The notes beneath the pieces were generated by a model. That model did not search any database. It was not told where the DNA came from and worked only from the letters and a program-made list of their open reading frames with translations. DNA of 64,000 nucleotides from Miscanthus floridulus (taxonomy: Eukaryota; Streptophyta; Magnoliopsida; Poales; Poaceae): NCBI RefSeq assembly GCF_019320115.1, contig NC_089597.1, positions 118,240,000-118,303,999 of the forward strand, written 5' to 3'. Every line of letters starts with the position of its first letter. Position 1 is the stretch's first letter. This document shows positions 1-64,000 of this stretch, piece by piece. A program made the position numbers and the translations under genes.

Positions 1-816
1 GATCAGGAACAGTTGGTTAAGTCATTAAAGTAAAATGTTCTTTGGACATTTAGAACCAGTAGTTGTCAAGCATTGGATCATTTTCTATATTAGGATCAAG
101 AACAGTTAGTTATGTCGTCAAAGGAATTCTTTGGATATTTAGTTTACAATAACTTTCAGGAGCAGGAACAGTTATGTCATCAAAGGAACATGCCACCATT
201 CATAAGGGATGACTCTTTTGAAAATTTGTCTATTCAAAATAACAATATTCACGTGTCCAAGAGATTATGAATTATATTTCACTTTTAACAGCGAATACTG
301 TTAAGACAGATCATACTGTTGAGGGTGCCCTCTCGGTATGCAAGTTAGGGCTTGTTTGGTTCCGGCTCCTCTCAAAACGGCTTCGGCTCTGGCTCCTTCC
401 TCTGAAGGAGCGGCTTCTCTAAAGGAGCAGAAGCCCTTTTGAAAAAACATTTGCTAAAATAGCTTCTCATGTTTTGGCTCTTTTGATGGTCGATATTAAA
501 AAGGCTATTTTGCACCACATTTATGTGGAAGAGTTAGCACAAAATGTGTCATGAGAATAAAGGAACATGTTTCAAGCAAAAGAGAATTTTCATAGTTGTA
601 TTTCTAAATAAAAATATTAACTTTTTAAGAAAAAATCAAAATATAATCATTGTTTGATCTTATTTTATTTCATTAATTGTAAATAACATCATGGTCAAAA
701 CAGATTTAGAAACGGATACATGGTTTAGAAGAAAATTGATTTCAAAATTTTGAAAGCACACTATTTATTTAGTCGTGGCCCACAGCCTTTTCATTTGTTC
801 AAACATCAGACTCCTC
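1..816. other. No gene; MITE-like debris
   Basis: No coding region is supported here. The first 350 bases are AT-rich and include a loosely repeated motif (GATCA..GAACAGTT at about 1, 91 and 160). Around 350-475 there is purine/pyrimidine-skewed sequence (GGCTCC/GGAGC words) that begins with GGGCTTGTTTGG. This resembles one end of the element family seen at 817-1047 and at about 1120-1200, where the outer word CCAAACAACC is followed by TTA. A larger inserted element with TTA duplications is possible but not proven. Confidence 0.4.
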
Positions 817-1047
817 TTAGGACCCGTTTGGCGCTGCTCCTGGCGGCTCCGGCCACTCACCCCGAGGTACTGTAGCAACACTGTAGCAGGAGCCGTTTCG
901 GAAATCGAGACACAAAATGAACTGAAAAGAAGCCGAAAAGAGGAGGAGCCGACGAAGCCACAATTTCGAGCTCCGCCGGCTCCGTGCTACAGTGCATGAA
1001 CAGTCCCGGAGCCGGAGCCTCTAGGAGCTCCTCCAAACGGGTCCTAA
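817..1047. repeat. MITE-like element with inverted ends
   Basis: The left end TTAGGACCCGTTTGG (817-831) is the exact reverse complement of the right end CCAAACGGGTCCTAA (1033-1047). Similarity continues inward through GGCTCC-rich sequence for about 35 bases. The length of 231 bp, the lack of a credible open frame and the TIR structure fit a non-autonomous DNA element. I could not find a convincing target duplication, so the superfamily is open. Confidence 0.6.
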
Positions 1048-1473
1048 ATGTTCACATCTTGAGAAAAAGAGAGGAGCCGCATTCGAGCTCCTAGTTCATT
1101 TTCTGGGACCGTTTCGTCCGGCTCCTTGCCGGGTGTTTGGCAGGGCTTCAGCAGGAGCAAGAGCCGGAGCCGCGCGAGAAGTCCTGCCAAACAACCTCTT
1201 AATGTTCACATTCAATTATGCTACGGAGTAACTTTGTGAAGTACAGTTCTAACTGAACTTCAAATCTTGTGTATAATTAAGTTACTGCCTCTTTTAACTA
1301 GATTTTGATCATACCCAATCAACTCTGCTTCTTGCTATGATATTTTAACTTCATTCTGAACTCAGGTCCACAAAACATGCCATAAAAATATTCTTACAAA
1401 ATAGTATGCACGGATTATGTTTTTATGTGATTATAGAACAAGCACCACATTGGTACTGAGCAACTATTTTGAA

Positions 1474-4400
1474 TCTACTCTTATTAAGGCAGCTTGCTTT
1501 GGCCGCCTCCTAGCCTGTCCACGACAGCAAAAAAAATTTTACCGCGTCCGATCCTGAATTCACAGAGTGGATTGAACCTCCTTCCCACCGTTAAAAAAAC
1601 GTGTCCTTATCCTCTTCTCAGCTTATGAGGAGCCTGTCACCTCCCATCTATCGTCCTCTTCCCTGCGCTTCTTCTCCCTCCGCCGCCTCCCCTCCCCCAT
1701 CCCTCCTCGCTGCGGCACGTCAAACGGGCCTGGCCGCGACCTCCTCCGTCTTCGTAGCGCCACCTCTTTCGATCGCCGGCTCCGTTGCTCCGCCTTCTCC
1801 ATAGTGCCAGGCTCATCTACGGCCTCCTCAGTTCGTGATTTCTTTGTTGTCTAATTTTTATTTTGTCTTTATTGGATTCGTTGCCTTGCCTCTGCTAGGG
1901 CTAGGGTTTTAGGCGGTGGCATACAGGGCCCCTCGGCGGTGGTGCACAGGACCTAGGCCGCCGGTGCCACTCGCCAGTAGGAGCTGATACCCGGCATGCT
2001 CTGCTTCCACTGTAAAGCCACCGCTGGCACCGTTTGCCAGGAGGGCCAACGGCGCGTGCTGGTCGCGGCTGTGCACCCATGCCCCCATGGCAGCAAGCCA
2101 CCTGGTCATCCCCTCTTCAGTTTCTCGACCTGCACAAAAGGCCACACAATAGGTATGAATGGATTTGCAGCTGTTGTTTCCAGCTACTTTGATTATACAT
2201 TTTATTCTTGGAGGCAACATATATGGTGTGTTAGGTTTTTATTTTTGTTCGGATTTAGTGTTTTTTGACCTGCGTTTGAGATGAGCATGGCATCTTGTAT
2301 TTGTAGCTAGATGTGAATGACTCTGTAGGAGTTGCATAACGTGTGTTCAATGAAATGTCGATGTATAAGAGTTGCATAACATGTGCTCGATGGAATGCCC
2401 ATGTGATATGTGGTTTGTACCTTTCGTTTTGCTAACCTGTATTTCATCTGCAAGGGTGTTCTTTGACCGACCTGTACAATTTCTTTGACCTGTGCTAACA
2501 TGACCATGCCATCTTGTATCTCAGCTAGGTGTGAATGATTCTATATGAGTTGCATACTATTTGCTTGATGGAATACCGCTATGAGATATGGTTACTGCCT
2601 ATTGTTTTCCTAACATCTTTTGCTAGCCTCTATTTCACTTACAAAGATGCCTATAGCCCAACTCCAAGGTGTATATAGTTTTACAGATCTAAACTATAAC
2701 TACTCGAGCGTTTATTTTGCAGATCATTTTCTACCTGTGCATATGCCGGATGGTTAGTTTTAGGTACTATTACCAGGTTCTGGAGGATTAGCTATGGGCA
2801 TTATTGGAACTGAGGTAAATACTTGGGTTTCCATCTTATTAGGTTCAGCTCAAATCACTTCTTTTTAGTTTCATGGCCATACACCTACCAGCCTTTTGAA
2901 TTGCCATCTTAATTCTGCTTGGCATTACTAGAACTCAGGTAAATACTTAGTTTTACATCTTACTAAGATTCACCTCAGATCACTTCTTTTTGGTGTCATG
3001 TACATAGACCTGCCAGCCTTTTGAATTGCCATATCAATTCTACTTCAGGAAGCCTATAAAACAATTGTTTTCAGACAATTAAATTCAAGAACTGCTGTTA
3101 TTGGAAGGGGTGTGCCGTAGGTCACCAGAGAATAACTGCTTTCTTATGTTTCTTGTTTTATAAATATAGCCAACGGACACTGCTTAACAGCATCAGCTTA
3201 ACTCTATAGGAAATGAATTTATATGTTGTGTTGCCCACAACGAAGATTTATCTCTAAAACTATGACTTTGCATGCTATAATTTGAAGTGTTTTTTAAAAC
3301 AAATCTCTAATGTTTCAGGTTGCCAAAGGGGCATCTCACATGGTGTTGGCTGATGATAGTTTTAGTACTATAGTTTCTGTAGTTGGTGAAGTAAAGATCT
3401 ATTTACAACGACATCAAAGCTTTCATAAGGTTTGTGCTCTGAGCGTTTGTTTAATTATCGTTGACACTTTGTAGCTACCTGAACATACACGTTCTCATTA
3501 GAATATAAATGTCTCCAACTATTCTTTTCCAAGCAATTTTGCAATGTTCGTGATATTTGATTTGATTCTGGTACCTACATTTGCTAATTAGTTTTGCCTA
3601 TTAGTTGAGATTTTTTTCAGTTTAACTTCTTGGTCATCAGGTTAACTGCTGACATAAAAAACATGGTGTTGGATCTTATTTACCCCAATTCACTATCTAT
3701 TTTGATAGCTACATTCACTAATTAGTTTTGCCTATTATTGGAGATTTACTGTTTAGTTAAACTTCCTGCTCATCAAGTTAGTTGTTGAGCTCAAAACCAT
3801 GGTGTCGGGTAGATTGAACCACTTTATCTTCATCCCTCAGTCTAACCCATTTTATGTACACATTGTTCATTCGTGGGGTAAGATTGCCTGGATTGAACCA
3901 CTTTGTCTTCGTTCCTCAGTCTAACCCATTTTATCTACACATCGTTCATTTAGATTGCTAATTCTGTTGGGAAGAAAATATGGCAAATCATTCATCAACT
4001 TCATGGCTTACATTTCAGGTTTGGGAATCGCTGTTGCATCTGGCAAGAGCAACAATATTGACAATCTTTGCAAGTACAATTGGGTTAGCATCCCTTGATA
4101 GCACAACTTTTTAAGTGACTGTTTGTGCAGTATGTATACTTGAGTTGCTTTTTCACTGAATGTGGATGTAGTCTGTAGTCCTGAGTTGTTTTCTATGATA
4201 TAATTTCTTGTGTGCCTGTTTACTCAGCTTATTTTCCCATTACTTATTCCATGTAGTGTCTTAGTTGAGTTGTTGATTATTGAAATGACAATGCCTTTGA
4301 ATTTGGCACCATAGCGCTTTCAGAAATTCTGAAACTCAAAAGTTAGTTTGAAAAGAAATATTTTGTTGGCAATATCTATTGTCTTGGTTATATAAATGCT

Positions 4401-4929
4401 GCTATTTTTCATGTTACATGTTCTTCTTGTTGATCTCTTTTATGAAAAGTTACTTACAGTATTGACATAATGGTAATTTAGATTCTTGTAGCTTTGCCGT
4501 CTCTTCTTACACAATTCCAATTACCTATGTATAGGCAGTGTATTTCCCACCTCTCAGTTCAATTAATTCTTTGATTTAGTGGTTCACTAATATATTCATA
4601 TATGCAGTTTGTTCATGTTTTCCGTATATGTCATTTCCTGATTACATTTGCCTTCCCGATTTCTTACATATTCAATATGTCAATTCTCAATGGTACCGCA
4701 TCGACCAGGTATGTGCTCCTCCTTTTTTGCCCATTTGGATCTTCAGGTTACATGCGTCTATATATTAACTTACTCATCTTATCAGCATTCCCTCTGAACA
4801 TACTAAACTAAATTTATTTAGTCAGCGGTGGTCAAGGAGAAATAAATTCTTTGCCAACAAAAATTTTACATCTGTATATGATAATCGTCCTAATATACTA
4901 CGCGCGCAAGGGCGCGCGTGATGGACTAG
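1474..4929 (+). mobile_element. Non-autonomous Helitron with captured gene fragments
   Basis: The 3' terminus is diagnostic. A perfect 8-bp stem (4900-4907 ACGCGCGC with 4912-4919 GCGCGCGT, loop AAGG) is followed six bases later by CTAG (4926-4929) and then a host T (4930). This is the CTRR-plus-T end of plant Helitrons. A plausible 5' end is TCTACTCTTATTAAGG at 1474, preceded by A (1473), matching the A|TC insertion rule. The 3.4-kb body has no Rep/helicase frame. It contains intron-like T-rich DNA, a GC-rich leader-like block at 1600-2100 and one recognisable Ca2+-ATPase exon. The 3' end is firm; the 5' end is inference. Confidence 0.72.
3319..3429 (+). pseudogene. Ca2+-ATPase (ECA-type) exon fragment
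   Basis: A single exon-like block has an acceptor (TTTCAG, ending 3318) and a donor (AAG|GTTTGT, intron from 3430). Its 37 codons are open and include VAKGASHMVLADDSFSTIV. This matches the conserved hinge region of P-type IIA Ca2+ pumps (family pattern AKSASDMVLADDNFATIV) next to the phosphorylation-domain end. Residues after about position 25 diverge from the family. No neighbouring pump exons are visible, so it is most likely a captured exon inside the surrounding Helitron. It has no function of its own that can be supported. Confidence 0.6.
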
Positions 4930-5846
4930 TAACTGCTTCAAACCAATGTTCTTCTGTGGTCTCTCAAAGTGGCCACATCGCTCGGAATTCACACAGCCGA
5001 CCACGTCGCCTGAAATTCCCTCCCGTGGACATGAGCAGGCCACGTCGTCTAGAAATGCGACGATGAACGCTGGCCACATGTACTCTCCCCCGTCTAGCAA
5101 AAAAAAAACCACGCACATAGCCCTCCCCATCCTCTCTCTCTCTCTCTCGTATCCTCTCCCTCTCTCGCGGTGTCTCCCGAGACGCCGGCGGGCCAAGCGA
5201 CGGCGCATCCCGTGGGTGGCGCGTCGGCGGCCCCCTCCCCCTCCATCCCCTATGCGGGTGAGTCCCGACGGTCTCTTCTCTTCTCCTCCCTCCATGCACA
5301 TCTCTCTCTCCCTCTCCATCTCCCGATGTGGCACCACAATAGCCAGGCCCCCACGATGGCCGCTCTTCGGCGCGCGGCTACGGGCGAGCCCCGGTGGTGG
5401 GCATAGCCACGGGCCAGCGGTCCCTATCCCCTCCCCCGTCATGCATGCATCTCTCTCTCCGGCCCTGGATCGGGCGGCGTACCAGTGTGGGGAGGCCTCC
5501 ATGCGCATGGATCAACCGCCATGCCAGCACGGGACCGCCCGGCCGTATCAGCGTCTCACCCGCCATCGCGCACGGTCGCCCATAGCACGGACGACCCCCC
5601 AGTGCGGCCACACCCAACACGGGCGACCCCGCCACCTGCGTCACGAGCGGATTTTTTTTTTATTTTTAACACTTTTTGTAAACTAATTTTAAATCTAACA
5701 CTGTTTTATTTTTTTCCAAAACTAACACTTTTGCTCTCGTCTATTTCCCTGGCGCGGCGAAACGCTTGTGCCGCGCCATACATGGTGGCACGGTGAGAGG
5801 GATGACGTGGCGACAACTGGGGGGCTAATCGGTGAAGTGGCAGGGC
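4930..5846. other. No gene; GC- and CT-rich intergenic sequence
   Basis: There is a CT-rich tract (about 5127-5165), then GC-rich sequence with overlapping chance frames on both strands, then an AT-rich block with two copies of a TAACACT-type word (5668-5735). Codon content and mutual overlap of the frames argue against a gene. It may be part of an older DNA element, but no ends were found. Confidence 0.4.
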
Positions 5847-8800
5847 TGTGACAGAACCGCCCAATTTATATAAGATCAAGTACGGCTGTCCCCGCTAACA
5901 CGTTGACACGTGCATACTTTCACTTATATAAACCCGGTAGTCCGCCGAGTGTCTCGAAAGACCTCGGTAAATCAATATCACAACCAAGATTGCATGATTA
6001 AGCAAATACACATCACATACACATGGTTGCAGCGGAAATAACATTACAAATGGGTTCACAAATAATAGTACAAGTTTGGGCTTCAAAACCATTTAGTGAA
6101 AACAACATAGCTTTCAAATGAATACATTAATATAAGTTCCAAATATATGGCTAGCATAAGTGACATCATCCGACAAAAGCATATAGATGAGAAGTAAGTA
6201 TAGAATCACAGAGCCCACCGACGGTTAGCCACCATCATCAACAGGTCGAGAACATCACCTGCAACAAGGTGGGATAAATCCTGAGTACTCGAATGTACTC
6301 AGCCAGACTTACCCGTCTTAAACCAAAACAAAGCGACACCAAGGATTATGCAAGGCTTTCTTTAGTGGGCTAGCTGACTCGTTTGCGAAAAGCATAAGCT
6401 ATCATGAAGAAACCATTTTAAGTACTTTGCATCATCTTTATTATGACCTATCCATCTAGGTAAGCACCTGTACTATAGCAATCACTTGATTAACCAATAA
6501 CATCCAGTTACCAACTTAGATTTAGCATATCTCATACCATCCAGATAACCATCATTGTTCCATCATAATTATTACGATGCCGTAGCTCAAGTCAAGTGCT
6601 CACTATCCAGGAGCGATGGCGATTTGAATTGATTCCTAACCAGCTGGTGATTTATTCCTTACACAAACCTCACTCACCCGCTAAAGTGAGGTATCGGTCA
6701 CCGAGTCAACTATCCAGGAATCTCGAGTTTGCCAGGAACCACATGTACCCGAGGGCCGACCGACTGCCCTTTGGTCTTATCATTGCGCCCCCGTGTCCTA
6801 CCACACCTGCTCCGGTACAGTGCGCTGTGGGCAATCTACTTGGCCTGAATAATCTCCCAGCTTCGCGGTCGAATGGTACTTTCTTCGGCCAACTAAATGT
6901 AAGGCATGCGTTCAACATGACAAGAGGGACGAGCAACGGTCGGTCCTTAATCGACACAGACGGAAACTAACAGCACCCCAGAACCCTGTCTGGTTGCCTC
7001 CAACTTTTCCGTCCGGTCTCTAATTATCCATCACACATGGTTAATTACAGGATATCATTCTTTCCATAGCTAAACTCTTCCAGTAACCGCCTATAATGTA
7101 GGTGACCGGATATCACCGATCGCTACCGGTCTAAGCAAGGCTAAGCAGGTATTCGATCCCGACCTAACAGGGTAATAAGGTAATAAGGTAGGCAAGAATA
7201 GTAATAAATGCATCAACGGTTTCAATCAACTCCTACAACTTAATGCAACAATATATAAACTCATATATATAGAAAGAATTGCTTTTATAAAGTAGAAGAC
7301 TTATAATGCTTCGGGGCTTGCCTGGGATCCGACACAAGTTAGTTCAGTTAGCTTGCACCGTCTCCGGGTTCGGCTCCAACATCCTGTCCTTCATGTGGTT
7401 CATCTAGCGTACCTAAATGAGATGCAAGATGCATGTGTATGAATGTGATGAATTGTAACACAAGATGCATCACATAAGCATTCAAGACAAACATAAGATT
7501 ATGCAAGACATAGACACCAATAGCTATTTAACTAACCTCACACCACTAACTATAGAGAGCAAGCACATCAAGCATGGCACAAGTTTCCCAAGATCTCAGG
7601 TGCTCTAACTCAGTCGTCATTCAAGGCATAAGTTACACTTAACCATATACAAGCAAACACTATAATTGGAATCTACCAATTTCTGGACATGCAAACAGCA
7701 GCTACAAGATTTAGCTATAACTGGAGTTACACAAATCCAAATGACTTGCAAGAAGACATTTTGGAAAGCTTATGAAATTATCTACATCTTTTGTATAAAC
7801 AAGTTTCACAACAAAGCACATTATCATAAAGAACTTTGCTAAGTTCCTAAATCTGTCCATAAACCACATTTGCAAGAAAATAATTATTAACTTATGTTGC
7901 AAACACATAATCGGGCAAAACCAACTTTACCAAAATGTCACACATGACTAAAGAACACCAGAAAACCTAGTGTCCATGACCAAATAAATTCTTTTAATGC
8001 ATTTCTTAATTTATTTTAGATAACAAGGTGACTTAATGAACATATACCAAAAGTGCACAATAACTTCTACAAAAATTACAGTGGCTCATATATACTCTCA
8101 ATAGTCTAATGTATAAATTTTACTCCATTTGAATATGTATAGCAACCTCTATGAAAAGGACAAGTTGATAAAGCAAGAAATCATGTGAGAGCAAGATAAA
8201 CCAATAACTCACTCATGCAGCAACCAATGACCATGCAATTTTTACCACACATCAAACATCACATGAGTAGCATGCCACAAAAATTTCACTTCATTTGGAG
8301 CCCTAGATCTGCAGTTATGGAAAATAACAAATTCAACTAGCATTACGACCTTACTGCACAAATCTATTTTTGCCGCAAAATATTTAAACTAAAACATGCC
8401 ATATTATAGATCTAATGCATAGAGAATTTTACAAGGATTCCAAAAAGTCCTCATTTGCTATTTTACGAATTTCCTATGAATTACTATGAATTTCCAAAGA
8501 TTCAGTAAATTTACTGCAAATAGGTCCTTATCGGCACTATTCATTTAAGTCACAGACTTCGCAGTTAGATCCCTCCCTTTCATCAAATTCTTGTGCGAGG
8601 TCCCTGGTCGGAAAATAGGGCAGAGGATGGCTAGACTCGCGGCTCCGGCCGGCTGAGGCGGCGCCGACGACGTGCAGCTGCAGGCTCTGGCAGAGGAGGA
8701 TCCAGGTGAGCCTCCAGGTGGCCGCGACATGGACGGAGGCGGCCTGTGGCCTGCTGGCCGCGCGAGCAGGCGGAGCGCCGGCGACTGCTCGGTGGCGACG

Positions 8801-10930
8801 ACGCCACGGCGGTCGAGGTGACTGGAAAAGGGGTGTAGGAGGGGCGACGCACGACGGAGAATGTGGTGGCGCACACGGTAGGACGCGGGGGAGCCCAAAA
8901 CGGTGGGGACGCGACGGCGGCCAGCTCGGCCATGGCAGACGCAGCCATGGTGGCTCTGTTCTGGCGTGCGCGCGCAGAGGGAGAGCGCCAGGAAGGGTGA
9001 GAGCGAGTACGGGATGCGTGGCGACGCTCGGGCGTTCGTATTTGGAGGCGCAGGGAGTGGGGCAGCGCGTGGCGTGGAGTTCGGACGCGCATCGGCCATT
9101 GGGGGGGGGGGGGGGGGCGAGCTCTGGTGCATGGTGGCCACGTAGGCAAAACGTCGAGCACGTGGCGAGCGTCGGTGAGGGTAAGGTGGGCGCCAAATTG
9201 GGCCAGATCTGGGCCGATTTAGACCTCAGGCCCAAAACAAAGTTTGAAGCCCGCAAACTGCTCTACATTTTCTATTTAAAGTGTACAGTCATTAGAGTTG
9301 TAGATTAGCGGTTAATCAAGTCCAAAGTTGACACTGTCAACAACTTAATAAGGATTAAGCCTTGCTCGGTTAGGACTCCAATTTGTTGGTCAAAACATGA
9401 TCAAACTTGTCCCAACTTTTTACATGCTCTTCTCTAATGAAATATCTCCAACTTCTATTTTTGGGTCAAAGCATGATGCTTAATAAAAACTCGAGAACGC
9501 GGAATGCCAACCTAATGACAATGAATTCCAGACTTGGAATAATTCTAAGTGTTGAAAACAACAGCAAATTCGATCTTGTGACCTCAATTTGACTTACTTT
9601 CAAGCTGATCTAGCTCTTAGTCCAAAAACAAAGTTTGTTCTACATGATATGGACTACAACTTTCATTTAAGGTCCAACCTCAAAACTGGTATAGAACCTA
9701 CTGTTCTACTTTGACCAAAGTAGGATCACGATGAAGCTTAAATTATCCTTTTTAATCCATTGGAGCATTTTCTTGGCATTTGCCCAACATGAACCTTTCA
9801 TGACTTTTGTTGTAGAGTTCATCTAGAGTCATTTGGGCATGGTTGCAAGATTTGGTTGACGATCGAGAATTCCATTCACTTTATAAAATCAATGTTAAGA
9901 AAGGCGCTAGGCGCTCTCTAGGCGGTGACCCTCAGCCTAGAGCCTAGGCGGGCCTAAGCGAGCCTAGGCGATACAAGGCGTTTTTCTAGGCGCTAGCATT
10001 TACATACATATATGTTTAAAAAAGAAAAGGAAATAAGAGATAAGTGGACTTTATTAAAGAGAAAGGCCTATTAGCAGGCTAAAAAAAGCCCAATAGCAGT
10101 ATTTTCATCCCAAGTCCAACATATTCATCTATATATAGTGTGTAACCCTAAGAGAAAACGCTTCTCTCCCATCCTAGCCGCCAGTCGCAGCTCATCCGGT
10201 TTCTCCCCGACGCTTCTCTTCTCTCCCGCTGCTTCTCACCCGAAGTCCCTTCCGATGGTTCTCCTGCCTCCGACGGCGGCAGCTCTTCCGCTCGCCCTTC
10301 ATTCTCCTCCCCCATGGCGGCGCTCGCTTGCTCCCGTCCTGCTACTGCGTCTCGTCTTCCTCCCATCCGTGCCCCAGCCTCTGCCTGCATGCGGCCTCCT
10401 GGCCGCGTTCGCAGCCCGCCCTCTTCCCAGCCACGCCCGCGCCCGTTGCTAGCCTCCTCCTGGCGCGCTCGCCGCCACCCGTTGTCACTCCCGCAGGCAG
10501 CGCAACCCTGGATCCGGGGGCACACCGCCTAGCCTCCGCCTACCCCCTTAGGCGAGGCGGTGCCCCTCCGCCTAGCGCGTAAGCGCGCGTAGGCGAGCGC
10601 CTAGTAGCGCCTTGTCATTCATTGTATAAAATAATTCAAGCAAGGACATAACTCGTCATTTCATGTGACTTCTTGATTCCAAACTTCATGAAACTTTTCG
10701 AGTGCCCAATATAGATGGGTATTGATGTGAGACACATGAAGATATCCCAATCACACCACCCAAGCATATATCTTGAAAAGGGGTCTATAGGCGAGCAAAG
10801 GTGCAATATCCAAGTTTAGGTTGGGGCTCGTTTCTATAGGTTTGACCTTGACATCTTCATCATCACTTAATATGCCATGTTCGAGCTTAAACCCATTGCT
10901 TAACTAGCGGCAAACACCTGGGGTGTTACA
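5847..10930 (-). mobile_element. Ty3/gypsy-type 3' LTR in minus orientation
   Basis: The block starts TGTGACAGAACCGCC (5847) and ends GGGGTGTTACA (10930), so on the minus strand it runs TGTAACACCCC to TGTCACA, with TG..CA ends. Just outside its minus-strand start lies a purine-rich tract (10931-10947), as expected for the polypurine tract beside a 3' LTR. The same terminal words occur in the LTR at 24957-43538, so the two are related. Without the nested element at 9901-10613 the LTR is about 4.4 kb, long but in the range of some grass gypsy families. GC-rich open frames at 8537-9256 run on both strands and look like chance. Confidence 0.62.
9901..10613. repeat. AGGCG-rich DNA element nested in the LTR
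   Basis: The left end AAGGCGCTAGGCGCTC (9901) and right end GAGCGCCTAGTAGCGCCTT (10595-10613) are inverted copies, both followed inward by many AGGCG/CGCCT words. The interior (10138-10540) is a GC-rich leader-like stretch, possibly captured genic DNA. No clear target duplication was seen. It is probably a non-autonomous terminal-inverted-repeat element inserted in the LTR. Confidence 0.5.
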
Positions 10931-10947
10931 GCCCTCCCCCCTTAAAA
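10931..10947 (-). other. Polypurine tract of the minus-strand LTR element
   Basis: Read on the minus strand this is TTTTAAGGGGGGAGGGC, directly abutting the LTR start TGTAACACCCC. Position and composition fit the plus-strand primer site of an LTR retrotransposon. Confidence 0.6.
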
Positions 10948-13900
10948 GAATCGCGTCCCGAGATTCAGGACGAAAGACTTTTTATGGAAGAAAGACATGC
11001 TACCAGTTTCCAATATCAGCCATAGCTTTAGGCTACCTAGCTTCAAGCATAAGAGAGGCTAATTTGGTCAAGACACTTTCTGATACTTGTCCTTTGTAGT
11101 AAGTTTTGTCTGAAGAATTTCCTTTGTTGGCCTTCATGAAGTATTGTTACTTTGGGAGGAATCCAAGATAGCAATGTCTTACATACTTCGTCCTTGATGT
11201 ACGAAGAGCGATACAAACGTAGACTAAATACTTGCAGCATCTACTTCCCAAGTGGATATAGCACGGACCATAAGGACTTTGCACTAGATCACAGCCTGTT
11301 GATGGATATTCCTTGCAACGGTGCTATATTTGTTCCTAAGGTTTGAAAAGCAGATCTCTACAAAAGTGGCTTGAGCACAACTTTTCATAAGGGATGAGAT
11401 CCTATACGACAAACATCCACTAAGGTTATGGAAAACCGACTAACCAACAGACAATGTCTATTCCGGTTGTAACTGTCTAGTCATTTAATGCCAACTGATG
11501 GAAAGCTACATAATGTTCCATGGGTGTAGTTCTCTTTCTCTGATAACAATATTGTATGGTCTAAGTCTGCTGAGTGAGTGGTAAACGTAGTAGCTGACTC
11601 TATCGGCTCAACGTTCTCGATGATCATTCCTTAGGGAGCCTTTGGATCCAAGTTGCAATAGTGATCTGGGTGGAATCTGATGCAACCTCTTGGGTAAAAA
11701 CACATATAAGGTACCAAAGGCATGTCAGCATTGGAGAACCATTGACGCAGAAGGATATTAGCGAGGCTTGGAGGACAACACAAGTTGCAAGTAATCACAA
11801 AACTAGGGACTAGTTCACTACTAAGCAGGTTGAGTATAATTTGCCTTCGTGGTGCAGTTGCACAGCAAGTTGGGTTGACTTGCATCGTAGCAAAACCAGC
11901 TTTCTTAAACTATATTTGACATCAAGGCTTCCATTCTAAGGCCAATCAATATCTCAAAAACCATAATCCGAAAATCTACGGTTTGACACCTTTCCAGTTG
12001 CTTTTGAATTGCAAGGGCACAATTTTCGACTTCTAGAACACCTTGACTGCCCACGCATTGCTGATCTAAGAGGGCAAAGGCAAGGAACATAGGGGTGCAA
12101 TTAGTCTTCTTAAGGGTATGGAGGGTTGTCTAATAGCAATACACCTACAAGTTGTAATTTCTTGGCAGGAATGACAAACACAACCGTCTAATGCAAATGA
12201 TGATCGCAGTCACAACGAAATTGTAGATTATGTACCCTTTTGTTTTCTATTCATATCTCACAAACTACTACTCCAATATGCACAAATTTTGGTGGACATG
12301 TAGATCCAGGGGTCTTCTAACTACTCACCAAAATTCAACTCAAACGGACACCGTTTGACCATCCAAACAATTCATCTACCAAAACTGCTCTGTTCTGAAA
12401 TGGCAGCAAACCGAGCCGACAAGATATCTCTCAAATCCGATGTTTTACTCAACCAATACTCAAACCAACTTAAGATATTGAAGGGTCCTAAGCGAGGAAT
12501 GAGATCACCAAGTTTGGGGTCAATCCAACTTCGTTTGAGTCACTAACCACCGGCTTAAAGATAACCGGTTTAGTGCCACAAAATCGGGACATATTTCATG
12601 TTCTCCCTTTTCTTTGCTTCACACATTGAGGTGTGGGTTTTGCACTCTCTAACCTTTCTCATAGCAGCAGCAGCCTTTCCCTAGCTGAGGATGGGGGCTA
12701 GAGTTTTCCTCACATGCTTCTCTGATAATACTTCAACCATCGTTCTAGACACCAACTTGACTATGCACAAGCATTGGACTTATGGGCTGTTTTCGCAGGG
12801 CACAAAACATTATTCCACATGTAGGGCATTTCTACATTGACAAGGAACCATTCCTATATATCCTTCGGCACTTCATCCAATAGAGTCCGGACACATGTGT
12901 TAGTGGCACCTTAGGGCACAAAGATGCTGACTAAAACTAGGGACATGCTTTCGCTAGCTCCTACCTAGCCGATACAACGTCTTGTACTATATACGTGATT
13001 GTCCATGATGGAATTGACTTGATAGCACATTTGGAGAAGAAGTAGCACTTGCATTGCGGGGCCAGGTTTGTTGTTTCCTTGATCAACATTGTTCTGTGAG
13101 ATCTGGCCTTCATAGTTACCAAATAGTCGTTACCTAACTGAAGACTAACTTTCCTACTGGTAACAAATCAGTTGTCCCTCAACACTAAAAAGGTTCCAAA
13201 TCTTCACTCTTGATAATAAAAATTGTGGTCGAAGCCTACAGATGGTCGCCATTGAAGTCAGCAGAAAGGGGTCACACTAAAGGAGGTCGGTTCATCTACG
13301 TGATCCTTATGCACCTAAAGATTGAAAACTTGGACAGGAAACTCATAAGTACTAGGTGACCTATTACAACGCATAATATCCCGGTCCATTTATCATCCGA
13401 CTGATAACTTGCTCAACCTTAAGTGTGGTGCACCTTTCTGATCCAACGAGAATGACATAAGTTGCTCACTAGATGACCGACGCCATTATAGGGACAGTCA
13501 CGTCGAGTCACTTGTCTACCACCTCTTGCAGTCTATTAATGTTCAGGTTAGTGACCTGTTCTTTAAGGTTAATCGTTGGACGACTTCAAAAGGGAGTCCT
13601 ATTGCATCTAGTTCAACATATAGATCTCTTGACATGATAAGGAGAGATAACCAAGGAAGAGCTTACGTGAAAATAACACATCGGTGCAGTTTTGCAATGG
13701 ATCATGACTAGAAACCTCGATACCAGCATGTGCCGAGCAGCACAACCTTGTGTGCGCGCCCATAGGAGGCTCTCGGTTTCATCACGGCACCGTAGATCGC
13801 TAATCGTGGCACCATTACTGAACATACAACCCACAAGAAATCTCACGTGGCACAATTTGGGTTGCATAGAAGCAAGCACCATGAGAAGGAGGGATAGCAA

Positions 13901-14600
13901 ATAATGGTAGTCACAAGGTTAGGAGTCAACAAGGAGGCGATCTGAAGATCAAAACACAGCGCAAGAGAACATAGCCTAATTGTCGACGACAACTGAGCAG
14001 GTGACTCTTGCTAATTTCCATATATGTCTTGTGTCCACCCAAGTGATTATCAGATAAAGATTAACATGAGATTTGGTCTTGTCGAGTAGCAACATGAGAT
14101 CAAGACTGATAAATATTCAGAGATTTGAAAGGGTTGGAGACAAAACAAACGAGATTCAAGGGACAGAGCCATTGCGCTGACTAGGGATTCAGTTGATAAA
14201 GCAATGACAGAATCTGTGAGGATAAGGTTCCAAAGCCAGGGTAGATAGCGATTAGCGTTGCACCAGATCATCTGTAGGAGAAGGAGCAATGAAGTCCGAT
14301 AAGGATTTTTGAGCAAGGTCCTCCCACATAGGAGCGGGACAACCACGACACATGCAAGCATTCAAGAGAACTAAACTTGGGCCTAAGGTCAAGCAAAGGC
14401 ATAGATAAAGTCTTCGTAGCGCAATGTTCAAGGCTAGCAACCACATATACAGGCTCAGGTTCCTAAGAGAGAACTCAATTGGAAACGACAACCATAGGAT
14501 TATCAAAACTTGGATGCTGTTCCAGGATAGCGCTCTTCCACACTCGTATGCTGACCGAGGACAAAAGGGTGACAACTACGGCACTACCTAGATAACGAGC
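10948..14600 (-). other. Decayed interior of the LTR element, no intact gene
   Basis: This lies on the internal side of the polypurine tract, so it should be the 3' interior of the element on the minus strand. No gag or pol motif (zinc knuckle, D-D-E, YADD or FADD) can be read in any frame, and open frames are short. It is either a non-coding interior or too decayed to recognise. No second LTR was found to the right, so the element seems truncated. Confidence 0.4.
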
Positions 14601-15051
14601 ATTCACGCCTATGAGAGATCAATGTCATTTTGTTCATTTCTGAGGCTACTCTTATTCCCTAGATTCTTTCTGTTTTTTTATTGCCGTGCCCTTACAACAA
14701 CCTGGCCATCTTTCTTACTTCCAAGGTCTGAGGATGGTTATATTTTCCCTTGTTTACAAAATGATGCCCCTCAAATCATGTGTGTGCTTGTTCTGATGTG
14801 CTAAACTGGAGGTGGATGAGGGATTTGAGCCAGGTATTTAATTTGGTTCCTTTCTTGCCTTCATTTGGCTGCACATGGATTTTGGTTTTACAACAATGCC
14901 AGGACAGAAGCTTCCCTCCTAGGTAGCAGTAACGTGGATGCCGTGCTCTTCTGGTTGTACAAAGGTTGGCTATAACTTCTGCATTTCAAGAACACTGCTC
15001 TTCCGTCTTCTATGTTGTCGCCTTAGTTGTGTATCCAATTCTGCAGGTCAA

Positions 15052-15540
15052 AAGCTGCGAAAGATGGTGTACAGGTCATGCCCACTGCGAGTGCTTTTCT
15101 TGCCGACTCATCTATGATATATGTGAAGGGCGGGCCTCAAGCGGTAGAGTCTTACCACCCGTGACCGGAAGGTCCCGGGTTCGAGTCGCGGTCTCCTCGC
15201 ATTGCACAGGCGAGGGTAAGGCTTGCCACTGACACCCTTCCCCAGACCCCGCACAGAGCGAGAGCCCTCTGCACTAGGTACGCTCATCTATGATATATGT
15301 GAGATTGACAGCCTCTTATTTGCCTCTCCTTATCATGCCAAGATTGGCCATTGCAAGTGCATTGAAATTTTCATATATCCACTAGACTTGCCTATTTACT
15401 TTGGGGAGATGATATCCAATATATTAAAACTGCAGCCTGAAGAATCTGAGTGGGATGATGAGTTTGACAATGAATTATATGTTTCTGAATTCTATCGTAC
15501 CTCCTCTCCGTACTTTTCACTGGCTAGATGTCGAGCATAA
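15052..15540 (+). pseudogene. Exon-like fragment split by the SINE, family not recognised
   Basis: An open stretch starts after an acceptor-like CTGCAG (ends 15048) and runs to a TAA at 15538-15540, interrupted by the SINE at 15127-15282. The right part contains an acidic run, PEESEWDDEFDNE, followed by LYVSEFYRTSSPYFS. I do not recognise the family. Removal of the SINE and one duplication copy keeps some continuity, but the correct frame is uncertain. It is probably a gene fragment carried by the Helitron. Confidence 0.3.
15127..15282 (+). mobile_element. tRNA-derived SINE (Au-like) with 20-bp target duplication
   Basis: The 156-bp body is bounded by a perfect 20-bp direct repeat, CTCATCTATGATATATGTGA, at 15107-15126 and 15283-15302. 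It carries a pol III B box GGTTCGAGTC (15178-15187) and an A-box-like AGCGGTAGAG about 40 bases upstream. It ends in a GCACTAGGTACG word typical of the Au SINE of grasses. It interrupts an open exon-like stretch, so the insertion broke whatever fragment was there. Confidence 0.8.
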
Positions 15541-15782
15541 TAAACACTGAAAGCTAATATCCTTGTTGCGCTGTGTAACTTACAGTTAGTTCAATTGTTA
15601 CGTGCCTTAAAATACATTGTTAGACGACAAGTGATTCATGTTGAAATCCCTAAAGTTGCCACAGATATCACTCTGTTGTTATCTAGGCATGCTATTTTCT
15701 CAGCTCATTCATCTATTCATGCAATACTATGTATTCATAAAGGAGTAGATCTTTTCGTTTTAATATAGTTATATGCACTGCA

Positions 15783-16810
15783 ACTCCGCCTATGTTGTCT
15801 CAACATAGCAGGTCCCAAGCCCTGGTAAAGGAGGAGGGTTGTGATAGGCGTGGCGAGCCAACGTTAAATCTAGCCATCCTGATGAAGATGACTTAGAGCC
15901 CTTATTTGTTTGCCTTAGTGATGGATGAGGTCACAAGGACATACAAGGGGACATCCCTTGGTGTATGCTTTTCGCGGACGATGTAGTGCTAGTTGATGAA
16001 AGCCGGACATGAGTGAATCAGAAACTGAAGTTATGACGGGAGACTTTGGAGTCCAAAGGTTTTAGACTCAGTAGAACTAAAACTGAGTATATGAGATGTG
16101 ACTTCGGCACTACTACTCGGGAGGAGGAAGATATTAGTTTGGAAGGTCAAGTAGTGCATAGGAAGGATACCTTTCGATATTTAGGATCAATGCTACAGAG
16201 AGACGGGGATATTGATGAAGATGTTAGCCATAGAATCAAAGCAGGGTGGATGAAGTGGCGGCAAGCATCTGGTGTCCTATGTGACAAAAGGGTACCACAG
16301 AAGCTAAAAAGCAAATTTTATAGGACGGCGATTAGACCTGCTATGTTGTATGGTGCAGAATGTTGGCCTACAAAAAGACGACATGTTCAACAGATAAGTG
16401 TTGTGGAAATGCGTATGTTGCGTTGGATTTGCGGTCATATAAGAAGGGATCGAGTTCGGAACGATGATATACGTGATAGATTAGGGGTAGCACCAATTGA
16501 AGAAAAGCTTGTCCAATACCGGTTGAGATGGTTTGGACATGTCCAACGGAGACCTCCAGAGGCACCGGTGCGTAGTGGAATTCTAAGCCAGGATAGTAAC
16601 GTGAAGAGAGGTAGAGGAAGACCGAAGTTGACTTGGGTAGAGGCAATAAAATGAGACTTGAAAGGATGGAATATACCCAAAGACTTAGCCTTAGATAGGA
16701 GTGCTTGGAAGACAGCTATCCACGTGCCTGAACCTTGATTGCTTCTGCTGGGTTTCAACTCTAGCCTACCCCAATTTGTTTGGGACTTAAAGGCTTTGTT
16801 GTTGTTGTTG
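15783..16810 (+). mobile_element. RTE-type LINE, internally deleted
   Basis: The element is bounded by an 18-bp direct repeat with one mismatch, ATAGTTATATGCACTGCA (15765-15782) and ATAGTTATACGCACTGCA (16811-16828). It ends in a (GTT)n tail, as RTE-clade LINEs do. The FADD reverse-transcriptase motif is at 15971-15982. A TGA (16010-16012) breaks the frame, then 202 codons are open (16046-16654) covering the thumb/C-terminal region (GAECW, RMLRWICGH, RYRLRWFGHVQRR-like words). The first 110 bases resemble a LINE 5' end and jump directly to the late RT region, so most of the endonuclease/RT is missing. Confidence 0.8.
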
Positions 16811-18912
16811 ATAGTTATACGCACTGCATGCTCAAGAAAAATATAAAAGACCAAATCGGACACATGTACCATCATGCCAACTTTCATTATTTCTGATCGT
16901 TTCACCCTTGGACCATGAAAAGTTGAGATGCTTATCATCTTTAGGTGCATGAAAAATATACATGTCCATTTAGTTCGCAAGACAATTGTTTAGGTGCTTT
17001 CCCTTTTTTAAATCTCGTTATCTCTAATTGAGCCTTGTTATTGTCACAAATCCTCTATGTGCCCCACAGATTTGTATTGATACATGATGATAGCTTCTAC
17101 TGATTTCAAATCAAAAGGGTTGCAGCATGGAGGGTGATGCAGATTTCATTTGTTCATGTAGGTTTCCCCATGCCTTAATGTACAACGTTCGCTTAGATTT
17201 GTTTCCAACGTTGGCTCAGCGAGTGCAGCGGATATTTGCCTCCTGCTATAGCTGAGAAGAAGCATGACAAAACCTTTCTTCTAATATAGAAAGTAGTTTC
17301 TTTGTTCCAGTAGTAGACTGTTTTGCTTCATATTTTGCTGCACAACTTATGTGACAAATACAGATGGCTATGATCATACATCTGTTCCCAGTTAGCCTTT
17401 GCTAAATAAACTTGCATTTTTAATCATGCTACATGCGCCGGCCTTGATTGTTTATTGTCCCATTGCAGGTTTCCGTTTCTCAGCTACTCAAGAAAGGAGA
17501 GGGATTCACCTAATTTCAAAGACCACTTTGTTCGGTTTTTGTGACTCCTCTTTGTGCTTCTGCAGCATTTGCACATTGTTTCCTCTGCCATTAGATTTAG
17601 AGACCAATGAGATGGCTTCCTTTATCCTCTGCTTCTTTTGTTGCAGGCTGGTGTGTACACACTACTGTTTGCATGTTCTTGCAGCCCCCTTCTCCAGAAA
17701 AAGGTATGATGTTGTCTCAAAATAGTGGTGCTCCTTTTATAATATAGTTCTTAATGATTTCACAGTGTGCATTGCTTCCTTCGTAAAACAGTTGCGCCAG
17801 GTCCTAAACGCTATTTGCAACTACAGATGCATCCTTTTTCACACTAATTGTTACAAGTTATTCATTCATCTTGCTCATAGGTTTGACCTGACCAATCTGG
17901 ATGTTTAATACCGTGGCTGATGATGAAATGTCTTCACTGGTCACTTCACCACGCCTACCTATCCAATCTCAAAAAAACCCAAACCTGAATTTTTCATAAT
18001 GTTTGAAGGTTTCTGGCTAACGCTGTGATCACCCTACCTGATATGCATATCTCTGTTCCTCTGGTTAGGCGCAGTTGGCTCATCTGTGTTTTACTTTGAG
18101 GCATGCTTGCAGATAAACTGAGTTAGTCTCCTTTTTCGATTATTAGAGCAGGACCTTCTTCTCATATATTTTTGGGCTTCTACAAGCATTTGAATATGTT
18201 TGTTGCCTATGTAGACTCATATACCTACTTATATGTGGTTAGCCGCTGTCTTAGTTCTAACCCGAAGATGCACATTTGGGACTGATTTTATGATATATAT
18301 CTATATATGCAGTCCTCATGATCAGATATTATTATGACTTTGTCAGGTACGGTACACCAAAATGGTAGTATGAAACACGGGACTACAACTTCCATGAAGT
18401 AAACTATTATGCGGCTGAGTATTTTGCAATGGTATGATCTGTATGCACATCCATTTTACTTGCTGCTGTAAATGTGCTATCCAAACATGGCAGCCATTAT
18501 TTTTTACAGATAACTTTGCCTACGATGAAAAATTATCTATGCTGCTTTTGTAAGGGCTGTTGATAGTTGGTACTCGATCATGCCTGGCCATATTAGACAA
18601 AGTCTGAACCTCCTCACCTTTCATGTTGATTTCCTACCTATACCTGCTTACTGGACTTTACATGTTTTTTTAATGTATAGGCAACTGTTGTTGGTACATA
18701 TAACAATGATGATTCTACTCGTTAAGGTCAGGTTCATCCCTAACGCACCCCTTCGATTTCTGTATAATAGCAATGCTAATTTTTCTTCGCCTCATGCTTA
18801 CCACGATATACTGCTAGCCTTTTCAAAACATAAAATGGAGATGACATAGTATTCGTCGCCATGTATTTCCTCTTTACAGCTTTGTGCTTTATTCTTTTCC
18901 CGCCTTCAATAT

Positions 18913-18952
18913 GCTTGGACTAAAAGGCTTTATTGTTGTTGTTGTTGTTGTT
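18913..18952 (+). repeat. Short 3'-end remnant of the RTE LINE
   Basis: The sequence CTTGGACTAAAAGGCTTTA followed by (TTG)n matches the 3' end of the LINE at 15783-16810. It is a very 5'-truncated copy of about 40 bp. Confidence 0.55.
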
Positions 18953-21098
18953 TAGTATGCTAGAGTTTTTCCTATGATTTTAGATTATCCTGTATGGTCT
19001 TACTTCATACCTTACGCTCTGTTGCCAAATATATGTCGGCACTATGCTTAGTTGCCTGTGTTTGCTGCCTTACTGTCAAAAAAAAATGCTGAGTTTTGTA
19101 TTCGCGCTGAACAGGCTACGTTGTTACAAGGATTTTTTTATCCTGCTGTGCCAAAAAAATAATAGTTCTTCACGACCCTATTGTTTCTCTTTGTTACAAG
19201 GAAATTTTCTACCCTTACCTGCCGTCATCTATTATTGCAGGCATACAAATAGTTCTTCGTAAGCTTTGTTGCATGCCGTTGTCAGTTTCCGTACGTTTCG
19301 ATCACACACGAGGTTCCTGGTGATAGTGCCTATTTCTATGGCATCGAGGTTGAGTTGTCTATATTATTTCGAGCGAGGCATACCAACGCTGGCTCTTTTT
19401 GGGTCCTCACTGACAAACTGTTCGGTCACTTATGAAGAGTATGTTATTTTCTCTCTTTATATTTGTTACAGACCATGTGCTCGCTTCTCAGTTTTGTCTG
19501 ATGCAGCCTTGTCTTTTAGCTATGCTGTACTTGGTATTCATATAATTATCGTTGCCCTTGTTTTCGCAGTCTTTTGTTCCTTGTACTGAAAAATTTCAGA
19601 GTTGTACATACATATAACCTAAGTCTGGGTTAGGAAAGTACAAAAAAAAATCAAGGCATCTTCATCTCTGAACTTTATGTGGCCTTTTTTATATTCATCC
19701 AAATGCCTCTTTGAACAATTTTTTTGTCAGATGAAATGTGCTTTACTATTCAACAGTAGCCTTGGCTGAACTTTCTACAAATTTCACCTACAGGCTGCTA
19801 TTTAGTTCATTAATGATTTTTTTATACTCTCAGCTGTGTTTGCTTGAGAAATAGGGTCCACCTCCTATGCTAACAGTTCATCGGCTTTGTTCTTCTGGGA
19901 AAAAAGGTCACCTTATCCGACAACAAGATATGAACATCCTTGACCTCATTAGTAGCGTTCCTTGGAATTTCGCACCATATTTTCTAAGAATGGCTCCAGG
20001 TTTTGTACTTTTCATACATTATTGGTTTTGCTGTTGTGACACCAGTTGCCGCTTGATTTCAGTACTTTTTTTTCTCTTAAGAAACAAGGTTGCCTGTAGC
20101 CTTTGCCTAAACATGCAGGATCTAATACTGTGGTTCATCTCTTTACAGATATCCAATGCCTTGAACAGGTAGCAAGAAGAGAGCAAACAGCTATTGGGCA
20201 TGCCATCTGAATAACGGCAAAACAATGCCCTGCTGCATGTTCCAGGGGGACAAAAAAGGTACTAAGCTTCTTGACCCTTTTCATCAGATTTGTGGCATTG
20301 CCACAGTTCCGCACGGGCCTTTCCTATTAGGTAACAAATAGGATTACCTAACACTTCTTCAAATTTGACTGTATGTGACAGTGCTTAATGATCGTTACTC
20401 AATAAATCAGCTGAGTAGCCACAGAGGTCCAAAAGGTTGCCGATGTCACCTGTTTGTAGACTCTTCGATCTTCATAAAGGACCAAAAGGTTGCTGCTGTC
20501 AGCCGTTTGTAGACTCTTCACTTACAATGTGTATTGCATTGGCTGCCACGCCACATCTGTATAATATAAGACATGTAATCTACTCATAGTTGAATCTATG
20601 CTTGTGACATGTCTACCACTCCCTCCATTCCACATTATACCTGGGTTTTGGCTTCTCTAGGTACCTTTTTCCTATGTATCTAGACTATCTTATAAATTAA
20701 CCATTGCAAGATTAACAGAGTCGCATTTTGCGTACGCCCGCGAGGGCTCTCTCTCATACAACAGAGAATGAAGCCCTCACCTGCAACGCATCGCCGCTGC
20801 ATCATCTGTATCATATACGTACCTATATATGATATCCAGTATTAGCCTACTTATGTACATCATCAGATATGTATATGACCCGCCAGCGATCTCTCTCCAG
20901 TGCAGACAGCTATTACCTAACCTATTCGACCTCTCTGTGTGTTTGCATTATGTCCTTGCATCAGTGCGCCTTCTTTATAAGCATCATCGCTGCAACAAAA
21001 CCAAAAAGCAAATTTGCGTCCGCGCAAATGCGCGCGGCTTATACTAATTAATATTAGCATAGGGTGTTGGGATACATTAGCCCATATGTTATATGGGA

Positions 21099-21239
21099 GG
21101 CCCCGTTCGGCTTGTTGAAACTTGGCTGAAACTGGCTGAAAACACTGTTCTGGTTGAATCGTTGTGAGAGAAAAATATTGTTCCGGCTGAAAAAAAAAGA
21201 AGCCGAATAAACCGGTTTTAAGGTAAGCCGAACGGGGCC
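21099..21239. repeat. hAT-like MITE
   Basis: GGCCCCGTTCGGCTT (21099-21113) and AAGCCGAACGGGGCC (21225-21239) are exact inverted repeats around a 141-bp AT-richer core with a TGTTCTGG..TTGTGAGAGAAAAA motif. The same core motif recurs in the MITE at 53010-53135, so they are one family. Flanks (ATATGGGA / ATTTGAAA) are at best a decayed 8-bp duplication. Confidence 0.75.
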
Positions 21240-21689
21240 ATTTGAAACAAGTTGTCAGCTTCGTCAACCAATTTATGCAGAACGGTGGTACTACTTGACA
21301 ACGCCAATGATCATCTGTACTATAATTTTACCGTGCTAATCAATACACGATGTTTACCTTTGTTCACATCAAACCATAGATTGTATTCTAATGGTTCGTG
21401 GTTCATGAAAACTCATGTAATATTGATGATTGGCTACAAACAGAATGTTAAAAACACCACACTCAAAGCACCGTTCTTTATAATATAACAAGTATTCAAA
21501 CTCGAATTATCATGTGCTATTATTTTTCAACGGTCGGGCATGATTCTAGTTATTGAAAAAAAATACAAAAATACAGATATACAGGTGGGGTGGGAGCCAT
21601 CTACCGTGTACCGATGCTGAATTTGAGCCCTCTCAGAATTTTGGAAATTAATGGAAATAAGAAATAAACAAATAAGTGAAATCATGTGA

Positions 21690-22234
21690 TGATGGATATA
21701 TGCTACCGCTGTTCTGCATTCGGAGAAGTTTTTTCGCAGCCTAGGGCTCGCCATCCATACCAAATCGGCCGGCCCGAGTGTTCCTGTCACCGCCCCCGCC
21801 GGTACTCTGCTACTCCTCCCCGTCGTTCTCCTCTCCTCCCCGCCGGTACTCTGCTGCTCCTCCCCACCGGTGGTGTTCCCCTGCTCGTCCTCCCCGTCGG
21901 TGGTGGTCCCCTGCTCCGACGAGCTCCTCGGCCCGTACACGCGAGCTCCGTCGCTACTCCGCGCCAGGCGACGAGGAAGGTGCCGAGGTGGAGTCGTCGG
22001 TCCCGTGCCAGACGACGAGGAAGGTGCCGGGCGCCACGACGTCGCCGACCTCGCGGCGCGAGTCCGGGAACAGCATCGACGTAGCTGTTCTGCGCGGGGA
22101 TGCGTGTACTGAAGAAGTCGCCGGCGCGGTCCGCGGCGTTGGGGTGCTCGAAGTGGGCGAAGGTGTGAGGGGCCACGCGACCGTGGCGCGACGGCTTGTC
22201 ATCCTGGTGGTGGAACACCGCTGCGGCCGGGGGT

Positions 22235-22270
<36 letters not shown>

Positions 22271-22510
22271 CGCGTGGGAATCTGGAAGTCCGGATAGGAC
22301 TCGGGCGGCGTGACGGAGGTCTTGACCCGCACAGCCAGACCGTGCCCACCACATGCTCCAGGTTCGGCGAGGCCACGCACCGAGAGGGCGGTGTCGAAGC
22401 CGGTCAGGAACACCAGCGTCCCGCTCGGCCACGCCACGGCGAAGTTGTTGCGTCGGACCAGGGCGAGCCGCGGCTACTGCTCCCGACGACGGAGACGGAG
22501 ACGCGGCAGG
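21690..22510 (-). other. GC-rich block with unassigned coding-like sequence
   Basis: The minus strand between about 22440 and 21960 reads as coding-like sequence. One piece contains AWPSGTLVFLTGFDTALSVR, another contains APHTFAHFEHPNAADRAGDF, and a third in a shifted frame contains FPDSRREVGDVVAPGTFLVVW. The pieces are separated by a 36-base homopolymer G run (22235-22270) and a frameshift near 22075. I do not recognise the family. The even spacing suggests a broken gene rather than chance, but other frames in this GC-rich DNA are also open, so support is weak. Confidence 0.3.
22235..22270. repeat. 36-base G homopolymer
   Basis: An uninterrupted run of 36 G sits inside GC-rich sequence. Its true length is doubtful in any assembly, and any reading frame across it is unreliable. 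Confidence 0.85.
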
Positions 22511-22554
22511 TCGGCTAAGCGCGCTGCGCCGGCTCCTCGCCGTGCTCCAGCCGC

Positions 22555-22800
22555 GCGGTCGTGCTCGCCCTGCTCCAGTCATGCTCGCCGTGCTCCAGTC
22601 GTGCTCGCCCTACTCCAGCTGTGCTCCAGTCGTGCTCACCCTGCTCTGCTGTGCTCGCCGTGATGCCGTCGTGCTCGCCCTGCTCTGCTGTGCTCGCCGT
22701 GGTGCCGTCGTGCTCGCTCTGCCGTGTCCACCATGGTGCCACCAAGCTCGTTCTGCTCGCCCTGCTCTGCCGTGTCCACCGTTGTGCTCGCTGCCCACCA
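22555..22800. repeat. GC-rich minisatellite
   Basis: Degenerate tandem units built on TGCTCGCCCTGCTC(CAG/TGC)(TC)GTG are about 18-20 bp long, with a longer 39-bp period near 22640-22720. Open frames on both strands follow from the repeat period being near a multiple of three. No gene is supported. Confidence 0.65.
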
Positions 22801-22935
22801 TTTGTTCGAGGAAATGCCTAAAAGAGGGTAACCTTACCGATTAGCAGAAGAGGTAACCATATCAAAACAAACTAGACAATCAAACACACCCTAGTGCTAG
22901 CTACGCTTAGACATCACGGTCAATCAAACAATCAG

Positions 22936-23028
22936 GGGTTGGTTTGGTAGACTAGATTAAGACTGCCTAGGCTAGGATTCTAGCCAAGCTAGAAATTGGC
23001 CAACAAACCAAACACACCCTTGTAAGCG
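22936..23028. repeat. Small MITE-like inverted repeat
   Basis: GGGTTGGTTTGG on the left and CCAAACACACCC on the right flank about 70 bases containing paired CTAG words. The size and ends resemble a short MITE remnant in the 5' flank of the F-box locus. The target duplication is not clear. Confidence 0.35.
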
Positions 23029-23346
23029 TTCGGCACTTGGGCTGAACTGCAGTCGTCGCTGGCCTGTGGGATCTGAACCTCGATCTGGACCCACCTGGCA
23101 AAGACACCATCAAACTAGGCAAGCCACAAAACTCACCTGTTGATGAGAAAACCATAGTTCGTTCGATCTATCCCGCATTTTTGCTGTCACCAACCACCAA
23201 CCAAGGTGGCATGCCGCCGCCGCCATCGGAGCTGATGGAGGAGCTCGTGGAGGAGGTCCTCCTCCGCCTCCCGTCGGAGAACCCCGCGAGCCTCGTCTGC
23301 ACCGCCCTCGTTTGGAAGCTCTGGTGCCACCTCATCTGCGGCGTCG

Positions 23347-23555
23347 GGGATATTTAACTTATTGCCATCCTTACGGATAGCACCTCTCCAATTGCCAGCT
23401 TTAGAATGGAACCTACAAAATTGTCATACAAAATAGTGAACCTCATACGTTTTTGCCACTTTTGATGATGTGGCGCGCCACGTGAGCTTGCCAGCGCAGC
23501 AGCGCCCATAGGAGCCCTAACTTAGCATGGAAAAAGACCATTGTGCCCTTGCCTC
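23347..23555 (+). repeat. Left terminal inverted repeat of the Pack-MULE
   Basis: It starts GGGATATTTAACTTATTGCC and pairs with 43775-43981 read in reverse. Similarity fades after the AAAGACCATTGTGCCC word near 23550. Confidence 0.85.
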
Positions 23556-23704
23556 CTTCTGCCTTTGTGGCCCTAGCGTTCAGCGCCGATCTCCATTCTC
23601 TTCCCCGCTGGTCTCCATTCTCTCCCTGTCGCACCAGCGTCCACACGTTGCTCCCCGTTGTTGACTCGCTCGTCGTGGTGTCGCTCGCCCTCGCCCTCAC
23701 CGGC

Positions 23705-24174
23705 GCTGGCGCCCGCGACCGGCGTGGAGGTACGCCAGCCCGTGCACCACGCCCACACACGCATGTAGCTGGGCCGTCTACTCTAGCTCTAGCGTGTCGA
23801 CGCCAGCGCAGGGGATGGAAGAGCGTCTGGTCCAAGAAGTCCTGGTTCATGTACTCGTACACCAGCAGCTGTCGCCCGGCGCCCTCCGCCTAGAACCCGC
23901 GGAGCTTCACCAAGTTCACGTTGTGGACGTTGCCGATCACGGCGATCTCCGTCAGGAACTCGCGCTGGCTCTGTGTGCCTAGCCCGTTCATCCGCTTCAC
24001 CGCCACAGTGCTCTGGTCAGGGAGCTCACCACGGAACACGGAGTCGATCTGCCACTTGAAGCTGTTCGTCGCTGCGTCGTGGCGTCCTGGTCGGCAGGTC
24101 GGGATGAACATGTTCTCGTCGAGGCCCTCGACGTCAAACAGGGCGGAGGACGTAGCCCGCGCCAACGATAGCAT
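23705..24174 (-). pseudogene. Receptor-like kinase fragment (S-domain/SD2 type)
   Basis: The minus strand encodes part of a protein-kinase N-lobe. VFRGELPDQSTVAVKRMNGL includes the VAVK lysine, and EFLTEIAVIGNVHNVNLVKL covers the alphaC-helix and following strand (GNVHHVNLV in the family). A TAG at 23892-23890 interrupts just after RGF. LLVYEYMNQDFLDQTLF (hinge) and, after a shift, GLAYLHAG follow. The activation loop and the rest of the C-lobe are missing, as is the ectodomain. It lies inside the Pack-MULE, so it is most likely a captured fragment. The resemblance is to At5g24080-like G-type lectin kinases; subfamily placement is inference. Confidence 0.75.
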
Positions 24175-24671
24175 GGCCGACAGCTTGAACCAGTTGCTGC
24201 TGCTCTTCTTGACGTTCTGCGGGCTACGGCCGGCACCTCGTGAGCCACTGCGTGGCCATGGTGTAGAGCAGGTGGTTGCAATCGTTGGTCGGCGCGGCCC
24301 TGAAACATTCGGCTGGTGGCGGTGGCGGTCCGTACAGACATGGGCCGCCTAACGCCGGCGGTGGTGATGGCGCTGCTCGTCGTCCTTGCGGCCATGTCCG
24401 TGCTCCCGGCGATCAACGTGACGACGATGGCGTTCGAGGACGCGTAGGCAACATGCCAACATCCTCCGCTCCGCCGACCACGGCACCGACGATTGTCTAT
24501 TACCAACTTTTCATGCACGCCTTTGTCAAACACATTCATCAATAAACAATTTGATTGCTGGATTGCTGGATTGCTTGTCGATCATATTCAAAAACATCTA
24601 TCCGATGAGTGAGCAATTATTAATCCGATTGATGAACGAGAATGCATTTGCGGTGGATTAATTTGTTGCAG

Positions 24672-24956
24672 GGTCTGGTTTCATCTCCTCATCCATGTAT
24701 GTACGAGCACGGCTTCTTCAGCGCATTCATCAAGCTTCCCTCCAACTACATGCTTCCTGCCTTCCTACATGCTGCCTGCAGGCATCCACCGGCGACGCGT
24801 TCAAGAAGCGGCACAACAAGCTGGACTTCGAGTTCCTGGGCAACATTTGGGGCAAGCCATGGCGGGTGAATGCAGACCAACGTGTATGGCAACGGTGGCG
24901 TCGGCCGAGGCTGGAAGGAGCGGTACGTGCTGCTGTTTGACCCAACCAGGGAGCTC
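24672..24956 (+). pseudogene. XTH fragment, 5' part
   Basis: After an acceptor-like TTGTTGCAG (ends 24671) the frame reads SGFISSS and, one base shifted, YEHGFFSAFIKLPSNY. Then HNKLDFEFLGN (24812 on) and GKPWRV follow, and after another shift NVYGNGGVGRGWKERYVLLF. This is a glycoside hydrolase family 16 XTH, which cuts and rejoins xyloglucan in the cell wall. The catalytic motif is normally HDE(I/L)DFEFLG; here the first glutamate is lysine and the aspartate is asparagine, so it would be inactive even without the frame breaks. It ends where the solo LTR was inserted. It is cargo of the Pack-MULE. Confidence 0.8.
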
Positions 24957-27155
24957 TATGGCAGAATCGTTTGAAATAACACATTTTCGAAGACGCTCGT
25001 CTTCCACTGGACACTAAACACCTCGAAAGTTAGCTACATCGGACAGTTCTATCGAAGCCCACCCCAAGGGAGAACTCGAAACAATCCACGTTTTACCGCT
25101 AGGATCCAATAATGAGTATGAGCTTACAACACTTAGTCCATTTGATACAACAAGAGTTCTTGAAAATTATTTATTACAATACCAGAGTTCAGAGTGCGGT
25201 AATTAAACAGCAGAATGAAAATAAACATCTAAAAGAAACGATACAAGGATCCGTCTGTGCCCACTAGAAGAATCCTCCACATAAGAGCTACTCCTCAAGC
25301 TGCACCTGTAACAGGGGTAAAATAAAACCTGAGTACACAATGTACTCGCAAGACTTACCCGACTAGTGGGAATAGTTTTTTGACTCCAAGAAATACGATA
25401 GGCAATATGGGTTTGCTGTTTTCTTTTTGTTTGCGAAAAGCATCACTAATAGTTCATTCTTACAGTCAAGCTTTATTAGCAGTCATGATTACATCATTAG
25501 CTAACCATTCTAGTTAAGCACATGTTCTACTTTCAAGCAAGGGTTGAGCCATCAGGACCATTTTATCATCTTTCATCTTCCAGTTCTTACTATAGTGCTA
25601 GACCCTAGCCAAGTCGTACCGTCTCACAGAAACGGCGATTCATGAACCAATGTATCCCAGCTGGGTATCCCGAAACACATGCCCCATTTGTACCACAGGC
25701 ATAAATAAGACCAACCCATTCTACTCTTACCACGGGGTCGAGGTCCCCGTCCAAACTTAGACTACAAGCCCCCACACTTGAGACCCGGCCTCAGTATGGT
25801 GCTTAGACCTCCACCTGTCCCCACCTCTAATCAGTCAGTCCAGAAAGAGCCGGAACCCACGACAAGAACGTAACAAGCCTTCCCGCTCCCATAAGCAAGT
25901 ATGTGCTTAGGATAATAAGTCTGTGACCTGACTACCATCCATAGCAACGGACGGTACTTAATCGACACAAACAGGGAAAACAGTGTAGCCAAGCTAAGCC
26001 CTGATGGGCGCATGACACAACCTGTTACACCCACCAATACCCATACCATATCCCTGCCCTGTCTCCATTTTACCTTTCATCATTTTATCATGAGAGTAAT
26101 TATAATCATCTATTGTGAGTAACGGTAGGTTACTCACGCTACCGAAAGCCTAAGTATAGCAGCTACTCGAACCTATACTAGTAGGACTCATAGAACAATT
26201 ATATCTATGCATATGGTTTTCATAAAATTCTTGTAACGTAAATGCACATTACATATATATATTCAGTGATTATAAAAAATAAGGGTTATGCACCAGGGCT
26301 TGCCTTGGGCAGACGAGGTGTCAGCTGAGTCAGTCAGTAGCGGCTCCGGGACCTCCTCCTGCACGAGAATCTCCTCCTCATACTCCTCGATGATCTCCTT
26401 GAACTCATGATCGTCGGTGGTCACGATCTCCACCAACTCGTTCTCTACATGCATGCGATGATGATACAACACTTAGCATTTATGCAACAACAACTCTTAA
26501 AATAAGAATACACATACTAAGCTACTAAGCTAGCTCTAATGACTAAGATACTAAGCTAACTATCATCTTCATCAAGCAAAGTGTTGGGTTCAACTAACAA
26601 ACACCTAGCTTTACAAATGAAGAATATATCTTTATTTCTACTAATGATTTAATGTATATTTAAAACAAAAAGCACTTAACTATCCTAATGTTTAGTCTAT
26701 TCTAAAGCTACAATAATTACAGTGAGCACATAATAATACCATGAGGCTACTATAAAATTTTTAGGACTAAAGCTATCACCAATTTATCATAAAAATTCTT
26801 ACAATATTTAACCTAATAATATTAAGCACTTTCAAATGATTTAATAGCTCCTGGTATCAATATGTATATATGAACTAAATACGAGAGCATAATTTTAGAA
26901 ACCTAACAAAATTTGTTTCACAATTTTTGGACATCTATATGATTTTATATGATTTATCAAAGATCAGTTCAAAAATTAAATTAGAAAATTATTTCTAATT
27001 CCTTATGAAAAAGAAAAATGAATTCTCCCGCGTTGCCCACACGCGCGGCCCACTCGACGTCGGCCCACGTGGAGACGGCCTGCGGTGGGGAAATCCCCCG
27101 CGCGCTGATGTTTTTGCAAAATAGGCCTCGCACTTCTCCCGAATTACAACGAAGT

Positions 27156-29042
27156 TGTCGGATACCGTGAGAAGGGGTACCCTAAGCAAGGTCAAAAAAC
27201 GACTGCTTAGATTTCGTAAAGATCGAAACCAGCTAAACACTGCTGGCCTCGGCCGATTCTCCGACTCGCCCGAGGCCTCATCGGGCCTCGGCCGATTCTC
27301 CGATTCGCCCGAGGCCCCCTCACCGCGGGCCTCGGTTGATTCCCCGCCGAAGGCCTCGGCCGGGCCACCGACCCTCCGTCTCACGCAAGGAGGGCTCGGC
27401 AGCACTCCGCTACCTCTTCCTTCTCCCGTCCCTCTGGCAAAACGTCGCGTCACATCAACTCAGCCAACTGCTGCCCCTGACAACAGCCGCACGCCCGGCA
27501 CAGTACAGCAAGTGGCCGATGGGACAGGAGGCAGGACTAGGCAGGGGTTACCCGCCACTGTACTAACCACCGTAACGCCCATGCCTCACTGTATGCCAAC
27601 TCCTGCACCAAGGACAATGCAGCGCGGGGAGCCACATCTGGGCTACTGTGGCCTCGGAATCAGTACCCAGGGCCAATAACTCCCCCCAAGACCTCGACAG
27701 ATTGCCTCACGGGCTCGGCAGCGTGAGGGTCCATGACCACCGAGCCCCACACGATGGCTCGGCCTCGGCATCTGCAGAGCCGCTACTCCCTGCGACGTCA
27801 TTACACGGCAACCAGCACGTCGCGCCATGTCCTGCATCAAGCCGTATTGGAGCCCCGCGACGCACGAGACTGAGTATGACCAGCATGTCACTTCCGCACG
27901 TCCCATCAAGGCGCTCAACCACTCCGACAAACCCCACGACGGCACAGTACAGCGAAGTGGCAGACCAGACGACCGTCACGTCAGCACCCTGCCATCCACG
28001 GCGGGACTGTGCAGGGGTTACCGGCTACTGTGCCGCCTAAACTCCTACACCCAGGACGGACACGACGTGGGGAGTCGGAACCGGGTTCCTGTGACCTCCG
28101 ACGAACTAACTGAGTTCCGCCTCGCCCGAGACTCCCGGTAGGGCCTCGGGCGAACTGGCCATGTTCCGCCTCGCCCGAAGCTGGGCTCGTCCCGCAACCT
28201 CGTCGCCTCCACCTCAAAAGTCACTCTGGCAGGCTATCACATCCAATTAAAGCGCCCAGCTGCCCCCACTACGTAAGCCACGATCGGTAGTACGCCGCGA
28301 CAGGGGCGACAGGACAACGGCCAAATCGCCTTTTTTCCATCCCTTACTGACGATACAGGGTACCGTATCCTGTAGATGCACGTTCCGCACTGTTCCGCCT
28401 AAATCAACTATCGACGATGGCCGCCCAGACCTCACGTTGCCACCTGCTGAAGGCCTCGGCACAGCAGGCCTCGGCACAGTGGGTCTCGGCCTCAGCACGG
28501 CAGGCTTCATCACAGCCTACTACGGCAGCCACCAGACCTCGGCACTTCACCAAGTCAACAAAAGTACAGGAGCGCCACATGTCGCCAGACCATACCGATT
28601 AGACATCGACGGAAACTCCCACAACGCCATGCTACTCCAGGGAGCGGAATACGTCAGCAAATAGTAGCCTTCTCATGTACTTCTGGCTTCCTCCTTGTGA
28701 CTATAAAAGGAGGTAGCCGGGGCCATTTCTAGGGGGGCAGAGAAAAAACGAACACACCGATAGAACCACGCACTTCCGGGCTGCTTGGGAGCAACGTCTC
28801 GAGCAGTCCGCATCACCCTCGCCGAGATCTGGGGTTAGCTCCCTCTCTCACCTAGCTTGTAACCCCTACTACGAGCACTCAGATGCAAGGAATACAAGAT
28901 CGATCTCTCAGACTGGACGTAGGGCTTCGATTGCCCGAACCAGTATAAACCTTGTGTCTCTTTGCATCACCATCCGGGATTAGGGGCACGCAGCACAAAT
29001 TCACTCGTCGGTTGGGGGACCCCCGGTTCCAAAACACCGACA
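27156..29042 (+). repeat. 5' LTR
   Basis: It runs from TGTCGGATACCG to AACACCGACA. A TATA box (TATAAAAG, 28702-28709) marks U3/R about 340 bases before the end. The U3 is rich in CTCGGC and CCTCGGCC words. Open frames on both strands are identical or nearly so in the other LTR and are not genes. Confidence 0.93.
28702..28709 (+). promoter_or_regulatory. TATA box of the 5' LTR
   Basis: TATAAAAG in GTGACTATAAAAGGAGG. Transcription would be expected to start about 30 bases downstream, near GGGGCAGAGAAAA. The same site is at 39080-39087 in the 3' LTR. Confidence 0.75.
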
Positions 29043-29044
29043 GT

Positions 29045-29062
29045 TGGCGCGCCAGGTAGGGG
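29045..29062 (+). other. Primer-binding site
   Basis: TGGCGCGCCAGGTAGGGG begins two bases after the 5' LTR. TGG complements the CCA end of a tRNA primer. I do not name the tRNA. Confidence 0.75.
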
Positions 29063-29099
29063 CTCTGCGTGTCAGCTCCGTCATCCTAACAAGTTCCGG

Positions 29100-30914
29100 A
29101 TGGCAGACCACATACGACCATTGCGTCTCGGCACCATAGTTTGGTTCGGGAGCCTAGAGTTCATGTCTCTAGGGCATGAGTACGACATGGTGCTCCTCAC
29201 TCCTCGAACCCCACCGTCAGACGACGAAGTCGCGCCTCGGCAGCCCAGGCGCAGGCGGCGCCCGGGCGGCCGCTCTCGCCACGCTCGCCAGGCACGACGC
29301 GAGCAATGCCACCCCGACGCTACGCAAGCCCGGGGCGGCACGCCACTCCCCGCCGATATCCTGCGACCAGCTGTTGGTACGGGGTCCCTGGTTGGGGACC
29401 TGTCTGACCTGAGCCTGGACAAAGGAAAATCGCCGGGGGCTTACGGCGATGCCCAGTCATCTAACCCCGCTCCGCCACTCCCTGAAGAACCGACCCCGGC
29501 GGGGCAGAATCTGGAAACGACCCCGCTCCCGTACCCCTTTGGGTTGAGGAATGCCGCCACCTCTTACGCCTACGCTTACGCTGCCGCTCACGAGCATCCC
29601 TCGGAACGCCGCCAGCGCTTCGCTCTCGACCTGAGCACCCACTCCGACCCCTCGGACGAGGCCGAGGCATGGCCCGGGGTAGATTTCTCCGAACTCCACA
29701 ACCCTGGGGCTTTGCGCCAATTCTTGGCCGCAAGCGACTACTGCCTCGGCTATCCCGACTCCGACGATGAGGGGACTCACGATCCGTCCCGTGAGTGCTT
29801 CCACGTCGGGCTCGGGATGCCAACGGTGGGCGAAGAGGAAGAAAGGACAGGCAATCATTCACCGCCCCGGGCGGGGGCGGGTGATGCCACGCCTCCGCGT
29901 CTCGAAGCCCCGGCAGCACGGAACGAGAACCCCGTTCGCGGGGGGCATCGACGCCCAGACCTGGAGCAGCTCCGCGAGCTTCAGGCCAAGGTCGAACAGG
30001 ACCTTCCTGCTGACAGAACCGAGGCCCGACGGCTTGCGCGACGCGCCAAGACTTACGTCCTCTGCGACGGCGAGTTATATAGGCGCAGCCCATCTGGTAT
30101 TCTCCAACGATGCATCACCACCGAGGCTGGCCAATCTTTACTTCGGGACCTACACGCGGGAGTCTGTGGGCACCACGCGGCGCCTCGGACGCTCGTGGGT
30201 AACGCCTTCCGCCAAGGTTTCTATTGGCCAACAGCGGTGGCCGACGCCACAAAGCTAGTACGCACCTGCGAGGGATGCCAGTACTACGCTCGACAGACGC
30301 ACCTCCCGGCCCAAGCCCTCCAAACCATCCCCATCACATGGCCATTTGCTGTGTGGGGGCTGGACATGGTTGGGCCTCTGCAGAAGGCACCCGGGGGCTA
30401 TACCCATCTGCTGGTAGCTATCGACAAATTCTCCAAATGGATCGAGGCTCGTCCGATCGCTCAGATCAAATCCGAGCAAGCGGTGCTGTTCTTTACGGAT
30501 ATCATCCACAGGTTCGGGGTTCCTAACACCATCATCACTGACAACGGGACACAATTCACCGGTCGCAAATTCCTAACGTTCTGCGACGACCACCACACCC
30601 GGGTGGCCTGGTCGGCCGTAGGGCACCCAAGGACGAATGGCCAAGTAGAGCGTGCCAACGGCATGATCCTACAAGGCCTCAAGCCAAGAATATTCAACCA
30701 GTTGAAGAAGTTTGGCAAGAAATGGCTTGCCGAACTCCCGTCAGTCATCTGGAGCCTAAGAAATACCCCGAGCCAGGCCACGGGATTCACACCGTTCTTC
30801 CTGGTCTATGGAGCCGAGGCCATCCTCCCCACTGACTTAGAATACGGTTCCCCGAGGCTACAGGCGTACAACGAACAAAGCAACCGCACTGCCCGCGAAG
30901 ACGCCCTCGACTAA
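29100..30914 (+). CDS. Gag N-terminal region fused in frame to integrase
   Basis: The ATG at 29100 is the first in frame after the primer site; 604 codons follow. Residues 1 to about 300 are an acidic, proline-rich gag N-terminal part with no zinc knuckle. Near residue 300 the frame passes directly into integrase: an HHCC zinc module (H352, H358/H359, C390, C393) and a catalytic core with D422, D481 and E517, spacing D-58-D-35-E. HPRTNGQVERANG surrounds the glutamate. Protease, reverse transcriptase and RNase H are absent, a gap of about 3 kb compared with full Tat-lineage gag-pol. The TAA at 30912-30914 is premature: the C-terminal integrase domain continues in the same frame to 31199. Integrase inserts the cDNA in the nucleus; this copy would need enzymes in trans. 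Confidence 0.85.
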   Translation: MADHIRPLRLGTIVWFGSLEFMSLGHEYDMVLLTPRTPPSDDEVAPRQPRRRRRPGGRSRHARQARREQCHPDATQARGGTPLPADILRPAVGTGSLVGDLSDLSLDKGKSPGAYGDAQSSNPAPPLPEEPTPAGQNLETTPLPYPFGLRNAATSYAYAYAAAHEHPSERRQRFALDLSTHSDPSDEAEAWPGVDFSELHNPGALRQFLAASDYCLGYPDSDDEGTHDPSRECFHVGLGMPTVGEEEERTGNHSPPRAGAGDATPPRLEAPAARNENPVRGGHRRPDLEQLRELQAKVEQDLPADRTEARRLARRAKTYVLCDGELYRRSPSGILQRCITTEAGQSLLRDLHAGVCGHHAAPRTLVGNAFRQGFYWPTAVADATKLVRTCEGCQYYARQTHLPAQALQTIPITWPFAVWGLDMVGPLQKAPGGYTHLLVAIDKFSKWIEARPIAQIKSEQAVLFFTDIIHRFGVPNTIITDNGTQFTGRKFLTFCDDHHTRVAWSAVGHPRTNGQVERANGMILQGLKPRIFNQLKKFGKKWLAELPSVIWSLRNTPSQATGFTPFFLVYGAEAILPTDLEYGSPRLQAYNEQSNRTAREDALD

Positions 30915-31199
30915 CTGGAGGAAGCCCGAGACGTCGCGCTGCTACACTCGGCCAGGTACCAGCAAGCCCTACGACGCTACCAAGCCCGGCGCGTCCGAAG
31001 CCGGGACCTAAAGGTGGGCGACCTTGTGCTGAGACTGAGGCAGAGCAACAAGGGCCGCCACAAGCTGACCCCACCCTGGGAAGGGCCGTACATCGTCGCT
31101 CAAGTGCTGAAGCCCGGGACCTACAAGTTAGCCAACGAGAAGGGCGAAATCTTCACCAACGCTTGGAACATAGAACAGCTACGTCGTTTCTACCCTTAA
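30915..31199 (+). pseudogene. Integrase C-terminal domain after the premature stop
   Basis: This is the same frame as the gag-integrase gene, open for 94 codons to a TAA at 31197-31199. It carries VGDLVLRLRQSN, WEGPYIVAQVLKPGTYKL and NAWNIEQLRRFYP, the usual end of gypsy integrases in this lineage. It has been cut off from the upstream frame by one stop codon at 30912-30914. Confidence 0.8.
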
Positions 31200-31340
31200 A
31201 ATTCCAAACGTTGTTTACATTGTTTCTCGAAATGCAATAAAGAAGCGTTCTTAGTTGTTATAATTTTTTCGAGAAACCCCCCTTATAAACAAGCCGATTG
31301 TATAGAACCCAAGGACCATACGATCGCCTCAAAGGCGAAA

Positions 31341-31764
31341 AGGCCGGCTGAGCCGTGAGAACGGCCTACGCCTCCGGGCTACGGCAACTCCCTCACCACC
31401 TTTTCACCCAAAGGACAGCGTAGGCTCCGAGGAAGTTCTGTACAGAGAGCTTGTCTATCAATAGGGGCTCGACATCACAATAACGCAATAAGGGAGACTC
31501 GGCTCTGCCTCTGCAAAGTCGAGCCTCCCTCGGGGGCTAAAAAGGGGGAACCCCCCTAAGTCCCGGACACCATTTCTCAACCGTTTTCCGAAAATTTCCA
31601 CGCCAAACTCTCGCGCTCCGACGGGACCTTCACAAGAAACCCAAAGACCAAAAGTCTGTCTGGAGGCCAAAGGGCCGGTCGAGACGTGAGAACGGCCTAC
31701 GCCTCTGGGCTACGGCAGCTCCCTCACCACCCTTCGCCGAAGGACGACTTAGGTCCCGAGGGTT
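31341..31764. repeat. Direct repeat downstream of pol
   Basis: Two copies of about 95 bp (31341-31434 and 31668-31764) share GTGAGAACGGCCTACGCCTC, GGCTACGGCA and CTCCCTCACCACC. No gene is visible in 31200-31940. The stretch lies between the end of the sense gene and the end of the antisense gene and may hold the 3' ends of both transcripts. Confidence 0.65.
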
Positions 31765-31940
31765 TTCTTTGCGGATTCCCAAGATCGAGATAGAGGGCAC
31801 GGACTTAGAAATAGAATGGAAAACGGTTAAGAAACACACATACACAGATACTTTAAGGGCCTCGACGGCCACAAAAAACGTCGCGATTCGGCAACTAACC
31901 CAAATCCGGTTACATGGCCCCTTTTGGCCCAGGTCAAAGC

Positions 31941-34900
31941 TCAAGGATCGGCGGCTGGCGCGGGAGGGACCACCTCTTCTTCGAACAGCTTGGCCAACGC
32001 AGTGCCAGGCGCCTCGGCTGCCTCCAACAGCCTCACGACCTCTGCATCAGCCTCCTCGTCATCTTCTGGCAACACATAGCCGTCGCTGACAGCCTCGAGG
32101 TTGATGGCGTAATGCGAGGAGACGACGGCCAGGGCGCGCTTGACACCCGTGTGCAACGCCCCTCGGAGTCTCTCGCGGACGTGGGCGCTCAACGCAATCA
32201 GGTGGCTCCTAAGGGAGCTAGCTGATTGGACCTCCTCGACGTGCAGGGTCTCGCAGGCGGTCCGGACAGCGCTGCGCAGCGCCTCGTGCTCCCGGACCTC
32301 GACATCCAGCGCCGCTTGCGCAGCGACGGAGGCCTCAGCCGCCTGGGAAGCCTCTTTCTCCAGATCTACGTCGCGAAGAGGGGTCAGGAGCCAAACGCGA
32401 ACCAGAACAAATGGACAAGGAACACGGTTCGAGCGGAACTTACCCTCGGCCTTGTTCTTCCAGGCTAAGACCTCGACCCGAGAGGCCTCGGCCGCCTTGG
32501 TAGCCTCTGCCAGGGCGACTTTTGTCGCCTGATGCTCGCTCTGCTCCGCACCCAGCTGCCCGGCTGTGGCCTTCGCAGAGGCCGTCGCTTCTTGGGCTCG
32601 AAGCCTGAAGGAGTCTCGCTCCTCCTCCAGTTCCTTGATCTTGGCCACCAGAGGGGCGGACTGCTCCTTAGCCGTGGCCAACTCGGCCTAAATGTCAGCA
32701 CAACGAAGGCGGAGGTCCACCACTTCCGCACTCCGCGCCGACAATAGTCCCTGGGCATCAGCAAGCAGGCCCTTTTGGCGCCGGAGCTGGTCCCAGATAT
32801 CCCTCTCATTTCGCAGAAACACCGATTTCCCAAGGGACCGGGTCTCGAGCTCCTAAGGAGGCAAAACGAAAAACACACGTCAAACACTGCGAAGGGGCTC
32901 GGAGAGAAAACGACGCGGCACGAGAGGGGAAAGTACTTACCCGCGTGACACCGGGCAAGTCCTGACCCATAATGGTCATCGCTGTCTGCAGCGACCGCAC
33001 TGCCAGTTGGCGGTACTGCTCGAGGGTGTCCCAATGCCCCCCCTCTGCGGTATCTTCGAGGGCAAACACGGGCTCCCCCTCGGGGTCAGCCCGGTTCCGC
33101 CAGAAAACACGCGGGAAGTTCCACCCGCGAGGCTCGGGCCGTAGCCGGACAAGAGCCAAACTCCCCTCGGCGGGGTCTGGGACTGGTTGCTCCGTGGTAC
33201 TGGCCGCCTCGACGTCCGCCGCCTCCTTCCCTCGGGAGGAATCATCAGACGAGATTGTCTGAACCAGGGGCGGCGCCAAAATTTGCCCCGTCTCCACCTC
33301 CATCGCCTCGGTCTCGACGGACCCGGGGGCTCTGGCCTCCGCCATCTCTACCTCGATGGCCCCAGCGCCCACCGCTGTGACGTCGGAGGTCTTGGGGGCT
33401 CCGGCCTCGCCCTCAGTGGCCTCGGCAATAGCAGACGCCCCAGCCTCCTTCGCCCCAAGACCCACAACGTCGCGAGGCGCGGGCTCCTCCTCCCCCACTC
33501 GCTCCACGGCCGCCTCGGCCTCCTTTTCCTGGGCAGCCGCCTCCTCCGAAACGGCTTCACCCGACGCCGCGCCGCGTCGCGCGCCAGCCTGCGCCTCCGC
33601 TGCCTGATGAGCGGAGGAGCTAACGTTCACCTTGAGCGCCTTACGGGGCGCCAAGGGAGGATCTCCCACCAGAAGCGTCTGGCTGGAAGAAAAGACACTC
33701 CCAAGGTCAGCATGCAACCAAGGGGCGAACAAGAAGTACTACGGATTCCACCAGGAAAGACGCTTACCGCGAACGGGGATGCAACCGCTTCAACACCGCC
33801 TGCCTCCTCTGCAACGGCGGCGGTGGTGGCAGCAGCGCGGCCTCGGTGTCCACCAGCACCAGCTGGCCCCCGTCGGACCCCGGCACCTCCTCGACCCTTC
33901 GCGGAGATAATGGGGTTGCCCCCACCGTCACCCGCTCCACCTCCACCGTCGAACCCATCGGGCTGACGGCACGCTCCTCCGACACCCGCGCCTCGGGTGC
34001 GTCGGCCTCGGCCCCGGGACGGGCCGCCACTGGCCCCGGGACGCCTCCTCCTCCTAGGGGCGTCAGGCTCCTTGCCGGCGCCCCGGGAACCATCTCCCTG
34101 ATGTCGGGGAGGTCTTCCAGGCAGGCCGTCCCCACCTCGCGCCCGCCGCCGTCGCTCGAAGAATCCGACACCGACGACGAGGGAGACGGCTCCAAAGGGA
34201 GACCGTCGAGCCTCTGGCGCCGGCGACGAGCGTCCAGCTTTTCGCGCGCGAGGATCTTCTTCGTGCGCTTCGCCTCCTGGGCATCTTTCTTCTTCTTCGC
34301 CTCCTCGGCACGCGCCCTGTTCACGGATCGCCGCCGGGCGTCCTCAGGAACGGGCGGCGGGGAGCCTCGCACGTCTCTTATCCCCTGAGAGAACGACGAA
34401 GTAAGACAACAGATCAAAAAGGCGAAAAACAAGAAGGCCGCGAAAGCCTCGAACTTACCAGCGAGACATACCCCCGCGACGGGCGCATCGGGAACGGCAC
34501 CAAGTCGTCGAGCCTCGGCTTCCCGTCTACTGCCTCTCTCACCCGACGCAGGGTCTCATCGTCGGTAAGGGCGGAGGCGGACATCTTAATACCAGCGATC
34601 GGGTCGCTCGGCGTCATCTCGAACAGCCGCCGCCGCCGGGCCATTAGCGGCAACACCCTCCGGCGGTGAAAGGCCGCCACGACCACGGCCGCCGAGAGGC
34701 CGCAGTCACGTAGCTTCCCCAAGGCCCTCAAGAGCGGTTCCAGCCTAGGCTGGTCGACCTTGATGACGCCGTATCCCCACTTCTCCGGTTGACTCTCTAC
34801 AACCCGCCCGGTATAAGGGGGAAGTCCTCCGCCGTCGTTGCGGAGGTAGAACCAGCCGTCATACCAACGACGGTTGGACGTTGACAGCTGGGCCGGGATG

Positions 34901-35376
34901 TAGAGGGACTGCCGGTCTTGGCGCACGTGAAGGGTGCAGCCGCCGGCCCTCTGCGCCTTCCGAGCCCCCCTCGTCCCCCCCGGCTTGGAGGTGAACGTCG
35001 CTCGGAACAAATGGAGCCACAACTCCCAGTGGGGAGCGATCCCCAGATACCCCTCGCAGACGGCGACGAAGATGGCCGCCTGCGCGATGGAGTTGGGGCT
35101 GAAGTTGTGCAGCTCCACGCCATAGTAGTGCGGGAGTGCCCGCATGAAGCTATCCGCCGGCGACCCGAAGCCTCGCTCGTGGAAGACGACGAAGCTCACC
35201 ACGTAACCGTCGCGCGGCCTCGGCTCCGACTCGTCCCCCGGAGCAATCCACTCCGGCTCGTCGGGGTCGGTGATTGGGCGAAGAAGACCGGCCTCCACGA
35301 GCGACTGCAGCTTCTCCTCGGTGATGTCGGACCGCCCCCAGGGATCCGCCGGGAGGATGACGGGACCACCAGCCAT
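31941..35376 (-). CDS. Antisense spliced accessory gene of the retrotransposon (Transposase_28-like)
   Basis: Five exons read on the minus strand: 35376-34459, 34384-33768, 33682-32941, 32852-32444 and 32365-31941. All four introns (74, 85, 88 and 78 nt) have GT-AG ends, and the phases 0, 2, 0, 1 fit, giving 3,111 nt (1,036 codons plus stop). Exon 1 holds the 'putative gypsy-type transposon' domain (PF04195) known from grass elements; GYVVSFVVFHERGFGSPAD and PHWELWLHLFRATF lie in it. Exon 2 has a basic, Glu/Lys-rich stretch (nuclear signal-like) and Pro-rich parts. Exon 3 is Ala/Glu-rich and acidic. Exons 4-5 are coiled-coil-like. A TAG at 32690-32688 (codon 814) interrupts exon 4. Such antisense accessory genes are known in Tat-lineage elements, but their role is unknown. 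Confidence 0.8.
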
Positions 35377-35540
35377 TGCGCGGCGGAGGACGCTGCTAGG
35401 GCGGTAATCTCTCTCCCTCTCTCTTTCGATCTCTCGCCCTCGCCCTTCTCTTCCCCGGCGCTCTATGCTCTCAGCGACGGCACGGAGGCAGCAAAAGCGA
35501 ACGCGGAAAAGGTAAGGAGGGAGAGGGCGAGGCTGTTTGC

Positions 35541-35550
35541 GTATTTATGC
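35541..35550 (-). promoter_or_regulatory. Possible TATA box of the antisense gene
   Basis: On the minus strand this is GCATAAATAC, about 165 bases before the antisense ATG at 35376. An A/G-rich leader follows. It is the only TATA-like word in that interval. Confidence 0.4.
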
Positions 35551-35799
35551 AGGGACGAATCGAAACCGCCGGGCGACGAAATCGGGGAAGTTTCCCCCAG
35601 AAAATCCGGCGCGGTTATCCAGATCCGGTCTTACCGCCCACGCACTCCTCGTTAACCGCGCGTGCAGGTACGTCCCGTCGGCTGACGCCACGTCGCGTCC
35701 AACCGCAGCAGCAGCAGGTGCCGTTTCGCCTCCCCGAGAAAGCCGCCTCAAAAGACGCGCCTGCAATTAATTAGCCGTAGGCGGAGAAATAACCCCCCC

Positions 35800-37330
35800 G
35801 ATTCCTTCCAGGCGAAGGAACTGGGCACCGAGCCCGCTACGGTCCAGGGGTTCGAAGGCTGGGCCCTCAGGGGTTTCGACAGCCGCCCCAGGGCAACAGA
35901 GTCAGGGGCAACTACGGGCGAGCCTATGCGAGGCCGAGGCCCAAGCAAGCGAAACGCTTGGGACGCCCTGTGTTGTGTCCGAGACCGGCAGGGAGGTCTC
36001 CGAATGGGATCCCACCGTAGGGAGGCACCGAGGCCCAGCGAACGGCCTCGGCACCCACTAGAGAAACCCTCCGGTACTCTTGGAGCGCGTCTCCGGACCG
36101 CTAGCCGACCCCCAGCGAACGGGGTACGGGCCTCCACTCGGACTTACCCGATAACAGCTCACCGGAAGTGCCATCGCTCGCGCCCACCGAGGGTAGCGTG
36201 GCACATTCCACCCCTCCTTCCGAGCGAAAAGGAAGCGCGAGGGTCGAATAAAAAGTCAGGAGAATCCCTGACGGCCCCCTTGCTCCGTGCAGAGGCTAAG
36301 GGACTCTTCCTGCAAAACGTTGCCGAGGCCCAGCGACTTGAGCTCGCACACGAGGGGTCTCGGCAAAACAAACCCTCCTTCCGAGCGAAAAGGAAGCGCG
36401 AGGGTCGTTCAAAAAGCCGGAAGAACTCCTGACGGCCCTCTCGCTCCGTGCAGAGGCTAGGGAGCTCCTTCTGCAAAAGACGCCGAGACCCCGCGACCTA
36501 GGCTCGCACCCGAGGGGGGCTCGGCAGTCAGACCCTCACGCGCGAGGGGCGAACCAAAAGCCAGGGGACCTGTGACCGCTCTCTCGCTCCGTGCGAGAGA
36601 CTCGGGGGCTCCTCCTGCAACTTTGCCGAGACCCAGCGGCTCAGGCTCGCACACGAGTGGGCTCGGCAAACAGCCCCCCCGTCCGAGCGAAAAGGACGGG
36701 CGGGGGACGGGCAAAAAAGCCGGGAGGACCCCTGACCGCCCTCTCACTCCGTGCGGAGGCTAGGGGGCTCTTCCTGCACCCAAGATAAAGACAAGCGACC
36801 CGAGCCCGTTACGGTCCAGGGGTTCGAAAGCTGGGCCCCCCAGGGGTTTCGATAGCTGCCCCAGGGCAAAAGAGTCAGGGACGACTACGGGCGAGCCTGT
36901 ACGAGCGCGCCCCGTGTCGTGTCCGAGACCGGCAGGGAGGTCTCCGAATGGGATCCCACCGTAGGGAGGCACCGAGCCACCGAGGCCCAGCGAACGGCCT
37001 CGGCACCCACTAGAGAAACCCTCCGGTACTCTTGGAGCGCGTCTCCGGACCACTAGCCGACCCCCAGCGAACGGGGTACGGGCCTCCACTCGGACTTACC
37101 CGATAACAGCTCACCGAAGATGCCATCGCTCGCGCCCACCGAGGGTAGCATGGCATCCTCCACCCCTCCTTCCGAGCGAAAAGGAAGCACGAGGGTCATA
37201 CAAAAAAGCCGGGGGAACCCCTGACGGCCCTCTCGCTCCAGGCAGAGGCTAAGGGGCTCTTTCCGCAAACATCGTCGAGGCCCCGCGACCCGAACTCGCA
37301 CCCACGGGCCTGGCAAACACGATCAAAACG
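35800..37330. repeat. Internal repeat region between antisense gene and 3' LTR
   Basis: A block of about 340 bp (35833-36170) recurs at 36798-37140, sharing TTACGGTCCAGGGGTTCGAA and GGGATCCCACCGTAGGGAGG. Between and after the copies are about five units of roughly 155 bp, marked by TCCGAGCGAAAAGGA (near 36220, 36382, 36681 and 37170) and by GCTCCGTGC..GAGGCTA words (36285-37240). No gene is visible. The region lies upstream of the antisense gene, so it may supply its promoter. Confidence 0.7.
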
Positions 37331-37516
37331 CCTCACTCGAAAGAGAAAAAAGCCCCTGAAGAAGTGAAAATCACTCCTCCAGGGCCTCGGGGGCTACACC
37401 CGGCGGGTGCGCTCGCGCGCACCCACCGAAACCTCGAAAACAGAACCCCATCCCGACAGGAACTATCAAGAGCCAATTCTCATCAGAACCTCAGGGGGAG
37501 TGCCTCCACTCCCCCC

Positions 37517-37532
37517 AAGGCTCGGGGGCTAC
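37517..37532 (+). other. Polypurine tract of the young element
   Basis: AAGGCTCGGGGGCTAC directly before the 3' LTR. The purine run is imperfect but correctly placed. Confidence 0.55.
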
Positions 37533-39420
37533 TGTCGGATACCGTGAGAAGGGGTACCCTAAGCAAGGTCAAAAAACGACTGCTTAGATTTCGTAAAGAT
37601 CGAAACCAGCTAAACACTGCTGGCCTCGGCCGATTCTCCGACTCGCCCGAGGCCTCATCGGGCCTCGGCCGATTCTCCGATTCGCCCGAGGCCCCCTCAC
37701 CGTGGGCCTCGGTCGATTCCCCGCCGAAGGCCTCGGCCGGGCCACCGACCCTCCGTCTCACGCAAGGAGGGCTCGGCAGCACTCCGCTACCTCTTCCTTC
37801 TCCCGTCCCTCTGGCAAAACGTCGCGTCACATCAACTCAGCCAACTGCTGCCCCTGACAACAGCCGCACGCCCGGCACAGTACAGCAAGTGGCCGATGGG
37901 ACAGGAGGCAGGACTAGGCAGGGGTTACCCGCCACTGTACTAACCACCGTAACGCCCATGCCTCACTGTACTGCCAACTCCTGCACCAAGGACAATGCAG
38001 CGCGGGGAGCCACATCTGGGCTACTGTGGCCTCGGAATCAGTACCCAGGGCCAATAACTCCCCCCAAGACCTCGACAGATTGCCTCACGGGCTCGGCAGC
38101 GTGAGGGTCCATGACCACCGAGCCCCACACGATGGCTCGGCCTCGGCATCTGCAGAGCCGCTACTCCCTACGACGTCATTACACGGCAACCAGCACGTCG
38201 CGCCATGTCCTGCATCAAGCCGTACTGGAGCCCCGCGACGCACGAGACCGAGTATGACCAGCATGTCACTTCCGCACGTCCCATCAAGGCGCTCAACCAC
38301 TCCGACAAACCCCACGACGGCACAGTACAGCGAAGTGGCAGACCAGACGACCGTCACGTCAGCACCCTGCCATCCACGGCGGGACTGTGCAGGGGTTACC
38401 GGCTACTGTGCCGCCTAAACTCCTACACCCAGGACGGACACGACGTGGGGAGTCGGAACCGGGTTCCTGTGACCTCCGACGAACTAACTGAGTTCCGCCT
38501 CGCCCGAGACTCCCGGTAGGGCCTCGGGCGAACTGGCCATGTTCCGCCTCGCCCGAAGCTGGGCTCGTCCCGCAACCTCGTCGCCTCCACCTCAAAAGTC
38601 ACTCTGGCAGGCTATCACATCCAATTAAAGCGCCCAGCTGCCCCCACTACGTAAGCCACGATCGGTAGTACGCCGCGACAGGGGCGACAGGACAACGGCC
38701 AAATCGCCTTTTTTCCATCCCTTACTGACGATACAGGGTACCGTATCCTGTAGATGCACGTTCCGCACTGTTCCGCCTAAATCAACTATCGACGATGGCC
38801 GCCCAGACCTCACGTTGCCACCTGCTGAAGGCCTCGGCACAGCAGGCCTCGGCACAGTGGGTCTCGGCCTCAGCACGGCAGGCTTCATCACAGCCTACTA
38901 CGGCAGCCACCAGACCTCGGCACTTCACCAAGTCAACAAAAGTACAGGAGCGCCACATGTCGCCAGACCATACCGATTAGACATCGACGGAAACTCCCAC
39001 AACGCCATGCTACTCCAGGGAGCGGAATACGTCAGCAAATAGTAGCCTTCTCATGTACTTCTGGCTTCCTCCTTGTGACTATAAAAGGAGGTAGCCGGGG
39101 CCATTTCTAGGGGGGCAGAGAAAAAACGAACACACCGATAGAACCACGCACTTCCGGGCTGCTTGGGAGCAACGTCTCGAGCAGTCCGCATCACCCTCGC
39201 CGAGATCTGGGGTTAGCTCCCTCTCTCACCTAGCTTGTAACCCCTACTACGAGCACTCAGATGCAAGGAATACAAGATCGATCTCTCAGACTGGACGTAG
39301 GGCTTCGATTGCCCGAACCAGTATAAACCTTGTGTCTCTTTGCATCACCATCCGGGATTAGGGGCACGCAGCACAAATTCACTCGTCGGTTGGGGGACCC
39401 CCGGTTCCAAAACACCGACA
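37533..39420 (+). repeat. 3' LTR
   Basis: Same ends as the 5' LTR. I saw five transitions and one inserted base (near 37975) relative to it. It is followed by the GAAGT target duplication. Confidence 0.93.
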
Positions 39421-39425
39421 GAAGT

Positions 39426-40568
39426 ACTAACATTATTTCCCCCTCTCTCAAACCTTCTCACTTAACCCCCTGATTTTTCCCTAATTCACCTGCGCGTACC
39501 CCCGACAACTTAGTGCACGGCAGCGCGGTGAGCGGTGGCACTGAGCGCCTACGCCGGCCACCTGGGAACTACGCAAGATGCGCTGGAGCAAGCTGGAGCG
39601 ACGCGTGGCCATCCGCTATGGCGGCGCAGCTGCCCCAGCGATCTAGAGCACCTATTGGCTAGCGAGAGAGCATTAGTAGACTACCGTGGACCTTGCCGAG
39701 GTGACGGTTGGGGTGGAGGATGGTGGAGGAGAGCTGGCGATGTGCGGCCGAGCCATGCGGCAGTGCACCGCGGCGGCACGGTCGCGTTAGTGACGATAGG
39801 GAGGCGGTAGAGGTTCGGCTAAGGCACGTAAGGTGGAGAGGGAGGCAAGGTGAAGCTAGTGGTGCAAGTGAATTGGCTTGGTAGGGACGGTAGGAGGGCT
39901 ACCCACATCCACGGCCGGACGCGGCCTTATTGGCACGATGGCGGAAGAAACTCTAAATTGGGGCTTGGCCGGGCACGGTTCAAGGCTAGGTAGGGTCAGG
40001 CAGCGAGAGGACCTAGTGGTGAAGCCGTGGATACGATGAATTGAATGGAGGTGATCGTTCACTGGGTAAATTGGATGGCGCGGCTCGTGGCGATGGTAGA
40101 GGGAGAAAGAGAGAAAGAGAGAGATGGGGCATGGTAGGTGGGCTCTACACGTCCTTGCCTTGGCGGTAGACGGTCAGCGTGAACGTGGAGGCACACGTGT
40201 AGACGCTATGGACAAGGCGCGCACATACCGGACTGGCATGGCCCAAGCGTCCGCAGTGTCTTAAATGACAAGGCAATGGTGAGTCCGGCCACATGCGCGC
40301 GGCAGTGGTAGCCTCGAACTGGGCTGGCAGCGGCGCAGAGGGTACAGCGAACAGGCACGGATGCAATGACGATGCGATGGTTGCGGCAGCGTCGCGGTGC
40401 GAGACGGGTCAGCAGCGTGGCGAGGCTACACGGACGCGGCGGCAAGGTGATAGCACCAGCAGTGGCTTCGTCGTGGCATGGGGTGGGCGACAGCAGCTCG
40501 GCGCGGTGGGGCCAGCGACAGTCGGGCCGTAGCTAGGCCAGAGGCAGCCATGGTCGGCCACGCACAGC
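39426..40568. other. Continuation of the gypsy-type solo LTR, no gene
   Basis: GC-rich interior of the LTR that starts at 24957. Overlapping frames on both strands (such as 39535-39810 and 40293-40532) look like chance in GC-rich DNA. A GAGAAAGAGA tract is at about 40100-40125. Confidence 0.5.
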
Positions 40569-41394
40569 TGAAAGGTCCTTGTTTGGTTTTGGTAATTGAG
40601 TGACAACTTAGGTGGACTAATTGTGTTTATGTGAGATACACAGGTAATTAGTCTACAGGCACATGTGTGTGAGCAACATATGCCATGGAGGTGAAAATGG
40701 CTTGGAGATGTTGCAAAGCTCACACATGTGATGATGAAGGAGCTTATTGCACATGAGACATGACATTGAGTCATGTGATCAAGGTGGAGAAGATCAAGAC
40801 AAGACTTGGCTTGATGGACCGGTTGCAAGCGTGAAGGGCAAGTCGAAGGCTTTGGAGTGATGGACCGCGTGGCGGTGAAGCTTGAGCAAGACTTGACGCC
40901 GATGGACGATGGCAACGGTAAAGAGCAAGTGAAGTCAAGATCGATGAACCAATATGATCACGTGATGATATGAAGTGGATCATATCATTGTTGATCGTGT
41001 TGGTGCATGTGTTGCATCGATGTTGGAGGAGATGGAATGGAATGCGCAAGGCAAATGTATAACCTAGGGCATTTCATTTCACCGGTCATAGGAGTGTAGA
41101 GAAGTTTATGGCTGGGTTTATGATAGATGGCCGTACTATCAAGAGGAGCAAACTTATTTGCATATCGGTCATCTAAGTGCCACTCGAGTGATCTAACTTT
41201 GCATCGTCGCTAGGATTGAGTGGCGTGGCAAGTTGAGTGGCTAACACTTTGGAAAATGATTGTAAAAAGCTAACACACATACACATGGTGGTGTACACTT
41301 GGTGGTGTTGGCATATTTACAAAGGAAATAAAGTTGGAGTTGATGTGGATCAACTTGGTGAAGAAAAGGAGTGAGTCGCGCTGGTCAGAGAGTG

Positions 41395-41770
41395 ACCGGA
41401 CACATCTGGTCTGGTGATCGAACACGACCGGTATTAACCGACGAACTCAGCGACTGGACGCGTTCGGTCGCCACACCGGACGTGTCCGGTGTGAATCTGC
41501 ATGGTCGGTGTTCTGTGAACGGTCGACCGGACGCGTCCGGTCGGACCTGGGTGCTTACTAGACTCGACCGGACGCAGCACCTCAGTGTCCGGTCATGTCT
41601 GCCTCTGCGTCCTGTGTGAGCGTCCGGTCGGACATGTCAGAGAGCCGTTGTGGCAACAGCTAGCTTGAATGGGACACGTGGCGGTTAGGCGCTACCGGAC
41701 ACGTCCGGTATAGTGACTAGACGCGTCCGGTATGCACGACTGTCGCGTCCGGTGCTGCGTCCGGTCAGCC
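41395..41770. promoter_or_regulatory. Cluster of CCGGACnnGTCCGG palindromes
   Basis: At least three full palindromes (near 41491 ACCGGACGTGTCCGGT, 41528 ACCGGACGCGTCCGGT and 41694 ACCGGACACGTCCGGT) and several half-sites (GCGTCCGGT) lie 50-420 bases before the TATA box at 41818. They are CpG-rich and probably belong to the LTR promoter. Confidence 0.65.
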
Positions 41771-41817
41771 CGAAAAACGCCCAGTGAAGGGGTAACGGCT
41801 AGTTTAGCCCTTGGGGC

Positions 41818-41825
41818 TATAAATA
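41818..41825 (+). promoter_or_regulatory. TATA box of the second solo LTR
   Basis: TATAAATA in GGGGCTATAAATAGAAG, with the palindrome cluster upstream. Confidence 0.65.
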
Positions 41826-43543
41826 GAAGTGACCCTCAGCCATGGCTGGTGCGGAGCACCTTGGGGGACTTTGTGTCCATGCTTGAGAGTGCTTAGGAGC
41901 CCTCCATCTCACACATACTTGATAGTGATCATCCTATTGTGTGAGTGAGCAATTCTAGTGCGATTGCATCATGAGGTTGCATCAAGTGGCACTAGGTAAT
42001 CGAGTTGCAAGCCGGTGGTGCTTTTTACTCTTGGAGGTTGCCACCTCCTAGACGGCTTGGTGGTGGTCTCCGTGGAAGCCCGCAAGAAACTTATGCGGCG
42101 CTCCGGAGAAGTGCTTTGTGAGGGGTACTTGTGCTCGCCCCGCGGGAGTCGCGAAGAGCAACTTTAGTAAAGCGTGTCATTGAGCTACCCTCACTCAAGG
42201 GGTAGGTTCTTGCGGCGTCCGACGTGCGAGCTTAGCGGGTGATGCTAATTAGCCGCCGAACCACCAAGTGAGCGGTCGACACAACGGACTAGCGTGTTGG
42301 CAAACACGTGAACCTCGGGAGAAAAATCATCGTGTCAACTTTGTTCTTCCCATTGATTTGCATCCCCATTACACAAGCTTGTAATTACTTTTATACATAT
42401 TAAGCTCGTGTAGTTGCTCTTATAATTAGTTAGCTTGTGTAGCTTACTAGTTATCTTCTTGCTTGTGTAGTATAGAAGTAGCTCCTTTGCGTGGCTAATT
42501 TGGTTTCCGTAACCTTGTTAGTCACATTGCTTAGTTTGTGTAGCTAAGTAATTGCGCTCTCTAATTTGGCATTGGTTGCCTTGTTATTAAGTATTGCTAG
42601 TGAGCTTAGTTGGCTTTGTGCTCTTGCTTACTAGCATGTGTAGAAGCTCCCTTGTCGCCTAAAGTATTAGTGGTATAGGTTTGTGTGACCTTGCTTCTAG
42701 AATTGGTTAGGAGAGCTCTATCTAGTCCGGCACCTTTGTTGCCAATTAGTTTCTTTGAAAGGTGTTAGTGAATATAGATAGAGGGGTGTAGTCTTGGCTA
42801 GACCGATAGTTATAATTCCGCACTTGTTTCGGTTAGCCGACGAGATTAAGTTTTAGAAAAGACTATTCACCCTCCTCTAGTCGCCATCTCGACCCTTTCA
42901 GCAGCAGCGCGCGCACGTGATACCAACGCGGTGACGCCGAGCACCCGATCGTAGTGACCGCGCCCACGCGGCCAACCAACTCTAGACCGAGCTGTGCATG
43001 AATTTTAAAGCGCCCAAAACAACTAAATGGTTGCTTCAGGCGTCAAACCATCTTCACCATGCTCAAGATGTCATATGAGACTACCAAATCAAGCTATAAC
43101 TGTGCACCACCCTCTAACCCAATCTCTCAAAATAATTTGCTAAACATAGCAATGCCTAGCTGTTGACAGACTTAGAAATTTTTCTAAGTTTTTTAGCTGA
43201 ACTTGATTTCAATTTGCAATTTCTAAGCTAGTAAAAATATTAGCTAGTAATATTATTTTTTAACAGCAAGTATTTCACTGTCATCTACAAAGTTTGTACT
43301 TCAAACTTATTTAAGTATCATACACATGTTCTATAGTATTTTTGCTTAATAAAAATTAGTTTTAAACCCTACTTGATATACATGAACTGTTGAATCAACT
43401 TTCGTTTAATATTTTTATTAGTCTTTTTAAGTTACAAGAAATTTATCTACATATTCTATCACATGCATTAACACATAAACATGATGCTCATGACATATTT
43501 TAGTAAATAATTTAGGGTGTAACACCGAGGGTGTTACAAGTTC

Positions 43544-43693
43544 CTCTGCTACTCCATCCTATGGACGGCCGTCGCCGTGTCCTTCTACGTGGACGACGCG
43601 AGCGAGGTGCGCTGGTCGGACGCCATGGGTGGGGACTTCCCGTCCAAGCCCATGTCCGTGTACACGCCACCACGTGGGACACCTCCACCTGAG
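43544..43693 (+). pseudogene. XTH fragment, 3' part
   Basis: This is the continuation of the XTH fragment beyond the LTR. YSILWTAVAVSFYVDDASE, then VRWSDAMGGDFPSKPMSVY, match the conserved XTH stretch after the catalytic domain strand (family pattern YSILW..FYVDD..IR.V.R, then GGDFPSKPMS.Y). A one-base shift then yields TTWDTST before a stop. Together with 24672-24956 it forms one fragment of about 430 bp split by the 18.6-kb LTR complex. Confidence 0.8.
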
Positions 43694-43774
43694 GGCTAGG
43701 GGAGACAAGGGCTCTCGGCTATGAGTGGGTTTGACTAAAGGAGCGACCGGCGCTGGGCCTCAAGGCAGAAGAAG

Positions 43775-43981
43775 GCGGGGGCAAAACGGTCTTTTCCTGT
43801 GCTAAGTTAGGACTCCCACGGGACCTACTGCTCTGGCACGCTTGCGTGGCGTGCCACGTCAGCAAAAATGGCAAAAACGTATGAGACTCACTGTTTTGAA
43901 TGACAATTATGTAGGTTCCATCGTAAAACTAGTAAATGGAGAGGTGCCATCGATAAAAAATGGCAATAAGTGAAATATCCC
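43775..43981 (-). repeat. Right terminal inverted repeat of the Pack-MULE
   Basis: In reverse complement it starts GGGATATTTCACTTATTGCC and continues in step with the left repeat through CACCTCTCCA, TGGAACCTACA and TACGTTTTTGCCA. Confidence 0.85.
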
Positions 43982-43999
43982 GTGGCGCCGCGTTACGCA

Positions 44000-44553
44000 T
44001 CAAGATGGCAACGGGTACGTACCCGATGGGTACTGGCCACCCGTACCCGCACCCGCCAGATCAAAATCTTACCCGTCGGGTTACCCGTACCCGCAGGCGG
44101 GTAGAAAATTCATTCCATACCCGCACCCGACGGGTAATTCTTACCCGACAATATACCCGAGTTCACACACCAAAATATAATAGCTTCCAGCAAAACAAAT
44201 CAACAATAGAGCAGCAAAACAGAAATATGGGCTGGTGGAGTGGTGTGAGGATGAGGATTAGGGTTTGAGGGAGTTCTGGAATATATATACTCATATGCTT
44301 ATATGGGCCAAATATGGGCTATATGCTTATATGGGCTAAAATTGCAGAGGTTGGATATTATTTATGCGGGTTTTTTTTACCCGCGGGTATGCGGGTATGG
44401 ATAGTATACACCCACACCCGTACCCGCATACCCGATGGGTACAAGAATTCGTCCAATAACGTACCCGCGGGTGCAAAATGTCTTCCATACCAGCCTCCTT
44501 ATCGGGTAAAACCCGTCGGGTACTCGGATTTCGGGTACCCGTTGCCATCTTGA
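44000..44553. mobile_element. Non-autonomous hAT element in the F-box gene
   Basis: The terminal inverted repeat is TCAAGATGGCAACGGGTAC (start 44000), with its complement ending at 44553. It is flanked by a perfect 8-bp duplication GTTACGCA (43992-43999 and 44554-44561). The subterminal regions are crowded with ACCCG/CGGGT words. No transposase is present. It lies 18 bp from the Pack-MULE end, in the coding sequence of the F-box gene. Confidence 0.9.
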
Positions 44554-44633
44554 GTTACGCAGCATGTTCCTCGAGTTCCACCGCAGCGTGCTCCCTAGCT
44601 TGGCGTGCTCTACCGCAAGGACGTGGTCACACA

Positions 44634-45130
44634 AGTGGCGGACCCAGTGAGTAGTCCAGGTAGGTCCAAGACTACCCACAAATTTAGCCCAAAATTCTAT
44701 TACTACTCTTCAGAAACCGGCCCACGGTCACTCTCGTCTCAGCCCAGGCGGAAGACACCACAAATCCACAAGCTCTTCAAAAAAATAACACGCCCAAGAG
44801 GGATCGAACCGGGGGCCTCTTGTCTCAGGCTGCAGCGCGCTTACCAGTCCAGCTACGAAAGTTTGTTGGATAGGTGATACCCGCAACCCTATTTAATAAG
44901 ATAAAATAGGAAAAAATACCCCTTAATTAATCACCCATTGATATGCTAAATCATATCCTAAACGACTTTCTTTACCGTATGGAGAGAATATTTATGTAAA
45001 TTTCGAACCTTTTAAATGTATTATCGTAATTTAATTAATTTATAGCTATATTTATTCAACTTTTTATTTAGATTTTACAGTATTACACATAAATTTTTTT
45101 TACTAGAACTACCTGTCCCGGTCCGCCACT
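44634..45130. mobile_element. hAT-like element with a tRNA-like segment
   Basis: The ends AGTGGCGGACC (44634) and GGTCCGCCACT (45130) are inverted repeats, of the grass hAT type that usually starts CAGTGGCGGA. Flanks GTCACACA (44626-44633) and GACAGACA (45131-45138) agree at six of eight bases. Inside, on the minus strand, are a pol III A-box-like TAGCTGGACTGG (44855-44844) and a B box GGTTCGATCC (44820-44811). It splits the F-box coding sequence. Confidence 0.7.
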
Positions 45131-46184
45131 GACAGACACTTCCCCCTGCGTCGAATGCCGACGGCATACTTCGTCCCCACAATCTCCTTCCTCCCGGCGC
45201 GCGCTGCCGCCGGCCGCGGCCAATACGGCTGGTGCGCCGTCGATGCCCGCCACGGCCACGTCCTGCTCTGGCGGAGCGCTCCTTCGAGTTATGGGCGGGC
45301 TGATCTCTCCGTCTGGGACCCCGTCACGGACGAGCAGCGAGACCTGCTCGAGCCGCCGCTCTACTGCACGGGTACTATCGCAGGTGGAACGACGCCGCCG
45401 CCGCCGCCGGTGGCGACTGCGACCACCTCGACTGCCGCCAGAGACCTTTCCTGGTTGTCGTCATTGACATCAAGCCCCACAAAATGTACTTGTCCGTGAG
45501 GCTGCTGCGTGGAGCAACGTAACCGTTTGTGAGCGCCCCACCCCCAATTTCCTCACATCCTGAAGCCTGCGCCCGGCGTCCTCGTGCGGAGCGTGTTCTA
45601 CTTCTTGGTTCATCTTAACGACGAGATCGTGGAATACGACATGGCCACACGGGAAGTATCTATAGTTCGCCTACCACATGAGTCCGTCGTCTGACACGAA
45701 GCATTGTGCTCATGACTGATGATGATGGTGGGCTAGGATTTGCTGCCAACGTGAAGGACAAACTACAGCTATGGTCGAGGGTGGCTTGTCCAGATGGAGA
45801 TGCAGGCTTTGTTCTAACTAGAGTCATTGATCTTCGGAAAGTGCTTCCTTCAGGTGTACTCATCAAGAACTCAATTCAGGTGAATGGTTTCGCGGATGGT
45901 GGTGCCAACCGTGTCCTGTTCATAAGGATGTCAGATAAATTGAGAACGAGCTCTAGCTCGGTTGGCATGCATTGCAGGTGTGCACGCTGCCCACCAGCGT
46001 TCGTAATCTCAGATTCTGCGCTGGTGTTCTCACTGGAATTTATTCCCATAATAACATTTTAGTGAAGTCTCTCAACACGTGGTGCCACAAGAGAACTGCG
46101 ACGTACCCATCGCCTACAGAGCCTTCATGTTTCTGGTGACCTCTCAAGTACGCGTCTTCATATCTGTGTATAGTTGTAGGTCTG

Positions 46185-46459
46185 CCAAAGGGCCTCTAGT
46201 CCAACTGGTTAGAGCGTCCCGGCGGCACTTCTCAGGTCCTGGGTTAGACTCCTCGTGGGAGCGAATTTCAGACTGGGGTTAAAAAAAATCCCCTCATCTG
46301 TCCCACGCCAAAGCACAGGTCTAAGGACCGGCCCGTTCTCATAGGGCGACGGTGCCGCTGTGTAAGGGTGAGGCAGGGGTTCGGGGGTTTTCTGGGCGTG
46401 CGTGAGAAGGTTTTCTTCTAATGGCAATACCTGAGGGTGATCATACTCTCGCAGGTCCA
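46185..46459 (+). mobile_element. tRNA-derived SINE with 17-bp target duplication
   Basis: It is bounded by perfect copies of GTATAGTTGTAGGTCTG (46168-46184 and 46460-46476). It contains an A-box-like TCCAACTGGTTAGAGC (46200-46215) and a degenerate B box GGTTAGACTCC (46242-46252). The 275-bp body lies just downstream of the F-box remains. Confidence 0.8.
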
Positions 46460-46476
46460 GTATAGTTGTAGGTCTG

Positions 46477-48205
46477 GTTGTGTATAAATGGTGTGAGTGA
46501 GGTGTTCGTGTGTGTCTGTACGCGAACCGATGCTGCAGCTGAAGCATAGAGATAAAGGTAGCCAACTACTGCCGTGGCGACAAGGATGTTGTTCCTTACA
46601 TAAGCTTCTGCACTCCAACCTCCAGGGTCCAGGTACAGCAGTACAACTTTGCTTGCTTATAATTTTCCGTACATTTAAAACATGTATTATGTTCCATACA
46701 CTTGGTACACAAGTGTTCCATACACTTTTGTATATGTGCTCCTACCTATTCTTTATGAACCATTGTTGAAATTGTAAAGACGGGGTTCCTGATAACTTAT
46801 CTAAATCTAGGCTCATCAGTTAGGAAGGGATTGATGAGCAGGATGTCATGGAAACCAAAAGAATTAATAACCTACACTAGCTTCTACGCTCCAGAGAATT
46901 AATCTCGTCATGCTTATGCATAGCTGATGATCTCAAATGCCTGACAATGCCACTTAATAGCAGCATAGAAACAGGAATGAAAACAGAGTTATTTCTAGTT
47001 TATACGGAGGTCTGAATCTGTCGTATGTTTGTAGTTTTGCTTTTTAGTATCTGCGTGTAGTGAGTTATCTTGGGTTGTTTAGTTAACTGCTGAGTAACAA
47101 ATGTTCAAGCAAACATTAATTTCTCAATTAGTTGATTCTCTCTGTTTTTTTTTAAATGTTTATGTTTCTGCAGCACTAGGATGTGCCTCCAGGGGTGAGA
47201 AACCTAGGGCTGGTTCAGCAAATGCATCGAAGACTCAAGTTGTGGGCACACGGTCTTCAAAATTGAAATCAAATCTTGAAGTGACTATGCTTCCCCTTGC
47301 CTGAAATTACTGGTGCTCAAGAAAATGAGCATATTGAATTGCTGTAATTTTCATATATGTTATTTTACGGCTGATATACTCCGATAGTTTGGTTAAGTTC
47401 TGTGGCTGAAAATGACTGTATTACTGCTAAACTTATTTACTGAATCAATACAATACTGCATTGTTGATTTTTATATTTTTCTTGTTCTTTTACCATGGAA
47501 AATTTGTATCCATAGTGGAAAGAAAGTCCATAGAAATATGGTTCTTGCCAGCTCTAGTCAATGTGTCATATGACTTGAGTATATCACCACTTAGGTTATC
47601 AGATTGATTCTACAACTCTGTTAACTAATTGATTCTACAACTTTGTTAAGTAGTTATATGATTCATATAATAAGATTTCACGATTCTAGTAGTTATCATT
47701 CTAGTTTTGATGCGATTTCAAGTAACAACTTTGTTTGGTTTGAGGTCATTGTTGCCGAAGACACCAATAACAAATTGCCAGCTCATGATCCATGTTGGTT
47801 TGATCCAATGATCTGAAAGATGATGTTAAACGTGAAGTCCAAGCTGGAAAACTATTTTCACCATTGTACACCTCTGTCCTGCTTTTGAAACCAGAAAATT
47901 CCCGAATTTCATGCGGAGACGTGCTCTCATGCTCTGAAAAACAGAAAATGCCGATATTCACACGCATGCAACCGCACAAACATGAATCCAGGGATCTGGC
48001 TCATCGATGCGATGAAACACAAACACCCATACACTACTTACGCCACAGAACTGATTATTACAGTAGCGTTGCTGATAACATAGCAGATGCTATGCCGCTG
48101 CTCGCTGGTGGTTACATCGAGGACATAACAAGCTGTGCGAGGCTTACAACTCCAAGTAGAAACGTAACTGTCGCAGCTCAGGATACGGGAATGGTCATTA
48201 GCCCA
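46477..48205. other. No recognised gene
   Basis: AT-rich intergenic DNA. A short open block follows an acceptor-like TTTCTGCAG at about 47173, and another at 47740-47880. I do not recognise either, and neither extends. The last 300 bases probably contain the 3' UTR of the minus-strand HSA32-like gene. Confidence 0.4.
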
Positions 48206-50318
48206 TTACATCAGGAAGAACGGCGAGGCATAACGAGAGGCCAAGTTGCTTCGGTGCATGTTGAAGCCCCGGAGGCGCTCCAGATTCATCACGTCAGAGT
48301 GGTCGACAAATAGATTTACCTACATAAGCCCGACACATGTCAAAACTTTGGGATCAAATGAACCACGAGAAACAATGGTATCAGCATTACTCAGCTTGAG
48401 TTTATTCAGGGGGGAGAGGAGGAGTCAGTACCCTTGGGCCATATCGTCTGACAAACCACTCTGTGGTGTTGGGGTTGGAAGCTTCAAACATGGTTTTATC
48501 AAGCCCGAGCCGGCCTACAATCTTGGCGATGATGTCTGTCCTCAGAGATTCAGCACGCTGGCAAACATCATCGGCGTCGATCATGATCATATCTGCGCCT
48601 GCTTCCAAGCATCTCTCCGCCCTCCTAATCAGCAGGTCAACATCTTCAACTCTTTCTGCAAGAGTGGACACCAAACACACATGTTCTGAGTAAAAAAAAG
48701 GAATTTGATTTTGCCATACTATAGCTTAGAAAAAATGGCGTAGCATAGTGTGCAAGGCTGTGAACTGTGATAACAAAAGACAATGGTGGCAAAAACGGCT
48801 AAATTATGAATGTTGAATGAAAAAACGCAAGACATTCAAGCAGTTAGTTAAACGAACCGTCTAACTGACCATTGTTCAGTATAAGAGCTGCTGCTTTGTG
48901 CAAACATTATTCAGTACTCAGTATGATAGGAGGTAACTAGGGTCATACCAATCACAGTGTGTATAATAAATGTTGAAAAGACACCCCTGTTTGGTTTACC
49001 TGAGGTCTTCTCCTTGACCGGAGCTATGTACGCCCCACAGGCCCTACCACGAGATGCTGGAATATCAGAACTGTCAAACTTCACTGAAAACATTGGCTTT
49101 GCCCTCAAACCACTACTCTTGATGAGGCGGACTAGCCTCAACAGAGCTTCTTCAGGGAGGTTGAGAGATCCAGCATTCAGCTCAATTGTGTCAAACCCTA
49201 AGGCCTTGCATTCCTGAAGTGGAATACTCATGTCATGTGCTACTCGGAAGTGATTTCACACATTGTTTTCAAACTGTCACAAAATTACATAACCATAACA
49301 GACGCGCATACCTCTACATATTGCTTGAAAGAAGAGGGTCCTTGACGCAGCAAATGCTCTGCCCAATCACCTGTGCTCACATAAATGTCATGCTTGTGTG
49401 CTAGATCAGTGATCTCTCTAACCAACTCCTTTCCCATCAAACTATGGCATCCTCCAGAAAACTTCAAACCATCAACAAATGGACTAACAGAATCCAATAT
49501 TTCCTGAAATAATAAAAAGAAAATGTTTGGCTTGAGTGTCAGTAATGGTTAGGATGGTGAAAAAAGAGAGGAAAATATACAGCAGTCATTTAAGCATAAC
49601 CACCCAGTGCCTGCAAAAACCAGTAAATAGCTATTGATATTCGTTCCTATGGTGAACTGTACTATTACTGTCTATGTCCAATCCCCCCGGGGGGTCTTTA
49701 AAAACAGCTGGGGACTAGTTATTCCTTGCTAAAATCAAAATCCAAGGAGTAATCTACACTTCATTGTGCCTCGATCACATAACAGCCTAGATGCTGGATA
49801 AATATAAAAATACCAGTACAATTAGCATGAATCGGCTATTTCGGTTCGAAAATTTGGCAACGCCCACGACGATCACATTCTGAAACTACTCATTTGGTTT
49901 CAATCCAAGCACTAGTATGAATCTATTATAGTCTTATAGAGACTAATTAACCATCACACGCGTCTTTCACCGAAACAAACACGCCGTATTCGCATTCCAC
50001 GGAAACTGAATCTCACTCCAAGTCCCAACTAGAATACGCCCAATCCAGGCATCCAGCTCGGCACAACACAACACCAAACGAATCAGAGCAGAGCACACGC
50101 AGCGCCCAAAACAGGGGTGGCAGACTGGCAGCTGTGAGCCGGAGGCGAACCTGGAGCGCCTGGTTTGCGGGGCGGAAGGAGTAGAAGGGGCTCCGCATCT
50201 CCGTCACCCCGTACCGCCGCGGCTTCTCCGGCCGGTCCTCCTCCTCGTCCTCGTTGCCGTAGCCGTAGCCCCGCAGCGACAGAGCCACCACCTCCACCCC
50301 CTCTCGCCACCCCCTCAT
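48206..50318 (-). CDS. HSA32: HSA32-like heat-stress-associated protein (ComA/PSL synthase family)
   Basis: Five exons: 50318-50151, 49503-49312, 49213-49000, 48655-48432 and 48319-48206. All introns are GT-AG, the phases fit, and the total is 912 nt (303 aa). The protein matches plant HSA32 throughout: EDRPEKPRRYGVTEMRSP, VDGLKFSGGCHSL, VSTGDWAEHLLRQGPSSF, CKALGFDTIELNAGSL, RAKPMFSVKFDSSDIP, AERCLEAGADMIMIDADDV and NLFVDHSDVMNLERLRG. The fold is a phosphosulfolactate-synthase-like TIM barrel, but plant HSA32 has no proven enzyme activity. In Arabidopsis and rice it prolongs acquired thermotolerance and works with HSP101. The N-terminal 28 residues are longer than in Arabidopsis; the ATG is the first suitable one. 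The gene is intact and is the clearest host gene here. Confidence 0.93.
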
Positions 50319-50447
50319 CGTCGCCGTCGCCGTCCACTCTCTTGCTCAGTTGCGCGCGCTCTCTCCTCCTCTCGCGCTGTGGTGGTCGGACCAAACGGAT
50401 CGCTCGAGAAAAAGCACGGGAGGAAGACGGTGGAAGCTCGCGGCTGC

Positions 50448-50455
50448 TTCTGGAA
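50448..50455. promoter_or_regulatory. Possible minimal heat-shock element
   Basis: TTCTGGAA, an inverted TTCnnGAA pair, lies 130 bases upstream of the HSA32-like ATG. A full element has three units; no third unit in phase is visible, so support is modest. Confidence 0.35.
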
Positions 50456-50803
50456 ACGAGCGCTGGGCCACGGCGATGACGTGTCGTGGGGACCGCCGAA
50501 ACCGAACAGGTGTCTGCGTCTCGACTCCTTTTATCCAGTCTGAACCGGGCTTTCTTGGGCCTAGACCGTCATCACAAGTCCTGTTTCGTGGGCTCTGGTT
50601 TGGTTTCTACTACGTGCTTCCCTGCTAGAAAAGGGCCTACAACCCGGCATATTTTTTTGGTGTGAAATCCCGGCCCAGTATATTGTGTTCACGGATCACG
50701 GGCACATGACATGAGACATGAGTCCTTGTCCTTTGCTCCATTTGTTTGTCCAACGATGGATGATTGAAATTTCACTCTCGGGTCCTGTAACAGAGCTAGT
50801 GTC

Positions 50804-50972
50804 TGTTTGGGACGGCTCCATATTTTTAAGTCAAACATGTGCAGCTTTATAAACTCTGCTCTAGAAAAAAGGTGAAGTTGTAAGAGTACTTAAAGAGGAA
50901 TGTTTTTAGTTTTTGTGGAGTTGCTCCACGATGGAATTTGTGGAGCAGTATTTATGGAGCGGTCCTAAACAA
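50804..50972. repeat. MITE-like element
   Basis: TGTTTGGGACGGCTCCA (50804 on) and TGGAGCGGTCCTAAACA (ending about 50971) form imperfect inverted ends around a 169-bp AT-rich core. This is a frequent MITE type near grass genes. Confidence 0.55.
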
Positions 50973-50994
50973 TCCCCTTAGGTCTTGACTCTAA

Positions 50995-51294
50995 GGGGGC
51001 TCTCTTTGGGCAGGTTCACTTACTAATTACCTACAAAGGGGTTAGGACTCAAAAGAATTTTTAAGATGATTCTTTCTTTGTTGAATGGAAAAGGAACTCA
51101 TCTTTTTCGATTGGCAACATTCTAATCAACCTTAATCTATATGTATTATGGTAGATTAGGTGAAAAACTAATTATTTCCATTCTTATTCAATCTAATACA
51201 TGTGGATTGGAGCAGATTAAAGTGTAGCCAAGCATTGGTTTTACTCTAATCCACCCTAATACATATAGATTAGAGTGCAACCAAACAAACCCTT
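50995..51294. repeat. Tourist-like MITE, uncertain
   Basis: Ends GGGGGCTCTCTTTGGG and CCAAACAAACCC sit next to TAA/TTAA. The core contains repeated TAATCTA/TAGATTA words. Ends are short and imperfect. Confidence 0.4.
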
Positions 51295-51299
51295 AAACA

Positions 51300-52925
51300 A
51301 CAAAAGAAATCAGTCGGTCCTAAAACTATTATCCTGATTATTTTTAATACAAAAATGAGTGGTTGCCCTAGCCCAAAAATAGGTCGAACCTTTGCCCATG
51401 GGCAGGTTTGGGCGCATAATTTAACTGGACTTTCTTTGTCATCTAGGAAATACTCAGTTCTATTTGTTATTTGTTTGCAATTATTTTGCTATTGCAACAT
51501 CTTGAGTGTTTGGCATGAAAGATTCAGATTTCAGAAATACCTTATCGCCTCATGACCTCGATGATAGTAGTTGTTCATCAAGGACTTCAATGTACAAGTT
51601 ATGCTGGCATTCCTATTATATCATTCAAAGGGCTTTTGTCAAAAAAAAATCCTCTTGGATGCAAAAGTTAATATGATTGCTTCTACGTTGATTATTGGTA
51701 ATAAAGGTGTTCCCGGGTGCTAGCACATCATTAAGCAATGGATACTAGTCCCTCGACGTCAACTTGCATAGAAACAGAGTGGCACATGGTGAGAAAGCTA
51801 CAAAACCCTAGAGGACACATGAGGAGTCTAATAATACTCTAGTTGTTTGCTTGCGCCATTAGATTCGTCTAACATAGCTTGTGTCATATATTCTTTTTTT
51901 CATAGCCATGTGTAAACATGTTTTCATTAAGAGGGTAGCAAACACAAGTGCAAAAAAGCAACCCAAGGCTTACTAGAGAAGAGAGAACACAGGAGAAAAA
52001 TAAAGGAAGCAGATATTCAAAGTGACTAATTGACAAAAATAGGAACCAACTTCCGTTATACATCGAAAATAGGCAACTATTAGAACTTACATCAAATCCC
52101 ATTATGATAGATATTATAACATAAATATGTAAAATAAGAACCCGTTTTCACTATGAAAAATATCAGAAAATAATAATAGGAACCGACTTCCGTTACAAAT
52201 GTTGAAAAGAAACAGCATAGAAAAGTGCTTTTGTCACGGCATATATTGAAACCGACAATCAAAGCGAACTTTTGTCGTGAAATATATATATCAGAAGTAG
52301 ACAAAAATAGAAACAATCCATTACGACGTATGTTGAAAACGAACAACAAATGAACCAACTTCGGTTATGATGTTACTATTGCTATGACATATATTGAAAC
52401 CGACAACCAAAGCAAACTTTTGTCGCAAAATATACATTAGAAGTAGACAGAAAATAGAAACTGCCTTCTGTTATGTCGTATGCTGAAAATGAACAACACA
52501 TGAACCAACTTCCATTGTGACATTACTGAACAGACGATAGAGACCGACTTTTGTTAGGGTTACCAATTTTGGTATGGGTTGTGTTCATTGCAAACTTAAC
52601 ACGCTATTGGTTATCACTGCACCTTTTCACCTTGAATTTGCCTTAAGAAGTGCATTAGCTAGAACAATGAGAGTTGACATATTTCAGGTATCTAAATTTT
52701 CAGGCAACGATGTTAGAGAACCGGCTAGTATAATTAGAAAGGACAACTCACAAAAGATAATTAGGATTTTCTTTGAAGTCAAACAATAACAAAATTACAT
52801 ATATTATCTAAATAACAATAAAAAATACACATTGTCTTTATAATCACATGACCTTGCTAGCACACCAGTAAGGAAGCATGAGCCACGATAGTTTTTAATT
52901 CAAAAAAGAAAAAAAACCATAATTA
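51300..52925. other. No gene; AT-rich with a 150-bp duplication
   Basis: No coding region is supported. Two copies of a roughly 150-bp unit (52232-52380 and 52381-52530) share ATATATTGAAACCGACAA, AACTTTTGTCG and AGAAGTAGACA, suggesting the start of a tandem repeat. Confidence 0.5.
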
Positions 52926-53135
52926 GGCCCTATTCGCTTGAACTTATCAGCCGTACCGTTTCAGCGAAATAACAGTGTTTTTCTCTCATAACAAATTAGT
53001 ATCAACATCGGCCCCATTCGCTTCGCTGAAAAAGCAAGCCGAAACTGTTCCGGTTGATTTGTTGTGAGAGAAAAACGCTGTTCCGACTAAAAAACAAGTT
53101 AAAAAAGACAGACTATAAGATAAGTGAACAGGGCC
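52926..53135. repeat. Two hAT-like MITE copies, the second complete
   Basis: The copy at 53010-53135 starts GGCCCCATTCGCTT and ends AAGTGAACAGGGCC. It is flanked by ATCAACATC and ATCAGCATC, a duplication with one mismatch. It carries the TTGTGAGAGAAAAACGCTGTTCCG core also found at 21099-21239. A partial copy (GGCCCTATTCGCTTG) begins at 52926 and stops where the second starts. Confidence 0.7.
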
Positions 53136-53668
53136 ATCAGCATCAACCGTTTTTCCCGTAAGCAGAAGAGGGCTGGGGAGCAAAGCATCACGTCACTCAT
53201 TCCTGTCCTCAACGGTATCCTCATGATACGCTTAGGTCGTCGACTGACAAAGCGACAGCGTAGGATATCTTCTTGCTGATACAGTAAAACTCACATTTCT
53301 GAATTCTAGGCCGCAGTCCACTCTCTGTTTTTATTTTTACTTTTAGATAGAGATAGAGCAACCGTTACTGGACTGACCAGTGTGGTTATTTTTTAAAAAA
53401 ATTTGTTCAAAGACGACTAACCTCTGTGCATTGTATTCAGCACAGAGCAGGGGCGGCCGCTTCCGTGCCTTCTGGTCCCTGGGGAGAGCACGCAGGCTGC
53501 GGCCTGCGGCCCTGTGGCAGCGGCGCACGCTCGCTCCATGATCATCGCGGAAGGAAAATTCCAGTGGCGGCGACGCTCCTCCCTCCTCACTTGTTTACCC
53601 ATGTCAGTTAGACAGTTACCATTGCCGCTGGCTGTATGTGCCGGTGGTGGTGCAGCGACTGCAACGAG

Positions 53669-53868
53669 TAGGGGCGGATCCAGGGCCCGGGCTGTCCGGG
53701 CTGCAGCCCGGGGCGAGTTCATGTAGTCCCTTTAACATATGTGGTATTTAGCCTAAAAAACTATGATCTTAATTAGATAAAAAGAGGCCTAGGAAGCAAA
53801 ATCAGACTGTTTTGAACCTGAATCAGCAGCTCAGCCCGGGGCGCAGCCCTGATCTGGATCCGCCCCTG
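53669..53868. repeat. hAT MITE 260 bp upstream of the zinc-finger gene
   Basis: TAGGGGCGGATCCAG (53669) and CTGGATCCGCCCCTG (53868) are inverted ends, flanked by GCAACGAG (53661-53668) and GCAACGAC (53869-53876). The 200-bp element also has internal GCCCGGGGC palindromes. It sits in the promoter region of the next gene. Confidence 0.85.
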
Positions 53869-54025
53869 GCAACGACCTTCCATGGTTGGGCCTCCTCAGG
53901 TTCTTCGATCTCATCTCATGATCTTGCTGGTGAATCTTTGGCAAATTCATTTGAGATTGAGACCATTTATTGTGCTCAGATTCGATTTGCAATCTCGCAT
54001 TGAATGCATCCTATGTGTTTTGGCC

Positions 54026-54033
54026 GATAAATA
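54026..54033 (+). promoter_or_regulatory. Possible TATA box of the zinc-finger gene
   Basis: GATAAATA, about 105 bases before the ATG at 54131. An upstream ATG at 54037 opens a different frame that overlaps the main one. Confidence 0.4.
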
Positions 54034-54130
54034 GCGATGCCTCTCAGCAGCAGCAGCGGCAGCAATCCGGCCATCCACCGAGGTGAAGGTGTTCCCGGAT
54101 CTTGTAGGAGGAGGAGATCGATCGAAGAAG

Positions 54131-55540
54131 ATGGCCATTCTGTGGTGGACGGCGCTCAAGAGGTCCCTGAGCTGCAAGTCCCAGGGCTCCTGCGACGTGA
54201 TCAAGCGGGACGACGACTCGCGCGGCGCCAGCGCCAGGGAATTCAACCACAAGAAGTCGTCGTTCCTGCTGCAGCCGTCGTCGTCGCTGCCGAGGTCGGG
54301 GTGCTCGCGCTCCATCTCCAACCTGCGGGACGTGATTCACAGCGCCAGGTTCCAGGCGCCACCGGCGGCCGCGTGCGGCAAGTGCGACAGCCCGATGTCG
54401 GTGGAGAGCTGCGGCGTCCTCAACGCGGTGACGCACGACGTGCTGCTCGCTAGCGGGACCCCGGTCTCCCGGTCCGCACGCGACCTCAGGGTCGGTGCCG
54501 GCGCCGGCGCCGCTCCGGGGCTCGCCGCCTGGGACATCGGCGCGGTGCCGCCGTTCGCGCACAGCCCGCTCCTGATGCGCTCCGCCACCGGCGCCCGTCT
54601 CTCCCAGAGGAAGTCACCGCTCCTCCTCGGCGCAGGCGTCTATGGCGACGCCGGGTCGCCCCTTCCCGCCTGGGCCTCCTGCGACGAGGTCGCCGTCCGG
54701 TGCAACCGCTGCGGCGGCCTCTTCCCCAACGACAACGCTCTGGAATCGCATCACCTCGTCTACCACGCCGGTAAGCGCCAGCACCGCGTGCTCCGATCCA
54801 TGCATATTTCTCTGATCAGGAATTCGAAGTCGTTGTGCTGCATTTCATGTCTGATGGCTCCGATCCGGTTCTTCCGTGCAGTCACCGAGGTGGCGGACGG
54901 CGAGACGGCGAGCAAGGTGGTGGAGCTCATATACAGTGTCGGGTGGCCGAATCCCGAGGTCGCGCTGGACCGCGTCGAGCGAGTCGTCAAGGTCCACAGC
55001 ATGGAGCGGCGGGTGGACCGGTTCAAGGAGTACATGGAGGAGGTGAAGGGCAGGGCGGCGGGGCTGACCAACAACAACAAGCACCCCCGCTGCGTCGCCG
55101 ACGGCAACGAGCTGCTCCAGTTCCACGGCACCACCGTCTCCTGCTCCCTCGGCGCCGGCGGCTCGCACAGCGTGTGCACGTCGAGCCTGTGCAACGTCTG
55201 CCGCATCATCCGCCACGGCTTCTCCAGGAACGGCGGCGTCGGCGTGTTCACCACGTCCACGAGCAAGCACGCGCTGGATTGCCTGCAGGAGACCAGCGCC
55301 GCCGGCGGTGGCACTGGTGAGGACGGGCCGGACGGCGGCGTGAAGCACGCGTTGTTCGTGTGCAGGGTGATCGCGGGGAGGATCCACCACCCGCTGGAGA
55401 AGCTGCGGCTGGACGTCGCCGTGCAGCCGGGGTTCGACTCGGTTGCCGGCCAGGTCGGCGACGATTCGAGCATCGAGGAGCTGTACCTGCTCAACCCGAG
55501 AGCTCTTCTCCCGTGCTTCGTGGTCATATGTAAAGCTTAG
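54131..55540 (+). CDS. C2H2 zinc-finger protein with PARP-like C-terminal domain
   Basis: Two exons, 54131-54770 and 54882-55540, with a GT-AG intron of 111 nt (phase 1); 1,299 nt, 432 aa. The start is the ATG in AAGAAGATGGCCATTCTGTGG. Residues 1-60 are basic and Ser-rich; ISNLRDVIHS is a family motif. One C2H2 finger, CNRCGGLFPNDNALESHHLV, sits near residue 195. The C-terminal half matches plant proteins such as At4g27240/At5g54630: ELLQFHGTTVSCSLGAGGSH, CNVCRIIRHGFS, GVGVFTTSTSKHALDC, FVCRVIAGRIHHPLEKL and EELYLLNPRALLPCFVVICK. That fold resembles the poly(ADP-ribose) polymerase catalytic domain. Activity is unproven in this family. The function is probably nuclear but is not established. 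No defects were seen. Confidence 0.9.
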   Translation: MAILWWTALKRSLSCKSQGSCDVIKRDDDSRGASAREFNHKKSSFLLQPSSSLPRSGCSRSISNLRDVIHSARFQAPPAAACGKCDSPMSVESCGVLNAVTHDVLLASGTPVSRSARDLRVGAGAGAAPGLAAWDIGAVPPFAHSPLLMRSATGARLSQRKSPLLLGAGVYGDAGSPLPAWASCDEVAVRCNRCGGLFPNDNALESHHLVYHAGKRQHRVLRSMHISLIRNSKSLCCISCLMAPIRFFRAVTEVADGETASKVVELIYSVGWPNPEVALDRVERVVKVHSMERRVDRFKEYMEEVKGRAAGLTNNNKHPRCVADGNELLQFHGTTVSCSLGAGGSHSVCTSSLCNVCRIIRHGFSRNGGVGVFTTSTSKHALDCLQETSAAGGGTGEDGPDGGVKHALFVCRVIAGRIHHPLEKLRLDVAVQPGFDSVAGQVGDDSSIEELYLLNPRALLPCFVVICKA

Positions 55541-55689
55541 ATCTTGCGGCTTGGTATAGCGATCATATCATAGAGACAAAGCAAAAGATTTAGATCCATC
55601 CTAGTATATTTTATTTTGATATGATTGTCGATTAAAGTAGTTACAGTTTAGTTCATTAGATGCTGGAGATCATGTTTGTCCGTCGTTTG

Positions 55690-56345
55690 CACAAACAAAT
55701 GACATGTTCTCTTTGTTCTTTGTAAGCTATTTCAATAGCGGTTTAAAAGGACGTGAAGTTCCTACAAATCGAAAACCACAAAAAAAAAAAATCCTAACAT
55801 GCAAACAATAAAGACATGTTCTCTTTGACCTTTTTAGCAATTTCAATATCGGCTTAAAGGCGCGGGAAGTTCCTACAAATTGAAAACCACAAAAGAACCT
55901 AACATACAAATAAAAAAGGACATGTTCTCTTTGCTCTTTTTAGCAATTTCAATATCGGCATAAAAGCGCGGGAAGCTCCGACAAATAAAAAACCAGAAAA
56001 GAACCCTAACATACAAACAAAAAAGGACATGTTCTCTTTACTCTTTTTAGCAATTTCAATATCGGCTTAAAAGCGCGGGAAGTTCCTACAAATCGAAACC
56101 CACAAAAGAACCCTAACATACAAACAAAAAAGGCAAGTTCTCTTTACTCTTTTTATCAATTTCAAGATCAGTTTAAAAGCGCGGGAAGCTCCTACAAATC
56201 GAAAATGACAAAAGAACCATAACATACAAACAAAAAAGACATGTTCTCTTTGCTTTTTTTTTAGCAATTTCATTATCGGCTTAAAAGCACGGGAAGTTCC
56301 TACAAATCGAAAAGCACAAAAGAATCTTAATATTAAATGAATGGT
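55690..56345. repeat. Tandem array of about 107-bp units
   Basis: Six units follow each other (starts near 55699, 55814, 55919, 56026, 56130 and 56236). Each has GACATGTTCTCTTT, TTTAGCAATTTCAATATCGG, AAGCGCGGGAAG, CCTACAAATCGAAAACCAC and CCTAACATACAAAC. Decayed units continue to about 56780. It begins 150 bp after the zinc-finger gene's stop codon. Short minus-strand frames here are by-products of the repeat. Confidence 0.88.
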
Positions 56346-56556
56346 TTCCAGTGAAATTCATGTGCTTTAAGATACACACAAACAAAAAAATTATGTTTTA
56401 TTTATCTTCTCAGACGTTTCCTCAATAGTTTAAAATGCGAGAGTTTCCATACATTGAAAATGTCGGATAGAACTCTAATCTAACATCAAATGTATGGTTT
56501 CCCACCAATTTCATGAATTTCAGACACAAACAAATACATCTTTTCTTTATTTTGTA

Positions 56557-56702
56557 CTCCCTCTGTTTCAAATTATAAGTCGCTTTGACTTTTTTTACAT
56601 TCATTTTGCTATGCATCTATAGATATAACAATGTATCTACCTAGATAGGAAAATGGATGAACAAAAAAAGTCAAAGCGACTTATAATTTAGAACGGAAGG
56701 AG
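56557..56702. repeat. Stowaway MITE
   Basis: CTCCCTCTGTTTCAAATTAT at the left and its near-complement ATAATTTAGAACGGAAGGAG at the right, flanked by TA on both sides (56555-56556 and 56703-56704). Length 146 bp. Confidence 0.88.
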
Positions 56703-57282
56703 TAAATATTTTTCTAACGGTTTAAAATGTGGGAAGTCCGCACCGTATTTTTTCTGAACGGTTTCCTGCGTAATTTTCCACACTTCAAACATATTCATGT
56801 TCTTAAATTTGACAATAGTGAGCCAACACACACAAAAACATAAGACTATCTCTAATAACAATACCCAAAATACAAGACCCATTTAACGTTTGGGTAGCAC
56901 TACAGTCAAAAGGTTCGATACCCATTCGACGTCTTCTCCAACAACAGAACCTAAAAGAGAATTCTTTCTGCAAATGAGTTCCAGAAGAGAGGATACTCAT
57001 ATTTGGCTTATGCCTCTCAGGCAACCCAAAATGAGTCTCCCGTATAGATACTCTGTTGGAGACTGATTTTAGATCTCCTGCTACATATTTTAGGTTTAGG
57101 TGCCCATATGAATCATCTATTAGAGACAGTCTATGAGCCGTTAAGCCCAGGTAGCATGCCATGCTTGAGCCCAAGCCCAGCCATCCATGCGGCCCTGCCT
57201 GGGCGCCTGGCTGACTCCCCCAGTGCTATCCTATCACTGCTGAAAGCCTGAAGGCTGAAACCAACTAGGAGCTCTGTCCCAT

Positions 57283-60200
57283 TCAGGTCTCAGGATGCTC
57301 CAGGAATCCATGGGCAAGGCACTGCGCGACACTGTCCTTCACCACGTCCTCGACGCCATGCCGGAACCTGAACCCCAGATCCATCAGCCTCCTGGACGAA
57401 ACCACCGGCGGCGAGCACGAGGCGTCGTCGAAGTCTCTGCTCAGCCTGCGCCACGAGAGTTGCCATTGCCGACGGTCAGAGACGACGCACACAGCAGCCG
57501 ATCAGAAAACGCACCTGATTGAAGAAAAAAAAAACCACTCGTGCCTGTCGCCGGGCCTGAACGGAGGGTAGCGCGAGGCGAGGAGCCGCGCGAGGTGCGC
57601 CGCCGCGTACCCGCCCGCGGCGCACAGGTACCGCCCCTCGGCGCACGGCGCCTCCATGAGGAAGACGTGCGCGTCGCACGCGTCCTGCACGTGCGCCAGC
57701 GGGACGCACCCGAACCTGGCGTGCACCGAGGCCAGCACCGCGTAGAGCTTCGGGTCACCTGCGGACGGCGTCGCGCCGGCGTGGCCGTGGCGTCAGGTAA
57801 GATCAGACAGAGCGTCAAGAACGACCTGTGTTGATTTACCTGTGATGGGTGACAGCAGGAGCTGGATGCTCGTAGGGACGCTTGGCGTCAGGAACGGCCC
57901 GGCGACGGTGGGCAGGACGAGGGACACGAGGTGGACGCCGTTCTCCCGCGCGAACCAGAACGCCGCCTCCTCAGTCAGCCGCTTGGACAGGATGTAGATC
58001 TGCCACAGGTCAGAAGCAAGCATAGGATTCATCAGTTCAGACAGGGCTGAGAGGTCGACGACTCGACGAAGCAGATCACTGCGTTAAGCGAGAAAAGTGC
58101 ACGCACCCAGCCTTCCGCCGCCCCTCGTCGTCGACCGCCGTCAACGTGCTGACGGAGGACGTGAAGACGACCCGGCGCACGGTTCCCGCGCGGACGCAGG
58201 ACCGCAGCACGTTGATGGTTCCCCTCGTCGCCGGCTCCAGCACGCTTGACCTCACGTGCTCCTCTGCAACATCACGGGAGGTTAATTCAATCCGACAAGT
58301 GTTAAGAAAAACGAGCTCTCGCGAGGAGTCCGAGCCCATCCGTCCGAACGCCCTGCTCCCGGGCATGTGCAGCGATCGGCCGTGCAGCGATCGGCCTATT
58401 AGACCTACTCCACCGTCGGCATAGTTTCTCCGAAAAGTAAAAAGACCAGCTACATTTTCTTTCCCCACCGCCATACGTACGTGACCACCGCGAGCTCGTC
58501 CATCCTGCCGCACGCATGCAACCGCCGCAGGAGCCTCCATCGCGACGTCCGCTCGCCGCGTCCTCCTCCAGCGTGGCGGCCCCGCACCCGGCCCCATCCC
58601 GCTGTGCTCCACGCCTCGCGTCCCTTTCGTTGCTCCTGCCGCCCGCCCCGCGTCCCTTCCGTTGCTCTTGCCGCCCGCCCCGCCTGCTCTTGCTCCGTCG
58701 TCGCTGCTCCGCACTGCTCCTGCCGCTGCTCCGCGCGCCCGCCTCGCTGCACCTGTCGTTGCTCTGACACCCGTCCCGTTGCTCCTGCTTTGCCTGCCCC
58801 GCCCCTCCCGACGACGCCGACAGCTGCTGCTAGCGCAAGGAGAAGCACCGGACCCTGGCACTGAAGCCCCCTAGCCTCGCTTCCTGCTATGGCTGCGGCA
58901 CTCCGATGCAGACGACGGAGGATGCAACACTAGGATACGATGCTTGTTGCATGCACACATTTCAAATGTTTCCGATGTTTTAGATGTATGTTGCAATTGT
59001 TTCATACGGATGTTGCAAACCTAGATCAAAATGTTGCATATATTTCAAGCATCTGTCCGCAATATTTCATCGGTTTTTTAGACGTATGTTGCAAGTGTGT
59101 TTATTTGGATGTTGCATATGTTTCACACATGTTACAATTGTTGTATCTGGATGTTGCGTAAGTGTTTTTGCAAGTGTTTCAGACGCATGTTTCAAGTATT
59201 TCATCTGTCTTTTATTGTACGTTGCAAGTGTTACGTTGCATCTGAATGTTTCAAAAGTAGATTAAGTGTTTCATATGGGATGAAGCGGGAGGGGGCATGA
59301 GCAGTCCCCGGACGCGCGGCGCGGGTGATGTTCTGGTGGCACGGACCCCCGTGGGTGCGCGAGACGCAGGCGTAGGCAAGCGATGTCCGGACCGCGTGGG
59401 CCCACGCGTGGACGCGTGAAAACGGATTGCCGCCATGGGCGTCCATCCGGACGTCCGAGCGCTAACAGTGCCATAAGAAAAAGTAACGTTATAAGTGGTA
59501 CGTTTCCTGTTTTATTTAATTGCCATTCGAATTGGCCCGTGACATGTTTACCTATTAATTTTCTGATTTTCTTGCTAAATCAGTTGGACAATTTAACTCG
59601 TTTAGTAAGAAATTCATAATACCTAGACTGCACCAAAACAAATTTCTGCTCTCATCATTTATTGACTCATGGTTGGACAAAATCGGGGAATTGCCCCCTT
59701 TGTCGTCGTTCGCCAACCGACATCCATCTTTCCTACGATTGTCGTTTCATTAGACCATTTTTCTAGGATTGTCGTTTCACTAGACGATTGTGGAAGGACA
59801 CAGTGACATGGCTTAACATCACCAACCTTTTCCCAAGAACTTGGGACCACAACAAAAATGTCCCACATTGGTGGAGTATAACATATGCCTAGTGTTCAGT
59901 GTGCGGCGAGGAAGGATGTCTGATTATTTGTCGACTCATCGTTTGACAAACTCAGAGAATTGCCCCCTTTGTCGTCTTGTGCCAGAGACTCTTGTTTTTG
60001 ACTTAAATCTAGCATTTCACTTCATCCTTGATCTTTGTGACTACCTCAGTGGCCAAAGCATTTTTCTTCTAGAAAATTCTCGCGTTATGTTCTTTCCATA
60101 ACTCCCATGAAACCAGGTTTGTCAAGGATCTCAAACTTTTGGTTGGTGCATTTGACCTGGAGCCAATGTGTGTTATACCATTTTTTCGACCATTGTAGTT

Positions 60201-62245
60201 TGAACAAGATGCGATCATAACATCTTTTTGTGATGTGGGATTGTGCAAAGATATCTAAAGGTGTTTCATCTTGGGTCCTATAGCTTTGTGGGAATGTGCA
60301 ATTCAGTGTACCTCGAGCCATGCTTACATTGGCATGAAGCATGGAAGTATTTGGCAAGTCTATCAGGAGATCAAGACGTACGAGGTCGAGGAGTGGCAGG
60401 ATCACTTGACTTTATCTCCTGCTCATTTTCCGCAAGATTTCGACGATGATCGAGACCCACATGCAAGTGACCGATGACTTCTAGAAGACTCACAAGACTC
60501 ATAGCATACTTGATCAAAGGATGGAATGCTTTGTCTATCCACATATAGGAATTATTAATGTTGGCCCAATTGACCCAGGGCTTTCCATTGCCCAAATTCT
60601 CTGCCTTTTTACCATAGCGTATTCAGGGTAAAAATAGGGAGTCCCACGGTCAAATTTTGGAATCCATCCAGCACAACTCGATGAAAATTACGAAGGAAAC
60701 ACACAAGATGGGACCGATTCTTGTATACATGTTCACTTTTTTTTTCATCTGCTCCCTCTGTCCTGTAACATAGTGCATTATAGGAATTTTAACATAAAAA
60801 ACACATATACCCTCATTTTATTTCCTAATCAGACATTATCATCAACGTGATTAATAATGATTGGTTGATAAATGAAAAATATTTAATATAAAATTGTTTT
60901 TTGACCTATAAAATACATTATATTTGAAGACAAATTTTAAATGCTAGAATACACTATATTACAGGACGAGGACGAAGGGAGTATGCTTCACATGCATGCT
61001 AATTGATAACTTAAGTTTATATCACAAAATGGATAAATAAATATTATAAAAGTATGGAGTATTGTGTCAAAATATGAATAAACAAGAAATAACACTGATA
61101 AGCCATTTTGATTACTTGTAAATTATAAGGCAAAATTCATTGATTGCACTTTTAACACTTTGTATCTTTTATTAAAACCACTAGCACATGAAAGGCATAG
61201 ATTGGTGGACTAGCTACTACATCTAGTAACCATTTCAATAATATAGACTTCCTCAGCTTCAAATTATAAGTCATTTTATTTTTTCTAGATGTGTAGCTTT
61301 TACTAAGTATGTAAACATAAATATATAAAAAAATATATATTTAGGTGCATAACGAAAGCTATAAACCAAAAAGAAAATGTCAAAATGACTTGCAATTTAG
61401 AACTGAGTACCTTTCATTCAAAATTATGAGTTCATAAGTATTTAAAAAAAAAATAATATACAAACATAGCTTATATGTTTTGAAACTACACAACTTAAAA
61501 ATTTATTGACGTTTGCAGTTTTTAAGATTTATTTATTCATCAAATCTTGTTCTAAAGTCTAAACACAACTTTTTATGGCCGGATCGAGGGAGTAGAATTT
61601 CATTAGCCGTAACCCGTGTCGGTGTATGACTCGGAGCATGGATCACGCACAACGGAGTGAGAGCTAGCTAGCTAGCTACCTGTCGACAACTTTACATGTA
61701 TATCTATCTATCACAAGTTCACAACAACTCACCAAGGTTGTCGTGATGGGCGGGTGATACGTGGAGCTCCATGGAGGCCGCGACGTGGAAGAGCGCCACG
61801 CATCCCGTGACGGCGGCGTCGAAGCTCCCTTCCTCGCCCATGTCCGCCCGGAACACCCTGAGCCGGTCCCTCCCTTCTTCCACGGCGCCGAGCACTTGGC
61901 AGGCCTTACCTGCATGCCACCACCAACGACACCACCGGCAGGCACCTCGGCCATGGTCAGCTAGCTCAGCAGCAGTCAGCACCTCACTAGCTACATCAGG
62001 TAGCTAGGTAAACTAGCAATGGACGGACCCCACGCACCCCACGCGCGTCGCATGTACGTACCTGTGTCCCTGGCGGTGGCGTGGACGAGGTAGCCTCGCC
62101 GCAGCAGCGTGCGGACGAGCCAGGAGCCGACGTAGCCGGTGGACCCCGTGACGCAGACCGCCGGCGGCGGAGGGTCGCCACGACTCCCCGCGGTGCGCTC
62201 CTCCTCCTCCTCCGGCGAGCCGCAACCGCCGCCGACGCTGCCCAT
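57283..62245 (-). CDS. DFR/ANR-like NADPH reductase (extended SDR), probably defective
   Basis: Six exons: 62245-62062, 61909-61733, 58263 to about 58103, 57999-57840, 57758-57545 and 57445-57283. With these limits the phases fit (1,059 nt, 352 aa). The N-terminus has the NADP-binding [14 protein letters not shown]. Then [41 protein letters not shown] and the catalytic YILSK (YxxxK) follow. The family is DFR, anthocyanidin reductase and related reductases of flavonoid-type substrates. Two oddities are present. The spacing from TSS to YILSK is about 15-20 residues too short (no DES(C/S)W-like segment), and the strong donor at 58106 gives the wrong phase, so a weak donor (58102) must be assumed. 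The fifth intron needs a GC donor (57544) or a GT nine bases on. Intron 2 is 3.5 kb of repeats. Confidence 0.65.
58330..59480. repeat. Repeat-derived insert in intron 2 of the reductase gene
   Basis: GC-rich sequence with overlapping open frames on both strands (58480-58860) is followed by degenerate units of TGTTGCA..TGTTTCA (58940-59260), about 30 bp apart, a repeat common in grass DNA. Edges near 58340 (CCATCCGTCCGAACGCCC) and 59440 (GGGCGTCCATCCGGACG) look like inverted ends but are imperfect. No gene is supported. Confidence 0.45.
59660..59983. repeat. Duplicated 53-bp segment
   Basis: 59660-59712 and 59930-59983 share GACTCAT, TTGGACAAA-like and GAATTGCCCCCTTTGTCGTC. The second copy lies in a frame with [13 protein letters not shown], reminiscent of the zinc-binding segment of plant LINE reverse transcriptases, but too short to call. 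Confidence 0.4.
60752..60981. repeat. Stowaway-like MITE
   Basis: Left end CTCCCTCTGTCCTGTAACAT and right end TATTACAGGACGAGGACGAAGGGAG are inverted copies. The right side is followed by TA; the left is preceded by TG. Length 230 bp, AT-rich core. Confidence 0.7.
61248..61407. repeat. Decayed Stowaway MITE
   Basis: CTTCCTCAGCTTCAAATTAT and the inverted GCAATTTAGAACTGAG flank an AT-rich core that includes AAGTCATTTTA and its complement-like TCAAAATGACTT. It is the same family as 56557-56702 but diverged. Confidence 0.5.
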
Positions 62246-63358
62246 CGGTCCGACGGTCTCCTCTCACGGCTGTACCTGTACGTTCGCTACGCAGATCTGC
62301 GCGCGGGTGAAGTGAGCAATGGCGCTACTAGCTGACGTACGATGATGCCTGGAGCAAGTGGGAAGAAGTGGAGGCGTCGGTCGTCTATAAATGGCGAAAC
62401 CTGTGTGCGAGTTTTCTCCTTGTACTCCGATCCGTCCTCTGTGCAAAAGTTTACGTGTATGTTGGGGCACACAGCTGATAGGCAGGTTGTTACCATGCCA
62501 TTTTCGATTGACGCGAACAGCAGCACTATATGTGGTGGTCACAGGGACCATGTACCACGCGTTACGTGTCCCTGGGATACTGATCGGATCCATCCATTTT
62601 TATATAGAGTCGCCAGCTAGGTTCATCGCAGCAACGTTTACATACAGTCGTGCAGTGTTTATCTTGGCACACATCGAAGACGACGACGTATCCATATAGG
62701 CCACCCTCTTTTTTTCTATCGTGAGCTCACCTAGGTATGGGTGCAGTCCACGTGCAGGCGGCCGGATCCGCCTCTTACGATATTGCCTTTCCCACTCACA
62801 AGCGAGCACGGCGCCGCACCAACCTCGCCGGCACCGGCAGGCAATCACCGGGCGGGCGCCGAGCGAAGCCTCTCGATCGGCGCGCACCACCAGATGTGTA
62901 GATGGATGGGCGTGGCCGCTTCCTCGTGGTCTCAGTTCTCACGACCCTGGCCGCTTCCACCAGATGTGTAGATCGGCATGGTGCCTACGCCACGGCACAG
63001 TGCCGCCCGCGCCCGGCCGGCAGGTACGTACGTGCTGACGCCGACGCTGAGAAAGCACTCCTCGTGTGCTCGTACTACGTGGTAACGTGGACGTGTCCAG
63101 CACGCTTCCATGTAGACACGTACTCGTCCAGTTTTTCTTTCTTTCTCTCTCTCTGGGCTCAGGGTGCAGACGTGCTTACGTGTACGTGGTTGGATTCCAC
63201 GTACGGTCGTCGCCGGCGTGTCCCCGGGAGAAACTTTGTTGTGTTCTCGGCACGTGCACGCGATTCTCTACGGCAGCCGCCGGCGGCTTGCATCAGCTGG
63301 CGGAACACTTGGAGGTACGCCACTCCGCCTGCACGAGCACGGTGGAGGCTATCTGCTA
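62246..63358. other. 5' flank of the reductase gene, no other gene
   Basis: Promoter-side DNA of the minus-strand reductase. A TATA-like TATATAAAAA reads on the minus strand at 62606-62597, about 350 bases before the ATG. The GC-rich stretch 62740-63350 has overlapping short frames on both strands and no recognisable domain. A 12-base word CACCAGATGTGT occurs twice (62888 and 62959). Confidence 0.4.
62597..62606 (-). promoter_or_regulatory. Possible TATA box of the reductase gene
   Basis: TATATAAAAA on the minus strand, with an implied leader of about 320 nt. It is the best TATA match between 62246 and 62700. Confidence 0.4.
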
Positions 63359-63508
63359 CTCCATTCGGTTCTAGATTATAGGACGTTTTGAATTTTTTAA
63401 TGCACAGCTTTTTCTATATACTTATATTAGATATACACTATATTTAAATACTAATAAAAACAATATATCTAGAAAACTAAACCGTCTTCTAATTTAAAAT
63501 GGATGGAG
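63359..63508. repeat. Stowaway MITE
   Basis: CTCCATTCGGTTCTAGATTA and the inverted TCTAATTTAAAATGGATGGAG, flanked by TA (63357-63358 and 63509-63510). 150 bp. A further single Stowaway end (CTCCCTCCATGC) begins at 63560 without a partner. Confidence 0.8.
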
Positions 63509-63888
63509 TAGTACCATATAATCATCGTCGGAAATTAAAGGAAATTGACTAAATTAGTACTCCCTCCATGCTTATAAAGAAAGTCGTTTTGAGGTTATCT
63601 TAATTCAATATTCTAAACTTTGATTACAAATAATTTTTTTAGGTTCAGTTTGAAAATACGAAAGTGATATGAGTAGATTCACCTTGAAATGTAATTTTAT
63701 AATAGATAAATGATTGTGCGTTGCACCGGGGTTACATTTTTTTTTTTTGCTACGCGCCTACCGTGACTGATTTGATCATGGTAAGCACTAGCAATCAAGT
63801 AGCCCTCGGGATGGAAATCCTGTAGGCAGGGTAGAGAGAGTAGGTGTTGTGCTAGCAGGACACACTCTTGATCCTGCTCTGCCCGTAC

Positions 63889-63939
63889 CTGGCGCAATCA
63901 AGGCCACCATGTACACGCCCAGCTCCTCCACCACACTTC
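63889..63939 (-). other. Possible small exon at the window edge
   Basis: On the minus strand an acceptor (TTATTTCTAG) is followed by 51 open bases reading SVVEELGVYMVALIAP, then a donor (CCAG|GTACGG). The peptide is hydrophobic and not recognised. It may be an exon of a gene that continues beyond the window. Confidence 0.2.
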
Positions 63940-64000
63940 CTAGAAATAATTCAGGTTTCAATCCGTAAAAAATTTTGGACAAAAAATGTAATCGGAAATA

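Follow-up and report, generated by a model that had tools for sequence, protein, structure and literature searches.

The window analysed here, a stretch of 64,000 nucleotides of Miscanthus floridulus chromosome C18, holds the remains of a putative F-box gene into which a series of transposable elements has been inserted, several of them one inside another. The relevant features, in window coordinates, are:

23211..23346, plus strand: 5' remnant of the F-box gene, beginning at its ATG and reaching the MULE's left target copy; aligns with proteins P0001, P0004, P0005 and P0007
23338..23346, unstranded: left 9-bp MULE target duplication, GCGGCGTCG; the empty site on C19 has GCGGCGCCG once
23347..43981, plus strand: Pack-MULE, about 2.05 kb once later insertions are subtracted; terminal inverted repeats (TIRs) of 232 and 231 bp, 82.6% identical
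23818..24063, minus strand: antisense cargo from a receptor-like kinase (PF07714; the hand-typed fragment gives E 9.8e-8)
24340..24956, plus strand: 5' part of the XTH cargo, exon pieces with intron-like gaps (1umz and others; P0115, P0117, P0119)
24957..43538, minus strand: first solo LTR, in three pieces (24957-27155, 39426-40568 and 42906-43538) totalling 3975 bp; target duplication AGCTC/AGTTC
27156..39420, plus strand: young Retand/Tat-type LTR element, 12.27 kb; target duplication GAAGT twice, present once at the corresponding site of the second C18 copy
27156..29042, plus strand: its 5' LTR, from base-level LTR comparison
28923..30911, plus strand: open frame from the end of the 5' LTR into integrase (PF00665, PF17921)
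34417..35544, minus strand: antisense ORF with Transposase_28 (PF04195, E 5.3e-17)
37533..39420, plus strand: its 3' LTR, from base-level LTR comparison
40569..42900, unstranded: probable second solo LTR, inside the first; target duplication ACAGC/GCAGC
43539..43663, plus strand: 3' part of the XTH cargo past the LTR, collinear with P0115 and P0119
43982..43990, unstranded: right 9-bp MULE target duplication, GTGGCGCCG, from base-level comparison of flanks
44000..44553, unstranded: hAT1, 554 bp; TIR TCAAGATGGCAACGGGTAC, target duplication GTTACGCA on both sides
44554..46659, plus strand: remainder of the F-box gene, from protein alignment and the C19 relative; broken by hAT2 and a SINE-bearing stretch, with several frame changes
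44634..45130, unstranded: putative hAT2, about 497 bp; TIR AGTGGCGGACC, with a target duplication that is either degraded or ambiguous
45943..46542, plus strand: interruption of about 600 bp in the last part of the gene, SINE-like by eye, containing a nested SINE; not in C19
46185..46460, plus strand: putative tRNA-type SINE; 16-bp duplication TATAGTTGTAGGTCTG at 46169-46184 and 46461-46476; the second C18 copy has the empty site

The gene owes its putative assignment to homologs that carry F-box domains; its hand-typed composite drew no F-box model from Pfam, only PF23635 (E 0.0055) and PF25279 (E 0.14), both short of the cut-offs. DNA homologous to the 5' stub lies on C19, on C3 and in two places on C4, and comparison showed the gene region to be locally collinear with C19. 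C18 and C19 are, we presume, the homoeologs of sorghum 10. The C19 copy likewise has a frame change, so that the gene may have been decaying regardless of the insertions. Once joined across the intervening elements, the F-box and XTH pieces each run collinear with single proteins, as the earlier note had supposed.

The outermost element of the stack has the features of a Pack-MULE: long TIRs, a 9-bp target duplication (GCGGCGTCG/GTGGCGCCG, with 2 mismatches) flush with them and present as one copy on C19, and captured pieces of host genes. The hand-typed XTH composite matched PF00722 (E 3.4e-21). The kinase fragment, which as a plain ORF reached only E 0.0047 against PF07714, below the cut-off, is a second cargo that the earlier note overlooked. 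A transposase model was absent from all 6 ORFs of at least 120 aa that overlap the left part; the right part has no ORF of that length, and a heavily broken transposase could slip past this ORF test. Further copies on C7, C8 and C11 have differing flanks and so indicate movement as a unit; the C11 copy shows a 7/9 duplication, those on C8 and C7 no clear one. Judged by these copies, the MULE is one member of a small family carrying XTH and kinase gene pieces.

The XTH cargo is split by the first solo LTR, which consists of one LTR with a 5-bp duplication and no internal region. Of the TG..CA ends expected of an LTR, the left one reads TA in the window and TG where the locus recurs on C18 as a second copy (there TGTGACAG), and a non-canonical TG..TA end was rejected on account of that copy. 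The empty site, with one AGTTC, is found in the MULE copies on C8, C11 and C7 (L013, L014 and L015); exact-pattern scans for it in the sets viral_contigs and genome_contigs gave 0 matches each. The probable second solo LTR is placed by its TG..CA ends and 4/5 duplication. A match to its family in the second C18 copy begins at the same left base and lacks the last 4 bp on the right, and the insertion spot itself is deleted there, so that no empty site was obtained.

The other element within the first LTR is young in appearance, its LTRs being 99.74% identical (5 transitions and 1 indel; K2P 0.0027), or about 0.1 My at a rate of 1.3e-8; the M. floridulus genome paper uses 1.38e-8 (PMC8238680). 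It bears the Retand mark of an antisense PF04195 ORF between pol and the 3' LTR, along with one tandem array (161-bp unit, 2.0 copies; 36212-36526) and further spaced direct repeats at 35861-37270. None of its 26 internal ORFs of at least 120 aa yielded a reverse transcriptase model; hence we call it Retand-type rather than placing it in a lineage by that enzyme. From its coding content it is probably a non-autonomous copy.

Outside the MULE, the earlier note had placed two hAT insertions in the gene. This holds for hAT1, with a perfect 19-bp TIR and a perfect 8-bp duplication (GTTACGCA), which is missing from the C19, C3 and C4 relatives. It holds less well for hAT2: a clean target duplication was sought at its ends and not found, the best 8-bp reading (GTCACACA/GACAGACA) agreeing at 6/8 with two transversions and ambiguous ends. 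The SINE, which the earlier note did not mention, is framed by a perfect 16-bp duplication and has pol III box-like motifs judged by eye only; an Rfam search of the window returned no match, the SINE included. Of the interruption that contains it, 46026-46184 is found in the second C18 copy.

These features resolve the order as F-box gene, then Pack-MULE, then first solo LTR, then the Retand/Tat-type element and the second solo LTR. This is the order the earlier note had proposed, and empty sites in the same genome back three of its four elements. Sites with a single target copy exist for the MULE on C19 and for the first LTR on C8, C11 and C7; the second C18 copy supplies those for the Retand-type element and for the SINE. 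This puts these four insertions beyond doubt. Its five levels, on the other hand, reduce to three (MULE, LTR, and Retand/Tat-type element or second LTR), because the XTH fragment came in with the MULE: the same piece is found in the MULE copies on C8 and C11, and the cargo is no level of its own. A separate duplication for every level was likewise borne out at base level for the MULE, the first LTR, the Retand/Tat-type element and the second LTR (4/5), leaving out the cargo. Each taken alone, the chance of a flush duplication match is 0.017 for 4/5, 0.0017 for 7/9, 0.001 for 5/5 and 5.5e-5 for 8/8. The stacked insertions are genuine, but of a kind ordinary for grass genomes.

About 0.82 Mb from the window, the segment recurs in inverted orientation as the second C18 copy. 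It contains the MULE and the first LTR as the window does, plus insertions and deletions of its own. That it is a true inverted segmental duplication, rather than the other haplotype left in the assembly, we consider somewhat less likely than not. Its inversion on the same chromosome speaks for duplication, as does the divergence of some parts of the two copies by 5-14% (K2P), above the heterozygosity of 1.89% given in PMC8238680. The segment may also have edges, since the flanking sample 118.216-118.219 Mb has no partner in 119.092-119.122 Mb except a 221-bp match at 76%, and 118.504-118.507 Mb has none in 118.857-118.877 Mb. However, in two samples of 3 kb each, taken rightwards of the window, the copies agree at 96% and at about 98.5-99%, near the reported heterozygosity, and the assembly was made from a heterozygous plant with haplotigs purged (PMC8238680), which makes leftovers plausible.

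The earlier note had further read the mismatches in the target duplications as transitions that increase with age and form a consistent relative clock, a use that we regard as very unlikely to be valid. It is true that the ranking of 2, 1, 1 and 0 mismatches matches the nesting order, and that the LTRs of the Retand-type element are near-identical. Nevertheless, the rates per site are 2/9, 1/5, 1/5 and 0/5, with overlapping 95% intervals, and such counts are too few to establish a rise. All mismatches are transitions in the MULE and both solo LTRs (4/4, an outcome with probability 0.21 given the TIR ratio), but the best reading of hAT2, ambiguous ends included, has two transversions. In addition, the mutations in the left MULE and left LTR target copies are not in the second C18 copy; they postdate the split of the C18 copies and are unable to rank the two insertions. 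Finally, mutation in the MULE is dominated by C>T, with C>T/G>A making up 50/59 window-branch changes in its left part, and transitions in target duplications are therefore expected. Both MULE target mismatches are of this type, one at CG (right copy) and one at CHG (left copy); an initial count of both at CpG was rejected on recount. The mismatch of the first LTR is T>C, not deamination, and that of the second could not be polarised.

TIR divergence within the MULE (K2P 0.202) was also rejected as an insertion age, being partly inherited. Over the first 205 alignment columns, 25/38 differences between the window's left and right TIRs occur in the same two states in other copies, a count that leans on the C8 right TIR, because the outer end of the C11 right TIR is misaligned. 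It speaks against this rejection that right TIRs from different MULE copies are only 73-82% alike, no better than the window's left vs right (81%). Even so, the C8 right TIR resembles the window's right TIR more (82%) than its left (71%).

On the MULE side of the gene (23045-23346), every one of the 11 changes on the window branch is C>T/G>A, vs 8/15 in the gene body past the hATs. Fisher tests of this excess, which are small, uncorrected and based on differing outgroups, give p 0.051 for the exon stub (7/7) and p 0.010 for 23045-23346 (11/11). In the second C18 copy, 6/9 changes over the counterpart of 23045-23346 are of this type, and on the far side (46555-46709) the counts, 2/2 in the window and 1/1 in the second copy, are too few to help. 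We tentatively suggest, at a little under even chances, that the host gene decays by C>T under the influence of the silenced stack beside it, an effect fading within one or two kilobases.

Taken together, the locus is very probably a decaying C18 F-box gene that received successive insertions, followed by C>T-dominated decay, which would itself produce a run of transitions in the target duplications and makes their mismatches no clock. The Pack-MULE would have entered the decaying gene by ordinary cut-and-paste with its 9-bp duplication, after the C18 and C19 subgenomes diverged, provided that the C19 site is homoeologous. An LTR retrotransposon would then have inserted into the XTH piece and become solo, presumably via LTR-LTR recombination. 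Later, the Retand/Tat-type element, in which no reverse transcriptase was detected, and a second, now solo, LTR would have entered the first LTR, the Retand-type and SINE insertions being younger than the split from the second C18 copy. Mutation of the silenced stack since then would have been chiefly C>T, at cytosines that were presumably methylated. The second LTR without an empty site, hAT2 without a clean duplication and the T>C mismatch of the first LTR sit less easily with this account. That the stack was instead built by rearrangement or misjoin is extremely improbable, even in a repeat-rich region with an inverted second copy about 0.82 Mb away that may itself be an assembly leftover. 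The four insertions with empty sites (MULE, first LTR, Retand-type element, SINE) have precise single targets in related DNA, and the second C18 copy, alike in its MULE and first LTR, carries insertions and deletions of its own. No N occurs in the window.

Pack-MULEs with nested LTR elements are an already known kind of system, of which the Miscanthus case is another member. Sugarcane SC-MuI.2 (PMC3418495) is likewise a MULE bounded by TIRs and 9-base target duplications, and it contains an LTR retrotransposon of 14,491 bp. Its TIRs are 88% identical, vs 82.6% here; unlike it, the Miscanthus MULE has XTH and kinase cargo, no transposase model was found in it, and two further elements lie within its LTR. 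Among candidate coding MULEs of maize and rice, more than one-third have nested TEs, mostly LTR retrotransposons in maize (PMC3903597). That study requires TIRs to be more than 75% identical and tolerates at most 2 mismatches where a duplication has at least 9 bp; the Miscanthus MULE fits both, although those MULEs have transposase and none was detected here. The Retand lineage (PMC11963269) has a similar long region from pol to the 3' LTR, in which a TRP28/PF04195 ORF runs antisense. Roughly half of the elements studied there have tandem repeats in that region, and some are non-autonomous. In contrast, the element here has no reverse transcriptase model and only one two-copy tandem array. Literature searches for Pack-MULEs with xyloglucan gene cargo returned nothing on the subject by title, and those on duplication mismatch vs age or deamination, on SINE families and on methylation spreading with deamination nothing useful by title.

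The locus offers a layered transposon insertion that is cleanly resolved and verified through empty sites within one genome. That the young Retand-type element and the SINE occur on one C18 copy and not on the other may make them usable as a marker of segregating Miscanthus insertions. The case also shows that mismatches in target duplications and TIR divergence are unfit as a clock in such grass transposable elements. If stack-driven decay is general, nested stacks would speed the mutation of neighbouring host DNA, and no single rate would date target duplications, TIRs and flanks together.

The order of nesting put forward in the earlier note, namely a Pack-MULE in an F-box gene, a first solo LTR within the MULE, and both a Tat-like element (here Retand/Tat-type) and a second solo LTR within that LTR, was borne out by the element boundaries and target duplications; the second solo LTR is placed by its ends and by ACAGC/GCAGC. 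The features concerned are as follows:

Insertions and cargo in the F-box gene (strand where assigned)
23347-43981: Pack-MULE, flanked by GCGGCGTCG and GTGGCGCCG; TIRs of 232/231 bp, 82.6% identity
23818-24063, - strand: receptor-like kinase fragment, second cargo of the Pack-MULE, opposite to XTH; PF07714, E 9.8e-8
24957-43538, - strand: first solo LTR, 3975 bp net, inside the XTH piece; AGCTC/AGTTC
27156-39420: Retand/Tat-type LTR element, 12.3 kb, inside the first LTR; GAAGT on both sides, LTRs 99.74% identical
40569-42900: second solo LTR, inside the first LTR; ACAGC/GCAGC
44000-44553: hAT1, perfect 8-bp duplication
~44634-45130: hAT2, best duplication reading 6/8
46185-46460: SINE, perfect 16-bp target duplication, within an older SINE-like stretch of the F-box gene

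Once joined, the F-box pieces are collinear with P0001 (an uninterrupted protein of 195 aa, JGI source), P0003, Urochloa P0004 and sorghum SORBI_3006G276801 (P0005); Pfam returned no F-box model on the typed F-box composite. The same collinearity holds for the XTH pieces on either side of the LTR, which match the proteins P0115 and P0117. The Pack-MULE has about 2.05 kb of its own sequence, and its XTH fragment matches PF00722 (E 3.4e-21) and, in the PDB, the xyloglucan endotransglycosylase 1umz (E 1.9e-17). The kinase fragment was overlooked in the earlier note. An annotated M. floridulus protein, P0119, matches the C11 copy of the Pack-MULE (C11:91494001-91504000), which lacks the LTR, in two pieces and extends into MULE sequence past the XTH part; it is a chimeric gene model within a transposon.

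Loci lacking individual layers were sought in the same genome, and single-target empty sites were found for the MULE, the first LTR, the Retand-type element and the SINE. For the MULE, C19 reads ...TGCGGCGCCGC... with a single 9-bp target. For the first LTR, GGAGTTCCT stands in the MULE copies of C8, C11 and C7, where AGTTC occurs once; the C7 copy also has a small deletion immediately past this site. The other two come from a second C18 copy, an inverted segment at C18:119.056-119.090 Mb that is collinear with the window (C18:118240000-118303999) and lies about 0.82 Mb from it, which reads ACAACTAAGTACTAAC at the Retand-type target (single, first base differing) and has a single 16-bp SINE target with one base altered. 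No empty site is available there for the second solo LTR, as this copy is deleted over ~40430-46026 (window positions). Elsewhere in the copy, a match to this LTR family reaches exactly the leftmost base of the second solo LTR and, on the right, stops 4 bp before its end. The second copy also has its own insertion at a different place in the XTH cargo (joined pieces, reverse-complement 7598-12750), which includes a piece of the second-LTR family. Both hATs are missing from the C19, C3 and C4 relatives.

Because the second C18 copy shares the first LTR and has the MULE in the same position, these two insertions predate the split between the copies; the Retand-type element and the SINE, both absent from it, are younger. 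The copy has no match of at least 100 bp to window 1475-21240. Inverted partners exist for the samples at 118.324-118.327 Mb (96% identical) and 118.404-118.407 Mb (~98.5-99%); the sample at 118.504 Mb has no partner within the 20 kb compared, and that at 118.216 Mb only a 221-bp, 76% match within 30 kb. Heterozygosity in M. floridulus is given as 1.89% in PMC8238680, which describes the purging of haplotigs from the assembly. The second copy may be the other haplotype, left unpurged, or a true segmental duplication; either reading leaves the order of events unchanged.

The LTR pair of the Retand-type element (K2P 0.0027) gives ~0.1 My at 1.3e-8. Provided that C19 holds the homoeologous site, the MULE inserted after C18 and C19 split; the subgenome Ks of 0.051 stated in PMC8238680 corresponds, by our arithmetic, to ~3.9 My at 6.5e-9. 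The Retand-type element encodes an integrase (PF00665 and PF17921) and an antisense Transposase_28 ORF (PF04195), and has one two-copy array of 161 bp ahead of its 3' LTR; a reverse transcriptase model was absent from all 26 internal ORFs of at least 120 aa. In lacking this model while having the integrase and antisense PF04195, it fits the non-autonomous Retand elements as characterized in PMC11963269. PMC3903597 describes nested elements within MULEs as common in maize and rice, and PMC3418495 a transduplicated MULE of sugarcane that contains a 14.5-kb LTR element; to these accounts the present locus adds depth and cargo, though no new principle.

The proposed relative clock, in which target-duplication mismatches increase with insertion age, is not supported. 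The counts are 2/9, 1/5, 1/5 and 0/5, with overlapping 95% intervals, and the observation that all were transitions lends it no support, four of four having a probability of 0.21 given the TIR ratio. The C19 site polarises both MULE mismatches as C>T: the left copy changed at a CHG site, the right copy at a CG site. That of the first LTR is T>C and is therefore not explained by deamination. In the second C18 copy the left target reads ACGGCGCCG beside the MULE and AGTTC beside the first LTR. The changes that the window shows in its left-hand copies of these two duplications therefore arose after the split, and give no ranking of the MULE relative to the LTR. TIR divergence is itself partly inherited in the MULE family: when different copies are compared, left TIRs share 88-93% identity and right TIRs 73-82%, left and right TIRs agree at 81% in the window and 70% on C8, and 25 of the 38 left/right differences in the window recur at other copies.

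Comparison of the two C18 copies gives K2P differences of 7-14% for four segments in the MULE and LTR (transition/transversion 3.5-6.4) and of 1.0-3.9% (0.7-2.9) for six on the 3' side (46480-62640). On the 5' side the differences are 10.9% (11) in the F-box exon stub and 7.2% (5.0) in 22334-23209, and further out 2.5% (1.0) in 21241-21487 and 5.0% (1.3) in 1-814. On this 3' side lies a long open frame (54131-55537) that shares 92% identity with M. floridulus P0155 and is also related to Os06g0683000; source names make it C2H2-type, but the frame itself gave no Pfam match. An imperfect-repeat array (55691-56333) with a spacing of roughly 100 bp follows.

C>T or G>A accounts for 50/59 window-branch and 38/49 other-branch changes in the left MULE part, a bias that, together with the uneven divergence between the C18 copies, also tells against the clock. 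In the MULE-side flank of the gene (23045-23346) all 11 window-branch changes are of this kind, whereas past the hATs, in the gene body, the figure is 8/15 (uncorrected p 0.010, with different outgroups). This substitution pattern suggests that silencing of the stack may spread into the F-box gene stub.
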